Origin: a virus
Virus record (IMG/VR): IMGVR_UViG_3300020582_000003
Span: 1-36,812 of that record
Length of the DNA stretch: 36,812 bases
Strand: one strand, 5' to 3'
Part shown: positions 1-36,812 of the stretch, piece by piece
How positions within the stretch are numbered: the first letter of the stretch is position 1
How the letters are laid out: every line of letters starts with the position of its first letter
Made by a program: the position numbers and the translations under genes
Notes under the pieces: generated by a model
The model's database searches: none
Told to the model about the DNA's origin: nothing
Seen by the model: only the letters and a program-made list of their open reading frames with translations

Positions 1-127
1 CTGAAAGCGATTTGCTGATTCCGTCGCGTTTGCCACTTCGCAGAGGGCTGGCCGCGTTGCCGGATGTTCCCGATCCGGAGCATCCGGCGGCGAATCCCTA
101 CGACGTGGACCAATACGGGCAATCGCA
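1..127. repeat. Terminal direct repeat, copy 1 (circular overlap)
   Basis: Bases 1-127 are identical to 36686-36812. The length equals a common maximum assembly k-mer and a gene continues in frame through it, so it is most simply the overlap of a circular molecule assembled as a linear contig rather than a biological terminal repeat. Confidence 0.93.
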
Positions 128-494
128 CCTCGGGCCGGGCAAAAAAGAGCACGAGGCGCCGAAGTTCAAGCAACTGCTCGAGGAAGTGGCGTCGGCGAAA
201 TTTCGCAACTTTTTGATCTTTCATCCCGTGGCGCAAATTATCGTGATCCCCACTTCAGGAAGCGCGACGTGGGCAGCACTGGGCAGCACCGCCATGCCGA
301 TTTCCTCGTTCTCCAGTTTTGACGGCACGAAGATGGCGCTGATCGTTGATCCCTACACAGGCGAAATGTTTTTGAAGGGCGGCCGCGCCAGCATTTCGGA
401 GTACGTCGATCCGAATGCCGTGCGCGCAGAAACGACCGCGCAGCGTAACGAGCGCGAAGAGGTCCAAACACTTTTGTCAGGCGCACACACATGA
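1..494 (+). CDS. 3' part of gene spanning the circular join; unknown protein
   Basis: This is the C-terminal two-thirds of a 249-residue protein whose start lies at 36430; the frame is open and continuous across the join when the 127-bp duplicate is collapsed. I do not recognise the family. It has no membrane segment or signal peptide. The visible region is proline-rich at first (around VPDPEHPAANPYD), then has a charged helix and a hydrophobic beta-rich patch (NFLIFHPVAQIIVIPTSG). The stop overlaps a possible ATG at 491 as ATGA. It sits between a small membrane protein and the capsid-type genes, so a virion or assembly role is likely but unproven. Confidence 0.8.
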   Translation, partial: ESDLLIPSRLPLRRGLAALPDVPDPEHPAANPYDVDQYGQSHLGPGKKEHEAPKFKQLLEEVASAKFRNFLIFHPVAQIIVIPTSGSATWAALGSTAMPISSFSSFDGTKMALIVDPYTGEMFLKGGRASISEYVDPNAVRAETTAQRNEREEVQTLLSGAHT

Positions 495-580
495 TCGTGC
501 GTTTGGTCAATCCGACGTACGACGCTCGCCGGCGTCGTCACGTCCGTAAGGAAAATCACGGCGGGGAAGGAGGAATTTCT

Positions 581-1057
581 ATGGCGCATCACAGACATCG
601 CAATCCCTTTGCCGCGGGCAGCATCAACGCCCTCGCGGTAAAAGTCGCCGGAGGCATCGGCGGACTGGTCGCCTCGTCCGCCGTTCCCAGCATGATCAGC
701 CCGTCGCTTTCGACCGGCTGGGCGGGCGTGGGCATGGCTTTCGGCGTGGCCTTCCTCGGTTCGTGGCTGCTCAACAAAATGAGTAGCAACGCGAGCGAAG
801 GTTTCTTGATTGGCGGTTCGGTGCAGGCGGTTTCCCGTGCCATCACCATCGTCACGGGCCGAACGCTTGTCAGCGCGTCTATGGGCCAGTACGGGCCGTT
901 GAATTTCACGATCCCGACGCCGGCCTATTCGGCGCAGCCCGCGATCGCCGCGTCCGCTTCCAAGACATCCGGAAGCAAGGGCGCAGTCACGCCGGCAGCC
1001 GCGGCCGCGATGGGAATGCTCGGTCCCCGTCGCAGCTATTCGAAATTCGTGAGCTAG
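581..1057 (+). CDS. Small multi-pass membrane protein, unknown
   Basis: The 158-residue product has a basic, His-rich N-terminus (MAHHRHRNP) followed by about three hydrophobic segments, near residues 15-35, 47-65 and 73-92, and an Ala/Ser-rich tail ending in a basic stretch. The start at 581 is chosen because of the strong GGAAGGAGG ribosome site just upstream. A longer form from ATG 491 would overlap the previous stop as ATGA and add 30 residues. Function is not recognised; its place directly before the capsid candidate suggests a virion membrane or assembly protein. A holin is an alternative. Confidence 0.75.
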   Translation: MAHHRHRNPFAAGSINALAVKVAGGIGGLVASSAVPSMISPSLSTGWAGVGMAFGVAFLGSWLLNKMSSNASEGFLIGGSVQAVSRAITIVTGRTLVSASMGQYGPLNFTIPTPAYSAQPAIAASASKTSGSKGAVTPAAAAAMGMLGPRRSYSKFVS

Positions 1058-1069
1058 GTCAGGCTTAAC

Positions 1070-1099
1070 GCGAAAGCGCCACTTACCGTGGCCTTTCGC
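1070..1099 (-). repeat. Junction hairpin, copy A (reverse orientation)
   Basis: Outer arms GCGAAAG/CTTTCGC (1070-1076, 1093-1099), unpaired C at 1077, inner arms GCCAC/GTGGC, loop TTACC. Read on the minus strand it matches the hairpin found upstream of other genes, with a compensated change in the inner stem. It lies between the 581-1057 and 1155-1919 genes in the opposite orientation to both. Confidence 0.85.
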
Positions 1100-1154
1100 T
1101 TGGGTCTGATAATCGCGATCGACTCCGGGTCGATCAGAAAGGAACCAAAACAAA

Positions 1155-1919
1155 ATGAAACTTCTGAAAAACGTAAAAAGATTTGCGCATTTGCAGGAAA
1201 TTTCGGCTCACGAAATCGGACGTCCCCGGTTCCGCCTGCGGAACATGCTGGCGGCCGGGCTCGGCGACTTCGTGGTCCAGCCGGAATGGGATTACTACGG
1301 CGTGGCCGTATCCACGGCGGTAGTGAAGCAAACCTTGTTCTCGATCGTGCAGAACAACAACTTCACCATCACCGGCGGCGCCACCGTGGCCAAAACCCTG
1401 CAGATGACGAGCATGGTGCAGCCGAACCAGTTGCAGGCTCCCGAACGCATGTTGGTCCGGGGCATCACCTGCGTGCTGGATAACCTCTGCAACCAGACCG
1501 ACGCCATCAAGTTCGGAAGCCAGACCATCGTGAACTTCTTCATCTCCACGAAGTCGTTCTTCGTGGTCGCGCACTTCCTGAAACTTCCGGCGGGTGGCGG
1601 CATCTGGGCGCAGCAATTCGGCGCCACGGCGGCCAATACCATCATCGGTCCGGTGGGCAACGGCATGCCGAGCGAGCATCAGGGATTCCGCCTGACGGAT
1701 CCCGGGTGCGACGGCACCCCGGGTATCGACCAGTTCCCGAACATCGACGGCATTTTGATCGCCCAGCAACAGGCGTTCAAAGTGGAAGTCGATCCGACGC
1801 TGGCGGCCTGGGCGCAGTCCACGGGATTCACCACCAACGCGAACAATACCGTGCCCATCGGCACCGGCATCAACGCGTGGGTGTATCTCGAGGGGCAGAA
1901 AGCGCGTGCGGTGCTCTAG
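1155..1919 (+). CDS. Candidate major capsid protein (jelly-roll type suspected)
   Basis: The 254-residue protein has no signal peptide and no clear membrane segment. A basic N-terminal arm (MKLLKNVKRF) precedes a beta-rich body with many Asn, Thr, Gly and Val residues. Residues about 85-108 contain a motif, T-x-M then QLQAP then V-x-x-I-x-C, which recurs in the proteins at 14702 and 15879, so the three are probably paralogues of one fold. The start has an AAAGGA ribosome site. It is flanked on both sides by junction hairpins in reverse orientation, the only gene in the circle so marked. The capsid role is inferred from size, position at the head of the structural genes and composition; no homologue can be searched here. 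Confidence 0.6.
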   Translation: MKLLKNVKRFAHLQEISAHEIGRPRFRLRNMLAAGLGDFVVQPEWDYYGVAVSTAVVKQTLFSIVQNNNFTITGGATVAKTLQMTSMVQPNQLQAPERMLVRGITCVLDNLCNQTDAIKFGSQTIVNFFISTKSFFVVAHFLKLPAGGGIWAQQFGATAANTIIGPVGNGMPSEHQGFRLTDPGCDGTPGIDQFPNIDGILIAQQQAFKVEVDPTLAAWAQSTGFTTNANNTVPIGTGINAWVYLEGQKARAVL

Positions 1920-2011
1920 TTGGCAGTCGAAGCTGTTCGGTAAAGGTTTCCTGGCAGGGCTTCGCACACCCCGCTGAATCCTTCATCGAGCAGCTTCGAT
2001 TCCCAACTTAT

Positions 2012-2046
2012 TTACCGCAAAAGCTCCCCTTACCGGGGACTTTTGC
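2012..2046 (-). repeat. Junction hairpin, copy B (reverse orientation)
   Basis: TTACC (2012-2016), outer arms GCAAAAG/CTTTTGC (2017-2023, 2040-2046), unpaired C at 2024, inner arms TCCCC/GGGGA, loop TTACC. Both stems differ from copy A but pairing is kept. It lies downstream of the capsid candidate, in reverse orientation like copy A. Confidence 0.87.
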
Positions 2047-2068
2047 TTGGAAGCCATTGCGGGCGATA

Positions 2069-2129
2069 GGCGCGAAGGCGTGCTCGCCCGCACGCATTAC
2101 ACCGGACGGTGGCGATCCGCCTTCGCGCC
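2069..2129. repeat. Long inverted repeat in leader of the 2170 gene
   Basis: GGCGCGAAGGC at 2069-2079 is exactly complementary to GCCTTCGCGCC at 2119-2129, enclosing a 39-nt loop with further local pairing (GGGCGA/TCGCCC). It ends 40 nt before the start codon at 2170 and would fold the leader RNA strongly. The stretch 1920-2169 holds only this, copy B of the hairpin and a weaker 9-bp inverted repeat; I see no gene in it. Confidence 0.6.
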
Positions 2130-2169
2130 CAACAAAACGGGCGCTTCGGCGCGACGTGGGGGAATTACG

Positions 2170-2655
2170 ATGTCAACGCAAGCGCCGGCACTGACGCAGG
2201 ATCAACTGAATTCGCTGCAGCAAGACCCGCAAATTATGGAGCTGGGCGGGCAGCTTTATATCGCCAAGCTGTTTCACTATATCGTCAATCTGGTGCACGC
2301 CGGGAACGACACGCAAAACCAATCGTTCCAGATTGATTCCGACGCCGATTTCCAGCTCCTGATGATGATGGCGACGTTCACGAGCAGCGCGCTCTCCATT
2401 CAGGTGACGGAGGGCAGCGCCGGCGGACTGGCCTGGCAAAGCGCCGCGGTGAACATCCTGAATTTCTGCGGCACGGCGCAGAATCCTTTCCCGGCGGGAA
2501 TGATTCCTCAGCTCATGCCGAAAAAGCGATCGTACAAAGTGACCACGATCGATACCAGCGGCAGCGCCAACACCGTGCAGGTGGATTTCTGGGGCTACAA
2601 GCTGTACCCGGCAGCCATGGCCGCGCAGCTCGGCGCATTGCCGAGTGGAAACTGA
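2170..2655 (+). CDS. Small beta-rich structural candidate, 161 aa
   Basis: The 161-residue protein begins with a polar Gln-rich helix, then alternates hydrophobic strands and turns, with a strand-rich C-terminal half ending in a D-F-W-G-Y-K-L-Y-P patch. There is no signal or membrane segment. The ATG at 2170 follows GGGGGAATT. Length and composition suit a single jelly-roll minor capsid or second capsid subunit, as in viruses with two small capsid proteins, but this is inference from layout. It is followed by similar-sized candidates at 2821 and 3575. Confidence 0.6.
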   Translation: MSTQAPALTQDQLNSLQQDPQIMELGGQLYIAKLFHYIVNLVHAGNDTQNQSFQIDSDADFQLLMMMATFTSSALSIQVTEGSAGGLAWQSAAVNILNFCGTAQNPFPAGMIPQLMPKKRSYKVTTIDTSGSANTVQVDFWGYKLYPAAMAAQLGALPSGN

Positions 2656-2663
2656 AGAAAAGC

Positions 2664-2695
2664 GTGACTGGTGATTTGTGACTGGTGACTGGTGA
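2664..2695 (+). repeat. Heptamer array R1 (GTGACTG family)
   Basis: Four tandem 7-bp units, GTGACTG, GTGATTT, GTGACTG, GTGACTG, then a terminal GTGAA. It lies 9 nt after the stop of the 2170 gene. The rest of the gap to 2820 holds an inverted repeat (GGCAGCGC/GCGCTGCC) and junction hairpin C. Confidence 0.9.
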
Positions 2696-2783
2696 AAAGG
2701 CAGCGCGCTCCGTCGCAGTGTTAACCTTGAGGATTTTCAGGCTTGTGGCCGCACGCGCTGCCGAGACGGAAGTATAGGAGAAA

Positions 2784-2818
2784 GCGAAAGGCCCTGGCAA
2801 GGGGCGCTTTCGCGGTAA
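2784..2818 (+). repeat. Junction hairpin, copy C
   Basis: Outer arms GCGAAAG/CTTTCGC, inner arms GCCCT/GGGGC with one G-T pair, loop GGCAA, unpaired G at 2806, followed by GGTAA. It ends 2 nt before the ATG at 2821, leaving no room for a normal ribosome site. Confidence 0.88.
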
Positions 2819-2820
2819 TC

Positions 2821-3324
2821 ATGATTAACCCTTGGACACAAGGAAGAGTGCCGGGCGTGCCGATGAATCCCACGCTGGGCGCATGGCTCGTCAAGCGCAA
2901 GATGGCTTCGCCGGCGTGGAGTATCCCGCAGTGGGTGCGGCTCTCGCTGCAAGGCGCGCACCTGTACTGGTATCAGTTCCCGGAGCTCACGCTCACCTCC
3001 GGGCAAACCGATCTAACGCGCGTGACCGTGAGCGAGGATTTCTGGGTCACGGCCATCATGGGGCGCGGATCGCGCGATTCCATCAACGGCCAGGGCAGTT
3101 TCCGTTTCCAGATCACGGAAGATTTGGGCGCGTACAAATATTCGAAGTACGGCCAGAATCAAGGCAACTTTGCGCCCACGGCGCTCGAGCCGGGATTGAT
3201 TCGCTTCCCGCACTTCATCCCGGCCGGATCGCCCGTGGTCTGCAAGATTCAAAATCTGGACGGCAGCCACACGAACATCGTGGACCTGTGCATGTTCGGA
3301 TACTCGACGTGGTGGAGACAATAA
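2821..3324 (+). CDS. Small beta-rich structural candidate, 167 aa
   Basis: The 167-residue product has a Pro/Trp-rich N-terminus, a central segment around EDFWVTAIMGRGSRD, a segment with polar strands, then a conserved-looking RFPHFIPAGSPVVCKI stretch and an aromatic C-terminus (YSTWW). Pattern and size suit a jelly-roll virion protein. It has no signal or membrane segment. The start codon is separated from the preceding hairpin by only two bases, so translation initiation probably depends on that structure. Function is inferred only from neighbours (2170, 3575). Confidence 0.6.
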   Translation: MINPWTQGRVPGVPMNPTLGAWLVKRKMASPAWSIPQWVRLSLQGAHLYWYQFPELTLTSGQTDLTRVTVSEDFWVTAIMGRGSRDSINGQGSFRFQITEDLGAYKYSKYGQNQGNFAPTALEPGLIRFPHFIPAGSPVVCKIQNLDGSHTNIVDLCMFGYSTWWRQ

Positions 3325-3327
3325 AAC

Positions 3328-3359
3328 GTGACTAGTGACTGGTGACTGGTGACCCGTGA
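3328..3359 (+). repeat. Heptamer array R2
   Basis: GTGACTA, GTGACTG, GTGACTG, GTGACCC, then GTGA. The last GTG (3356) is the start codon of the next small gene. Confidence 0.9.
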
Positions 3360-3517
3360 ATCCACTCGACGAACTGATCGCCATCATCGATGGGCACTGG
3401 GGATTCCCAAGCGATACAGCCGCCCAAAACGTGCGGGACTGGGCGCGGGACAAATCGCCCGCCGAAATTGCGGAGATGCTGCGCAAGTCGCGCATTCAGC
3501 AGCAGAGTCCCCGGTAA
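3356..3517 (+). CDS. Small acidic-basic helical protein, 53 aa
   Basis: The reading frame starts at the GTG ending the heptamer array and encodes 53 residues with two likely amphipathic helices, one around DELIAIIDGHWGF and one around SPAEIAEMLRKSR. It has an Asp/Trp-rich centre. The stop codon TAA lies inside the next junction hairpin (its loop GGTAA), so both ends of this gene are formed by repeats. Codon use and a coherent helical pattern support it as real. It may be a small regulator or assembly factor; I do not recognise a family. Confidence 0.6.
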   Translation: MNPLDELIAIIDGHWGFPSDTAAQNVRDWARDKSPAEIAEMLRKSRIQQQSPR

Positions 3518-3562
3518 GCCTTCGGCAAGAAGGCTCAGGCTAAAGGGGCGCTTTTGCGGTAA
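3509..3562 (+). repeat. Junction hairpin, copy D, with loop insertion
   Basis: CCCC (3509-3512) pairs with GGGG (3545-3548) and the outer right arm CTTTTGC is at 3551-3557, followed by GGTAA. The left outer arm is degenerate because it is coding sequence of the 53-aa gene. The loop carries an extra segment, 3518-3544, which itself folds (GCCTTC/GAAGGC). The same insertion, base for base, is present in copy K at 35441-35467. The ATG of the next gene is 12 nt downstream. Confidence 0.85.
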
Positions 3563-3574
3563 GAAAGTAAAATC

Positions 3575-4288
3575 ATGGCCTACGACAAACTTTTCGCCGA
3601 TCCTTCGGACGCAGCGGGAGAACCGAACGTGACGGATGCCGCTGCCTCTTCGATTCGCGCGTCCACGTGGCCGTACAGCCGCTACGCGAACGTGAACCTT
3701 GGCCCGAAACTGCTCCTGCGTCCGCCGCCATCCCCGGCCACTACGGACGATCCGCTGATCGCATCAGTCAACGATTTACAGGCGGTGATGCAGCAAATCC
3801 AGCGCGCCACGCGGCTGATTTCCGCGCCCTGGCTGATCGAGCCGCCGGATTCGGAATCGTTTCATCGTTCCGCAGGCATCGCCCTGCCCGCGATCAGCGC
3901 CACTACGTTCACCACCGTGCTTTCCGTGCTCTGCCCTCCCGGCCGCAACGGCGTGATCAAGAAAATCGCCAACGTGATCGTGGGCGGCGCATGGGCGGAC
4001 TTTTCCGGGGACGCCGTATGGCAAATCGTGCGCAATCCCGGCGCGCAGGCGAACGTGGGCGGCTACGCGGAACGGAACTACGAAAACATTCAGGCATCCC
4101 TCGGCCTGATCAATCAGCCCACGCAGATTTCCGGCATCCGCATCTTTGAAAACGACATTATCCAGTGGGTGGTGCGCAACAACGCGCTGCCCACGAACAC
4201 GAGCGCCGGCGCGCTCTTGAGCGGCTATTTCTATCCGCGCACCTGGGACGATCAGTTCGACGCGGCGGATAACCCGGTGGCGTGGTGA
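3575..4288 (+). CDS. Structural candidate, 237 aa
   Basis: The 237-residue protein begins MAYDKLFADPSD, has a Pro-rich linker near residues 48-60, a helical segment (about 62-90), then a beta-rich C-terminal domain with CPPGRNGVIKKIANVIVGG and a strand pair around ISGIRIFENDIIQWVVRN. That C-terminal pattern of strands, Gly turns and a late YFYP is what a jelly-roll or decoration protein would show. There is no signal or membrane segment. It is the last gene before the secreted spikes, so a vertex or spike-base protein is one possibility. This is inference. Confidence 0.6.
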   Translation: MAYDKLFADPSDAAGEPNVTDAAASSIRASTWPYSRYANVNLGPKLLLRPPPSPATTDDPLIASVNDLQAVMQQIQRATRLISAPWLIEPPDSESFHRSAGIALPAISATTFTTVLSVLCPPGRNGVIKKIANVIVGGAWADFSGDAVWQIVRNPGAQANVGGYAERNYENIQASLGLINQPTQISGIRIFENDIIQWVVRNNALPTNTSAGALLSGYFYPRTWDDQFDAADNPVAW

Positions 4289-4323
4289 GCGAAAGGCCCC
4301 GGTAAGGGGCGCTTTCGCGGTAA
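4289..4323 (+). repeat. Junction hairpin, copy E
   Basis: Perfect consensus form: arms GCGAAAG/CTTTCGC and GCCCC/GGGGC, loop GGTAA, unpaired G at 4311, followed by GGTAA. It begins at the stop codon of the 3575 gene. Confidence 0.92.
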
Positions 4324-4334
4324 AGGAAGTCGAA

Positions 4335-4369
4335 GCGAAATGCCCCGGTAAGGGGCGCTTTCGCGGTAA
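4335..4369 (+). repeat. Junction hairpin, copy F (tandem with E)
   Basis: A second copy 11 nt after copy E, identical except for T instead of G at 4341, giving one mismatch in the stem. It is the only tandem pair and precedes the spike cassette. A GGGAGGCAAGGAA ribosome region and a GTG start at 4394 follow. Confidence 0.92.
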
Positions 4370-4393
4370 AGAAGAGGCAGGGAGGCAAGGAAC

Positions 4394-5560
4394 GTGGCAC
4401 GAAAACTACACATCCCCAAGGCGGCCCAGATTCGTGGTCTCCGCAAAGCCATCGCCAATCGCAAGACGCCGCGGCAATTCCTTCCCTCGCTGAAAAAGCG
4501 CCTGGCGAAGCTGACGGCGGTTTTTATCCTTGCCTCCTGCCTCCTGCCTCTTGCTTCCATTCACGCGCAGGCTCCCGTCTCGATCGTACCCACGCAACAA
4601 ACGCTAGCCCCTGCCGGCACGGCCTGCACCGGCTCCGCGCAGACGTTCACGGTGCAGAACCGAAACCAGACGCAGCACTACGCGTACGCCGCATCGACGC
4701 TCATCACGAACCTGACGATGAAGATTCAAGGTATCGATGCGATTGGCGACGTCTACACCATTTCCGATCTACTGGCCACCTCGTCGAGTACGGTGGGTGG
4801 CAGTCAGGCTCTCCTGGGCAGCGGATATTTCCCCACAGTGCAAGTCGTGATCACGTGCTTTCCCGCGGTTACGGGGTCATTTGAGCTTAGCTACGCCGGC
4901 GCTCAGGCCACTACAAATGTGAACGTGGGGAGTTATCTCGTTTCTCAGGCAGACAAGGCTTTTGCGCTCGCGGCGCCCGCAGCAACATCCTATAGCGTCA
5001 ATTTTTTCACTCCTCCATTTGTCAATTCCTATGGGCTTGTCACCTTTGCGTACACGGGCGCGGGGCCAACGGGTTCCACGGTCACCGTGCAATGCCAAAA
5101 TGAAGTCGGCTTAGGCCCGCTCTTCACTTTCAATTTGGCGACCACGACTTTGGTAACACAGTCGTTTCCCGTTCCCGCCGGCCCGTGCTCCACGGTTTCA
5201 GTCGCGTACAATCCTGGCGGCGCATCAGCTTCGACCTATAATTTCGACTACTTTTTCATCTCTCCGGGCACGTCGCAAAACAACATCTACACGCACATCC
5301 CGGGCACGACGGCCACCGTCGTGAAGGCTGGCCCGGGCGTGGTGCATACCGTCGTGGTAGGCACGCCCGCAGCGGGCACGATCAGCCTGTTTGACCTGGC
5401 ATCCGCGAGCTGCACGGGCACGCCCGCGACGAACGTGGTTTCCGTGATCACGGCCACGTCCACGTTTCCCGCCGCGCCGGAAATTTACGACGTACTGTTC
5501 AATAACGGCATCTGCGTGAAGGCCAGCGCCACGATGGACATCACCATCTCAAGCCAGTAA
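4394..5560 (+). CDS. Secreted beta-rich spike or adhesin-like protein
   Basis: The 388-residue protein has a long basic N-region (about 40 residues), a hydrophobic core around residues 41-55 and an Ala-x-Ala-type end (HAQA), which reads as a Sec signal peptide. The rest is Thr/Ser/Ala/Gly-rich and strand-forming, with paired Cys residues, as in exported binding proteins. The C-terminal 75 residues form a compact module (GVVHTVVVG through ITISSQ) like those ending phage spike or decoration proteins. The GTG start follows GGGAGGCAAGG. It leads a three-gene cassette of exported proteins. The signal-peptide core is encoded by tandem TGCCTCC-like heptamers (4529-4561). Confidence 0.65.
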   Translation: MARKLHIPKAAQIRGLRKAIANRKTPRQFLPSLKKRLAKLTAVFILASCLLPLASIHAQAPVSIVPTQQTLAPAGTACTGSAQTFTVQNRNQTQHYAYAASTLITNLTMKIQGIDAIGDVYTISDLLATSSSTVGGSQALLGSGYFPTVQVVITCFPAVTGSFELSYAGAQATTNVNVGSYLVSQADKAFALAAPAATSYSVNFFTPPFVNSYGLVTFAYTGAGPTGSTVTVQCQNEVGLGPLFTFNLATTTLVTQSFPVPAGPCSTVSVAYNPGGASASTYNFDYFFISPGTSQNNIYTHIPGTTATVVKAGPGVVHTVVVGTPAAGTISLFDLASASCTGTPATNVVSVITATSTFPAAPEIYDVLFNNGICVKASATMDITISSQ

Positions 5561-5569
5561 AGGAATCCC

Positions 5570-7873
5570 ATGAAAAATAAAATTCTCGCAGTGGGCTTTT
5601 TCCTTGCTTCCTGCCTCCTGCTTCCAGCGCCGAGCTACGCGCAGTTCACCACCGTCACGGCCACGGTACAGGATCCCAACGGCATCCCCTACGCCGGCGC
5701 GGTGCTGAATGCGGTGCTGGTACCCAGCACGGGAGGCGGCTACACGCTCAGCGGACAGCCTTACTCCGGACGCATCGGTCCGGTGACGCTTGATTCCGCT
5801 GGTAAATTCACCGTGAATTTCGGGGACGTCACACTGATTACTCCCGGCAGTCCGCAATGGCAGATCACCATCGATTCCGCCGCAGCCACGATCGCTGGGC
5901 CGCTGGGCACCGGCCCTCAATCCTTCACGTACACGAGTACGGGCACCACGATCAGCGGCAGTTCGCCCGTAAGCCTAACTACGGCGCTGAACGCCCTCGC
6001 ACCTAAGCTGACGAACTTCGCCAGCGGCGGATCGGGAACGGTTACTAGCATTGCTGCGACTTCTCCCGTAGTCGTCACGCCCAATCCGATCACGGCAACA
6101 GGCACGATTTCTTGTCCCACCTGCAGCACGAGCTCTTCCACGGTGCCGATCAATCAAGTGGTATCGGCCACGGGAGCGATAACGCCAATCGCCCTAGGGT
6201 CAAACACTTTAGAGTTCGACTGCGCGACGCCAAGCCCAACATATTGCGAGATTTTCGGGGAAACGAGCGCATCTACTTCTGGTCGGATCGTGGAAATCAC
6301 CACGCTCACCGGGTCCGCAGCTCAGCCGCTTTCCATCACTCCAGGTGCGGCAGGACCGGCAGGCGCGAACGCTCCCAATTCGATAGGGATTACCGGGCAG
6401 GCAGGTGGTGCCGCTGGTACATCGCAAAACGGTTTCAGTGGCTCAGGTATTTTTATTCAGGCAGGTGCAGGATCTGCTGGAGGCGCCACTTCTGGGAACG
6501 GTGGAACAGGCGGCACTTGGACACTCGGCGGTGGGAATGGAGGGGCGGCAGGTGGTTCTTCTGGGAATAACGGTGGAAATGGAGGGGTTGTCAATTGGGG
6601 AATCGGTGCAGGTGCGAATGGAGCTGCAACGGGCAACGGAGGAAATGCAGGATCATTTAACGTCCTGGCTGGTAACGGCGGCACTGGTGGAGCAACATCC
6701 GGCACTGGTGGGGCGGGGTCGGATTTTATAGTCAACACTGGCGTTGGTGGCGGTGCGACGGCTGGAAGTACATCCGGCCGCGGCGGGACCGTCACATTCA
6801 ATATTAGCGGTGCCGGTGTAACCGGGACTGCTGGAGTTCCGGGAAAATTTCTGATCAGCCGATCAGGGCCTACGGGATCTACTACTACCCCACTTCTTGA
6901 TGTCGTTGATACTTGGAATACGTCCGGCGTTGTAGATGCGCTGATACGCGCAAACGTGACAACTGATACCGCATCAGGCGCTGGCAGTTTATTACTGGAT
7001 TTACAAGATGTCGGGTCGACTAAATTCAGCGTCGATAAGGCGGGAAATATTGTAGGCAATGCACTGAACACGATTCCGGTCAGCACCGGACAGCGTTCCG
7101 TAGCAAGTAGCGTTGCTGTAGGCCCTTCCGCATTGGCGGCAAATGGTTCGGGCACGGACACTCAGGAAACCGCTGTGGGCGTTGGCGCCCTTGGTGCCGA
7201 AACAGGATCAGCAGGAGGGGGAAACTCTGCTGCTTTTGGCTGGCATGCCTTGATTCTTCAAAACGGAAGTAATGGAAATAATGCAGCCTTTGGAGAATTA
7301 GCGCTCGGAAGTCTGACGACCGGAAATAATGACACTGGGTTTGGCCGGGGAGCTTGCTTCAACTTAACAACTACAAACAACAATACTTGCGTTGGTTCGA
7401 CAAACAACCTGGGAGCAGCAACAGATTCAAATGAAACAGTGATCGGAGCCACAGCTACAGGAGCGGGGTCTAATACCGCGACTATAGGCAATGCGAGCGT
7501 AACCGATGCGTATTTTGGGAGTTCGACACCTACTGCGGTTGTCCACGCAAAGGGTTTCAACACAGCGACGAATTGCAGTTCTAGTGCATCTCCAGCCGTA
7601 TGCGGATCGGCAGCTGCGGGCAGCGTGGTGATCGCCGCCGCGGGCACTACGGTGACCGTGAACACTACGGCAGTGACCGCCAATAGCCAAATTTTCCTGC
7701 TCGCGGATGACACTTTAGGAACGAAACTGAGCGTGACTTGCAATAGTACACTCGCCACGCTGATCGGCGGTCTGGCCGTCACGGCGCGGACGGGCGGCAC
7801 GAGCTTCCAGATCACCAGCGGAGCAACTCCAGCCGTCAATCCGCTTTGCCTGAGCTATTTCATCGTAAATTGA
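5570..7873 (+). CDS. Exported spike with Gly-rich shaft and YadA-like repeats
   Basis: The 767-residue protein has a Sec signal peptide (cleavage expected after PSYAQ). Residues about 24-185 form a module nearly identical to that of the next gene, beginning FTTVTATVQDPNG. Residues about 260-425 are Gly/Asn/Thr-rich repeats. Residues about 510-655 contain YadA/trimeric-autotransporter-head-like repeats (AVGPSAL, AVGVGAL, AAFGWHAL, AAFGELAL). A C-terminal 100-residue domain with Cys pairs ends the protein. This is a typical layout for trimeric fibres that bind receptors. A Sec signal on a phage fibre is unusual and suggests assembly at or outside the membrane. The ATG follows AAAGGAATCCC. Confidence 0.8.
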   Translation: MKNKILAVGFFLASCLLLPAPSYAQFTTVTATVQDPNGIPYAGAVLNAVLVPSTGGGYTLSGQPYSGRIGPVTLDSAGKFTVNFGDVTLITPGSPQWQITIDSAAATIAGPLGTGPQSFTYTSTGTTISGSSPVSLTTALNALAPKLTNFASGGSGTVTSIAATSPVVVTPNPITATGTISCPTCSTSSSTVPINQVVSATGAITPIALGSNTLEFDCATPSPTYCEIFGETSASTSGRIVEITTLTGSAAQPLSITPGAAGPAGANAPNSIGITGQAGGAAGTSQNGFSGSGIFIQAGAGSAGGATSGNGGTGGTWTLGGGNGGAAGGSSGNNGGNGGVVNWGIGAGANGAATGNGGNAGSFNVLAGNGGTGGATSGTGGAGSDFIVNTGVGGGATAGSTSGRGGTVTFNISGAGVTGTAGVPGKFLISRSGPTGSTTTPLLDVVDTWNTSGVVDALIRANVTTDTASGAGSLLLDLQDVGSTKFSVDKAGNIVGNALNTIPVSTGQRSVASSVAVGPSALAANGSGTDTQETAVGVGALGAETGSAGGGNSAAFGWHALILQNGSNGNNAAFGELALGSLTTGNNDTGFGRGACFNLTTTNNNTCVGSTNNLGAATDSNETVIGATATGAGSNTATIGNASVTDAYFGSSTPTAVVHAKGFNTATNCSSSASPAVCGSAAAGSVVIAAAGTTVTVNTTAVTANSQIFLLADDTLGTKLSVTCNSTLATLIGGLAVTARTGGTSFQITSGATPAVNPLCLSYFIVN
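5637..6120 (+). repeat. Duplicated N-terminal spike module, copy 1
   Basis: This stretch is highly similar in DNA and protein to 7945-8430, covering the region after the signal peptide up to the TISCPTCST segment of each spike. It is a recent within-genome duplication or a recombination target that allows exchange of the different C-terminal parts. Confidence 0.85.
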
Positions 7874-7881
7874 GGAACTTA

Positions 7882-10314
7882 ATGTCAAGACGCTTTCTTT
7901 TTCTTGCGGTATTCGTCTTCGTTTTCAGCGTTCCCGCATCCGCACAATTCACAACGGTCACAGCGACGGTGAAAGATTCCAACGGCATCCCCTACGCCGG
8001 CGCGGTGCTGAACGCAATCCTCGTGCCCAGCACCGGCGGCGGCTACACGCTCAGCGGACAGCCGTACTCCGGGCGTATCGGTCCCGTGACGCTCGATTCG
8101 GCTGGAAAGTTCACCGTGAATTTCGGGGACGTGACGCTGATCAGTCCCGGCAGTCCGCAATGGCAGATCACCATCGATTCCGCCGCGGCTACGATCGCCG
8201 GGCCGCTAGGTACTGGCCCACAGAGTTTCACTTATACCAGCACGGGCACGACGATCAGCGGCAGCACGCCTGTAAGTCTCACGACGGCTCTGAATGCACT
8301 GGCACCTCAGCTTACGAATATTACGCTGGGAAGTGGTAGCGTCACGAGCGTGGCGGCCTCATCTCCCATTGTGGTAACGCCCAGCCCGATCATCGCCACA
8401 GGCACAATTTCCTGTCCTACGTGTAGCACAAACATTCCTGGAATCAATGGACCGCCTACAACGGGATTAATGGCCCGCTATGATATTCCTGCTGGAGACA
8501 ATCCGGCGGCCCTGATAGACACGTCAGGCAACGGCAACAATGGAACCGGGACGGATGGAACAGCCCCAACCGTGGCAGCTATCACCGGCGGTCTTGTTTG
8601 CGTTGGCAGTGGGGCATCAAAACTCCCCGCAGTCCTAAATTCCGCGCTGACTATTGCCGTTTATATGCGCATTAATCCGCCAATGCTGGCGCAAAACGAA
8701 GCGCCCGTCCTGGGCAATGGGAACGGATCACCAAGCCATGCCATCGGCATCATTCTAAGACAAGGAGAACTGACGACCGGAAACGGAAATCAAGTGCGGT
8801 CTTTTGGCAATGGGGCATTCGATGCACAAACAACACAAGGTTTTTATGGAACGGGACTCCTCACGTTGACGATGAGTACGGTGGATCATTTTTACTTCGG
8901 AGTATCCGAAGGGGGATATAATACCTCGATTACGCTTAGTCCATCAGCCGGACTGCAAACGACGGGCTTTTATCAACTTTGCGGCAATGCGGCTGGATCA
9001 GGCGCTGGCTCGGTGACTCGTTTCACGGGAACGATCTACAACGCCTATTTTTATGATCACGTTTTGAATTCGACGGAACTATCCCAGCTAAGCAACTGGA
9101 TAACCAACTCAAATTCCAGCCGCGGCGTTCCCTCAACACTCGTAACGAACGCAAGCGGCAACCAAATCGTGACCGTCGGGGATTCGCTGACATCCACTAC
9201 TTCAGGTATCACTGCCCCGTGGCCTACTGCGTTGACTCTAAATAACGGTCCTTGGACGATCAATGTCCCCGCCCAAGATGGCGAGGAAATGTTCGAAAAC
9301 ATCACGGCGCAGCCACAGATCGCTGACTTTTTTTTCGTTCCTGCGGGCCAAAACAATTTACTGACAGATTGGCTTTGCACGAACGACATCGCTTTGGCTT
9401 CCCGCACTCCCGCGCAGTGCCTGCAAGACTCTGCGAATTTCCTGCGCCCGCGCCGGCAATTGGGATGGAAAGTTCTCGTAGCCTCAATGATCGATCGCAA
9501 TGGATTCACATCTCAAAAAGACACGATGGACAATCTCTGGCTGAACAATTGGAACCAGATGGCCGACGGATTTGTGGATGTCGCGAGCGATGCGAGTCTT
9601 GGCGCAGACGCAGCAAATGCAAATTCGGTATTTTTTCAGACTGGGGGCGTACATTTGAATCAAGCCCCTGAGTATAGCGACGTAACTTATATGTTTCAGC
9701 ATGCCATCAATGCGGCGTATGGAAACACCACGTGGCCCACAGCAACGACCTACACAACGGGCGCTGTGGCTCCTGTCGCGACGACTGCACTTACGGAATC
9801 AGGAAATACGGTGACCGTAACCTTTGCCGCTACGCCGGCCAATTGCCAAGTCGGAAATTTACTAACCATCGCTGGAGTGACATCTTCCGGGTACAACAGC
9901 ACCACAGCGAATGGATCTGGACTGGGCGGATGGCTCATCTTGACTCGATCCGCAACGCAAATCACCTACTATGACAATACGACGGGACTTTCAAATGCAA
10001 GCGTCCAAGGCACTGGCGTTTGTGCTCAAGAGCAGGATGCGGATGTTTTTGCAGTTCTTGGCGGGACTGCAGTCGGACCGAATCATACGCTCCAACCATG
10101 CGAGGGACGCTCCGGTCAACCGATCTATCGAATGATTACAAATACAAACGCGACTTCGTGGACGATCAGTGGATTTAACAATGAAACGATCAATGGAGGA
10201 TCAGCTTTCACGACTCCAGTTGCATCCGGAACGAACCATCCAGTTGTTCAGTTGAAACCAATTCCTAACGCTTATGCGACTGGGGGTTGCACTTGGCAGG
10301 CGAGTTTGCAATAG
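7882..10314 (+). CDS. Exported spike with LamG-like and SGNH-hydrolase-like domains
   Basis: The 810-residue protein has a Sec signal peptide (ends PASAQ). The shared N-terminal module is at about residues 22-185. A LamG/concanavalin-like domain at about 205-405 starts LMARYDIPAGDNPAALIDTS and ends YNAYFYDHVLNSTELSQL. An SGNH/GDSL-type region follows: GDSL at 433-436 (nucleophile Ser435) and a late GGVHLN with His591. The usual Asp of the D-x-x-H motif is Gly here, so activity may rest on a dyad or be lost. A C-terminal beta-rich domain completes it. Likely role: binds and deacetylates surface polysaccharide. The start at 7882 has GAGG upstream; an earlier start at 7846 would spoil the signal peptide. 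Confidence 0.75.
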   Translation: MSRRFLFLAVFVFVFSVPASAQFTTVTATVKDSNGIPYAGAVLNAILVPSTGGGYTLSGQPYSGRIGPVTLDSAGKFTVNFGDVTLISPGSPQWQITIDSAAATIAGPLGTGPQSFTYTSTGTTISGSTPVSLTTALNALAPQLTNITLGSGSVTSVAASSPIVVTPSPIIATGTISCPTCSTNIPGINGPPTTGLMARYDIPAGDNPAALIDTSGNGNNGTGTDGTAPTVAAITGGLVCVGSGASKLPAVLNSALTIAVYMRINPPMLAQNEAPVLGNGNGSPSHAIGIILRQGELTTGNGNQVRSFGNGAFDAQTTQGFYGTGLLTLTMSTVDHFYFGVSEGGYNTSITLSPSAGLQTTGFYQLCGNAAGSGAGSVTRFTGTIYNAYFYDHVLNSTELSQLSNWITNSNSSRGVPSTLVTNASGNQIVTVGDSLTSTTSGITAPWPTALTLNNGPWTINVPAQDGEEMFENITAQPQIADFFFVPAGQNNLLTDWLCTNDIALASRTPAQCLQDSANFLRPRRQLGWKVLVASMIDRNGFTSQKDTMDNLWLNNWNQMADGFVDVASDASLGADAANANSVFFQTGGVHLNQAPEYSDVTYMFQHAINAAYGNTTWPTATTYTTGAVAPVATTALTESGNTVTVTFAATPANCQVGNLLTIAGVTSSGYNSTTANGSGLGGWLILTRSATQITYYDNTTGLSNASVQGTGVCAQEQDADVFAVLGGTAVGPNHTLQPCEGRSGQPIYRMITNTNATSWTISGFNNETINGGSAFTTPVASGTNHPVVQLKPIPNAYATGGCTWQASLQ
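7945..8430 (+). repeat. Duplicated N-terminal spike module, copy 2
   Basis: Counterpart of 5637-6120. The signal peptides before the two copies differ in sequence, so the duplication covers the mature module and not the export signal. Confidence 0.85.
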
Positions 10315-10356
10315 AGAAGTAGGAGTACGATAGAGGAACAGGAAACTGAGGGCCAT

Positions 10357-10620
10357 GTGGCAGACGGACTGTTTGGGAAAACATTTCCGCCAAAATGTGA
10401 TTTCAAGATGGCGGACGGAACCGATTGCCCCGTGCCCGCTTCGCATTTCTGGGGTCCGGTGAAGTCGTGCTGCACGCACTTTGAGGAATTCGCCCTCAGC
10501 TTGTTGCGATTAGACAAACTGCCGCACGACGCCAAGCACATCGACATCGTAGAGGAATACAATCGCCAGTGCGGGCGCACGTCCGTGATTCCCGGAACGA
10601 AATGCGAATCGAATGACTGA
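10357..10620 (+). CDS. Small Cys-rich protein, 87 aa
   Basis: An 87-residue protein with six Cys (CDF, CPV, a CC pair, CGR and CES) and several His, which suggests metal binding or disulfides; there is no signal peptide. The GTG start follows a GAGG; an internal ATG at residue 18 is the alternative. I do not recognise the family. The stop is immediately followed by junction hairpin G. Confidence 0.6.
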   Translation: MADGLFGKTFPPKCDFKMADGTDCPVPASHFWGPVKSCCTHFEEFALSLLRLDKLPHDAKHIDIVEEYNRQCGRTSVIPGTKCESND

Positions 10621-10656
10621 GCGAAAGGCTCCCGGCAAGGGGCGCTTTCGCGGTAA
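10621..10656 (+). repeat. Junction hairpin, copy G
   Basis: Arms GCGAAAG/CTTTCGC, inner GCTCC(C)/GGGGC with an extra base and one mismatch, loop GGCAA, unpaired G at 10644, then GGTAA. It lies directly after a stop codon and before heptamer array R3. Confidence 0.87.
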
Positions 10657-10658
10657 GA

Positions 10659-10690
10659 CTGACTCGTGATTGGTGACTGGTGACTAGTGA
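10659..10690 (+). repeat. Heptamer array R3
   Basis: CTGACTC, GTGATTG, GTGACTG, GTGACTA, GTGA. The GTG at 10680 in the fourth unit is the in-frame start of the next gene. Confidence 0.9.
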
Positions 10691-10910
10691 AACCCTTTCA
10701 CTTCTAGGAGCGGCGGCCGGCGGGATCTTCGGCGCGGGGGTGGCATGGGCTACGATGCGCGCGCGGTTGAACAAAACCGCCGGTGATGTAAACGGTCTGG
10801 GACGAAAATATGGACGGTCGATCGCATTTCAATTGCGCGCGTTGGCCGAGGATGAACCGATCAACAAACGCAAGCTGATGCACCTGGCGGACTTGATTGA
10901 TCCCAGATAG
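10680..10910 (+). CDS. Small single-pass membrane protein, 76 aa
   Basis: A 76-residue protein with an N-terminal hydrophobic Gly/Ala segment (LLGAAAGGIFGAGVAWATM, residues about 8-26) and a basic, then acidic cytoplasmic helix. Only one frame is open from the array; its GTG (10680) is inside the heptamer repeat. It could be a lysis-related or virion membrane protein. The stop overlaps the TTG start of the next gene. Confidence 0.65.
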   Translation: MTSETLSLLGAAAGGIFGAGVAWATMRARLNKTAGDVNGLGRKYGRSIAFQLRALAEDEPINKRKLMHLADLIDPR

Positions 10911-11096
10911 CCAGACAACACCGTGCGCCGGATGCGGGCGCGAGGCTTCGACGCGCTGCCCGAAATGTAGGGATCATTTCTGCGCGGAATGTTACGAACA
11001 GCACCTGGCGGCCATGGCGCGATGGCAGGCGGCATCAAAAAAAAGGTGGAGAGCACCCAGAAAAATAGTCCGGCGCCGATCAGCTTCACGCGGTAG
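10897..11096 (+). CDS. Zinc-finger (B-box-like) protein with likely -1 frameshift
   Basis: From the TTG at 10897 the frame encodes CxxC (CAGC), CxxC (CPKC) and CAEC plus His, a B-box/zinc-ribbon pattern, then AAMARWQAASKK. At the run of eight A (11037-11044) the zero frame continues into an implausible Arg-rich tail antisense to codon use. The -1 frame gives a coherent acidic/basic tail (KKVESTQKNSPAPISF) ending at TAG 11094-11096. A_AAA_AAA is a classic slippery sequence, so this is either programmed slippage or a one-base deletion. Coordinates given are for the shifted product. The start overlaps the preceding gene. Confidence 0.5.
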
Positions 11097-11143
11097 GGCA
11101 AGAGGGTTACAACGTCTGTTCTGTTTTGCACAGGAGACAAAGC

Positions 11144-11377
11144 ATGGCAAAGCTGACTCAATTCATCGTGGCGCATTGGCCGGTGATCGTAGCCGCCGGC
11201 GTCACTCTTTCGAGCTATCACATCGGATCGGCGTTTGTCGATACGCTGCCCATGCCGAACACGGCGAGTACTCAGTTTTACAGGTGGATTTTTGCGTTCG
11301 CGAATCGCATGGCGGCGAATTACAACCGCGCCAAGGCGGCGAATGGTCCGGCTGGGCAGAAACCGCCGATCCCTTGA
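11144..11377 (+). CDS. Small holin-like membrane protein, 77 aa
   Basis: A 77-residue protein with one hydrophobic segment near residues 8-27 (FIVAHWPVIVAAGVTLSSYH), a short turn, an amphipathic aromatic helix (FYRWIFAFANRMAANYNRAK) and a Pro-rich end. The start has CAGGAGACAAAGC upstream, a good ribosome site. Layout and position before the lysis enzymes suit a holin or a small virion membrane protein; holin identity is inferred. Confidence 0.7.
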   Translation: MAKLTQFIVAHWPVIVAAGVTLSSYHIGSAFVDTLPMPNTASTQFYRWIFAFANRMAANYNRAKAANGPAGQKPPIP

Positions 11378-11410
11378 CTTTCACGTCACTGAAAGGGTAA
11401 AAACCACGCC

Positions 11411-11689
11411 ATGCCCATTCGCGATGATTCCGCTCAGGGTAAACCCGACGAAATAAGGACGCCCGGAAAGGATGTCCCTCTGGTGGAAAAGCATTTTCAG
11501 GATGCGCTGCACGATATCGGCATGATACTGCGCGCGGTGCATGCCACGGCCACGCCCGGAGAGCGCATCGTGCGCATCGCCTGGGTGATCGGCCGGCTTC
11601 CCGAAGGCTTGCGCGAAACCGTGATCGCCGAAGCGCAGAACCGCACGATCACGGGCTGGGCAGCGGGAAAATCGCCGACGGACTGGTAA
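11411..11689 (+). CDS. Small protein, 92 aa, unknown
   Basis: A 92-residue soluble protein with a polar N-terminus and a helical middle (VEKHFQDALHDIGMILRAVHA), then a segment around RIVRIAWVIGRLPEGLR. The family is not recognised. The ATG at 11411 follows AAAGGG. Its TAA stop (11687-11689) is formed inside the first unit of heptamer array R4. Confidence 0.65.
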   Translation: MPIRDDSAQGKPDEIRTPGKDVPLVEKHFQDALHDIGMILRAVHATATPGERIVRIAWVIGRLPEGLRETVIAEAQNRTITGWAAGKSPTDW

Positions 11690-11724
11690 CTGGTGATTCG
11701 TGACTGGTGACTCGTGATTAGTGA
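11686..11724 (+). repeat. Heptamer array R4
   Basis: GTAACTG, GTGATTC, GTGACTG, GTGACTC, GTGATTA, GTGA. The first unit holds the upstream stop; the next gene starts at ATG 11734. Confidence 0.9.
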
Positions 11725-11733
11725 AAAAACCTA

Positions 11734-12705
11734 ATGCGTAAAACGCTGTGGACTTTGAACATCGGGAACTACGCACCAGAACTGTGCGAGCTGACGTATC
11801 CGCTCCTGCTCGGCTACGCGCGCAAGATTGGCGCGGACTTCCAGATCATCAATGAGCGGCGCTTCCCGGAAATGCCGGTCACCTACGAAAAGCTGCAAAT
11901 CTTCTATCTGGGCCGCGGGAACGACTGGAACGTCTACGTCGATTCCGACGCCATGGTTTTTCCGGATATGTTTGACGTGACGGAACGCATCCCGAAAGAC
12001 ACCGTAGTCCACTATGGCCGGGACTTCGCGGACAACCGCTTCCGCGCGGACGCCTATTTCCGCCGGGACGGGCGCAACATCGGGGCGTGCAACTGGTTTG
12101 CTGCGGCCAGCGACTGGTGTATCGATTTGTGGCATCCACTCGAGGATATGCACACGAACATGATCGCGGTTCCGCAGGCTCTGGAAGCCATCAAACCTAT
12201 CGTAATCGAGCGGCAGGCGGGGATCGATCGCGAGCACCTGATCGACGATTACGTGCTCTCCCGCAACATCGCGCGCTATGGACTGAAATACCGTTGCGTG
12301 CTGGACATGATCAAGGAATCGGGGGACAAAGGCGTCTACACCTGGCACACGCACCGCATGCCGCTGGCCGAAAAAGTGTCCCAGATGCGCAAGGGCATCG
12401 AATCCCTGGGTCTGGAAAAAATGGACGAGTACCGCGTCTGTAAAGGCTTTCAGCTTGACGCCTGGCTCGCTGAGTATGGCACCCTTCGCTCGTCCCTGCG
12501 GGCCGACTCAGGGCAAGCGCGATCGATTCCTGTGGAAGGAATGCGCACGGAAAACGAATTGCAGCCGTGCGGCGGGATGGCACCGCAGGATGGCGAGCCG
12601 TGCGCGCTTGCCAGGGGACACCTTGGGAACCACAGCAACGTCGGGCCATATCGTGACTGGAAAAAGCGCGAAGATTACGCAAAGCGCCACGGGGCGGCGC
12701 GGTGA
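11734..12705 (+). CDS. Glycosyltransferase, GT-A fold (DxD type)
   Basis: A 323-residue protein beginning RKTLWTLNIGNYAPELCELT, as in small bacterial and phage nucleotide-sugar transferases of the galactosyltransferase/GT8-GT34 kind. The metal-binding DSD is at residues 70-72 in NVYVDSDAMVF. Later conserved-looking elements are NIGACNWFAAASDW and a DDYVLSRNIA segment. A likely role is changing the host surface glycan or a virion protein. The C-terminal 75 residues differ from the core: they include a stretch encoded by a palindromic repeat (12480-12518) and a Cys/His segment (QPCGGMAPQDGEPCALARGH). No signal peptide. Confidence 0.75.
   Translation: MRKTLWTLNIGNYAPELCELTYPLLLGYARKIGADFQIINERRFPEMPVTYEKLQIFYLGRGNDWNVYVDSDAMVFPDMFDVTERIPKDTVVHYGRDFADNRFRADAYFRRDGRNIGACNWFAAASDWCIDLWHPLEDMHTNMIAVPQALEAIKPIVIERQAGIDREHLIDDYVLSRNIARYGLKYRCVLDMIKESGDKGVYTWHTHRMPLAEKVSQMRKGIESLGLEKMDEYRVCKGFQLDAWLAEYGTLRSSLRADSGQARSIPVEGMRTENELQPCGGMAPQDGEPCALARGHLGNHSNVGPYRDWKKREDYAKRHGAAR
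12480..12518 (+). repeat. Palindromic CCCTT...AGGGCAAGC repeat inside a gene
   Basis: A CACCCTTCGCT...CTCAGGGCAAGC element like those at 18443 and 19461, belonging to the widespread bacterial repeat that yields ACPERSE-type peptides when read through. Here it is in frame within the glycosyltransferase C-terminus. Confidence 0.65.
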
Positions 12706-12917
12706 AAGTCTTTGTTGTCACTGCCGGGGAGTATGATGAGACCTACGTACTCGCGCTTTTTTCCACAATGGCAAAAGCTAAGACTTACGCTGATCGATTT
12801 AACGAAATGAAAAAGGAAAAGCGCATCGATCGGGCGGCGGTGCAATACGAAATAGATTTAGATTTTGAGCCTCGAATCATTCAAGATCACGGTATCCGGC
12901 CAGGCAGCGCCGATTGA
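12702..12917 (+). CDS. Small protein, 71 aa, unknown
   Basis: A 71-residue alpha/beta protein (MKVFVVTAGEYDETYVLALF, then a charged helix AKAKTYADRFNEMKKEKR). The GTG start overlaps the previous stop by four bases (GTGA), which indicates translational coupling. Small phage proteins with this strand-then-helix layout are common and of unknown function. Confidence 0.75.
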   Translation: MKVFVVTAGEYDETYVLALFSTMAKAKTYADRFNEMKKEKRIDRAAVQYEIDLDFEPRIIQDHGIRPGSAD

Positions 12918-13146
12918 CACAATGGCCATTTCCCTCACTGTTGACAAGCTGGAAGCGGACGGCACCATCCGCGTGCGGCACACGTTCTTCGGGGATACCC
13001 TAGAGGAATGCGAGCACTTACGCGACGAGCACGCGGCGGGATGCCAGGCGTTCGGCCCGGCCCTGAAACGCGGCCACAAAGGCGTGATCGAAGTGGCCGA
13101 GGAAGTGGACGAGATTCCGGAATGGGAAGAGGATGGGGAGACGTGA
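12865..13146 (+). CDS. Small acidic protein, 93 aa, unknown
   Basis: A 93-residue protein with a beta-rich N-terminal half (FKITVSG, AISLTVDKLEADGTIRVR), a central helix (DTLEECEHLRDEHAAGCQAF) and a strongly acidic C-terminus. The TTG at 12865 overlaps the previous gene by 53 bases; a start at ATG 12922 (74 aa) is the alternative. The stop TGA is in the first unit of array R5. Confidence 0.65.
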   Translation: MSLESFKITVSGQAAPIDTMAISLTVDKLEADGTIRVRHTFFGDTLEECEHLRDEHAAGCQAFGPALKRGHKGVIEVAEEVDEIPEWEEDGET

Positions 13147-13174
13147 TTCGTGATTGGTGATTCGTGACTCGTGA
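13143..13174 (+). repeat. Heptamer array R5
   Basis: GTGATTC, GTGATTG, GTGATTC, GTGACTC, GTGA. The first unit contains the upstream TGA stop (13144-13146), and the fourth unit the GTG start (13164) of the next gene. Confidence 0.9.
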
Positions 13175-13460
13175 AGATCAAACCCGGAGACATTTCCTTC
13201 GCACAATGATCGGCGGCGTGGCCACAGCCGCTGCCATGCGCACCTGGCCGTTCCGCGTGTTCAGCTTTCCCTCTGAAGTTGTGCGCCCACGACTTGCGAC
13301 GGTAACTCAGAAATTCTATTCCGATTTGTCTGGAAGATTGATTTTTGATCCGCCATCGTGGGATTGGAATATGATCGCGCAACACGAAGCGTTCCAATCG
13401 CAGACGCTTTTCACTTTTTCACCGGATACGGGGCGCGGATCACGGGTCACGGAAGCATGA
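13164..13460 (+). CDS. Small protein with twin-arginine export signal
   Basis: A 98-residue protein whose first 30 residues match the Tat pattern: polar start, TRRHFLRT (residues 7-14), then a moderately hydrophobic Gly/Ala core (MIGGVATAAAM). The mature part is short with a conserved-looking FRVFSFPSEV and a Trp/Phe-rich middle. It ends by overlapping the transglycosylase start as ATGA, so the two are coupled. The GTG start lies in the repeat array. A Tat signal implies export of a folded protein, rare in phages. Function unknown. Confidence 0.65.
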   Translation: MTREDQTRRHFLRTMIGGVATAAAMRTWPFRVFSFPSEVVRPRLATVTQKFYSDLSGRLIFDPPSWDWNMIAQHEAFQSQTLFTFSPDTGRGSRVTEA

Positions 13461-14023
13461 CTTCCTCCGACATTTCCGCGCTGATTCTTTCCACCGCCAC
13501 GGCTTACGGCGTGGATCCTCGGCTGGCGCTGGAAGTGGCCATGCAGGAATCGGGACTCGATCAATCCGCCGTGAGTTCCGCCGGCGCGATCGGGATTTTT
13601 CAGTTGATGCCGGCGACGGCAGCGGACCTGGGCGTCGATCCCACCGATCCCACGCAAAACATTCAGGGCGGCGTGAAATATCTCTCCGAAATGCTTTCAA
13701 GGTATGGGAACAACGTGGCGGAAGCCCTGGGCGCGTACAACTGGGGCCCGGGCAACATGGACAAGGCCATCGCCGCGCACGGAGCGGGCTGGATGAATTA
13801 CGCGCCTCTCGAGACGCAGGACTACGTGCAGACGATCGTTTCCAACATTCAGAGCCAGTACACCGTGGCTCTGAATAGCGCGCCCTTGCCTGGCGCAACT
13901 GCCGCTGACGGGACGCCCGTGGACGAGGCAAGCGTGCTGCCAACGGGATGGTCATTCGGCACGGCGCTGTGGATCGGCGCGGCAGTAGTCGCCGGATGGA
14001 TTGTTTTTAGCCTCTTGGAGTAG
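13457..14023 (+). CDS. Lytic transglycosylase (SLT) with C-terminal membrane anchor
   Basis: A 188-residue enzyme that cleaves peptidoglycan glycan strands. The SLT/goose-lysozyme-like domain spans residues about 5-135, with catalytic Glu31 (QES), GAIGIFQLMP at 43-52 and AYNWGPGN near 93-100. After a Pro/Ala linker the protein ends with a hydrophobic segment (TALWIGAAVVAGWIVFSLL). An anchored SLT suits virion-associated local wall digestion at entry, as in membrane-containing viruses, more than bulk lysis. The start overlaps the previous stop (ATGA). Confidence 0.88.
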   Translation: MTSSDISALILSTATAYGVDPRLALEVAMQESGLDQSAVSSAGAIGIFQLMPATAADLGVDPTDPTQNIQGGVKYLSEMLSRYGNNVAEALGAYNWGPGNMDKAIAAHGAGWMNYAPLETQDYVQTIVSNIQSQYTVALNSAPLPGATAADGTPVDEASVLPTGWSFGTALWIGAAVVAGWIVFSLLE

Positions 14024-14052
14024 CAGCGCACATAGAGTGCGCGGTGGATAAA

Positions 14053-14553
14053 ATGTCCGACGATACGGGAATGGTTTTGTCGCAGGCTTCGCGTGAGTAT
14101 CTGGCGAAGGTGCATCCGGAGCTGGCTCGGCGCGTGGAGAATCTGGCCGAGGCGCTAGCCACGGACCTGATCTTGATTCAAGTGGACGCGGGGACCCGCA
14201 CCGCGGAGCAACAGCACGCCATCTGGGTAAAAGGGAGGGAACTGCCCGGCCCGATCGTGACTCATGCCGATTTGTACCAATCGAATCACGTGATCGGCTG
14301 CGCCGTGGACGTGTTCGTGGAAAACGTGGACACCGATACGCCGGACTGGGACGCCACGCATCCCGCCTGGCAGCGCATCGTGGAACTTGCTCCGCAATAC
14401 GGCCTGCGCGACGGCAAATCCTGGCACGATTTGCCGCACCTCGAGCTGGAAGAAATCCCCACGGAACCGACAGCGGAGATTCAGGCGCTGTGTAAAGCCA
14501 AGAGCGTCGAAGCCGTGTGGGATAAGCTGGCCATTTCACAATTCGATGCCTGA
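14053..14553 (+). CDS. M15-family peptidoglycan peptidase (endolysin candidate)
   Basis: A 166-residue zinc peptidase of the VanY/endolysin type that cuts peptide stems. Motifs: GTRTAEQQHAIW (residues 47-58), SNH plus AVDV with ligands His79 and Asp86, and WHDLPHLEL with His129 as the third ligand. There is no signal peptide, so a holin is expected. ATG 14053 follows GGTGGA; a GTG at 14044 would add three residues. It is followed by an overlapping small membrane protein. Confidence 0.88.
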   Translation: MSDDTGMVLSQASREYLAKVHPELARRVENLAEALATDLILIQVDAGTRTAEQQHAIWVKGRELPGPIVTHADLYQSNHVIGCAVDVFVENVDTDTPDWDATHPAWQRIVELAPQYGLRDGKSWHDLPHLELEEIPTEPTAEIQALCKAKSVEAVWDKLAISQFDA

Positions 14554-14695
14554 TGCCATGCAGCATCTCGTCAAACAGATTCTAGTCACCGCCGCCGTTG
14601 TGATTTTCGGCTATGCCGCGTTCGTCGCCGTCGTGGTGCTCCTGGCGCAATTCATCGATTGGGTAAAATGCGGAGGATTTAGGCAAGAAAGGTGA
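14546..14695 (+). CDS. Small single-pass membrane protein, 49 aa
   Basis: The start overlaps the M15 gene by 8 bases. The product has a 29-residue hydrophobic core (LVTAAVVIFGYAAFVAVVVL and following) and a short basic tail (KCGGFRQER). Coupling to the endolysin suggests a holin or antiholin; a virion membrane protein is the alternative. Confidence 0.6.
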   Translation: MPDAMQHLVKQILVTAAVVIFGYAAFVAVVVLLAQFIDWVKCGGFRQER

Positions 14696-14701
14696 ACCCC
14701 C

Positions 14702-15322
14702 ATGCCGATAGCGTCAGGACTTGCTGAAATCTGCCGTGAGATTTTGATGGACACGGAACCGCTTGGAACTGATCGTTTGACTCTCTTCGTGAATCCATTG
14801 GGCGCAAACGCACGGGACGGCCGGCGCAAACTCTTTCGAGACACGAATATGTGGCTATCTGGGCAGCTACCGGCACCGGATAAATTCGTGGCGACCGGGA
14901 TCAAATGCGTATTCCTCGAACCAGACGGGGAACTGATCCCGATCACGCACCCTCTATACTGGACATCTTCGATTGAATTTTACATTTCGGCCCGACGCTA
15001 CTGGGAATCAATCATCGCCGAAGTGGTCGATCCAATTCTTTTGACGAGTGTGGAGCAGTGGAACAAATTGGACCAAGACCGGAAAGTGCAGCTCATGCGT
15101 AGATTTGGACACGCTCTGTGCGGCGAAGGAATCCCGGCAGATCAAATCCTGGTTCCATCGTTTCCTCAAGATAAAAGGGCTGCCATAAGTCAACCCGACG
15201 TTATGGGTGTGATGATCGAATCGCAACAGAACTTCCAGGTGAAAATCGATCACCAGGGGAAATGGCCGCTAGTGCGCATCCTGTGCGTGCTGCAAGGAAC
15301 GGATTGGCGTCCAGTTTTTTGA
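14702..15322 (+). CDS. Capsid-candidate paralogue, 206 aa
   Basis: A 206-residue protein carrying the motif DTNM, QLPAP and GIKCVF at about residues 48-71, which matches the 1155 and 15879 proteins in spacing, followed by a strand-rich half with aromatic residues (SSIEFYISARRYW). The three probably share a fold, with this one as a minor capsid, penton or spike-base protein. No signal or membrane segment. The start has an AAGGTGAA ribosome site. The function is inferred from the motif and length. Confidence 0.65.
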   Translation: MPIASGLAEICREILMDTEPLGTDRLTLFVNPLGANARDGRRKLFRDTNMWLSGQLPAPDKFVATGIKCVFLEPDGELIPITHPLYWTSSIEFYISARRYWESIIAEVVDPILLTSVEQWNKLDQDRKVQLMRRFGHALCGEGIPADQILVPSFPQDKRAAISQPDVMGVMIESQQNFQVKIDHQGKWPLVRILCVLQGTDWRPVF

Positions 15323-15357
15323 TGTGGTAGGATTCCCGGAATCGAAGGCTGGGCTAA

Positions 15358-15402
15358 GGGCTCCCGTTTCAAACCCGTCGCGGGGTTCCGGCGCGGGAGC
15401 CC
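15358..15402 (+). terminator. Y-shaped stem-loop, terminator candidate
   Basis: GGGCTCCCG (15358-15366) pairs perfectly with CGGGAGCCC (15394-15402). Inside, AACCC (15372-15376) can pair with GGGTT (15383-15387). An AT-rich stretch with TTTT follows. It is 35 nt after a stop codon, in the 169-bp gap between the 14702 and 15492 genes; nothing else is evident in that gap except a small CCCC/GGGG hairpin near 15466. Confidence 0.5.
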
Positions 15403-15491
15403 GATTAAATTTTAACTAGGCCGTAAAAATTCAACACAGCCGTAAAATTCCAAGCGGCAATGTCCCCACAAGGGGAAAGAGAGCGAAATAG

Positions 15492-15878
15492 ATGAGCGTA
15501 TTAAAGAAGATCGGCATCTTTCTGGCGGGGGCGGCCGCGGACATCACCAAGATCATGGGGTTTCCGTTTATCAGCCAGTTGCTCGGCATGATTCCCGGCA
15601 AGCTGGGGCAAACGGTGACCACCGTGGCGGGCGACCTGAACACGTTCGCGGGAATCGTCTCCACCGCCGAGGCGATGTATCCCTCGATCGCGGGAGCCAA
15701 GACCGGCTCGGCGAAGCTGACGGCCGCCGCGCCCTTGGTGCAAAAGTCCATCCTGCTCTGGGCGGAATCGAACCTGCCCGGGCACAACAAGATCATCACC
15801 AGCCCGGAACTTTTCGCGCAGCACTGCCAGAATTTCACCAGCGCCTTTGCCGACATCCTCAACGATTTTGGGGAGTGA
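15492..15878 (+). CDS. Small protein with hydrophobic N-terminus, 128 aa
   Basis: A 128-residue protein with a hydrophobic, Gly-rich N-terminal 35 residues (VLKKIGIFLAGAAADITKIM), a Ser/Thr/Ala-rich middle and a helical C-terminus (SPELFAQHCQNFTSAFADIL). It could be a peripheral or single-pass membrane protein of the virion. The family is not identified. Its TGA is immediately followed by the ATG of the next gene. Confidence 0.7.
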   Translation: MSVLKKIGIFLAGAAADITKIMGFPFISQLLGMIPGKLGQTVTTVAGDLNTFAGIVSTAEAMYPSIAGAKTGSAKLTAAAPLVQKSILLWAESNLPGHNKIITSPELFAQHCQNFTSAFADILNDFGE

Positions 15879-16427
15879 ATGTCCGAGCCAGTCGTATTGC
15901 CACCCTACGTTCCCGCGAAGCCTCTCGTCCGCGTGAAAGATCATCTGTACGACACGCTTTTCCTGCCTGAAAACATGCCGCACGAAATATCGAATATGTT
16001 CGTGATCCCCGTGGGCTGCTACGCCGGAAGGAAAATCAAGGAACTGGAACACACCAACATGCAGATGTGCGGCTGCCTGCCCGCGCCCGAAGAATTTGGC
16101 GTGCGGGAAATCCAGTGCGCGTTTTATCAGGGCGGCGAATGGATCGCGCCGTTTCCCGGCAGATTAAAACTGCAGGTGGGACTGAGAATCGAATTGAGTT
16201 TTCCGACATCGAACATTCATAATCCACACGCGCGATCGCTGACGCACGTGCCGCCGCATCCTTACGGGAAAGGGTTTCTGGAATTGGAAGATCGTGAAAG
16301 GCCGATTCTCTCACGGCTGCGAACGATGGAGTATTTCACCTGCATTTTGGAACTGGAACGCAAGCCCGACATCCCCACCGACTTTCTCGCCGTACTGATC
16401 GGCGATCACTTCATCTATCAAGACTAG
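15879..16427 (+). CDS. Capsid-candidate paralogue, 182 aa
   Basis: A 182-residue protein with HTNM, CLPAP and REIQCAF at residues about 59-82, aligning with the 1155 and 14702 proteins, including the preceding F-x-I-x7-G-x4-K pattern. The remainder is strand-rich and ends with a charged C-terminal half. It is probably the same fold and another minor capsid protein. It starts directly after the previous stop and overlaps convergently by 17 bp with the minus-strand gene at 16411. Confidence 0.68.
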   Translation: MSEPVVLPPYVPAKPLVRVKDHLYDTLFLPENMPHEISNMFVIPVGCYAGRKIKELEHTNMQMCGCLPAPEEFGVREIQCAFYQGGEWIAPFPGRLKLQVGLRIELSFPTSNIHNPHARSLTHVPPHPYGKGFLELEDRERPILSRLRTMEYFTCILELERKPDIPTDFLAVLIGDHFIYQD

Positions 16428-16638
16428 CAGCGCGAAACTGCGCGAGTAGCGCCTGCGCGTTTTCCTGCACGGTGCGCAGCGTCTCCGGGAAATATTCCGC
16501 ACGGCAGTCCGCGCAAATCCCATCAGCCTTACCGAGCGAGCGCCCCTTCTTTTTCCCGCTCTCGCCGAGCGGGCCGGGAGCCTCGCTCTCACTTTTCACA
16601 TTCGATTCCGTTTTGCACCACGCGCACATGACAATCAT
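16411..16638 (-). CDS. Zinc-ribbon protein, 75 aa
   Basis: A 75-residue protein with CAWC near the N-terminus (residues 5-8) and CADC at 42-45, the usual spacing of small phage zinc ribbons. The middle is Lys/Gly/Glu-rich and the C-terminus is a helix (TLRTVQENAQALLAQF). ATG 16638 follows CAGAGGCAAAG. It is the last gene of the leftward block; the 164 bp before the methyltransferase end hold no visible feature. Confidence 0.7.
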   Translation of the reverse strand: MIVMCAWCKTESNVKSESEAPGPLGESGKKKGRSLGKADGICADCRAEYFPETLRTVQENAQALLAQFRAASLDR

Positions 16639-16802
16639 CGACTTTGCCTCTGAACTGAGGATAGCGCCACACACGGGCGGCCAGAATGGGGCACACGTAC
16701 CGTTCGGCTGGTACTTTCGTTTCCCGCCTTCGCCCGCCAAGAAACAATGGCGGGCTACGGCGCGATGAATCCCGCCATAGCGGATTCTATTGCGACGGCG
16801 GA

Positions 16803-18218
16803 TTAATCTAGAAACGGCAGTTCCACGTCGACGTTGCGCAGGCGGGCGAGGGCTAGTTTGCGGTATTCGTCCTGTTCGCCGTAGGCTACATCGGCCAGGA
16901 CGGCGTGGCGGCGCAGGGCGCGCGCTACGCGGCCCGTGGTGCCGCTGCCGGCGAAGGGATCGAGCACGAGGCACGGGCGCGTCTTGCCGTGCTGGCCGCG
17001 GCACTCGCAGGTGGGACGCCAGCCGATTGTTTTGATTTCCCGGATAACTTCGGGGCCTAATTGATTCGTCTCGTCAAGGTACTGCTCTGAGTTTTTCGTT
17101 TGCCCATCATGCGCAAGGGGGAATCCAGACCGATCGGTGCGCGTGATGCGTTCCCACGGGGCGCCGCACTGCGTACAGGCGCCGCGCGCGGACGTGGCCG
17201 CCAGGATGCACCGCCGGGGAATTTCTTCGGGAAACGTGGCAAAGTGCGCGCCGGAAAACGGCTGCGTGGGAAATGTCCAGACGTTGCGCAGATTACGGAA
17301 TCCAGTACCCGCCGTCCGCGAATCCACGCCATCAGCTTGCCGTTTCAGAATACTTGGCGCATGCCATGCCACACGATCGCCATCGGCCCCGGGGCCAATG
17401 TTGCCGCGCAATAATCCCAGATCACGCCCCTCGCTCGCCGGTTCGCGCACGGCGTCGGCGTCCCAGAAATATCGCTCCGATTTCGTGAGCATGAGGATGT
17501 GCTCGTAGGCGTCCGTGGGGCGATCGGTGCAGGATTCGGGCATGGGATTCGGCTTCGCCCAGATGATCATGGAGCGAATCCACCATCCATCTTGCTGCGC
17601 GGCAATGGCCACGCGCGCGGGGATCAGGCAGAGGTCTTTCGGTTTAAGGCTGCCTTGTGGCTTCTGTCCTCCGCGCTTCAATGCACCCGTTTCACCATAC
17701 AAACCGCTTTTACTACTGACATTCGACGGAGCTCCAGGTGAAAAGCCGCCACCGCCGCTGTAGCTATCGCCCACATTCCAGAACAGAACGCCATCGGGCC
17801 GCAGGACGCGGCGCATCTCCCACAGAATTTCCACCGTGTGAGAGACGTACATCTCGATCGTCGGCTCGAGCCCGTACGCGCCGCGCCACGCGCCGCAGCG
17901 GCAATGTGCTCCGTGACTCGTGGGCAGTGATTCGTGAAGCGATTCGTCAGACTTCATCTGAGATTCGCCATCGTCCTTAAAGAAAGTGTTCCAGTTGCTT
18001 TTTCCTCTCGGCGGGATTTGCCCCCCCCAAGCATGCACGTGGCCATTGTCACCGCCCCCCTCACGTCCGTTCGGGGCAAGCCACACGGATTCCTGCTCGC
18101 CGGCGTATTTGCGCAAGCCCCAGTATGGCGGCGATGTGACGATGCACTGCACGGACTCGTCCTCGAGCGGCAGGTGCCGGGCATCGGCCTGGATCAATTC
18201 AACGTCCGAAGAGTTCAT
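16803..18218 (-). CDS. DNA methyltransferase (beta class, N4-C or N6-A)
   Basis: A 471-residue S-adenosylmethionine-dependent methyltransferase. Motif IV TSPPYW is at residues 28-33, near the N-terminus, and motif I DPFAGSGTT is at 420-428, which is the beta-class order. CTQC and CEC near residues 352-405 suggest a structural zinc. TSPPYW favours N4-cytosine or N6-adenine chemistry; the target is not readable. No restriction enzyme is adjacent, so it is an orphan that likely protects virus DNA or regulates it. A heptamer-repeat stretch lies in frame at 17913-17937. The start overlaps the 18199 gene. Confidence 0.88.
   Translation of the reverse strand: MNSSDVELIQADARHLPLEDESVQCIVTSPPYWGLRKYAGEQESVWLAPNGREGGGDNGHVHAWGGQIPPRGKSNWNTFFKDDGESQMKSDESLHESLPTSHGAHCRCGAWRGAYGLEPTIEMYVSHTVEILWEMRRVLRPDGVLFWNVGDSYSGGGGFSPGAPSNVSSKSGLYGETGALKRGGQKPQGSLKPKDLCLIPARVAIAAQQDGWWIRSMIIWAKPNPMPESCTDRPTDAYEHILMLTKSERYFWDADAVREPASEGRDLGLLRGNIGPGADGDRVAWHAPSILKRQADGVDSRTAGTGFRNLRNVWTFPTQPFSGAHFATFPEEIPRRCILAATSARGACTQCGAPWERITRTDRSGFPLAHDGQTKNSEQYLDETNQLGPEVIREIKTIGWRPTCECRGQHGKTRPCLVLDPFAGSGTTGRVARALRRHAVLADVAYGEQDEYRKLALARLRNVDVELPFLD
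17913..17937 (+). repeat. Heptamer array R6 inside the methyltransferase gene
   Basis: GTGACTC, GTGGGCA, GTGATTC, GTGA on the plus strand. It lies in the methyltransferase reading frame and encodes the peptide around SLHESLPTSHG, in the variable region between the motifs. One of the few arrays that is not at a gene junction. Confidence 0.8.
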
Positions 18219-18396
18219 TTTGGACCGGGGATTTGGGATTTGGCGTGGGAGTCGGCGTCACGGGCGGATCGCCATACTGCGGGAAGGCGTAAGTCATTCT
18301 AGCGCCGCACTTTGGGCATGGTTTCGCGAGTATGGGCGAGAATCGAGCCTCGCGATGCGGGCAAATCTGGCACTTCACATCCCTACGGAAGCTCAT
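18199..18396 (-). CDS. Zinc-ribbon protein, 65 aa
   Basis: A 65-residue protein with CQIC (residues 9-12) and CPKC (27-30), then a Pro/Thr-rich tail (PVTPTPTPNP). The C-terminus overlaps the methyltransferase start by 20 bases, so the two are probably co-translated. It may bind nucleic acid or a protein partner. Confidence 0.65.
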   Translation of the reverse strand: MSFRRDVKCQICPHREARFSPILAKPCPKCGARMTYAFPQYGDPPVTPTPTPNPKSPVQNELFGR

Positions 18397-18442
18397 AAAC
18401 CCTTCCTATGGCGTCCCAATCGCCGGGAATGGGGCATCCTCG

Positions 18443-18469
18443 TCACCCTTCACTCCGTTCAGGGCAAGC
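18443..18469 (-). repeat. ACPERSEG-type palindromic repeat
   Basis: Plus-strand TCACCCTTCACT then CCGTTCAGGGCAAGC. The same family as 19461-19490 and, more diverged, 12480-12518. Repeats of this type are widespread in bacterial chromosomes. Confidence 0.8.
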
Positions 18470-18691
18470 CATCTCTCGGATTTCCTTTATTCGCAGGACT
18501 TCGGCGACGGTCCAGCCGTGCCCGGTGTGTCCGGGGTTGCCGGCGGCGCGATCGTAGAAGCGGAGCAGGTCGCGCAGGGCAGATTCATAATCGTCCAAGA
18601 GTCTCCAATCCTGAACCGTATTCGTCAGATCCCGATGCACTACTATCCGGCGCTTCGTCGGATTTTTGCGCGTACCGATTCGTTTGGTCAC
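18443..18691 (-). CDS. Small basic protein ending in a repeat-derived tail
   Basis: An 82-residue protein with a basic N-terminus (TKRIGTRKNPTKRRIVVHR) and an acidic helical middle (LLDDYESALRDLLRFYDRAA). The last eight residues (ACPERSEG) are encoded by the palindromic repeat at 18443-18469, so the original C-terminus has been replaced or extended. It overlaps the 18585 gene. Function unknown. Confidence 0.55.
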   Translation of the reverse strand: MTKRIGTRKNPTKRRIVVHRDLTNTVQDWRLLDDYESALRDLLRFYDRAAGNPGHTGHGWTVAEVLRIKEIREMACPERSEG

Positions 18692-18857
18692 GATGGACTT
18701 CCTGTAGTTCCCGCAATGCGCCCATGACGCATCCGTGTCTTTGGAATCCGTCCCATGTGTCGAATTCGTCTCCGCACTTCCCGCAAATCATCTTTACCCG
18801 GCGGCGTTTTTTGGACTGACTCCGTTTCCGGCCCGCGCATGTAGTGAGCCGTTTCAC
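18585..18857 (-). CDS. C2H2-like zinc-finger protein, 90 aa
   Basis: A 90-residue protein with a basic start, a zinc-finger-like CGKCGDEFDTWDGFQRHGC (residues about 25-43) and an acidic Ser-rich tail. The GTG start at 18857 overlaps the previous stop as GTGA. A later ATG (18791, starting MICGKC) is the alternative. It overlaps the downstream gene by 107 bases, so the real end of one of them may differ. Confidence 0.6.
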   Translation of the reverse strand: MKRLTTCAGRKRSQSKKRRRVKMICGKCGDEFDTWDGFQRHGCVMGALRELQEVHRDQTNRYAQKSDEAPDSSASGSDEYGSGLETLGRL

Positions 18858-19036
18858 TGAGACTCGATAAATTCCGCTGCTTTGATCGCCATATCTCTGG
18901 CCTGATCGGGTGTTTGAATCAGCAAGCGGCTATTCGCGTTGAGTAGCCATCCAGCCCAGAACGCAACTTCTGCGCCGCCTTCGTCCGGGACTTCGCCGGA
19001 AATCTGCCAGCGCCGTAGAAATTCCGAGACTTTCAT
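18854..19036 (-). CDS. Small protein, 60 aa, unknown
   Basis: A 60-residue protein with an N-terminal helix (MKVSEFLRRWQISGEV), an aromatic patch (AFWAGWLLNA) and a C-terminal helix. It is linked at both ends by four-base stop/start overlaps to its neighbours. Function is not recognised. Confidence 0.68.
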   Translation of the reverse strand: MKVSEFLRRWQISGEVPDEGGAEVAFWAGWLLNANSRLLIQTPDQARDMAIKAAEFIESQ

Positions 19037-19218
19037 TTGTTGAACAGATCCCTTTGCTCCGCGCGGGCCGGCAGCCTGGCGGGGGCTTCGCGCTTGGGGT
19101 GCTTTTCATCGAGGCAGGGGCCGACGCGGCCGCCGTCGATGCGATGCTCCGTCATGCGGTTGCAGGGGCGGCACCAGGCCGTCGCCGTCTCCGTCGATTT
19201 GGGAAAGTGCTCGGTCAC
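19033..19218 (-). CDS. Small zinc-binding protein, 61 aa
   Basis: A 61-residue protein with WCRPCNRMTEHRIDGG and a third Cys (GPC), a pattern seen in many short phage proteins that probably bind zinc. The C-terminus is Arg/Pro-rich. It overlaps both neighbours by four bases. Confidence 0.65.
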   Translation of the reverse strand: MTEHFPKSTETATAWCRPCNRMTEHRIDGGRVGPCLDEKHPKREAPARLPARAEQRDLFNK

Positions 19219-19457
19219 GGCAACCGCGATTCGATTGGCGGTCTACCACGTCCGCCGGGTTTCCATGGCTTAAAGTTTCGGCGCTTCCTGTTCCGTATTC
19301 TATTTTTCAGATAGCACTCTTTACATCTTTCGTTGCTAAACAACTGTTCTTTACCGCAGTAACCACACTTGCCCATTGCCGCTGTTTTACGCTGGAACAC
19401 AAACTGGCGGCTGACCCCTAACTTTCGCGCCAATTCGGAATAGCCTTTGCTTTTCAC
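19215..19457 (-). CDS. HTH plus zinc-ribbon protein, 80 aa
   Basis: An 80-residue protein with an N-terminal helix-turn-helix-like segment (YSELARKLGVSRQFVFQRK, residues 6-24), then a zinc ribbon (CGYC, CKEC; residues about 31-48) and a very basic Arg/Lys/Pro tail. It is likely a DNA-binding regulator. The GTG start lies in a short repeat-like TTCACGAATCACC stretch; the stop overlaps the next gene. It is the first gene after the ATPase in the leftward operon. Confidence 0.68.
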   Translation of the reverse strand: MKSKGYSELARKLGVSRQFVFQRKTAAMGKCGYCGKEQLFSNERCKECYLKNRIRNRKRRNFKPWKPGGRGRPPIESRLP

Positions 19458-19460
19458 GAA

Positions 19461-19490
19461 TCACCCTTCACTTCTTCGTTCAGGGCAAGC
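19461..19490 (-). repeat. ACPERSEG-type palindromic repeat, second copy
   Basis: TCACCCTTCACTTCTTCG then TTCAGGGCAAGC, filling the gap between the ATPase stop and the start of the 19457 gene, flanked on both sides by GAATCAC heptamer-like bits. Confidence 0.8.
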
Positions 19491-19493
19491 GAA

Positions 19494-21890
19494 TCACGCC
19501 TTCGCAATCTGCGCTTTCATTTCTTGGACCGACTTGTAGGCATCGCCTTCGATCGTTAGAAAACCTTTTTCGGCTAGGCTCGATAGGCGCGGGGACAGCA
19601 CTTTTAGGTTGGCGTTCTTTTCGATCACGCCGCGGCGGCGCAGCTCGTTGCCGACGTCGACGCGGGTTTTCGGTTTGTCGAAGAATCCTTCGTGGACGAG
19701 CAGGGCCACGCGGCCGTCCAGCGTGTTGCCGTTCGCGTGGATCACCTGGCGCTCCACCTTGACGCGAATCTCCGGGCGGTGCGCCAGAACTTCGACGATG
19801 TAGGACGGATCCGCGACAGCGCGCGCTTTCACGTAGCCGTAGATGTAGTCCAGGTCCGGCACGGTAAAGCGCAGTCCGTGGCCGCCATTTGTTGGCGGAT
19901 CGTCAGGATGCGGGTAGTCAACGCCCGTATATCTAGGCGGCGTAAAATCGGGCACGGGATGCCGCAGGCGATCCTCGAATTGTTCGTCGGAGACCAGTTG
20001 GCCTTCCAAGTTCCGCACGCGAACGGCGAGCGCGTCGTGGGCTTCGATCAGGATTTTGTGCTCCCGCATGAAGGTTCTCAATTCCTCAAGGAATCGCGGG
20101 GAATGAATCGATTCCTTGCCGCGCAGAGCGTCGGTTAGCCAATCGAACGACGTTTTGATTTCCGGCATCGCGCCCTCACTTCCTGGCGCATTCGCGCCTC
20201 GTTCGGAACGTACAGATGTTCCAGGTACGGCTTCATGTAGCGGCGAGTTTTCGCTTGCGCTTTCAGTTCGTTCAGGACTTCCGGCGATACGGGTATCGCC
20301 GGGTTGCGTAGTTTGGGTTTCATGTTTGCCAGGCTCCTGTTTGTCGATTTGGTCCCACGGCAGTCCGGTATCATGATCGAAATGCCGCACAACGCCGTCG
20401 CCGCCCACGAGCGATTCTTTCAGGCGGCCGTTTTCCATGTAGATCGCGCCATCCCCCGGTTGCAGCGTAAAGTCTCCTAGTCCGTACTTGCGCGCTTTTT
20501 CTTCTTCTTCCTGACTGGGACGGTCGCTAAATCCTCGAACAGCGCCAGAATCAGCGTCTGCGCCGACATGCCCATCTGTATCTCCGGGGCGATCCGTTCG
20601 ATCCGCGCCTTGATCGCGCGCTGCTGATTGGGCGTCAACTGGCGGAAGGGATTCACTCTCTTCGACATCGGGTAACTCCTGACTAAGAATTTGTTTCAGT
20701 TGGTGCGGTGGATATTCCCTGCCGGCGTGCGGCGCGCCGTGGAGCAGCTCAAGAGGAGTAGTTTTCCCGGGCGTGCGGCAGCCATCATCAACGATGATGG
20801 ACTTACGCGAATCCTTGAACGCGCGCAGCATCTGGCGGGCGCTTTCGACTCGTTCCTCGCCCTTGGCGATGGCTTGGGCGTGGAGCTCGCTCTCCATCCA
20901 TGCGGGCTGCACGTACACCTTGGACACTTTAGCTTCGGGCGTGCGCACGAAGAATTCGCCGATTTTCAACCGCGCGATGTCCACGGGTTTCAATTGCGGC
21001 GTAAAGAGTCCCGCGAGGCTGCGCTCGATTTCGTGGCCTTCGGTCTGCACGCCGATCCCTACGATCGAGCAGGCGCGCAGCATGATTTTGTCCACCGCCG
21101 CCATATCTTGAGAGTCCAGCCACATGAAATTCTTGTTGGCGCCGGCCTTGCGCACGAGCGTTTCGCAGGCCATCTTCACCGGGGAGTTTTTTCCCTGCGG
21201 GACAAAATCCTGCGCCTCGGGAACGATGACGCGGACGCCTTTTTCATGTTGGTAGACCCACTCCATCACGCTGCGGATCACGAGCGCCTGGGTTTCCATG
21301 GCGTATTCGCGCAGGTCCATCACGTTCAGGCCGTCGTGCAGCTCGAGCCGTTTGGTGTACGGCAGGCGCGCGAGCTGCGGCATCACGATGTCGAAATACG
21401 CTTTCAGAGACGTGTACACGCCGGCGTTGATCCCGGTTACGGGTTTGCGCAGCCATTTGTCCGTAGACCGTTTCCTGCCTCTCATTACTTCTGTTTTTTG
21501 CCCCACGAGAAGCGATTTGATGTTCGCATGGACTTCGGCGAGCGTTGTCGCCTGGCGGGGATCCTCGCAGGCGCGGATGATCCATGACTCCTCGAAATTC
21601 ATGCGCCGTTGCTGGCCCGCTTCCAGGATGGACTTGACCCAGCGCCACAGCGGCTGCTCTTCGTCGTTCGTCGGTTCGGAGAAATAAGGGGGGATCATTC
21701 TCCCCGTCAAGAATCCCCCCTCGCCCTGTTTCGTGATGAACGCGACGGCCCGCAGTTCACCGCGATAGGCGATAGCCTCAAGCGCCGTGGTTTTCCCGGA
21801 AAGCTGCGTCTGGCCAAACCACGCCAGATGCCCCGTCTCCGGGATTTCCACGCGGCGACCTGTCCCGATTTCCCAACCGAGTAAGATCAT
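19494..21890 (-). CDS. HerA/FtsK-type ATPase, packaging ATPase candidate
   Basis: A 798-residue protein. The ATPase core is in the first 340 residues: P-loop FGQTQLSGKTT (25-35, with one residue more than the usual GxxxxGKT), Walker B-like VIVPEAQ (221-227), a sensor-like region FMWLDSQDM near 255-263 and GIGVQTEGHEIER (278-290). Residues about 400-575 are a Pro/Gly/Glu/Ser-rich disordered linker. The end, from MPEIKTSFDW (575), is helical and closes with a winged-helix-like stretch. HerA/FtsK-type ATPases package DNA in tailless viruses; conjugation or segregation are alternatives. A junction hairpin precedes the ATG. The linker is overprinted by two small genes in the +1 frame (20135-20323, 20477-20668). 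Confidence 0.8.
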   Translation of the reverse strand: MILLGWEIGTGRRVEIPETGHLAWFGQTQLSGKTTALEAIAYRGELRAVAFITKQGEGGFLTGRMIPPYFSEPTNDEEQPLWRWVKSILEAGQQRRMNFEESWIIRACEDPRQATTLAEVHANIKSLLVGQKTEVMRGRKRSTDKWLRKPVTGINAGVYTSLKAYFDIVMPQLARLPYTKRLELHDGLNVMDLREYAMETQALVIRSVMEWVYQHEKGVRVIVPEAQDFVPQGKNSPVKMACETLVRKAGANKNFMWLDSQDMAAVDKIMLRACSIVGIGVQTEGHEIERSLAGLFTPQLKPVDIARLKIGEFFVRTPEAKVSKVYVQPAWMESELHAQAIAKGEERVESARQMLRAFKDSRKSIIVDDGCRTPGKTTPLELLHGAPHAGREYPPHQLKQILSQELPDVEESESLPPVDAQSAARDQGADRTDRPGDTDGHVGADADSGAVRGFSDRPSQEEEEKARKYGLGDFTLQPGDGAIYMENGRLKESLVGGDGVVRHFDHDTGLPWDQIDKQEPGKHETQTTQPGDTRIAGSPERTESASENSPLHEAVPGTSVRSERGANAPGSEGAMPEIKTSFDWLTDALRGKESIHSPRFLEELRTFMREHKILIEAHDALAVRVRNLEGQLVSDEQFEDRLRHPVPDFTPPRYTGVDYPHPDDPPTNGGHGLRFTVPDLDYIYGYVKARAVADPSYIVEVLAHRPEIRVKVERQVIHANGNTLDGRVALLVHEGFFDKPKTRVDVGNELRRRGVIEKNANLKVLSPRLSSLAEKGFLTIEGDAYKSVQEMKAQIAKA
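20135..20323 (-). CDS. Overprinted small protein in ATPase linker, 62 aa
   Basis: In the +1 frame relative to the ATPase, ATG 20323 has an AGGAG 10 nt upstream. The 62-residue product looks like a structured protein: a basic N-terminus, then PVSPEVLNELKAQAKTRR, which resembles a ribbon-helix-helix strand and helix, and a basic C-terminal helix. The ATPase frame here encodes only a low-complexity linker. The end overlaps by 34 bases the possible internal ATPase-frame start at 20168. Confidence 0.6.
   Translation of the reverse strand: MKPKLRNPAIPVSPEVLNELKAQAKTRRYMKPYLEHLYVPNEARMRQEVRARCRKSKRRSIG
20477..20668 (-). CDS. Overprinted small basic protein in ATPase linker, 63 aa
   Basis: ATG 20668 has AGGAG with 7-nt spacing (20676-20680 on the plus strand), the best ribosome site in this region. 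The 63-residue product has a helical middle (LTPNQQRAIKARIERIAPEI, then SAQTLILALFEDLA) and a Lys/Arg-rich tail (KKKKKR). It is in the same +1 frame as the 20323 gene and covers ATPase residues about 408-471. It may bind DNA or regulate the ATPase. Confidence 0.6.
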   Translation of the reverse strand: MSKRVNPFRQLTPNQQRAIKARIERIAPEIQMGMSAQTLILALFEDLATVPVRKKKKKRASTD

Positions 21891-21893
21891 GTT

Positions 21894-21949
21894 TTACCGC
21901 AAAAGCGCCTCGTTTTTGTCGCACTCGCCGTACGAGCCGGGGCCTTTTG
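21894..21949 (-). repeat. Junction hairpin, copy H, with enlarged loop
   Basis: On the minus strand: CAAAAG/CTTTTG outer arms, GGC/GCC inner arms, an extra ACGAG/CTCGT stem in an enlarged loop, then the unpaired G, CTTTTGC and GGTAA. It ends 3 nt before the ATPase ATG (21890). It has the consensus orientation with respect to the gene. Confidence 0.8.
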
Positions 21950-21954
21950 TTCTC

Positions 21955-22302
21955 CTATCGCGATACTCTGATATTCGCCTCAGGATTCTGCTCGAACGCT
22001 GCGAGTACTCGCCTCAGCCACGGGAACGCATGTTCCGCAAGTCCCCAGCCGTTCGGGGAATTCAGCTTTTCATATTCGGCGTAATTCTTTTCGAAGTCGG
22101 CTACGCCGGCGCGGAGATCTTCAATGTAATCGGAAGCACGCTTCCCGTCGCTCTCGTAGAGTGCGTCCCAGACGCCCGCCTTCTTCCACATCTTCCCTAG
22201 ATTGTGGGTGATATTCGCGGTAAACACTTCCGTGCCGCCGTGAAGAGCGCCACCATAATGCGGGCAGGACGTTGGAGTTTCGAGACTGATGTCCAGGCTC
22301 AC
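21955..22302 (-). CDS. Conserved phage-type protein, 115 aa
   Basis: A 115-residue protein with SCPHYGG, VFTANITHNLGKMWKKAG and a C-terminal WLRRVLAAFEQNPEANI. The NITHNLxxM pattern recalls a family of hypothetical phage proteins known from actinophages and others; function unknown. The start at GTG 22302 is chosen because it overlaps the previous stop as GTGA; the frame stays open further upstream, but that region codes the 57-residue gene below. Confidence 0.7.
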   Translation of the reverse strand: MSLDISLETPTSCPHYGGALHGGTEVFTANITHNLGKMWKKAGVWDALYESDGKRASDYIEDLRAGVADFEKNYAEYEKLNSPNGWGLAEHAFPWLRRVLAAFEQNPEANIRVSR

Positions 22303-22472
22303 TTTTCCCCCGGTTCCCGCCTTCGCTGTGAATCTGCTGCGGCGCGGCGAGCCCTCACTCTGATCGTGAGCCGCAAGCCCATTTTCTCCGCGAGTTGGTA
22401 CAGTTCCTTGACCCGCCGCGCGAATTCCTCGTGCGCGCTCTCGTAATGCCGCTCTTGGGTTTTGGGTTTCAC
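22299..22472 (-). CDS. Small helical protein, 57 aa
   Basis: A 57-residue product with an amphipathic helix (YESAHEEFARRVKELYQLAE) and an Arg-rich C-terminus. GTG 22472 is the last unit of heptamer array R7 and the stop overlaps the next gene as GTGA. Coherent composition and coupling at both ends support it. Confidence 0.65.
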   Translation of the reverse strand: MKPKTQERHYESAHEEFARRVKELYQLAEKMGLRLTIRVRARRAAADSQRRREPGEK

Positions 22473-22507
22473 CAGTCACCAGTCACTAGTCACCAGTCAC
22501 CAGTCAC
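22469..22507 (-). repeat. Heptamer array R7
   Basis: TCAC plus five units (CAGTCAC, CAGTCAC, TAGTCAC, CAGTCAC, CAGTCAC). Read on the minus strand, the upstream gene's TAG stop (22507-22509) is at the beginning of the array and the GTG start of the next gene (22472) is at the end. Confidence 0.92.
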
Positions 22508-22929
22508 TAATTTGGAATATGAATCCGGCTCTCTTCCCCGGCGGCTTTCAGGTAGCCGAGATGCCAGCCGCGGCGGCGCAGGCTGACGCGCGCGCCGAGC
22601 ATCATGCTGAAAAACGCGCCTTGCGCTTCGTTCACTTCATCCGCGCACAGCATGGACGTGCCGGTACGCGCCTGAATCGTGAGCGCATCGGCGTGCGCGG
22701 TGAGCAGGTGGTCCGCCCAGCCCTTCGTGGGCCACAGCGGAAACGGGGCGCCGCAATGCTCGCAACAGGTGGTTTCCCCGGCGCAGATTTCCGCCACCAT
22801 CGCCGAAGGCATCGCCGACGGATTCGGCCCGCCCACGATCAGCGTGGCCGCTTCCACGTCGCGGATCCAGGCGGGCTCGGGAGATGAATCGTGACTGGTG
22901 ACTGGTGACTGGTGACTGGTGGAATTCAT
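22507..22929 (-). CDS. C2H2-like zinc protein with repeat-encoded N-terminus
   Basis: A 140-residue protein. The first residues are encoded by heptamer array R8 (TSHQSPVTSH). The core holds CEHC then DHLLTAH, a CxxC...HxxxxH zinc-finger-like pattern (about residues 56-80), followed by a soluble domain ending with a GWHLGYLKAA stretch. ATG 22929 overlaps the previous stop (ATGA). The N-terminus before the PEPAWIRD segment is probably repeat insertion, not ancestral. Confidence 0.6.
   Translation of the reverse strand: MNSTSHQSPVTSHDSSPEPAWIRDVEAATLIVGGPNPSAMPSAMVAEICAGETTCCEHCGAPFPLWPTKGWADHLLTAHADALTIQARTGTSMLCADEVNEAQGAFFSMMLGARVSLRRRGWHLGYLKAAGEESRIHIPN
22891..22922 (+). repeat. Heptamer array R8, within a coding region
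   Basis: Four perfect GTGACTG units plus GTGG, inside the N-terminal codons of the 22507-22929 gene; minus-strand translation gives TSHQSPVTSH. In-frame passage shows that the array can be tolerated as coding sequence (28 bases plus 4). Confidence 0.85.
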
Positions 22930-23141
22930 CGCGCCCGCACTTTCTTGATCGTTCGCTCGATCGCTTCTTTGATATCCGTGGTGCAACCTCTACAGAATTC
23001 TCGTGCTCCCTCGGTTTCAGTGTGAATATTTCCCGCTTGATCCTCGTCCTCACAACTTATTTCTATGAGGGTTTTGACGCGATGAAGGCGGACCATCGGA
23101 ATCTCAGCGCCGCAACCATCACAGAACGTCTTTTGAGCCAT
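22926..23141 (-). CDS. Zinc-ribbon protein, 71 aa
   Basis: A 71-residue protein with CDGC near residue 7 and CRGC near residue 50, a small zinc ribbon, with an acidic middle and a basic C-terminal helix (DIKEAIERTIKKVRAR). ATG start at 23141; the stop overlaps the next gene (ATGA). Confidence 0.72.
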   Translation of the reverse strand: MAQKTFCDGCGAEIPMVRLHRVKTLIEISCEDEDQAGNIHTETEGAREFCRGCTTDIKEAIERTIKKVRAR

Positions 23142-23153
23142 CGGTTTATCCTT

Positions 23154-23185
23154 TCACCAGTCACTAGTCACTAGTCACCAGTCAC
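23154..23185 (-). repeat. Heptamer array R9
   Basis: TCAC, CAGTCAC, TAGTCAC, TAGTCAC, CAGTCAC. The upstream minus-strand gene stops in its first unit (TGA at 23184-23182); the next gene starts 12 nt after the last unit. Confidence 0.9.
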
Positions 23186-23676
23186 TCGGCTCTACTCGGC
23201 ATGTGCCAGCCGTCGTTGCGGCCGTTGGGCCAGATGTGCGTGTACAGGCCGCCGAGCACGCCGTCCACCACGTGCGGCGTGATCGTGCGCGGAACCACCC
23301 ATATCGGCCCTTGCGGAACCTGAATCATCAACTGCCCGCGCGGCGGCATGGTGAGCGACACGCCGAGTAGCTGTTGAATCTCCGGGCCGTAGGGATGGTT
23401 TACGTCCACGAGCACGGTGCGCCCCGAATCGCCGAGGATGGCGTTCTGGCAGTCTGCGTGCGCCGCGTCCATTTGCCGTTTGGCTTCCACGGCATCGCCC
23501 ATCGCTTCCACGATTTGTTTGCGCGCTTCGTCTGTTAGTTTTTGGGCCTGCGCGGTGTCCGCCTGTAATTCCCGGCGCATCTGATCGACCTGGATCAATC
23601 CGGGAATCCCGCCAATGGCGATCCCGAAGGCGATCATCAAAAGGCTGTGACGAAGCGATTTATTGGGATTTTCCAC
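23182..23676 (-). CDS. Membrane-anchored coiled-coil protein, 164 aa
   Basis: A 164-residue protein with an N-terminal hydrophobic segment (SLLMIAFGIAIGGIPGLI), a long charged coiled coil (about residues 35-80: RRELQADTAQAQKLTDEARK), one Cys, and a globular C-terminus with Pro/Gly-rich turns. GTG 23676 is chosen; the frame is open to 23730. The layout (inner-membrane anchor plus periplasmic coiled coil) is that of spanin-like or tethered structural proteins. Confidence 0.62.
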   Translation of the reverse strand: MENPNKSLRHSLLMIAFGIAIGGIPGLIQVDQMRRELQADTAQAQKLTDEARKQIVEAMGDAVEAKRQMDAAHADCQNAILGDSGRTVLVDVNHPYGPEIQQLLGVSLTMPPRGQLMIQVPQGPIWVVPRTITPHVVDGVLGGLYTHIWPNGRNDGWHMPSRAE

Positions 23677-23686
23677 GGCTAGATTC

Positions 23687-23866
23687 TCACTTTCTTGTCC
23701 ACTTACTTGGCGCTCTTTCCAAGTCCGCAAGGCGGCGATTGAAACTGCCGAGCCACGTGCCCACTTTGCCGCTCCAGCGCCACAGCCGGTCTATGCGCCA
23801 CGCCAGAATCAGAAGCACCAATATGTTCAGCCCGGCGTAGACCGTGATGGCGCGCTGGAAGTTCAT
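23687..23866 (-). CDS. Small membrane protein, 59 aa
   Basis: A 59-residue protein with a single hydrophobic helix (VYAGLNILVLLILAWRI) and a basic amphipathic tail (WRWSGKVGTWLGSFNRRLA). The start ATG 23866 overlaps the previous stop (ATGA), and it ends 10 nt before the start of the coiled-coil gene, so the two are likely a pair. Function unknown; lysis or virion membrane. Confidence 0.62.
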   Translation of the reverse strand: MNFQRAITVYAGLNILVLLILAWRIDRLWRWSGKVGTWLGSFNRRLADLERAPSKWTRK

Positions 23867-24135
23867 GCCCGCAAAACCTCAAACACGTGCCACACGAAAG
23901 ACTGCTCCCATGGATCAATCACTTGATAGGTGCGCACATACTTAAAATCGCCAGTCCCCATGTCTTGCCCGGTCGGATGAATCTGAAATATGCGCGTAAC
24001 CGGTTTGGCATCGGGATCGACTTTGGCCCAGATACACGGCTTACCGTGCTGCAACTGAACACAGAGAATCTCAGCGCCTTCGGGTATTTCCCACACCGCA
24101 TACGGAAACTCGAATTGGTATTTCCAGATTTTCAC
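23863..24135 (-). CDS. DUF7352-like phage protein, 90 aa
   Basis: A 90-residue beta-rich protein: KIWKYQFEF, then IPEGAEILCVQLQHGKPCIWAKVDPD, and the ending FVWHVFEVLRA. This is the pattern of the DUF7352-type proteins carried by many phages, without known function. The GTG start is the last unit of heptamer array R10. The stop overlaps the next gene. Confidence 0.75.
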   Translation of the reverse strand: MKIWKYQFEFPYAVWEIPEGAEILCVQLQHGKPCIWAKVDPDAKPVTRIFQIHPTGQDMGTGDFKYVRTYQVIDPWEQSFVWHVFEVLRA

Positions 24136-24163
24136 AAGTCACCAGTCACTAGTCACCAGTCAC
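24132..24163 (-). repeat. Heptamer array R10
   Basis: TCAC, AAGTCAC, CAGTCAC, TAGTCAC, CAGTCAC. Read on the minus strand, its final GTGAA is the start of the DUF7352-like gene. The 50 bases between it and the upstream stop (24214) show nothing. Confidence 0.9.
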
Positions 24164-24649
24164 GGGTTGAGCGTGCGCCAAGACTATCCCGGCGAACTGT
24201 GTACGCCGCGCGATCACCCGGCGGTCGAAGTCGGCGGCTCCGGTTTTGGCGCGTAGTCGGCGGCCGGCGGATTCACGCCGAGGCGCTCGAGCGCGCCCGG
24301 CGTCGTCGCTTCCGGGTCCTTGGACGCTCCCGCGAGTTCCGCGATCAATAGCCGCATCTGATCCGCGTCGGCCGTCTCCAGCCGGTTCACCAGCGCCACG
24401 AATTTGATCCCCTTGGCGCTCACGCCTTCCCAAACGCGGAAATTCAGCCCTTGCCAGATCAGCGTCTTGCTCGTGCTCTCGATTGTGGCTTTCATATACC
24501 CCTTTCGTGACTGGTGACTGGTGACTGGTGACTAGTGAACCCCGTAAAGCTACTTCCTGGGCCTGGAACCACTCGTCAGCTTTCCAGACCAGATCGTGCC
24601 CGACCCTCAGAAACAGTTTCCAGAGGAACCGCCGAATTTTGGTCGCCAT
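24149..24649 (-). CDS. Candidate basic membrane-associated protein; C-terminal end doubtful
   Basis: ATG 24649 opens a frame whose first 37 residues (MATKIRRFLWKLFLRVGHDL and so on to EVALRG) look like a real basic, Trp-rich, membrane-binding helix. The frame then passes through heptamer array R11 and runs antisense-like over the 24214-24495 gene. The natural stop may have been lost to array expansion. The first part also overlaps the end of the 24576 gene. Low confidence. Confidence 0.25.
   Translation of the reverse strand: MATKIRRFLWKLFLRVGHDLVWKADEWFQAQEVALRGSLVTSHQSPVTKGVYESHNREHEQDADLARAEFPRLGRRERQGDQIRGAGEPAGDGRRGSDAAIDRGTRGSVQGPGSDDAGRARAPRRESAGRRLRAKTGAADFDRRVIARRTQFAGIVLAHAQPVTGD
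24214..24495 (-). CDS. Small phage-type protein, 93 aa, unknown
   Basis: A 93-residue protein: a beta-rich N-terminal half (TIESTSKTLIWQGLNFRVWE), a helix (ADQMRLLIAELAGAS) and a Pro-rich tail. Similar short proteins (strand, Trp-Glu-Gly, strand, helix) are common in phages and unassigned. ATG 24495. Confidence 0.68.
   Translation of the reverse strand: MKATIESTSKTLIWQGLNFRVWEGVSAKGIKFVALVNRLETADADQMRLLIAELAGASKDPEATTPGALERLGVNPPAADYAPKPEPPTSTAG
24507..24538 (+). repeat. Heptamer array R11
   Basis: GTGACTG three times, GTGACTA, GTGA, plus-strand orientation, between two minus-strand genes. Confidence 0.9.
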
Positions 24650-24839
24650 TGGAAATTCCCTTCCGCCTGGCCACTTCTTTCATCAGCACGTCCCGGATCC
24701 ACGACGATAACGAACGCTGCTCCGACGCTGCATAAGCCTTCCAGTTCGCAATTTCCTGCGGCCGGGCTGAGAAGTTGCAGTAGAGCCATTCGCCCGTGGC
24801 CGTCGTTCGTGGTTTTTGCTGTTTCTTCGCTTTTGCCAT
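24576..24839 (-). CDS. Ribbon-helix-helix-like DNA-binding protein, 87 aa
   Basis: An 87-residue protein with a basic N-terminus (MAKAKKQQKPRTT), a strand (EWLYCNFSA) and two helices (PQEIANWKAYAASEQ, LSSWIRDVLMKEVARR), which is the beta-alpha-alpha plan of RHH repressors. ATG 24839. It is the first gene downstream of the strong promoter and palindrome at 24856-24903, next to the iterons, so an autorepressor or replication/partition regulator is likely. The tail after residue 60 overlaps the candidate at 24649. Confidence 0.72.
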   Translation of the reverse strand: MAKAKKQQKPRTTATGEWLYCNFSARPQEIANWKAYAASEQRSLSSWIRDVLMKEVARRKGISNGDQNSAVPLETVSEGRARSGLES

Positions 24840-24855
24840 TTCCGTTTTTTTCCGC

Positions 24856-24872
24856 CTCTTGCCAGGCAAGAG
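24856..24872. promoter_or_regulatory. Perfect palindrome, operator candidate
   Basis: CTCTTGCC, A, GGCAAGAG: an exact 8+1+8 inverted repeat located between the -10 box and the start codon of the RHH gene, an expected site for autorepression. A related TTGCCAGG...CCTGGCAA pair occurs before the 28495 gene (28498-28530). Confidence 0.6.
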
Positions 24873-24874
24873 AG

Positions 24875-24903
24875 AGTATGCGCGTAACAACGAATATTGT
24901 CAA
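24875..24903 (-). promoter_or_regulatory. Sigma70-type promoter for the leftward small-gene block
   Basis: On the minus strand: -35 TTGACA (perfect; 24903-24898), 17-nt spacer, -10 CATACT (24880-24875). The -35 box is exact and the spacing optimal. It points toward the RHH gene. Confidence 0.65.
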
Positions 24904-25112
24904 GTTCTTTTTAATTACAGTTGTGGAAATGTCGGCTAACCCCTTGCGGGACAGAAAGAAAGAAAGAGAAAGTTAGTGAACTTCGCTCTCCACAGAGTGA
25001 CGAAAATTATCGTGTATTTCTTACCGTGTTTCGTCACTTGGGGGGTGCGGGAGAGAACGGTGGGCTTTGCTATGGAAAACTCGCCGAAGGGACGTGGAAT
25101 CACACACTTGCC

Positions 25113-25289
25113 AAATGCCCACCTAAATGCCCACAAATGCCCAAAAAGCCCAAATGCCCACAGGGGGTGGGCATTTGGAAGCTACTGTGCGCGTTAGAGT
25201 TAGGCTCTAAATGCCCACTTTCCCACTCTCTACGCGCGCGCGCGAGGCAGGACTATGCCTCTTCGCCGTTTCTTCGGGGGTGGGCATTT
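25113..25289. other. AAATGCCCAC iterons, candidate replication origin
   Basis: Seven copies: direct AAATGCCCAC at 25113, 25125, 25135 (last base A), 25152 and 25209, and inverted GTGGGCATTT at 25167 and 25280. Copies at 25152 and 25167 form a palindrome around CAGGGG. The first three are spaced 10-12 bp apart. They occupy most of a non-coding stretch (24904-25287), which also has a purine-rich AGAAAGAAAGAAAGAG run. Iterons near a helicase operon are typical of plasmid and phage origins. Confidence 0.65.
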
Positions 25290-26109
25290 AGACGGGAACA
25301 GACTTGCGGGTGCGGTACGCGGCGGGGCGAGCCCACTTTCGTTGGACAGCCTTCCAATCGTCGGAGTAAATCTTCTCTCCGTCATCGGGCTTGTAGAGCT
25401 GGCAGAAGGGAAGGAATCCGAGTTCGTAAACCCGTTCGATTCGGCGTTCGGCTTCAGCCAGGCTCTCGTCGGGATCGTAACCGATCATCGTGTAGCACCG
25501 CAGTTTGTCGGGCGAGATTCCTTCGACAATTTCCGCCGCGCGCTCGAGGGCGGGCAGCCCACCGGTTAGGTCGCAGGCAAACCACAATTCATCGATGCGG
25601 ATGGAATCAAAGAGGGCGCGATGCCAGCGCCGCAAAAAATCCTTGTCCAGCCCGCCGGGAAACCGAGCCGCGTGGGGCTGGTGGCGCAGCATCTCAAAAA
25701 CGGCTTCGATGTGGCGTTCACTGCACGCGAGTAGGTTGCTGTCCTGGACAATCCACCCGGGATGGATCGGATGGAGTTCGCGCAAAGGGCGGTCTTTCTC
25801 CGGGCACCAGCCGCAGTGCTTCACGCAACCGCGCGACGTAATCGTGCAGCCCAGTTTCAGAAACCGGCCGGGGACAAATTCGTCACCGAGGTCGCCGTAA
25901 GCTGGCCCGCCAATTTTCACGTCATCGTAGTATTGCGACCATGACCGCAGCATCGCTTCCGCGTCACGGCGCCACCATTTGAAACACACACTCATACGCA
26001 GCGGAATCTTACGATCAGCCGGGCGGAATTCCCCAAACGGCGGATAGCCAACGAAGGCGAGAGAATCGTTGGGGGTAAAAGCGGTTCGGTATGGGAACAC
26101 GCGGATCAT
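25288..26109 (-). CDS. Radical SAM protein (phage type)
   Basis: A 273-residue protein with the radical-SAM cluster motif CVKHCGWC (Cys95, Cys99, Cys102), preceded by GCTITSRG and followed by GWIVQDSNLLACSERHIEAVF. It belongs to the group of short radical SAM proteins found in phages; substrate unknown. Expected to bind a 4Fe-4S cluster and S-adenosylmethionine. ATG 26109 is chosen because the family begins MIRVFP; a GTG at 26148 would overlap the helicase stop (GTGA). The stop is inside the last iteron. Confidence 0.82.
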   Translation of the reverse strand: MIRVFPYRTAFTPNDSLAFVGYPPFGEFRPADRKIPLRMSVCFKWWRRDAEAMLRSWSQYYDDVKIGGPAYGDLGDEFVPGRFLKLGCTITSRGCVKHCGWCPEKDRPLRELHPIHPGWIVQDSNLLACSERHIEAVFEMLRHQPHAARFPGGLDKDFLRRWHRALFDSIRIDELWFACDLTGGLPALERAAEIVEGISPDKLRCYTMIGYDPDESLAEAERRIERVYELGFLPFCQLYKPDDGEKIYSDDWKAVQRKWARPAAYRTRKSVPV

Positions 26110-26144
26110 TTGCTGATTCGAGAGAAGAGAATCGGCAGGGACGA

Positions 26145-27641
26145 TCACATTTCCTCGCTGATGCCGGACGCGGTGTACATCGCTAACCCGCCGCGGCCTT
26201 TTTTTCCGCCGCTTACTTTGCGGATCAGGTGCTGCAGGAGCCAGGCCTTGATGCGCCGCTGGGCGCTGGTGCGGGAGATGTTCATCACTTCCATCAGCGT
26301 GCGGATGTTCCACTCTGTGTCCATCTCTTCGATCGCATTCGCCAGGCCGTCGCCATCTTCCAGGGACTCGAGCCGCACCGGGTTCGTGGACGCCAGGTCC
26401 AGGATCATGCGCATGGGATCGACGCTGGGGCCGAGTTTATTGTCCACTTCGATTTCCACGTGGGAGATGTTGCCCGTCATGGTCTTGCGCTTGAACTGGA
26501 TCATCACGTTGGCCCAGCCGGGGAAATTGTAGCTGCCGGCGGCGGCGTTCATCAGGTCCGCGTCTTTTTTGTTTTCGTGGTGGACGAGCACGATGGCCGC
26601 GCCCGTCACGTCCCGGATGGCGTCGATCATTTCCAGGAATTTCGATGTGTCGGTAGGGCTGTTCAGATCCCCGTGGCCTTCGAAGATGCGGCGCAGTACG
26701 TCCAGCACGATCAGGTCGGCCTTGAATTCCACGGCCTGCTTTACCAGCTTTTTGCACCACTGCGGCGTGAAGCCGGTAAAATCCTTGCGCTTCACCACCC
26801 ACACGTTTTCGGGATTGCAGTTCAGGAATTGCGACGTGGACATGAAATCCCGGATGCGCTTCTGGACGATTTGCTCGGGGTCCTCGACCTGCACCAGCAT
26901 GGTGCGGATCGCTTTTTTCACTTCCAGCTTGCCCATGGCGCGGTCCGTCTCCACGGAAGCGGCCAGGGCCAGTCCCGTGGTGAAAAAGCTTTTCATGCGG
27001 TGCGGCAGGGCCACGATCATCACCGAAGCCCCGCGGGGAATTAAACCTTCGATCAAATGCTCCTGCGGCGGGAATTCCATTTTCAAAAAATCGAGCAGGG
27101 AACTGCCCAGATGCCCGTTGCCGTTTCCGTTCCCGTTGGTGGGCAGGAGCGCGCCGGCTTCCATGGTGGCCTTGAACTGTTCTTCTAAATCCTCGGCGCT
27201 TACCGCGCCTTCCATCGCCCTGCGCTGCACGAATTCCGTTTCGCGGATCAGTTTCCGCAGGCGCGCTTTGGTTTGCACGATGTCCGCGTAGTGCGCCAGG
27301 TTGGCGATCGCGGGGCGGCCGTCCATCAGCGCGTCAATGTAGGCGGGGCCGCCGGCGAGCTCCAGCGTCTTGGCCTGAGAAAGCCATTCGATCACGTGGA
27401 TCGAATCCATCGGCAATTCGTCCTCGTGCAGCGCCAGGATGGCGTCATAAATTTTCTTATGATTCACGTGGTAAAAATATTCGGGGACGAGCTTATCGGC
27501 CACGGATTCGAGCGCGGCGCCCGCATCGAGCGGGCGATCGGAGGCTGACAGCAACATAATTCCGCCGAGGATGGCGCGTTCCGCCTCGATGTTGTGGGGA
27601 AGTTCGGGAGCGGTCTGCGCGGCGGCGGCGTTTCGGGGCAT
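26145..27641 (-). CDS. Replicative helicase, DnaB N-domain plus RepA-like ATPase
   Basis: A 498-residue protein. Residues about 12-160 are DnaB-N-like (LPHNIEAERAILGGIML). The RecA/AAA_25-type ATPase follows: P-loop region AlPHRMKS at 211-218, in which the usual last Gly is Met but Lys-Ser are kept; Walker B DLIVLDVL at 309-316; LVHHENKK near 352-359. The C-terminal 55 residues look like a winged helix (NISRTSAQRRIKAWLLQHL). It should unwind DNA at the origin. ATG 27641 overlaps the previous stop by one base (TGATG); an upstream start at 27665 is unlikely. Confidence 0.86.
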   Translation of the reverse strand: MPRNAAAAQTAPELPHNIEAERAILGGIMLLSASDRPLDAGAALESVADKLVPEYFYHVNHKKIYDAILALHEDELPMDSIHVIEWLSQAKTLELAGGPAYIDALMDGRPAIANLAHYADIVQTKARLRKLIRETEFVQRRAMEGAVSAEDLEEQFKATMEAGALLPTNGNGNGNGHLGSSLLDFLKMEFPPQEHLIEGLIPRGASVMIVALPHRMKSFFTTGLALAASVETDRAMGKLEVKKAIRTMLVQVEDPEQIVQKRIRDFMSTSQFLNCNPENVWVVKRKDFTGFTPQWCKKLVKQAVEFKADLIVLDVLRRIFEGHGDLNSPTDTSKFLEMIDAIRDVTGAAIVLVHHENKKDADLMNAAAGSYNFPGWANVMIQFKRKTMTGNISHVEIEVDNKLGPSVDPMRMILDLASTNPVRLESLEDGDGLANAIEEMDTEWNIRTLMEVMNISRTSAQRRIKAWLLQHLIRKVSGGKKGRGGLAMYTASGISEEM

Positions 27642-28495
27642 CAGTGGCCGCACATTCCGAGGCATTCGCCTGCGAAGTTTAGATCAGACTGTGCGGCCCG
27701 CGGATCAGTGGAAGCGATAAACTCAATCGATTCGAGAGGCTGGCATGAACGATGCAGATACATCGTCTCGTCCATCTTTCGATTTGCCACGATTCCGGGC
27801 ATCCTCAATGCGCGGTCGATTTCTATGGCGCGCGCCCAATCGCTAGGACTTTTCTTGAGTTCGATCCATTCGTTGTCATCGTGGAAGGGACAAAATACGC
27901 AAGCGGAGCGGGGAACTTCGTGGGGGACATTCCGGCGTAAAAACTCGGAGCATTGGCTCCGCGTGATATGCATGTCGATCAGCGGAAAGTGTCTATGGAT
28001 ATATTTCGGCGGTTTCTTTCCTTTATGCTCCAAGCGCCATGCGCGGCCGGATTCATTCAGCGAAAAACCGATATAGACATGAACGATCACGCCCTTACGA
28101 ACACGTTGTCTGGGTTTGAGTCCCAACACTTCTTGTCGCAACGCTTGGCCGATCACTTCCAGTTTGTATTCCTTCGTGCACTGACGTTTCGTTTTAGAAA
28201 CGCGTTGGCCGTCCGTGGTGAAAGCGGGAATCGATGCGAACCGTTGGCCAGTGGAATTACACCCGCGAACCAGATGATCGCCCAGCTTCCCTTTGGTGCG
28301 CACGATAATCGGCGGCCCATTGAGAGATTTCAGCCATTCAAGGTGTGCGTAGGTAAGCTTTGATTCTTCTTGCGTGTCGGCGGTGATTGCGGCGTCAAGC
28401 TTTACGGGGATTCGGCCTTGCATGAACATCAGATAAAGCGTAGTGGATTGGACGCCGGCGCCTAAATTCAAAACGTGATATTCCGATTGGGCCAT
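27641..28495 (-). CDS. PAPS-reductase-like / PP-loop protein
   Basis: A 284-residue protein of the phosphoadenosine phosphosulfate reductase/adenine nucleotide alpha-hydrolase superfamily. The PP-loop LGAGVQSTT is at residues 11-19, RQCTKEYK near 105-112 and SACVFCPFHDDNEW at 197-210 with a CxxC pair. Phage members are common and poorly understood; relation to DndC-type sulfur chemistry on DNA is possible but not shown. It is co-transcribed with the helicase and the radical SAM gene. The leader holds junction hairpin I and a TTGCCAGG inverted repeat (28498-28530). Confidence 0.82.
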   Translation of the reverse strand: MAQSEYHVLNLGAGVQSTTLYLMFMQGRIPVKLDAAITADTQEESKLTYAHLEWLKSLNGPPIIVRTKGKLGDHLVRGCNSTGQRFASIPAFTTDGQRVSKTKRQCTKEYKLEVIGQALRQEVLGLKPRQRVRKGVIVHVYIGFSLNESGRAWRLEHKGKKPPKYIHRHFPLIDMHITRSQCSEFLRRNVPHEVPRSACVFCPFHDDNEWIELKKSPSDWARAIEIDRALRMPGIVANRKMDETMYLHRSCQPLESIEFIASTDPRAAQSDLNFAGECLGMCGH

Positions 28496-28553
28496 GGTTG
28501 CCAGGACGAAACCGGGGCGCCGCCTGGCAAGGTTGAGCGCCCCAGCTTCTTTC

Positions 28554-28588
28554 TTACCGCGAAAGCGCCCCTTACCGGGGCCTTTCGC
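28554..28588 (-). repeat. Junction hairpin, copy I
   Basis: Perfect consensus on the minus strand: arms GCGAAAG/CTTTCGC and GCCCC/GGGGC, loop GGTAA, unpaired G, then GGTAA. It lies 58 nt upstream of the start of the PAPS-reductase-like gene, with the orientation of the gene. Confidence 0.9.
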
Positions 28589-28728
28589 TCTAACGAACTT
28601 GATCGTTCGCGCGCGGCGCGCACGACAAGCGGAGACGAAGCTACGGTATTCCTAGTACGCGGTCAAGAAAAAATAGGCGGCTGTGTCCAAAGAGTTTGTG
28701 GAAAAGCTGTGCGGAAGTGGGAAAAGAC

Positions 28729-28893
28729 CTAGTAGCGGATGATGACGGCACTCTCTTCGGCGTCATATTCAATTACGGTTTCATCCGTGATGCTGAATCC
28801 AAAATAGGGGTCGATGGTCTCAATTGCGACAGGTTTGTCTTGCGGAAGGGATTTCAGTCGTTCAATCAGTTCTGCAACGGTCAATGGTTTCAC
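28729..28893 (-). CDS. Small acidic protein, 54 aa
   Basis: A 54-residue protein: a helix (TVAELIERLKSLPQDKPVAI) then acidic strands (FGFSITDETVIEYDAEES). The GTG start is the last unit of heptamer array R12. The pattern (LTVAELIERLK...P.D.PV) is frequent in small phage proteins. The 28589-28728 stretch after it shows only a DnaA-box-like TTTTCCACA (minus strand, about 28696-28704) and a CGAAC/GTTCG inverted repeat. Confidence 0.65.
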   Translation of the reverse strand: MKPLTVAELIERLKSLPQDKPVAIETIDPYFGFSITDETVIEYDAEESAVIIRY

Positions 28894-28921
28894 GAGTCAC
28901 CAGTCACGAGTCACGAGTCAC
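28890..28921 (-). repeat. Heptamer array R12
   Basis: TCAC, GAGTCAC, CAGTCAC, GAGTCAC, GAGTCAC. The minus-strand terminal GTGAAA is the start of the 54-aa gene. Confidence 0.9.
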
Positions 28922-28930
28922 GAAATAATT

Positions 28931-29035
28931 CGCCCCGCGCGATGGTCGAACCACCTAAGGCGCGGGGCGGTCAAAGAGGCTTGCTACTGCCTATCCCCTT
29001 GAAATCTACCCGGTGCACGGTTTCCCGTGCACCGG
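28931..29035 (-). ncRNA. Structured RNA candidate: two perfect hairpins
   Basis: Minus-strand RNA would contain an 11-bp perfect stem (arms at 29010-29020 and 29025-29035) closed by a GAAA tetraloop, then a second hairpin with a perfect 10-bp outer stem (28931-28940 with 28960-28969), a CTTA bulge and an inner GGTGGT/ACCATC stem with a TCG loop. It fills the gap between the 29050 gene and array R12. GNRA loop and stem perfection favour function in RNA; a terminator lacks a T-run here. Confidence 0.5.
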
Positions 29036-29049
29036 AGGAAAGAGTACAC

Positions 29050-29256
29050 CTAGACGGGCCGAACTACAACGCCTTCGACGTAAACAGGCGTCTTGCATCG
29101 CAGACAATACGTGTATCCGATGGGGATTCTTCGCCCGACGTAGTGCAGTATCATGCCGGGCATCGGCACGTCGCGCGAAGGGATTTCGATAATCATGTCA
29201 TCGCGGATCACCGCGTCGTGTGCCTTGAAAGCGCAAACGAGCCAAGCGAGCTTCAC
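29050..29256 (-). CDS. Small zinc-ribbon-like protein, 68 aa
   Basis: A 68-residue protein: LAWLVCAFKAHD at the N-terminus, a middle with DMIIEIPSRD and GRRIPIGYTYCLRCKTPVYV, so one CxxC pair plus an early Cys. The GTG start is the last unit of heptamer array R13. Similar short proteins (CAFKAHDW...CxxC) occur in phages. Function unknown. Confidence 0.65.
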   Translation of the reverse strand: MKLAWLVCAFKAHDAVIRDDMIIEIPSRDVPMPGMILHYVGRRIPIGYTYCLRCKTPVYVEGVVVRPV

Positions 29257-29291
29257 GGGTCACCAGTCACCAATCACTAGTTACGAATCAC
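29253..29291 (-). repeat. Heptamer array R13
   Basis: TCAC, GGGTCAC, CAGTCAC, CAATCAC, TAGTTAC, GAATCAC. Read on the minus strand, the upstream gene's TGA stop (29290-29288) lies in the first unit and the next gene's GTG start (29256) in the last. Confidence 0.92.
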
Positions 29292-30601
29292 ACCACGCCC
29301 GCGCTCGGCGTGGCGGCTTTTTCCAGTTCGGCGTTTTCCTTGGCGATCTTCAGAAAATCCTCGATGATCGCCGGGAGGCGCGGATCGTCGGCCACTTCCG
29401 TCAGGAGGGCGGCGCCGAAGTATTGCATCTGCGCTTCGCGGCTCTTGAAGAACGCCAGTAGCTGTTCCTTGGAAAACTTTACCAGCTCGTCCAGGATTTC
29501 CGGCCAAGCGTTGCGCAGGTAGTCGTACATATCCTGCCCGGTGGATTTTGGATTCTTGATGCCCATCACCAAACGATGCAGGTGGGACTGCGAGATGATC
29601 GCCTGCGCCACTTCCGGCGTGACGGCGGTGGATTCCGAGGAAGGAGCCGCGGCGACGGTGGAATTGGCACCGTTGGCGACCGCCGCGGCCTGGGGGGCAG
29701 GAGAAGGCGCCACATCGATCACGTTCGGATCGCCCGGCTTCATCTCGCCGCGCTGCAGGCGCACGGTGCGCTCCTGCGCTTCGGACGTTTTTCGGAATTC
29801 GCTGAGTCCCTGCACCATACGATCCACCAGCATGGGCAGATTGGACGCGAACGTCGACGCCAAATCCGCCTTGGGCACGCCGCTGGCGATCAGCCCGGAA
29901 GTTTTCAGCGTGGTGATCAGTCCCAAAAGTTCATCGATACCCTTTTTCTCAGGCGAGCCGATGACACCCAGTTCTTTAAGCACGCGAATCGTATTGAGCA
30001 GATCATGCTCGCCATTTCCCCCGCCGAGGATTTCTTTCGCCGCGCGCAAAGTCTCCAGCGGATTCTGAGGGGTGGGGATTTGGCTCTTCATTAGAGCCAT
30101 CGCTTCCGTGGCAGCGGTGATCATCATTTGCATCTGCATGCGCACAAATTCCGGATTGCCGTACATGCGCATAGCTTCGAGGGCGACAGACTCGGAACCT
30201 GTCGCCCCGTTTCCGTTGCGCGGCACGCTGTTCACGATGGGCTGGCCCTCGAGCTCCAGAGTGTAGCGGCCCACGAGAGTCTGCTTTTTCGGCGGGCCGT
30301 ACAGCCACAGTAAGTATTTTCCGCCACCGAAGCGCGCGCGCACATCTTCCTCTGTAAAAGGGGCAGTGAACGTGTTGTCGACGGGCGCGGCCCCGCGGTC
30401 CCACTTTTCGCCGGCGCGATATACGCGCATGATGTGCTCGGTCCACTGCTCTTTTGTGAGGGAGTTTACGACTACATCCAAGTCTCGATCGTAGAATTCG
30501 GCGGCTCGTGCTTCACCGGAAGCACCACGCGGCGGCAAAACTTCGGATTCGATCGTCTTGCGAAACCGTGTTCCGGGTGCGGGTTGCGTCATGGTTCCCA
30601 C
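29288..30601 (-). CDS. Large soluble protein, 437 aa, role unknown
   Basis: The N-terminal third has a region with FGGGKY at residues 91-96 and a following strand-rich stretch (LLWLYG, TLVGRYTLELEG). Then come Met-rich helices (RMQMQMMITAATEAMALMK), a Gly-rich loop, long helices and a Pro/Ala linker, and a helical C-terminal part. There is no signal or membrane segment. It could be a scaffolding, DNA-binding or virion-interior protein. It is the first gene of the leftward early-type operon, with a good divergent promoter upstream. Confidence 0.75.
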   Translation of the reverse strand: MGTMTQPAPGTRFRKTIESEVLPPRGASGEARAAEFYDRDLDVVVNSLTKEQWTEHIMRVYRAGEKWDRGAAPVDNTFTAPFTEEDVRARFGGGKYLLWLYGPPKKQTLVGRYTLELEGQPIVNSVPRNGNGATGSESVALEAMRMYGNPEFVRMQMQMMITAATEAMALMKSQIPTPQNPLETLRAAKEILGGGNGEHDLLNTIRVLKELGVIGSPEKKGIDELLGLITTLKTSGLIASGVPKADLASTFASNLPMLVDRMVQGLSEFRKTSEAQERTVRLQRGEMKPGDPNVIDVAPSPAPQAAAVANGANSTVAAAPSSESTAVTPEVAQAIISQSHLHRLVMGIKNPKSTGQDMYDYLRNAWPEILDELVKFSKEQLLAFFKSREAQMQYFGAALLTEVADDPRLPAIIEDFLKIAKENAELEKAATPSAGVV

Positions 30602-30636
30602 TCTAAAATCCTCATTTCTCCTGCCAGGTATCGGCT

Positions 30637-30665
30637 AGTAAAGCACAGAGAAACCCGATTGTCAC
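30637..30665 (-). promoter_or_regulatory. Sigma70-type promoter for the 30601 gene
   Basis: On the minus strand: -35 GTGACA (5 of 6), 17-nt spacer, -10 TTTACT (4 of 6), 36 nt before the ATG. This 100-bp divergent region also carries the start of the virion operon, for which I see no convincing promoter. Confidence 0.4.
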
Positions 30666-30711
30666 CCTTACAAGCGATTGCCGCAATCATTGGAGTAAAT
30701 GATTGAACACA

Positions 30712-31593
30712 ATGACATTACTCTTTCGCGCAGCGATGACGAGGTGCACGATGCACCCCATGGGAATTTTTACGACCGAGGCGCCCGGAGTTTTGTATTC
30801 CGCGGCGCTGCAATCCGGCGATGACGGCACGGCGCAAACCATCGCCATGCTGCGCAACCTCGTGGACTCCGCATGGAAAGACCCGTTAGTCAATCGCACC
30901 GCCATCGAAATCATCCGCAACGCCGGCGTGCAGCCCTTCGACCTGTGGGGCCAGGTGCGCGCGATTTACAATTACGCGCGCTCGTTCTACTTCGTGAACG
31001 ATCCCATCACCAAGGAAGCCGTCCGCCCCACGCGCGACCTTCTGGAACTGAAAGCCGGGGACTGCGACGACATCAACGGAAATGTTTTGCCCGCGTTACT
31101 TGGCACGATTGGATTTGAAGTGCGCCTCGTCACCGTGGCCAGCGACCCGAACATGCCCGACGTTTTCTCGCACGTCTATTGCGAAGCCTTCATTGATGGC
31201 CAGTGGTACCCCCTGGACGCCGCGCGCCCGAACGCCACGATCGGCGTAGCGCCGTCGTTCTTCTATCGCCGCGCCTGGTGGAGTCTCTCCGACGATTCCT
31301 ACGGCGACTACTCGAGCGACGAAGCCGGTCAAATGGCCGGGTATCGCCCGCAAACGGTACGCGGACTCGGCAGCGTCACTTCCGATGTGGCCGCGATCCT
31401 CACGGACGCATCCGGCGCGCTGAAATCCGTGGGCGGGCAGACGGTGCAGCAAGTGCTCGGCCCGGCGATCGGCCCCGGCGGAAGCGCGCAGATGACGCCG
31501 CCGGCCGCGCAGCCGTTTCTTTCCAGCGGTATCGGCGAATTGCTGGTGGTGGGCGCGATCGTCGGTGGCCTATGGCTCTTGTTCAAAGACTGA
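30712..31593 (+). CDS. Transglutaminase-like protein with C-terminal membrane anchor
   Basis: A 293-residue protein with the transglutaminase/cysteine-protease fold: AGDCDD (Cys118), FSHVYCE (His154), WYPLDA (Asp169) give the triad. An RGLG motif follows near residue 215, and the protein ends with a hydrophobic segment (GELLVVGAIVGGLWLLF) and KD. It may process or cross-link the membrane-anchored virion proteins encoded after it. The start could be ATG 30712 or ATG 30760. A separate 41-residue frame from ATG 30699, with a better ribosome site (GGAGT), overlaps it. Confidence 0.78.
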   Translation: MTLLFRAAMTRCTMHPMGIFTTEAPGVLYSAALQSGDDGTAQTIAMLRNLVDSAWKDPLVNRTAIEIIRNAGVQPFDLWGQVRAIYNYARSFYFVNDPITKEAVRPTRDLLELKAGDCDDINGNVLPALLGTIGFEVRLVTVASDPNMPDVFSHVYCEAFIDGQWYPLDAARPNATIGVAPSFFYRRAWWSLSDDSYGDYSSDEAGQMAGYRPQTVRGLGSVTSDVAAILTDASGALKSVGGQTVQQVLGPAIGPGGSAQMTPPAAQPFLSSGIGELLVVGAIVGGLWLLFKD

Positions 31594-31595
31594 TC

Positions 31596-32522
31596 ATGGC
31601 TTACGCCGCACTCTCAACGCGAAACGAAAACGGGATGACTCCCGGACTGCGCGGCCTCGGCTTCCTCGGCGATTCGTCTCTGCCACTTTCTCCCACCGAC
31701 GCGATCAATGCCGCGATCAAAGCCTATTCCGGTTCACACCTGAATCCCAAGCAAACGCAAAATCAAGCCTGGCTCGCCGCGGCGGAATCCGCCGTGGCCA
31801 ACGCCAATATCGACGTGACCGGCGGATTCGGCCCGGACTGCACCGGGCAAACCGCGCAGCCGCTGAATCTTTTGCAGACGGCCAGCGGCATTGGACTGAG
31901 CGCGGCGGGCGCGACAACGGGCGTCCTCGCCGCCACCAGCTTGATTCCCGCGGCGGCGGTGCCCGTGGTGGGCTGGGTGATCGCCGGCGTCGGCGCGATC
32001 ATCGGCATGATCGAAGCGATTTTCCAGCATCACGCGCAGGCCGTGAAGCGCGACCTGGCTTTCGGCTGCTCGGCGATCCCCGCGGTAAACAACGCCATGG
32101 CCGTGATCATCAAGGGCGTGCAGGACGGAAATATCCTGCCCGCCGACGCGGCGAATTCGTTGCAAACGGTTTACTCGCAGTTCATGGCGGCGGGCGGGGC
32201 GTCGGGCAGCGCGTCCGGCCCGGGCGGAATTCCAAGCGGCGGCAAAGCCATCAACGATTCGCCGTTCTGCAATTCCAATTGCGAGCTGAGCCTCGTGGTG
32301 TACGCCATGGTCCTCTACTGGACCGCGCAATTCCAGGCGCAGGCCGCGCAAGCGGCAGCCGTGGCTGCGGAATCCGCCGCACAGAGCGGCACATCGCAGG
32401 GCGGGTCCGGCGTTCCGGGCATCTTTGCGCCAGCGCCTGCGGGCGCTTCCGGATTGTCCGCGATTCCCGCATGGGCATGGATCGCGCTCGCCGTAGCCGG
32501 CGCCTGGGCGGTGGCCGGATGA
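31596..32522 (+). CDS. Membrane virion-type protein, 308 aa, RGLG motif
   Basis: The N-terminus MAYAALSTR then GLRGLG is shared with the next genes. Residues about 88-145 are long, hydrophobic and Gly/Ala-rich (two segments, IPAAAVPVVGWVIAGVGAII), and the Ala/Gln-rich C-terminal part ends with a final hydrophobic helix (AWAWIALAVAGAWAVAG). Two Cys pairs are present. It starts two bases after the previous stop. This is the kind of layout expected for an inner-membrane virion protein. Confidence 0.68.
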   Translation: MAYAALSTRNENGMTPGLRGLGFLGDSSLPLSPTDAINAAIKAYSGSHLNPKQTQNQAWLAAAESAVANANIDVTGGFGPDCTGQTAQPLNLLQTASGIGLSAAGATTGVLAATSLIPAAAVPVVGWVIAGVGAIIGMIEAIFQHHAQAVKRDLAFGCSAIPAVNNAMAVIIKGVQDGNILPADAANSLQTVYSQFMAAGGASGSASGPGGIPSGGKAINDSPFCNSNCELSLVVYAMVLYWTAQFQAQAAQAAAVAAESAAQSGTSQGGSGVPGIFAPAPAGASGLSAIPAWAWIALAVAGAWAVAG

Positions 32523-32525
32523 TTT

Positions 32526-32557
32526 TCACCAGTCACCAGTCACCAGTCACCAGTCAC
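32526..32557 (-). repeat. Heptamer array R14
   Basis: TCAC plus four perfect CAGTCAC units between the 31596 and 32572 genes, in minus-strand orientation although both genes are on the plus strand. Confidence 0.9.
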
Positions 32558-32571
32558 GGGGTTTCTTCCTG

Positions 32572-32904
32572 ATGGCCTACGCGCGGCTCAATACGCGAAA
32601 CATCAATGCGCTACACCCTAACCTGCGGGGACTCGGCGCGTACGCCGCGCTATCGACGCGCGAGGATGCGGGCTTGCGGCCGGGCATGCGTGGCCTCGGC
32701 GATTCGCCGCTGACGAATATTTCCTTCGGCCCGGGCGGGCAGTTCGCCATCAGCACGGCCACGGTGCCCACGCAGACGAGCCTTTGGGATCAGGCACTGA
32801 CGTGGATGGGGCAGTCGACGTTCATTCCCGGCATGCCTAATTCGATTTTCGCCATCGCCGCGGGAGTTTTTGTCGTGGCCAAAGTTTTCGGAGGGCGCCG
32901 CTAG
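32572..32904 (+). CDS. Small tail-anchored protein with duplicated RGLG motif
   Basis: A 110-residue protein. The motif is present twice: MAYARLNTRN...LRGLG and then AYAALSTRE...MRGLGDS (residues about 24-44), the second copy being closer to the previous gene's N-terminus. A Gly/Ser/Thr-rich linker follows, and it ends with a hydrophobic segment (SIFAIAAGVFVVAKVF) and GGRR. The signal is probably a targeting or interaction tag. Confidence 0.68.
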   Translation: MAYARLNTRNINALHPNLRGLGAYAALSTREDAGLRPGMRGLGDSPLTNISFGPGGQFAISTATVPTQTSLWDQALTWMGQSTFIPGMPNSIFAIAAGVFVVAKVFGGRR

Positions 32905-32921
32905 GCCCCGGTAAGGGGCCT
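32903..32921 (+). repeat. Junction hairpin, copy J (short form)
   Basis: AGGCCCC/GGGGCCT with loop GGTAA; only the inner stem remains. It overlaps the stop codon of the previous gene and is 12 nt before the ATG at 32934. Confidence 0.78.
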
Positions 32922-32933
32922 CGGATATAAAAG

Positions 32934-33713
32934 ATGGCATACGCTGCGCTAGACTCGCCGCTTCCCGGACTCACCGTTTCGCCCACGGGCGAGCGGTGCT
33001 GTGGAGTCCGCGGCTATCAGCCCGGCGCGCACGCGCTGCTCGGCATGCTGGGCGACACTCCGATTTTCGATACATCGTCCACCGATCCTACAGGCAGCCT
33101 GATCGATCCCACCGCCATCGATCAGCCAGCGCCGATCATCGACCTGACGCCGCCCGTCGAAACGCTTCCGCCGATCGTTGACACCACGGCGCTGCCGCTG
33201 CCGAATCAGCTTTCCCCATCGGTTTATTCCAGCTATCCCTCGAGCGTGGGCACGGAGTTCACCAGCAACGGCGATGGCACCTACACGAACATTCAGACGG
33301 GCCAGACGGTTCCTTACAACATCGCCGAACAAATCAGCGCGGCCACGGCGGGCGCGCCGGCGGTGGATACCACGGCCACGGGACAGAACCTGACCATCAC
33401 CGATGCCAGCGGCGCGACGTCGAGCGTCAACACGAACAACCTCACCGTGGCGGCGCAGGCGCTGCAGGCCGCCGGCCAGCTCGTGAACGCCGCTGGAAAA
33501 CTCACGGCGCAAGGCCAGGCGCTCTTGAACGGCGGAAATCTGTACAAGCCCGCTCCGGTGAGCACGAATCCGTTTTCCGGCGCCATGAGTTCGCTGACGT
33601 CATGGTTTTCCGGTTCCACTGGCGGCTTCCCGAACGTGGCGATCCTGGGCGTAGGACTCGCGGCGGTGTTCATCCTTCCGTCGATGATGTCCGGAAAAAA
33701 GAGGCGACGGTGA
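32934..33713 (+). CDS. Tail-anchored virion-type protein, 259 aa
   Basis: The N-terminus MAYAALDSP leads to GYQPGAHALLG and LGD, a motif also in the 34336 gene. Then comes a long Thr/Pro/Ala-rich middle (residues about 60-190). It ends with a hydrophobic segment (NVAILGVGLAAVFILPSMM) and a GKKRRR tail. Positive charges after the segment suggest the end lies on the cytoplasmic or, in a virion, the DNA side. Preceded by hairpin J. Confidence 0.7.
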   Translation: MAYAALDSPLPGLTVSPTGERCCGVRGYQPGAHALLGMLGDTPIFDTSSTDPTGSLIDPTAIDQPAPIIDLTPPVETLPPIVDTTALPLPNQLSPSVYSSYPSSVGTEFTSNGDGTYTNIQTGQTVPYNIAEQISAATAGAPAVDTTATGQNLTITDASGATSSVNTNNLTVAAQALQAAGQLVNAAGKLTAQGQALLNGGNLYKPAPVSTNPFSGAMSSLTSWFSGSTGGFPNVAILGVGLAAVFILPSMMSGKKRRR

Positions 33714-34336
33714 TAGCAATAAACGACGTTCGCCTTGGTGCCGCGCTTTCCGTCGATCCGCTCGCGCGGATGTCCCCGCCGGATTATCGAATCATGCAGC
33801 CAAGCCCGATTCGCACGTTTCCCGTCACAGCGGCGCCGCCCACGGCTACGCCGCCGGAACCGCTGCAAAAGCCCGTGCCGCCGATCGAAGTCGGCGCGCC
33901 GATTCAAGTATCCACGGGATCGACGGGGGGATCGACGGGGGGATCGACGGGCGCGCCCGCATCTGGCGCGCTGCCCATCGACGTTTCAAACATCATCGAT
34001 CCCGTCACGGGAGTGACCTACGCGGGATATCTCACGCAGGACGCGCAAACGCTTTACCAATCCGGCTCGCTCCTAACCGGCGGAAATGTACTCACGCCGC
34101 AAGGATCCGCACTGGCCGCACAGGGGGACTTGATTCAGGGCACGCCCGCGCCCTCGCCCGCGCAATTTGCGCAAGCGCAACCTGCGGCCGCGGCGCCTGG
34201 CACGGATTTCTTTTCTTCCCTGATGAATTGGCTCACGGAGGAAACGCTGTGGACCGGCGTGCCCAACGGAGTCCTGGCCGCCGGCGGCGTAATCGCCGCG
34301 TCCTGGATGTTCGGGAAGAAACGAGGGCGCCGCTGA
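33710..34336 (+). CDS. Tail-anchored virion-type protein, 208 aa
   Basis: The GTG start overlaps the previous stop by four bases. The N-terminus is Pro-rich (residues about 20-65); a tandem Gly-Ser-Thr-Gly repeat comes from 12-bp repeats (about 33919-33952). A Gln/Ala-rich linker follows, and it ends with a hydrophobic segment (GVLAAGGVIAASWMF) and GKKRGRR. It resembles the 32934 protein in its second half (GGNVLTPQGSALAAQG versus KLTAQGQALLNGGN), so the two may be paralogues. Confidence 0.7.
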   Translation: MIAINDVRLGAALSVDPLARMSPPDYRIMQPSPIRTFPVTAAPPTATPPEPLQKPVPPIEVGAPIQVSTGSTGGSTGGSTGAPASGALPIDVSNIIDPVTGVTYAGYLTQDAQTLYQSGSLLTGGNVLTPQGSALAAQGDLIQGTPAPSPAQFAQAQPAAAAPGTDFFSSLMNWLTEETLWTGVPNGVLAAGGVIAASWMFGKKRGRR

Positions 34337-35157
34337 TGCTGTTCCCGAATCATCCCGCATATGCTGAGATTCGCGCCGGCATGGGCGACCTGGGATATCA
34401 GCCGGGCGCGCACGCACTCTTGGGTTACACCGCGCCCGCGCATGATCTTGGGGACTTCTCCGCATCGATGGAAAACGCCGCCGTTGACGCGGGCTATTCC
34501 ATTAACGACATTCAACTTTTGAACGCGCTGGGCGCGACGGATCAGGATTTGACGAACCTGATCAATGGCAACATCACGCTCACCGCGCTCTACGCGCAGT
34601 ACGGCGTCACGATTCCCGGCGGCGGTGGAGTCGTTCCCACTACGGCCACAAACACGCCCGTGACGCCCGCATCGGCCTCGATTACGCCCGCGCCGCCATC
34701 GCAGCCGCAGGGCCAGCTTCCCACCGGCAGCCAGTTCAGCTACACCGGCGGATGGAGCCCGATTCACGGCAGCGTGGGCGACGTCCAAGCGGCGCTCAGT
34801 TCCAAACTGCCGGGCAGCGGCATGCAGCTCGTGGCGTTCAACTCCACGGGATCATCGCTGCTGGGCGTGGGCACGGCGGGATTCACGGCTACAGTCGCCG
34901 TCACGGGCGTAGGCTTCGCGCTACTCAGCGATGCGCAATCCATCGTGGTGACCATCGTGCAAAGCGTGATCGGCACGGGCAACCTGACCACGAATCAGAT
35001 TTCGCTCGTTTCCACGCCGTCGACGCCCGCGGCAGTGGCCGCCGCAAACGCAGCGGCGGGCAATCCGATCGTCTGGCTCGAATCGAACGCCATCTACATC
35101 GCCGCGGCGGTCGCGGGTTTGGTTTTTCTGAACAATTTCACGGGGAAGCGCCGATGA
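34336..35157 (+). CDS. Tail-anchored virion-type protein, 273 aa
   Basis: The start overlaps the previous stop by one base (TGATG). The N-terminus contains GYQPGAHALLG (also in the 32934 gene) and a short helix-rich part with LLNALGATDQDLTNLING. A Pro/Thr linker leads to a domain (SPIHGSVGDVQAALSSKL) rich in strands, and the protein ends with a hydrophobic segment (AIYIAAAVAGLVFLNNF) and TGKRR. It may be a trans-envelope or vertex protein. Confidence 0.7.
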   Translation: MLFPNHPAYAEIRAGMGDLGYQPGAHALLGYTAPAHDLGDFSASMENAAVDAGYSINDIQLLNALGATDQDLTNLINGNITLTALYAQYGVTIPGGGGVVPTTATNTPVTPASASITPAPPSQPQGQLPTGSQFSYTGGWSPIHGSVGDVQAALSSKLPGSGMQLVAFNSTGSSLLGVGTAGFTATVAVTGVGFALLSDAQSIVVTIVQSVIGTGNLTTNQISLVSTPSTPAAVAAANAAAGNPIVWLESNAIYIAAAVAGLVFLNNFTGKRR

Positions 35158-35210
35158 CTTCACATCCGAAACCGCACCATCATCCAGCACCCGTACATAA
35201 GGAGAAAGCC

Positions 35211-35420
35211 ATGAAGATCGAAGAGTTTCAACCCGGCGATGAAGTGCTCGTCAATGAAGGCGGCAGCGAAATCGAGGGCGTAGTGCGCTCCATCCAACTG
35301 GTCAAGAATCTGGTGGACGTGCAGCTTTACAAGCAAGGCCACCTGAAACACGGACTGACCGTGGCGTTCCCGCCGGAACAGGTGAAATTGCGCAGCCACG
35401 AAAAGGCGGCGAGCGCCTAG
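35211..35420 (+). CDS. KOW/SH3-like small protein, 69 aa
   Basis: A 69-residue protein with a beta-barrel-like pattern: FQPGDEVLVNEGGSEIEGVV, then VDVQLYKQG and FPPEQVKL. ATG 35211 has AAGGAG 7 nt upstream. A longer form from ATG 35154 (88 aa, His-rich start) would overlap the preceding stop as ATGA. It probably binds nucleic acid or a protein partner. Confidence 0.65.
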   Translation: MKIEEFQPGDEVLVNEGGSEIEGVVRSIQLVKNLVDVQLYKQGHLKHGLTVAFPPEQVKLRSHEKAASA

Positions 35421-35423
35421 TGA

Positions 35424-35485
35424 GCAAAAGGCCCCGGTAAGCCTTCGGCAAGAAGGCTCAGGCTAAAGGGGCGCTTTTGCGGTGA
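35424..35485 (+). repeat. Junction hairpin, copy K, with loop insertion
   Basis: Arms GCAAAAG/CTTTTGC and GCCCC/GGGGC, unpaired G at 35473, loop GGTAA plus the same 27-nt insertion as copy D, then GGTGA. The GGTGA includes the possible GTG start (35482); ATG 35494 follows. Confidence 0.9.
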
Positions 35486-35493
35486 AACTGACC

Positions 35494-36246
35494 ATGCCAC
35501 GAGCGAAGAAAAATCCGTCGGAACTGGTGCTCATGGGCGCCAATCCCTCGGAGCTCGTGGTGATGGGCGGTAACCCTGGAAAGGTTTCACTTCGCCAAGT
35601 GAAGGAAGCCGAACGTGCCTACGCATCATCGGTGAGTACATGGGGTGAGCACGATCAGGGGACACAGCGCCTTCATTCGAGATGGTGGGACTTGCGACGC
35701 GCCTATGAATCTCAGACGGGAAAAAAGTTATATCAGCTAAACCCTAGTAACGGCATTGAAGGCGCATCGCAACTGTACCAAGAATTCCACGGCGAGCCGG
35801 GCAAGCACGTGGACACCTACATCGAACCGGAGCCGCGCCCCGCGAATCTGGGCCAGCTCGGAGTGCTGCGCAAATTGCAGGTGAAGCGCACCGGCGGATG
35901 GAAGTGGGGCGAATTCGATTTCATCGGCAAGGATGTGCAGGTCGCGGGCAACGTCGGCCACTCGCAGATTTATTTCGTGGGCGGGGATCAGAAAGTGACG
36001 CGCGGGCAACTGACGCACCTGGGCGTGGACAATTCCAAGGAAATGATCGACCTGGGCGAGTGCATGGAAATCGAGTACCGCGCGAAAAAGGCGCACGTAG
36101 ACGGGATCGAGAGCAACTACTACCACCAGTTTGGAGACGTCACGGGCCGCCGTCCCCGGCTCATGTACGACCGCCGCGGCCCGCAAGGACGCCTGTTTCT
36201 GGTGGGCGGGGAATACACGATCGAACCGGAAGGAATCGTGAATTGA
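35494..36246 (+). CDS. NPSEL-repeat protein, 250 aa
   Basis: The N-terminus has three copies of an N-P-(S/G) motif: NPSELVLMGA, NPSELVVMGG, NPGKVSL. A helical part follows (EAERAYASSVSTWGEHDQ, RWWDLRRAYESQTGKKL), then a beta-rich C-terminal domain (WGEFDFIGKDVQVAGNVGHS; IYFVGGDQKVTRGQLTHLG). The repeat may be a protein-binding tag. I have the impression that similar N-termini occur in environmental phage contigs; function unknown. ATG 35494 chosen; GTG 35482 is the alternative. The stop overlaps the next start as TTGA. Confidence 0.7.
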   Translation: MPRAKKNPSELVLMGANPSELVVMGGNPGKVSLRQVKEAERAYASSVSTWGEHDQGTQRLHSRWWDLRRAYESQTGKKLYQLNPSNGIEGASQLYQEFHGEPGKHVDTYIEPEPRPANLGQLGVLRKLQVKRTGGWKWGEFDFIGKDVQVAGNVGHSQIYFVGGDQKVTRGQLTHLGVDNSKEMIDLGECMEIEYRAKKAHVDGIESNYYHQFGDVTGRRPRLMYDRRGPQGRLFLVGGEYTIEPEGIVN

Positions 36247-36446
36247 TTTCTCTGTCATTGATCTCGGCGATTACTCTCACGCTTGCGATTGGCGCGGCTT
36301 TAGGCTTTCTTTTCGCGCTCTGGGTTATTCGGCGAGCGGTGAAAACGGATCGTGCTACGCGGGACCGGTTCAGTCAGTTCATTGACAAATATTCGAGTCC
36401 TGAAGAATTCGATGGAAGGGAAGAGCCAAATGCTCGCGGGAACTGA
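36243..36446 (+). CDS. Small single-pass membrane protein, 67 aa
   Basis: The TTG start overlaps the previous stop (TTGA). The first 28 residues are hydrophobic (LSLISAITLTLAIGAALGFL), followed by a basic then acidic cytoplasmic part. It overlaps the next gene by 17 bases. Function unknown. Confidence 0.65.
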   Translation: MISLSLISAITLTLAIGAALGFLFALWVIRRAVKTDRATRDRFSQFIDKYSSPEEFDGREEPNARGN

Positions 36447-36812
36447 ACACGGAATTAGCAAGGCCAACATCGTCACGGGCGCGGACAAGGATCTCGATTT
36501 GTGCCTGCGCATCAGCCGCGAACGCATGCGCGCGGGCCCGCGCAAGGGCTACAACATTTTCGGCAGGATCGAGACGATCTATTTTGAGCCGGACCGCGAT
36601 TGCCGCATGCCTCTACACAAAGCAGCCAAAGTCGGGCGGCGGCTGTACTGGCCAGAAAACGGTCCCACGCTGGCAATCTCGATTCCTGAAAGCGATTTGC
36701 TGATTCCGTCGCGTTTGCCACTTCGCAGAGGGCTGGCCGCGTTGCCGGATGTTCCCGATCCGGAGCATCCGGCGGCGAATCCCTACGACGTGGACCAATA
36801 CGGGCAATCGCA
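36430..36812 (+). CDS. 5' part of gene spanning the circular join; unknown protein
   Basis: ATG 36430 begins the 249-residue protein that continues at position 1. The N-terminal 85 residues are basic, with SKANIVTGADKDLDLCLRIS and a proline-rich loop later. Its end in this record is artificial: the last 127 bases duplicate 1-127. See the 1-494 entry for the rest. Confidence 0.8.
   Translation, partial: MLAGTEHGISKANIVTGADKDLDLCLRISRERMRAGPRKGYNIFGRIETIYFEPDRDCRMPLHKAAKVGRRLYWPENGPTLAISIPESDLLIPSRLPLRRGLAALPDVPDPEHPAANPYDVDQYGQS
36686..36812. repeat. Terminal direct repeat, copy 2 (circular overlap)
   Basis: Identical to 1-127; should be removed to obtain the 36,685-bp circle. Confidence 0.93.

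Follow-up and report, generated by a model that had tools for sequence, protein, structure and literature searches.

Gene junctions of one small group of uncultured dsDNA viruses, whose hosts are probably bacteria, harbour a dispersed family of hairpin-forming elements. The stems of these elements covary strongly, most copies share the orientation of the neighbouring genes, and the sites that they occupy differ even between close relatives. Our preferred interpretation, to which we assign a probability of about 0.52, is that the elements represent an RNA hairpin cassette peculiar to this clade, able to spread from one gene junction to another and active when translation of the downstream gene is initiated.

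The window, i.e. the whole stretch of viral DNA that was analysed, is a record of 36,812 bases whose two ends carry a direct repeat of 127 nt, which is consistent with a circular assembly. A covariance model (R1) built from seven simple copies recovered 11 elements in it, the same number as in the original prediction: seven simple hairpins, three loop-extended forms and one mini-form (Table 1). Scores of the seven simple copies are 60-66.5 bits, with E <= 7e-14 across all sources; the four weaker elements are degenerate or loop-extended. Nine of the 11 are in sense orientation, in agreement with the nine copies previously described as equally oriented to the next gene, and only the two at 1065 and 2012 run against the neighbouring genes. 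The stems, the unpaired G on the 3' side and the 3' GGTAA are likewise as first described. The GGTAA loop was also described correctly but is not invariable: in copies D, H and K the loop contains a nested second hairpin, itself tipped by GGYRA.

Table 1. Hairpin elements and Shine-Dalgarno (SD)-like motifs in the window. Effective spacing is the distance with the helix removed.
Feature	Position	Strand	Form	Score (bits) or basis	Context
Copy A	1065..1100	-	simple; GCGAAAG GCCAC GGTAA GTGGC G CTTTCGC	61.6	antisense, 54 nt upstream of MCP-like gene; inner pair covaries CG->AT
Copy B	2012..2047	-	simple; GCAAAAG TCCCC GGTAA GGGGA G CTTTTGC	61.4	antisense; MCP-like gene on one side, next gene on the other
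AGGAG	2776..2780	+	SD-like	sequence	directly 5' of copy C
Copy C	2783..2818	+	simple	62.6	between AGGAG and ATG 2821, 2 nt after element; SD-ATG spacing 40 nt linear, 10 nt effective
Copy D	3501..3562	+	degenerate 5' arm; nested loop hairpin GCCTTC GGCAA GAAGGC	27	ATG 3575 follows by 12 nt; 55-nt match with copy K
Copy E	4288..4323	+	simple; consensus hairpin	66.5	first A is final base of upstream TGA stop
Copy F	4334..4369	+	simple; tandem partner of E, one mismatch	62.8	24 nt before GTG 4394
Copy G	10620..10656	+	simple; GCGAAAG GCTCCC GGCAA GGGGC G CTTTCGC	60.7	overlaps upstream stop
Copy H	21894..21951	-	nested loop CGTAC GGCGA GTGCG	34.3	3 nt before ATG of ATPase-like gene (19494-21890, -); SD-ATG spacing 61 nt linear, 9 nt effective
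AGGAG	21952..21956	-	SD-like	sequence	directly 5' of copy H
Copy J	28554..28589	-	simple; consensus hairpin	66.5	PAPS-reductase-like gene (27641-28495, -) follows 58 nt downstream
Mini-form	32903..32921	+	AGGCCCC GGTAA GGGGCCT	19.6	12 nt before ATG 32934; site occupied likewise in relatives G004 and G006
Copy K	35423..35485	+	nested loop hairpin GCCTTC GGCAA GAAGGC	45.5	foot GGTGA 8 nt before ATG 35494

Ten more viruses, 34-37.5 kb in size, came to light when 2.9 million viral contigs were scanned by pattern and by protein; their MCP-like protein is 85-99% identical, and DNA identity is 75-97% over the alignable parts. Nine of the ten carry the element, and the window virus and its relatives together possess 58 copies. 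The number per genome varies from 11 in the window virus (G000) to 0 in a complete-looking relative (G009), which remained empty with all search filters off. Among the 2.9 million contigs, a relaxed hairpin pattern revealed no copy in viruses outside the clade, plasmids and named phages gave nothing beyond partial chance matches, and an Rfam 15 covariance-model search of the window produced no match at E <= 1. Scattering of the hairpins over host chromosomes, which had been named in advance as a finding that would speak against a regulatory element, was not seen: one exact IUPAC pattern, run against 84,980 genomes of bacterial and archaeal species, had no match. Alignment of the MCP-like protein to bacterial genome contigs detected no provirus, and no relatives of the virus were found among named phages. 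The name 'MCP-like' is a label given from conservation and position: neither this protein nor the ATPase-like and neighbouring proteins have a match in Pfam or PHROG, the ATPase-like protein has no sequence match in PDB, and the AlphaFold model of the MCP-like protein has a pLDDT of 27. Gene functions named in the original prediction, such as 'virion', are for the most part putative.

The consensus of the element reads A-GCGAAAG-GCCCC-GGTAA-GGGGC-G-CTTTCGC-GGTAA, and its simple form has a predicted RNA folding energy of -22.9 kcal/mol (z -4.3). Covariation was evaluated for the 12-bp structure as originally named on 31 distinct simple copies with 500 shuffles. Pairing is kept in 98.1% of cells, and 6 of the 12 pairs display two-sided changes (e.g. 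GC to AU in 8 copies and GC to UA in 9). The 23 double-change cells observed compare with 5.4 +- 1.7 in the shuffles, none of which scored as high, and slid registers reach at most 0.073 versus 0.241 for the named register. The compensatory changes between the arms that had been reported for the window are thereby corroborated, and the covariation expected across related genomes is strong. A strand test for selection on RNA versus DNA, which compares G-U with A-C mismatches, gave 9 to about 5, in itself no proof that selection acts on RNA and not on DNA. Reduced copies also occur: G002:34992 has kept the inner stem and GGTAA alone and G001:13982 the outer stem and GGTAA alone, and in both cases the hairpin is still perfect. 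The loop-extended forms possess unrelated nested stems (CGCAC/GTGCG or GCCTTC/GAAGGC) with GGCGA, GGTGA or GGCAA at the tip. Since the apical GGYRA is constant across stems of differing sequence, the sequence of the loop appears constrained in its own right. Other strong hairpins of these genomes are located mostly inside genes and form no comparable family.

A map of homologous genes places the copies between conserved genes. About 20 of them begin no more than 3 nt from the stop codon of the gene upstream, and their first base is commonly the A of TGA, according to a table of stop and start distances where some starts are misassigned owing to spurious overlapping ORFs. Orientation was classed by hand from the same map, because such ORFs make the intergenic fractions derived from stop-to-stop ORFs unreliable, and amounts to 51 sense against 7 antisense copies (p = 2e-9 if independent). 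This and the other p-values overstate independence, because the copies are paralogous and partly orthologous. An ATG is found within 12 nt downstream in 29 of the 58 copies, none of them antisense, compared with a background of 16%; about half of the copies have no ATG within this distance.

The arrangement of the close starts is distinctive. In 12 copies, representing only about eight distinct junctions, the ATG follows GGTRA by 2-3 nt, which leaves no room for an SD sequence. Directly 5' of the hairpin, however, GGAG is present in 10 of these 12 copies versus 14 of the 46 others (Fisher p = 0.002), with a background for the SD core of 7.6% per 14 nt. Measured to the nearest ATG, start codons being predicted, GGAG and ATG are 40-61 nt apart in the linear sequence; once the helix is removed, nine copies have a spacing of 8, 9 or 10 nt and the tenth has one of 14. 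Further copies with an ATG at 5-12 nt also combine an SD sequence 5' with a start 3' of the hairpin, and copies with an ATG at 7-11 nt often have TAAGGA or GGTGA in their 3' tail. The original prediction that the close starts have no normal ribosome site is only half right: copies C and H have an AGGAG immediately 5' of the hairpin.

Occupancy varies among the relatives at nearly every junction. For example, the junction ahead of the ATPase-like gene is empty in G002, with stop and start overlapping in CGCG-ATGA, and in G000 and G001 TAGGAG, the hairpin and GGTAAAC are inserted between the same bases. Similarly, the g06/g07 junction is filled in G010 and empty in G008 (flanks 92-98% identical), the g37/g38 junction is filled in G004 and empty in G006 (92-96%), and at g01/g02 a simple loop in G006 corresponds to a nested loop in G004 (96-98%). 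Copy K (G000:35423-35485) and G001:760-822 are near-identical loop-insert copies at non-orthologous sites, and the 3' tails GGAAGTC and nnCTGAC are found again at unrelated junctions. The element thus moves, or turns over, among gene junctions. Because sites turn over, about half of the copies are more than 12 nt from a start and G009 is devoid of the element, a need for it in many operons is unsupported, and a mobile component must be added. The original proposal of a cis-acting RNA element is partly supported, as a role in translation fits best with the SD-hairpin-ATG geometry, but the sites are not conserved regulatory positions.

The mechanism that we propose would operate on the mRNA. The cassette begins at or near the upstream stop codon and ends in GGTRA; in vivo it would fold into a stem of 12 bp that has a bulged G and is capped by a GGYRA pentaloop. 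Where the ribosome-binding site is split, the SD sequence immediately precedes the stem and the start codon comes 2-3 nt after GGTRA, so that folding would shorten the distance between them from 40-61 nt to about 8-10 nt. Other classes would rely on a short tail, GGTAAGGAAGTC-ATG or GGTGAnnCTGACC-ATG, with its own SD-like TAAGGA or GGTGA. The hairpin would accordingly act in translation initiation; since it would fold aside, its insertion between SD and AUG could be tolerated or exploited. By replacing overlapping ATGA junctions, the element may in addition uncouple initiation at the downstream gene from translation of the upstream one.

A precedent exists in phage T4, where genes 25 and 38 have a split ribosome-binding site (Nivinskas 1999; Malys and Nivinskas 2009; reviewed in PMC3014915). 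There, too, a hairpin between SD and AUG restores a functional distance, from 27 to 11 nt in gene 25 and from 22 to 5 nt in gene 38 (PMC3014915), which resembles the change from 40-61 to about 8-10 nt in the present viruses. The T4 cases, however, were shown by experiment, and each hairpin was described at its own gene, whereas the clade hairpins are predicted from sequence and form a related family with a common loop at many junctions, polymorphic among relatives. They would be a dispersed, spreading version of a device known only from single T4 genes. If this is true, the helix-bridged ribosome-binding site, a curiosity of single T4 genes, exists as a spreading junction family. The natural empty and filled, simple and nested-loop, and compensatory alleles would then be a ready test set for the relation between SD-AUG structure and translation, and would equally be useful for studying the evolution of phage junctions from overlapping to insulated. 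A more far-reaching version, which we consider doubtful, is that a mobile SD-hairpin-start module copies itself between junctions and, by way of recognition at its conserved GGYRA loop, subjects many genes to a single RNA-binding protein or to ribosome-level control, forming a dispersed translational regulon. To our knowledge, no regulon of this kind has a precedent in viruses.

Alternatives to the translation-initiation reading are grouped here under the heading ALTERNATIVES. The one that survives best, although we hold it to be somewhat unlikely, is a functionless DNA hairpin (REP/MITE-like) that spreads selfishly or passively and is tolerated only between genes, its structure being kept through transposase- or replication-linked recognition of the folded single strand. 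Site polymorphism, the near-identical loop-insert copies at non-orthologous sites, the tandem copies E and F and the uneven amplification, from 0 in G009 to 11 in G000, are all to be expected from such an element. Indeed, the REP/REPIN sequences associated with RAYT transposases (PMC2817692, PMC3116915, PMC3733652) are also short imperfect palindromes that are extragenic, multicopy and mobile. The clade hairpin nevertheless differs from them in being strongly sense-oriented, tied to start codons and, as far as searched, confined to one virus clade. Its foot has the consensus GGTRA, with the GTAG tag in 1 of 58 copies, and the Y1 transposase of RAYT (Y1_Tnp, PF01797) is present in none of the 11 virus genomes, compared with 5 of 14 control genomes, a result for virus genomes only, from which the genome of the host may differ. 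High chromosomal copy number was likewise not found with the one exact pattern used for bacterial genomes. Moreover, a selfish hairpin does not predict the 5' GGAG with its nearly constant effective spacing of 8-10 nt, and the 51:7 orientation bias would follow from it only if insertion were directed to one strand.

An element for mRNA processing or stability, which would shield the upstream message at its 3' end or be cut by RNase III/E and thereby set the relative output of neighbouring genes, is in our judgement improbable. A very stable stem (-22.9 kcal/mol) directly after the stop in about 20 copies and the sense bias would suit this function, but the near-constant distance to the ATG and the 5' GGAG of the close class are left unexplained.

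We give little credence to a DNA-level protein-binding site (an operator, stoperator or promoter-associated palindrome) repeated over the genome, even though the copies are near-palindromic DNA, numerous in short intergenic regions and comparable to the repeats of Cluster O and Cluster K phages. A site recognized in duplex DNA is unlikely because the stem drifts with compensation and offers no fixed binding sequence; unrelated nested stems share only the loop, and sigma-70-like sites are not enriched in 900-11100 (5 found versus 4.6 expected). Cluster O mycobacteriophages possess a 17-bp dyad repeat with invariant arms, no meaningful orientation and many copies inside genes (PMC4351075). With more than 30 copies per phage genome it is a multicopy palindrome like the clade hairpin, which differs in its varying arms, its orientation and its position between genes. 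The nearest phage-wide analogue are the start-associated sequences (SAS/ESAS) of Cluster K mycobacteriophages (Pope 2011, PMC3203893), dispersed repeats at the translation starts of many genes, which occur in one phage clade, mostly in one orientation, and about half of which are accompanied by an inverted repeat. For ESAS, RNA pairing is poorly supported according to the authors, and sites are well conserved between genomes (PMC3203893), whereas pairing of the clade hairpin covaries strongly and its sites turn over. The SAS 13-mer GGGATAGGAGCCC occurs here at chance level (one match with 2 mismatches versus 0.95 expected), so that the motif counts as absent.

Finally, intrinsic transcription terminators between operons, as might be suggested by GC-rich hairpins following stop codons, are largely refuted by the missing U-tract (a T-run after the stem in 0 of 58 copies), terminator-like sites in 900-11100 being not above chance (10 versus 12.4) and copies being located within gene clusters, just ahead of starts.

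These viruses, whose genomes are circular and 34-37 kb long, seem to form a group that has not been described before; neither their conserved ATPase-like protein nor the one labelled MCP-like from conservation and position had a match in Pfam or PHROG. Among the relatives, G009 (L037, L038) looks complete, with a 77-nt terminal repeat, and no copies of the hairpin were found in it, which suggests that viruses of this type can do without the element.

Besides the hairpin, the window has a second dispersed repeat family, made of tandem heptads, which occupies many junctions between genes and occurs on either strand; the repeat includes the Shine-Dalgarno-like motif GGTGA. Judging from exact matches to one pattern (26 in the window genome versus 0-4 in ten relatives), the heptad repeat was amplified recently in the window genome. 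It sometimes follows a hairpin copy (10620 in the window; G001:8863 in a related virus). The distinct hairpin upstream of the PAPS-reductase-like gene also adjoins a main-family copy in another relative (G003:19831).

Repeats, conserved proteins and the shared 5' region in the window
Feature	Positions	Strand	Remark
Heptads (GTGACTG)n	2663-2697, 3327-3361, 10660-10692, 11682-11733, 13142-13175, 22467-22507, 22890-22924, 23150-23186, 24127-24164, 24506-24540, 28886-28922, 29252-29287, 32523-32558		
Distinct hairpin	28510-28545	-	GGGGCGCTCAACCTTGCCAGGCGGCGCCCC
ATPase-like	19494-21890	-	Walker-A-like GQTQLSGKT
MCP-like	1155-1919	+	
Shared 5' region	5638-5937, 7941-8240		300 bp, 85% identity

The adjoining large genes 5570-7873 and 7882-10314, whose shared 5' region encodes a signal-peptide-like N-terminus, look from their sequence like duplicated spike or adhesin genes. 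Further along, a run of proteins (30718-35157) has the common N-terminal motifs MAYAALST.. and GLRGLG and hydrophobic C-terminal segments, a pattern resembling that of some membrane-containing tailless phages. The tested members had no Pfam match except for 30718-31593, with a transglutaminase-like core.

Follow-up and report, generated by a model that had tools for sequence, protein, structure and literature searches.

The window analyzed here, the whole 36,812-nt stretch of IMG/VR record IMGVR_UViG_3300020582_000003, looks like a complete circular virus genome and contained a cassette of six consecutive plus-strand genes (A to F, 30712-35157), each with a hydrophobic segment at the C-terminal end of its product. 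We computed C-terminal anchors, a short shared peptide tag, constraint on this tag at the peptide level, conservation and synteny in relatives, and the presence of the tag on a capsid-block protein. At about even confidence, we consider that the cassette encodes membrane tethers of the virion in a family of tailless, internal-membrane-type viruses.

The six-gene row with hydrophobic C-terminal ends had been proposed by a sequence-only reading and was confirmed. By a Kyte-Doolittle criterion (17 aa, mean >=1.6, segment close to the C-terminus), five of the six cassette proteins passed, with the segment of the window E protein slightly below the cut, versus one of 26 other scanned window proteins (Fisher p=0.00017). 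This one, a lytic transglycosylase (SLT, 13457..14023, plus strand; Pfam SLT 1.7e-27), had been credited with the same C-terminal layout; the hydrophobic anchor was indeed found, but neither the basic tail nor the tag. The four basic tails that had been described were present on C (GGRR), D (GKKRRR), E (GKKRGRR), and F (TGKRR), with a mean net charge after the segment of +2.9 to +4.8, and A and B had none. Searches against Pfam, PHROGs, and NCBIfam recognized, among the cassette proteins and the SLT, only the SLT itself and A, as a transglutaminase. PHROGs also matched D (0.015) and F (0.021) weakly to tail proteins, but these matches covered low-complexity stretches and were not believed.

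Gene A (30712..31593, plus strand, as are all the cassette features below) encodes a transglutaminase-like domain, an internal tag, and the C-terminal anchor; its true start is probably 30760, as in its relatives. Gene B (31596..32522) encodes a tagged protein with a central hydrophobic segment (residues 120-136) and a C-terminal anchor, and gene C (32572..32904) encodes two tandem tags followed by a C-terminal module with PGMPN and the anchor. The product of gene D (32934..33713) begins with MAYAAL and has a P/T/A/S-rich linker between its tag and anchor, that of gene E (33710..34336) has a GTG start and no tag, and that of gene F (34336..35157) has a tag, a middle region, and an anchor. The proteins C, D, and E have a common C-terminal module, W(M/L/F)..(S/E)T...G.PN followed by the hydrophobic segment and KKRR, with similarities of z=10.4 for C-E, z=7.4 for D-E, and p=0.030 for C-D. 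This module, the enzyme of gene A, and the tag on distant capsid-block proteins are additions to the sequence-only reading.

The tag was located at 31339..31371 in A (GYRPQTVRGLG, between the enzyme domain and the anchor), 31599..31661 in B (AYAALSTRNENGMTPGLRGLG), 32575..32637 and 32638..32700 in C (AYARLNTRNINALHPNLRGLG and AYAALSTREDAGLRPGMRGLG), 33012..33044 in D (GYQPGAHALLG), and 34393..34425 in F (GYQPGAHALLG, with one to three tandem copies in relatives). The claim of shared N-terminal words thus held for B, C, D, and F, but not for E, which has none, nor for A, where the word is internal. The 32572 protein had been said to duplicate GYQPGAHALLG, which was wrong, since C duplicates AYAxLxTR...RGLG and GYQPGAHALLG is common to D and F. 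The tag peptide of a distant clade reads RFNPRVPLAGLGD, and the letters of the tag vary among genes and clades. The tag is borne by an enzyme, by several tail-anchored membrane proteins, and, in some distant genomes, by a capsid-block protein.

Local alignment of the N-terminal 70 aa against shuffles gave z=12.1 for B-C, z=12.7 for C against itself, and z=8.6 for D-F, with weaker pairs for B-D (p=0.010) and C with the middle of A (p=0.033) and p>0.05 for the remaining 11 of 15 cassette pairs. None of 104 pairs of B, C, D, or F with other window proteins reached p<=0.01. A tag regular expression, composed, like the one used for the distant clade, after the sequences had been seen, matched 39 of 65 cassette proteins in 11 genomes versus 0 of 197 other proteins (A 7/11, B 8/11, C 11/11, D 5/11, E 0/10, and F 8/11), with 0-0.15 copies expected per gene set in shuffles. 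A motif search in related viruses (RGLG-D) had been suggested for a check; the tag was found in near relatives and, as GLG-D/Q/E forms, in distant ones above the level of shuffles. In the distant clade, the expression [RHQASM]G[LMIW][GA][DQE] was found in 13 copies in 37 cassette proteins, where shuffles gave 1.76 (at most 5 in any of 200), in five copies in seven homologues of the capsid-block protein at 3575 versus 0.16, and in two copies in 29 control proteins versus 1.27.

Among words picked for their peptide identity, the 11-mer of D and F differed synonymously in 6 of 11 codons and an 8-mer of B and C in 5 of 8, and the tandem F tags of three genomes (G005, G006, and G007) and a 3575 homologue (G013) likewise had the same peptide with differing codons. 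Along the full tags 1 and 2 of C, 8 of 21 codons were synonymous and 9 were replaced. These synonymous differences ruled out an explanation of the tags as DNA repeats. Selection acts on the tag peptide, because it is far more frequent than in shuffles, is missing from the other tested proteins, and is written in different codons, and we regard the tag, on these comparisons, as a real, selected peptide common to several proteins.

The cassette is a conserved feature of a family that comprises 20-odd uncultured genomes or more, and its conservation in relatives argues that the tagged cassette is not due to chance. The members are apparently circular, soil-type viruses, with circular genomes of 34-38 kb. 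Ten complete genomes of near relatives were found in IMG/VR with the cassette order of the window; A, B, C, D, and F were present in all ten and E in nine. Distant relatives, with 37-42% identity in the putative major capsid protein, had a transglutaminase-like gene followed by genes for tagged tail-anchored proteins. In each of the 20 contigs that had a clear cassette transglutaminase, the capsid candidate and the 3575 homologue were present as well, and tagged tail-anchored cassettes were also identified in three further contigs (L176, L177, and L187). Searches of phage and plasmid collections yielded no relative of the family, and we recognized no description of it in the literature searched.

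A P-loop-like protein (19494..21890, minus strand) with the motifs GxTQxSGKTT and VIVPEAQDF is a possible packaging ATPase, with P-loop-like and Walker-B-like columns invariant in 11 sequences. The window protein had no Pfam match, and four of the 11 members had a weak PHROG terminase match (best E 0.012), which is the sole hint of a tailed phage. Contigs matched by the ATPase profile reached 103 kb, and 3575 was matched in 8 and the transglutaminase in 6 of 40 such records searched. Kinship of the ATPase alone does not define the family, because most ATPase-profile contigs were without 3575 and the transglutaminase. In one scan of GTDB genomes, the only ATPase relative detected was a distant one, carried by a Proteobacteria MAG (L092) in which searches for 3575 and the transglutaminase found neither. 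Pfam and PHROGs searches of 20 window proteins and the capsid candidate identified no terminase large subunit, portal, or HK97-fold capsid protein. The proteins A to F, which had been called virion-type, very probably belong to the virion or serve its assembly, in a virus that lacks recognizable tailed-phage hallmarks, and on the circle their genes immediately precede the capsid block, in the same orientation.

The best candidate for the major capsid protein, judged from its conservation, is a 254-aa protein (1155..1919, plus strand, as are the genes below), which was the most conserved protein, with 84-98% identity to near and 37-40% to distant relatives in the sequences aligned and a presence in 26 IMG/VR contigs. 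The proteins at 2167..2655 and 2821..3324 were dropped as main capsid proteins, since the 1155 protein is far better conserved. Both are predicted beta-sandwiches, the latter with a disordered N-terminal arm (AlphaFold2 mean pLDDT 70.6 and 59.0), and their best structural Z scores of 7-9 were tied with those of unrelated beta-sandwiches. The fold matches included single jelly-roll capsids and HHIV-2 chain 6h82_b (Z 7.4, rmsd 3.7, 115 aligned), again tied with unrelated sandwiches, so that a jelly-roll fold of the capsid-block proteins is weakly supported by the models. No clear relative among capsid proteins emerged from Foldseek or VIA-align, and P23-77 proteins were absent among the structural matches listed. 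Profiles of the ATPase, 2815, 2167, the transglutaminase, and the capsid candidate yielded nothing useful against solved chains; a match of the ATPase profile to 7rgv covered the low-complexity tail of the ATPase. The remaining capsid-block protein (3575..4288) is a non-membrane protein whose homologues in some distant genomes carry an N-terminal tag ending in GLG-D/Q/E, in tandem in some. Several virus-coded transmembrane proteins were found, some of them next to the capsid block, namely A to F and the SLT by computation and, by reading, a conserved 188-aa protein with hydrophobic stretches that adjoins the block (491..1057; matched by BLAST in 10 of the 12 relatives searched).

In the proposed mechanism, the C-terminal segment would anchor each cassette protein in an internal viral membrane, a flexible, mostly P/T/A/S/G-rich stretch would span the gap between membrane and shell, and the tag (ending in RGLG or GLG-D/Q/E, or GYQPGAHALLG) would dock at a common shell site, with tandem copies adding avidity. 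The N-domain would face the shell and the basic tail would lie inside. We infer the internal membrane, the presence of the proteins in the virion, the docking role of the tag, and this topology. By the positive-inside rule, basic tails are expected on the cytoplasmic side, and the charge of C to F therefore favors that side over the inside of the vesicle, whereas the N-domains, which are long and have no signal peptide, point to a basic tail inside. The same two arguments bear, against and for, on the contact of the basic tail with DNA that had been suggested, which is at most possible. The tagless E, the differing letters of the tag, the weak support for a jelly-roll fold, and the weak terminase match in four of 11 putative ATPase members count against tethers. 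A bolder and rather doubtful extension is that one short, tandem-repeatable word (Phi-x-G-L-G-D/Q, or a G-Y-x-P...L-G form) serves as an assembly code by which unrelated folds are recruited to one shell groove, the same groove being used by a capsid arm that the tags mimic. This arm is LAAGLGDF, found at the N-terminus of the 1155 protein in the near clade; its likeness to the tag may be a coincidence, because distant homologues read AGQLEY at that place.

Docking and processing are the two leading readings of the tag, and cleavage is the chief rival to the tethers. Gene A would then be a cysteine protease that perhaps cuts the tag as a maturation site, activating the proteins by N-terminal release; this is possible but less likely than the tethers, at somewhat over one in five. 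Gene A, the first gene of the cassette, had a Pfam Transglut_core match (PF01841) of E=8e-7 and 29.8 bits, above the cut-off of 23, and distant members scored 47-55 bits. Its Cys (GDCDD), His (FSH), and Asp columns were invariant in 14 sequences and its orthologues were present in 10 of 10 complete near relatives, indicating by sequence comparison that it belongs to the transglutaminase-like superfamily with an intact catalytic set. Cleavage would also agree with the position of the tag of A between enzyme and anchor, and the words LRGLG and MRGLG obey the rule for adenovirus protease sites, (M/I/L)XGX|G, as given in excerpts of PMC4246237 together with the alternative (M/I/L)XGG|X, but FRGLG and GYQPGAHALLG (HALLG) fall outside it. 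Moreover, the position that follows GLG varies (F, A, D, S, Q, E, or T), the segment upstream of RGLG is conserved as much as the rest, tandem copies would be redundant for cutting, and no Ulp1-type protease was recognized. That gene A is a true transglutaminase which cross-links the tagged proteins with one another or with the shell is very unlikely: the fold, the invariant catalytic columns, and the co-occurrence with tagged proteins suit it, but most bacterial members of the superfamily are proteases, and cross-linking of the tags themselves is improbable given that they have no consistent Gln or Lys.

The cassette proteins might instead act in the host membrane, at an assembly site or in entry or exit, rather than in the virion, with the tag recruiting them to one another or to a host partner. 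This seems improbable, though the host envelope could be a target of two enzymes, the SLT and gene A, and the virion location of the cassette proteins is deduced from genes; the tag on capsid-block 3575 homologues and the strict co-occurrence of the cassette with the capsid block downstream of it on one strand speak against it. The common C-terminal module of C, D, and E could also recall the sorting signals that host sortase-like enzymes cut, of the LPXTG, PEP-CTERM, or GlyGly-CTERM type. Such signals need an N-terminal hydrophobic signal, which was found in none of A to F, and NCBIfam gave no sorting-signal match for them; we rejected this reading as highly improbable.

Known viruses offer precedents. 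In HCIV-1, an archaeal virus that like HHIV-2 has a vertical single beta-barrel capsid and an internal membrane, VP13 and VP10, each with a transmembrane helix at the C-terminus, organize the shell on the membrane, and VP7 docks under VP4 through its N-terminal residues (excerpts of PMC6414509). The window resembles these viruses in its small proteins with one C-terminal helix, which there lie under pentons or capsomers, and in a short N-terminal peptide, which there docks below a neighboring capsid protein. However, its capsid-block profiles did not match solved chains, a repeated tag common to several proteins is not described in those excerpts, and the viruses described here have a circular 34-38 kb genome and a transglutaminase-like gene. 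The P16 protein of PRD1/PR772 (Tectiviridae), a single-helix membrane protein, anchors the vertex complex and clamps the shell to the membrane via a partly disordered segment (PMC6750898, in part), but no sequence in the phage collection was detectably related to the window. The P16 helix is printed there as Leu7-Ala28, near the N-terminus, though the text calls it C-terminal. The transmembrane proteins P3/P6 of PM2 (Corticoviridae), suggested templates for capsomer registration on the membrane, are alike by description, and a shared tag is not mentioned in the excerpts of PMC6356626. Adenovirus similarly combines a maturation enzyme of cysteine-protease fold with a Gly-rich recognition word in many virion proteins (PMC4246237, in part), but gene A is of the transglutaminase family by Pfam and the tag words fit the rule in part.

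The present family offers a repeated, sequence-defined candidate for a contact between shell and membrane, conserved in distant relatives. To our knowledge, only a few cultured viruses have shown what keeps an icosahedral shell at a constant distance from a membrane inside it. Because the candidate is sequence-defined and occurs in one to three copies, docking and cleavage are testable with peptides and recombinant capsid proteins, with no need for a cultured host.

Two further genes lie between the cassette and the end of the record. A conserved gene for a 275-aa protein (36352..36812, continuing across the record ends to 494, plus strand) was matched by BLAST in 10 of the 12 relatives searched. 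The gene adjoining the cassette (35494..36246, plus strand) encodes a tandem N-terminal motif, NPSELVLMG/NPSELVVMG (self-repeat z=8.1), and this NPxEL motif was present in near and distant homologues.

The six cassette genes, A (start 30712, transglutaminase-like), B (31596), C (32572), D (32934), E (33710), and F (34336-35157), lie on the plus strand and are followed on the circle by genes at 35160, 35494, 36352..494, 491-1057, 1155 (the capsid candidate), 2167, 2821, 3575, and 4394. Relatives were first found by a scan with the P-loop-like protein encoded at 19494-21890 on the minus strand (a putative ATPase), and 12 related records were read, comprising 10 complete-looking genomes of 34-37.5 kb, a fragment (G012), and a distant record (G011). 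Gene order is unchanged in the 10 complete near relatives, each of which has A, B, C, D, and F and nine of which have E; in G007, the D reading frame was the best match to E. The sequence-only reading had described hydrophobic C-terminal ends, with basic tails on four of the proteins, and both features held: a C-terminal hydrophobic segment was found in every near-clade cassette protein tested (lowest 15-residue hydrophobic mean 1.48 for B and at least 1.71 for the others), and the mean net charge past it was +2.9 in C, +4.8 in D, +4.4 in E, and +2.9 in F, with A and B close to 0. C, D, and E have a common C-terminal module (C-E, z=10.4; D-E, z=7.4; C-D, p=0.030), in which the segment is preceded by a PN word that reads IPGVPN, FPSIPN, or ISGIPN in distant cassettes. 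P, T, A, S, G, and Q abound in the middle parts of the cassette proteins.

The short shared peptide, or tag, occurs in two wordings, AYAxLSTRNxxGLxPxxRGLG (one copy in B, two in C) and GYQPGAHALLG (D and F). An internal word of A, GYRPQTVRGLG, combines both, which at the sequence level suggests the single consensus G-(L/Y)-x-P-x(2-4)-(R/H)-x-L-G. A tag regex, composed only after the sequences had been seen, matched 39 of 65 cassette proteins from 11 genomes and none of 197 orthologues of other window genes. In distant genomes, the pattern [RHQASM]G[LMIW][GA][DQE] gave 13 copies in 37 cassette proteins (1.76 in shuffles, maximum 5 in 200 shuffles) and 2 copies in 29 control proteins (1.27 in shuffles), both sets being selected by hand, as well as 5 copies in seven homologues of the 3575 protein (0.16 in shuffles). 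Relaxing the pattern to [RHQASLM]G[LMI]G still left 13 of these 37 cassette proteins without a match. Among the distant 3575 homologues, that of G013 carries the word in tandem (RFNPRVPLAGLGD...RFNPRVPLAGLAD) and those of G014 and G015 carry degenerate repeats; by reading, these proteins have no anchor, so the tag is separate from the membrane signal.

Codon comparison of tag copies gave 5 same, 6 synonymous, and 0 replaced codons for the D/F 11-mer, 3, 5, and 0 for the B/C 8-mer, and 6, 4, and 0 for the tandem copies of F in each of G005 and G006. The F copies of G007 gave 2, 6, 1 and 3, 5, 1, and the 3575 copies of G013 gave 6, 6, 1; the words were selected for peptide identity, and replaced codons are therefore under-counted. 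Synonymous differences are nonetheless numerous, which shows that the tag copies are old and maintained at the peptide level. A second tandem N-terminal motif, KKNPSELVLMGANPSELVVMGGNP, was observed in the protein encoded at 35494-36246, whose distant homologues also contain NPxEL(V/M/L)VM words, and is possibly another recruitment tag.

The 1155 protein was the most conserved (84-98% identity to near and 37-40% to distant relatives), which fits the expectation for a major capsid protein. Proteins resembling this candidate are encoded at 14702-15322, at 6905-7528 in G007 (phmmer, 9.5e-7; 47% identical to the window 14702 protein), and at 24358-24711 in G008 (2.3e-8), and from this similarity they may be capsid paralogues far from the capsid block. 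AlphaFold2 predicted beta-sandwiches for the 2821 and 2167 proteins (pLDDT 59.0 and 70.6). The top VIA-align matches of these models were non-capsid sandwiches, with Z of 9.0 (rmsd 2.7, 101 aligned) and 8.6 (rmsd 2.6, 92 aligned), followed at Z ~7.0-7.5 by HHIV-2 chain b and by the single jelly-roll capsids of a number of viruses. The predicted folds are compatible with jelly-roll capsid proteins, without being proof.

We judge the chances evenly balanced that the cassette proteins are tail-anchored tethers, whose C-terminal anchor would sit in an internal membrane and whose tag would dock on the shell. The anchor, tag, conservation, synteny, and tag on a capsid-block protein were computed; we infer the internal membrane, virion presence, docking, and topology. 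The positive-inside rule applied to tail charge favours basic tails on the cytoplasmic side. In the absence of a signal peptide, N-domains of up to ~250 residues would be difficult to export, which weighs against that topology. According to the respective papers, HCIV-1 VP13 and VP10 bear C-terminal helices and VP7 N-terminal residues dock below VP4 (PMC6414509), the PR772 vertex is held to the membrane by P16 (PMC6750898), and PM2 P3 and P6 are suggested capsomer templates (PMC6356626); these proteins are precedents for such tethers. Alternatively, the tag could be a processing (cleavage) site with gene A encoding the possible enzyme, which we consider rather unlikely; A is transglutaminase-like, and the tag fits in part the adenovirus protease rule (PMC4246237). 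As to the tether reading, virus-coded, C-terminally anchored proteins joining shell to membrane are already known. The literature searched, mostly abstracts and passages, gave no description of a repeated tag borne by an enzyme as well as by several membrane proteins and a protein of the capsid block, and an assembly code for proteins of unrelated fold is a candidate new principle, albeit an improbable one.

Profile scans returned 30 loci for the 3575 protein, 25 for the transglutaminase, and 27 for the capsid candidate. After five transglutaminase loci with the weakest matches (E >= 8e-8), most of them on large contigs, were dropped and two capsid-candidate loci from a single contig were merged, 30, 20, and 26 contigs remained, respectively (union, 31), and all 20 transglutaminase contigs also held the other two genes. 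Six capsid-candidate contigs were without a transglutaminase match, and the three inspected (L176, L177, and L187) each had a GDCDD or GDCED protein with tagged, tail-anchored proteins after it. Searches of 50,697 phage records yielded no relative of the putative ATPase, 3575, A, 2167, capsid-candidate, or C proteins, and searches of 72,556 plasmids yielded none of the putative ATPase or capsid candidate. Two contigs, L082 (102,896 bp) and L084 (93,289 bp), have a P-loop-like relative, with 3575 and the transglutaminase not found; contigs of up to 103 kb form a wider group of elements with this gene in common. The P-loop-like profile had a single GTDB match, L092, which lies in a Proteobacteria MAG on a contig of 18.9 kb.

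The IMG/VR record comprises 36,812 bases, of which the first and last 127 are identical. An exact 127-base terminal repeat was also found in five of 12 other records examined (G001, G004, G005, G006, and G009) and one of eight in a further set (G016); a terminal repeat as long as an assembler word usually indicates that a molecule is circular, as this one probably is. Pfam and PHROGs scans of 20 window proteins gave matches including a transglutaminase-like protein, an SLT lytic transglycosylase, a VanY/M15 peptidase, a DNA methylase, a DnaB-type helicase, and a PAPS-reductase-like protein. Neither a terminase nor a portal or tailed-phage capsid protein was recognised among these 20. None of the 12 related records read contained an orthologue of the PAPS-reductase-like gene (27641-28495; phrog_424, 1.4e-32), which was therefore probably acquired recently. 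Two large, secreted-looking fibre-like proteins (5570-7873 and 7846-10314) are 85% identical over their first 300 nt, and their remainders vary among relatives like exchangeable receptor-binding modules.

Heptad repeats (GTGACTG)n of ~35-40 nt are dispersed in either orientation through intergenic sequence or at the ends of genes (2660, 3324, 10655, 11682, 13139, 22452, 22887, 23130, 24115, 24503, 28873, 29236, and 32523). Their 15-nt word occurs 10 times in the window versus 0-2 times in 20 related records, and they are thus nearly private to this genome. The palindromic repeat AGCGAAAGGCCCCGGTAAGGGGCGCTTTCGCGGTAA (1065, 2011, 2783, 4288, 4334, 10621, and 28554; variants at 3506 and 35429) was also found in some near relatives and possibly represents terminators or mobile hairpins.
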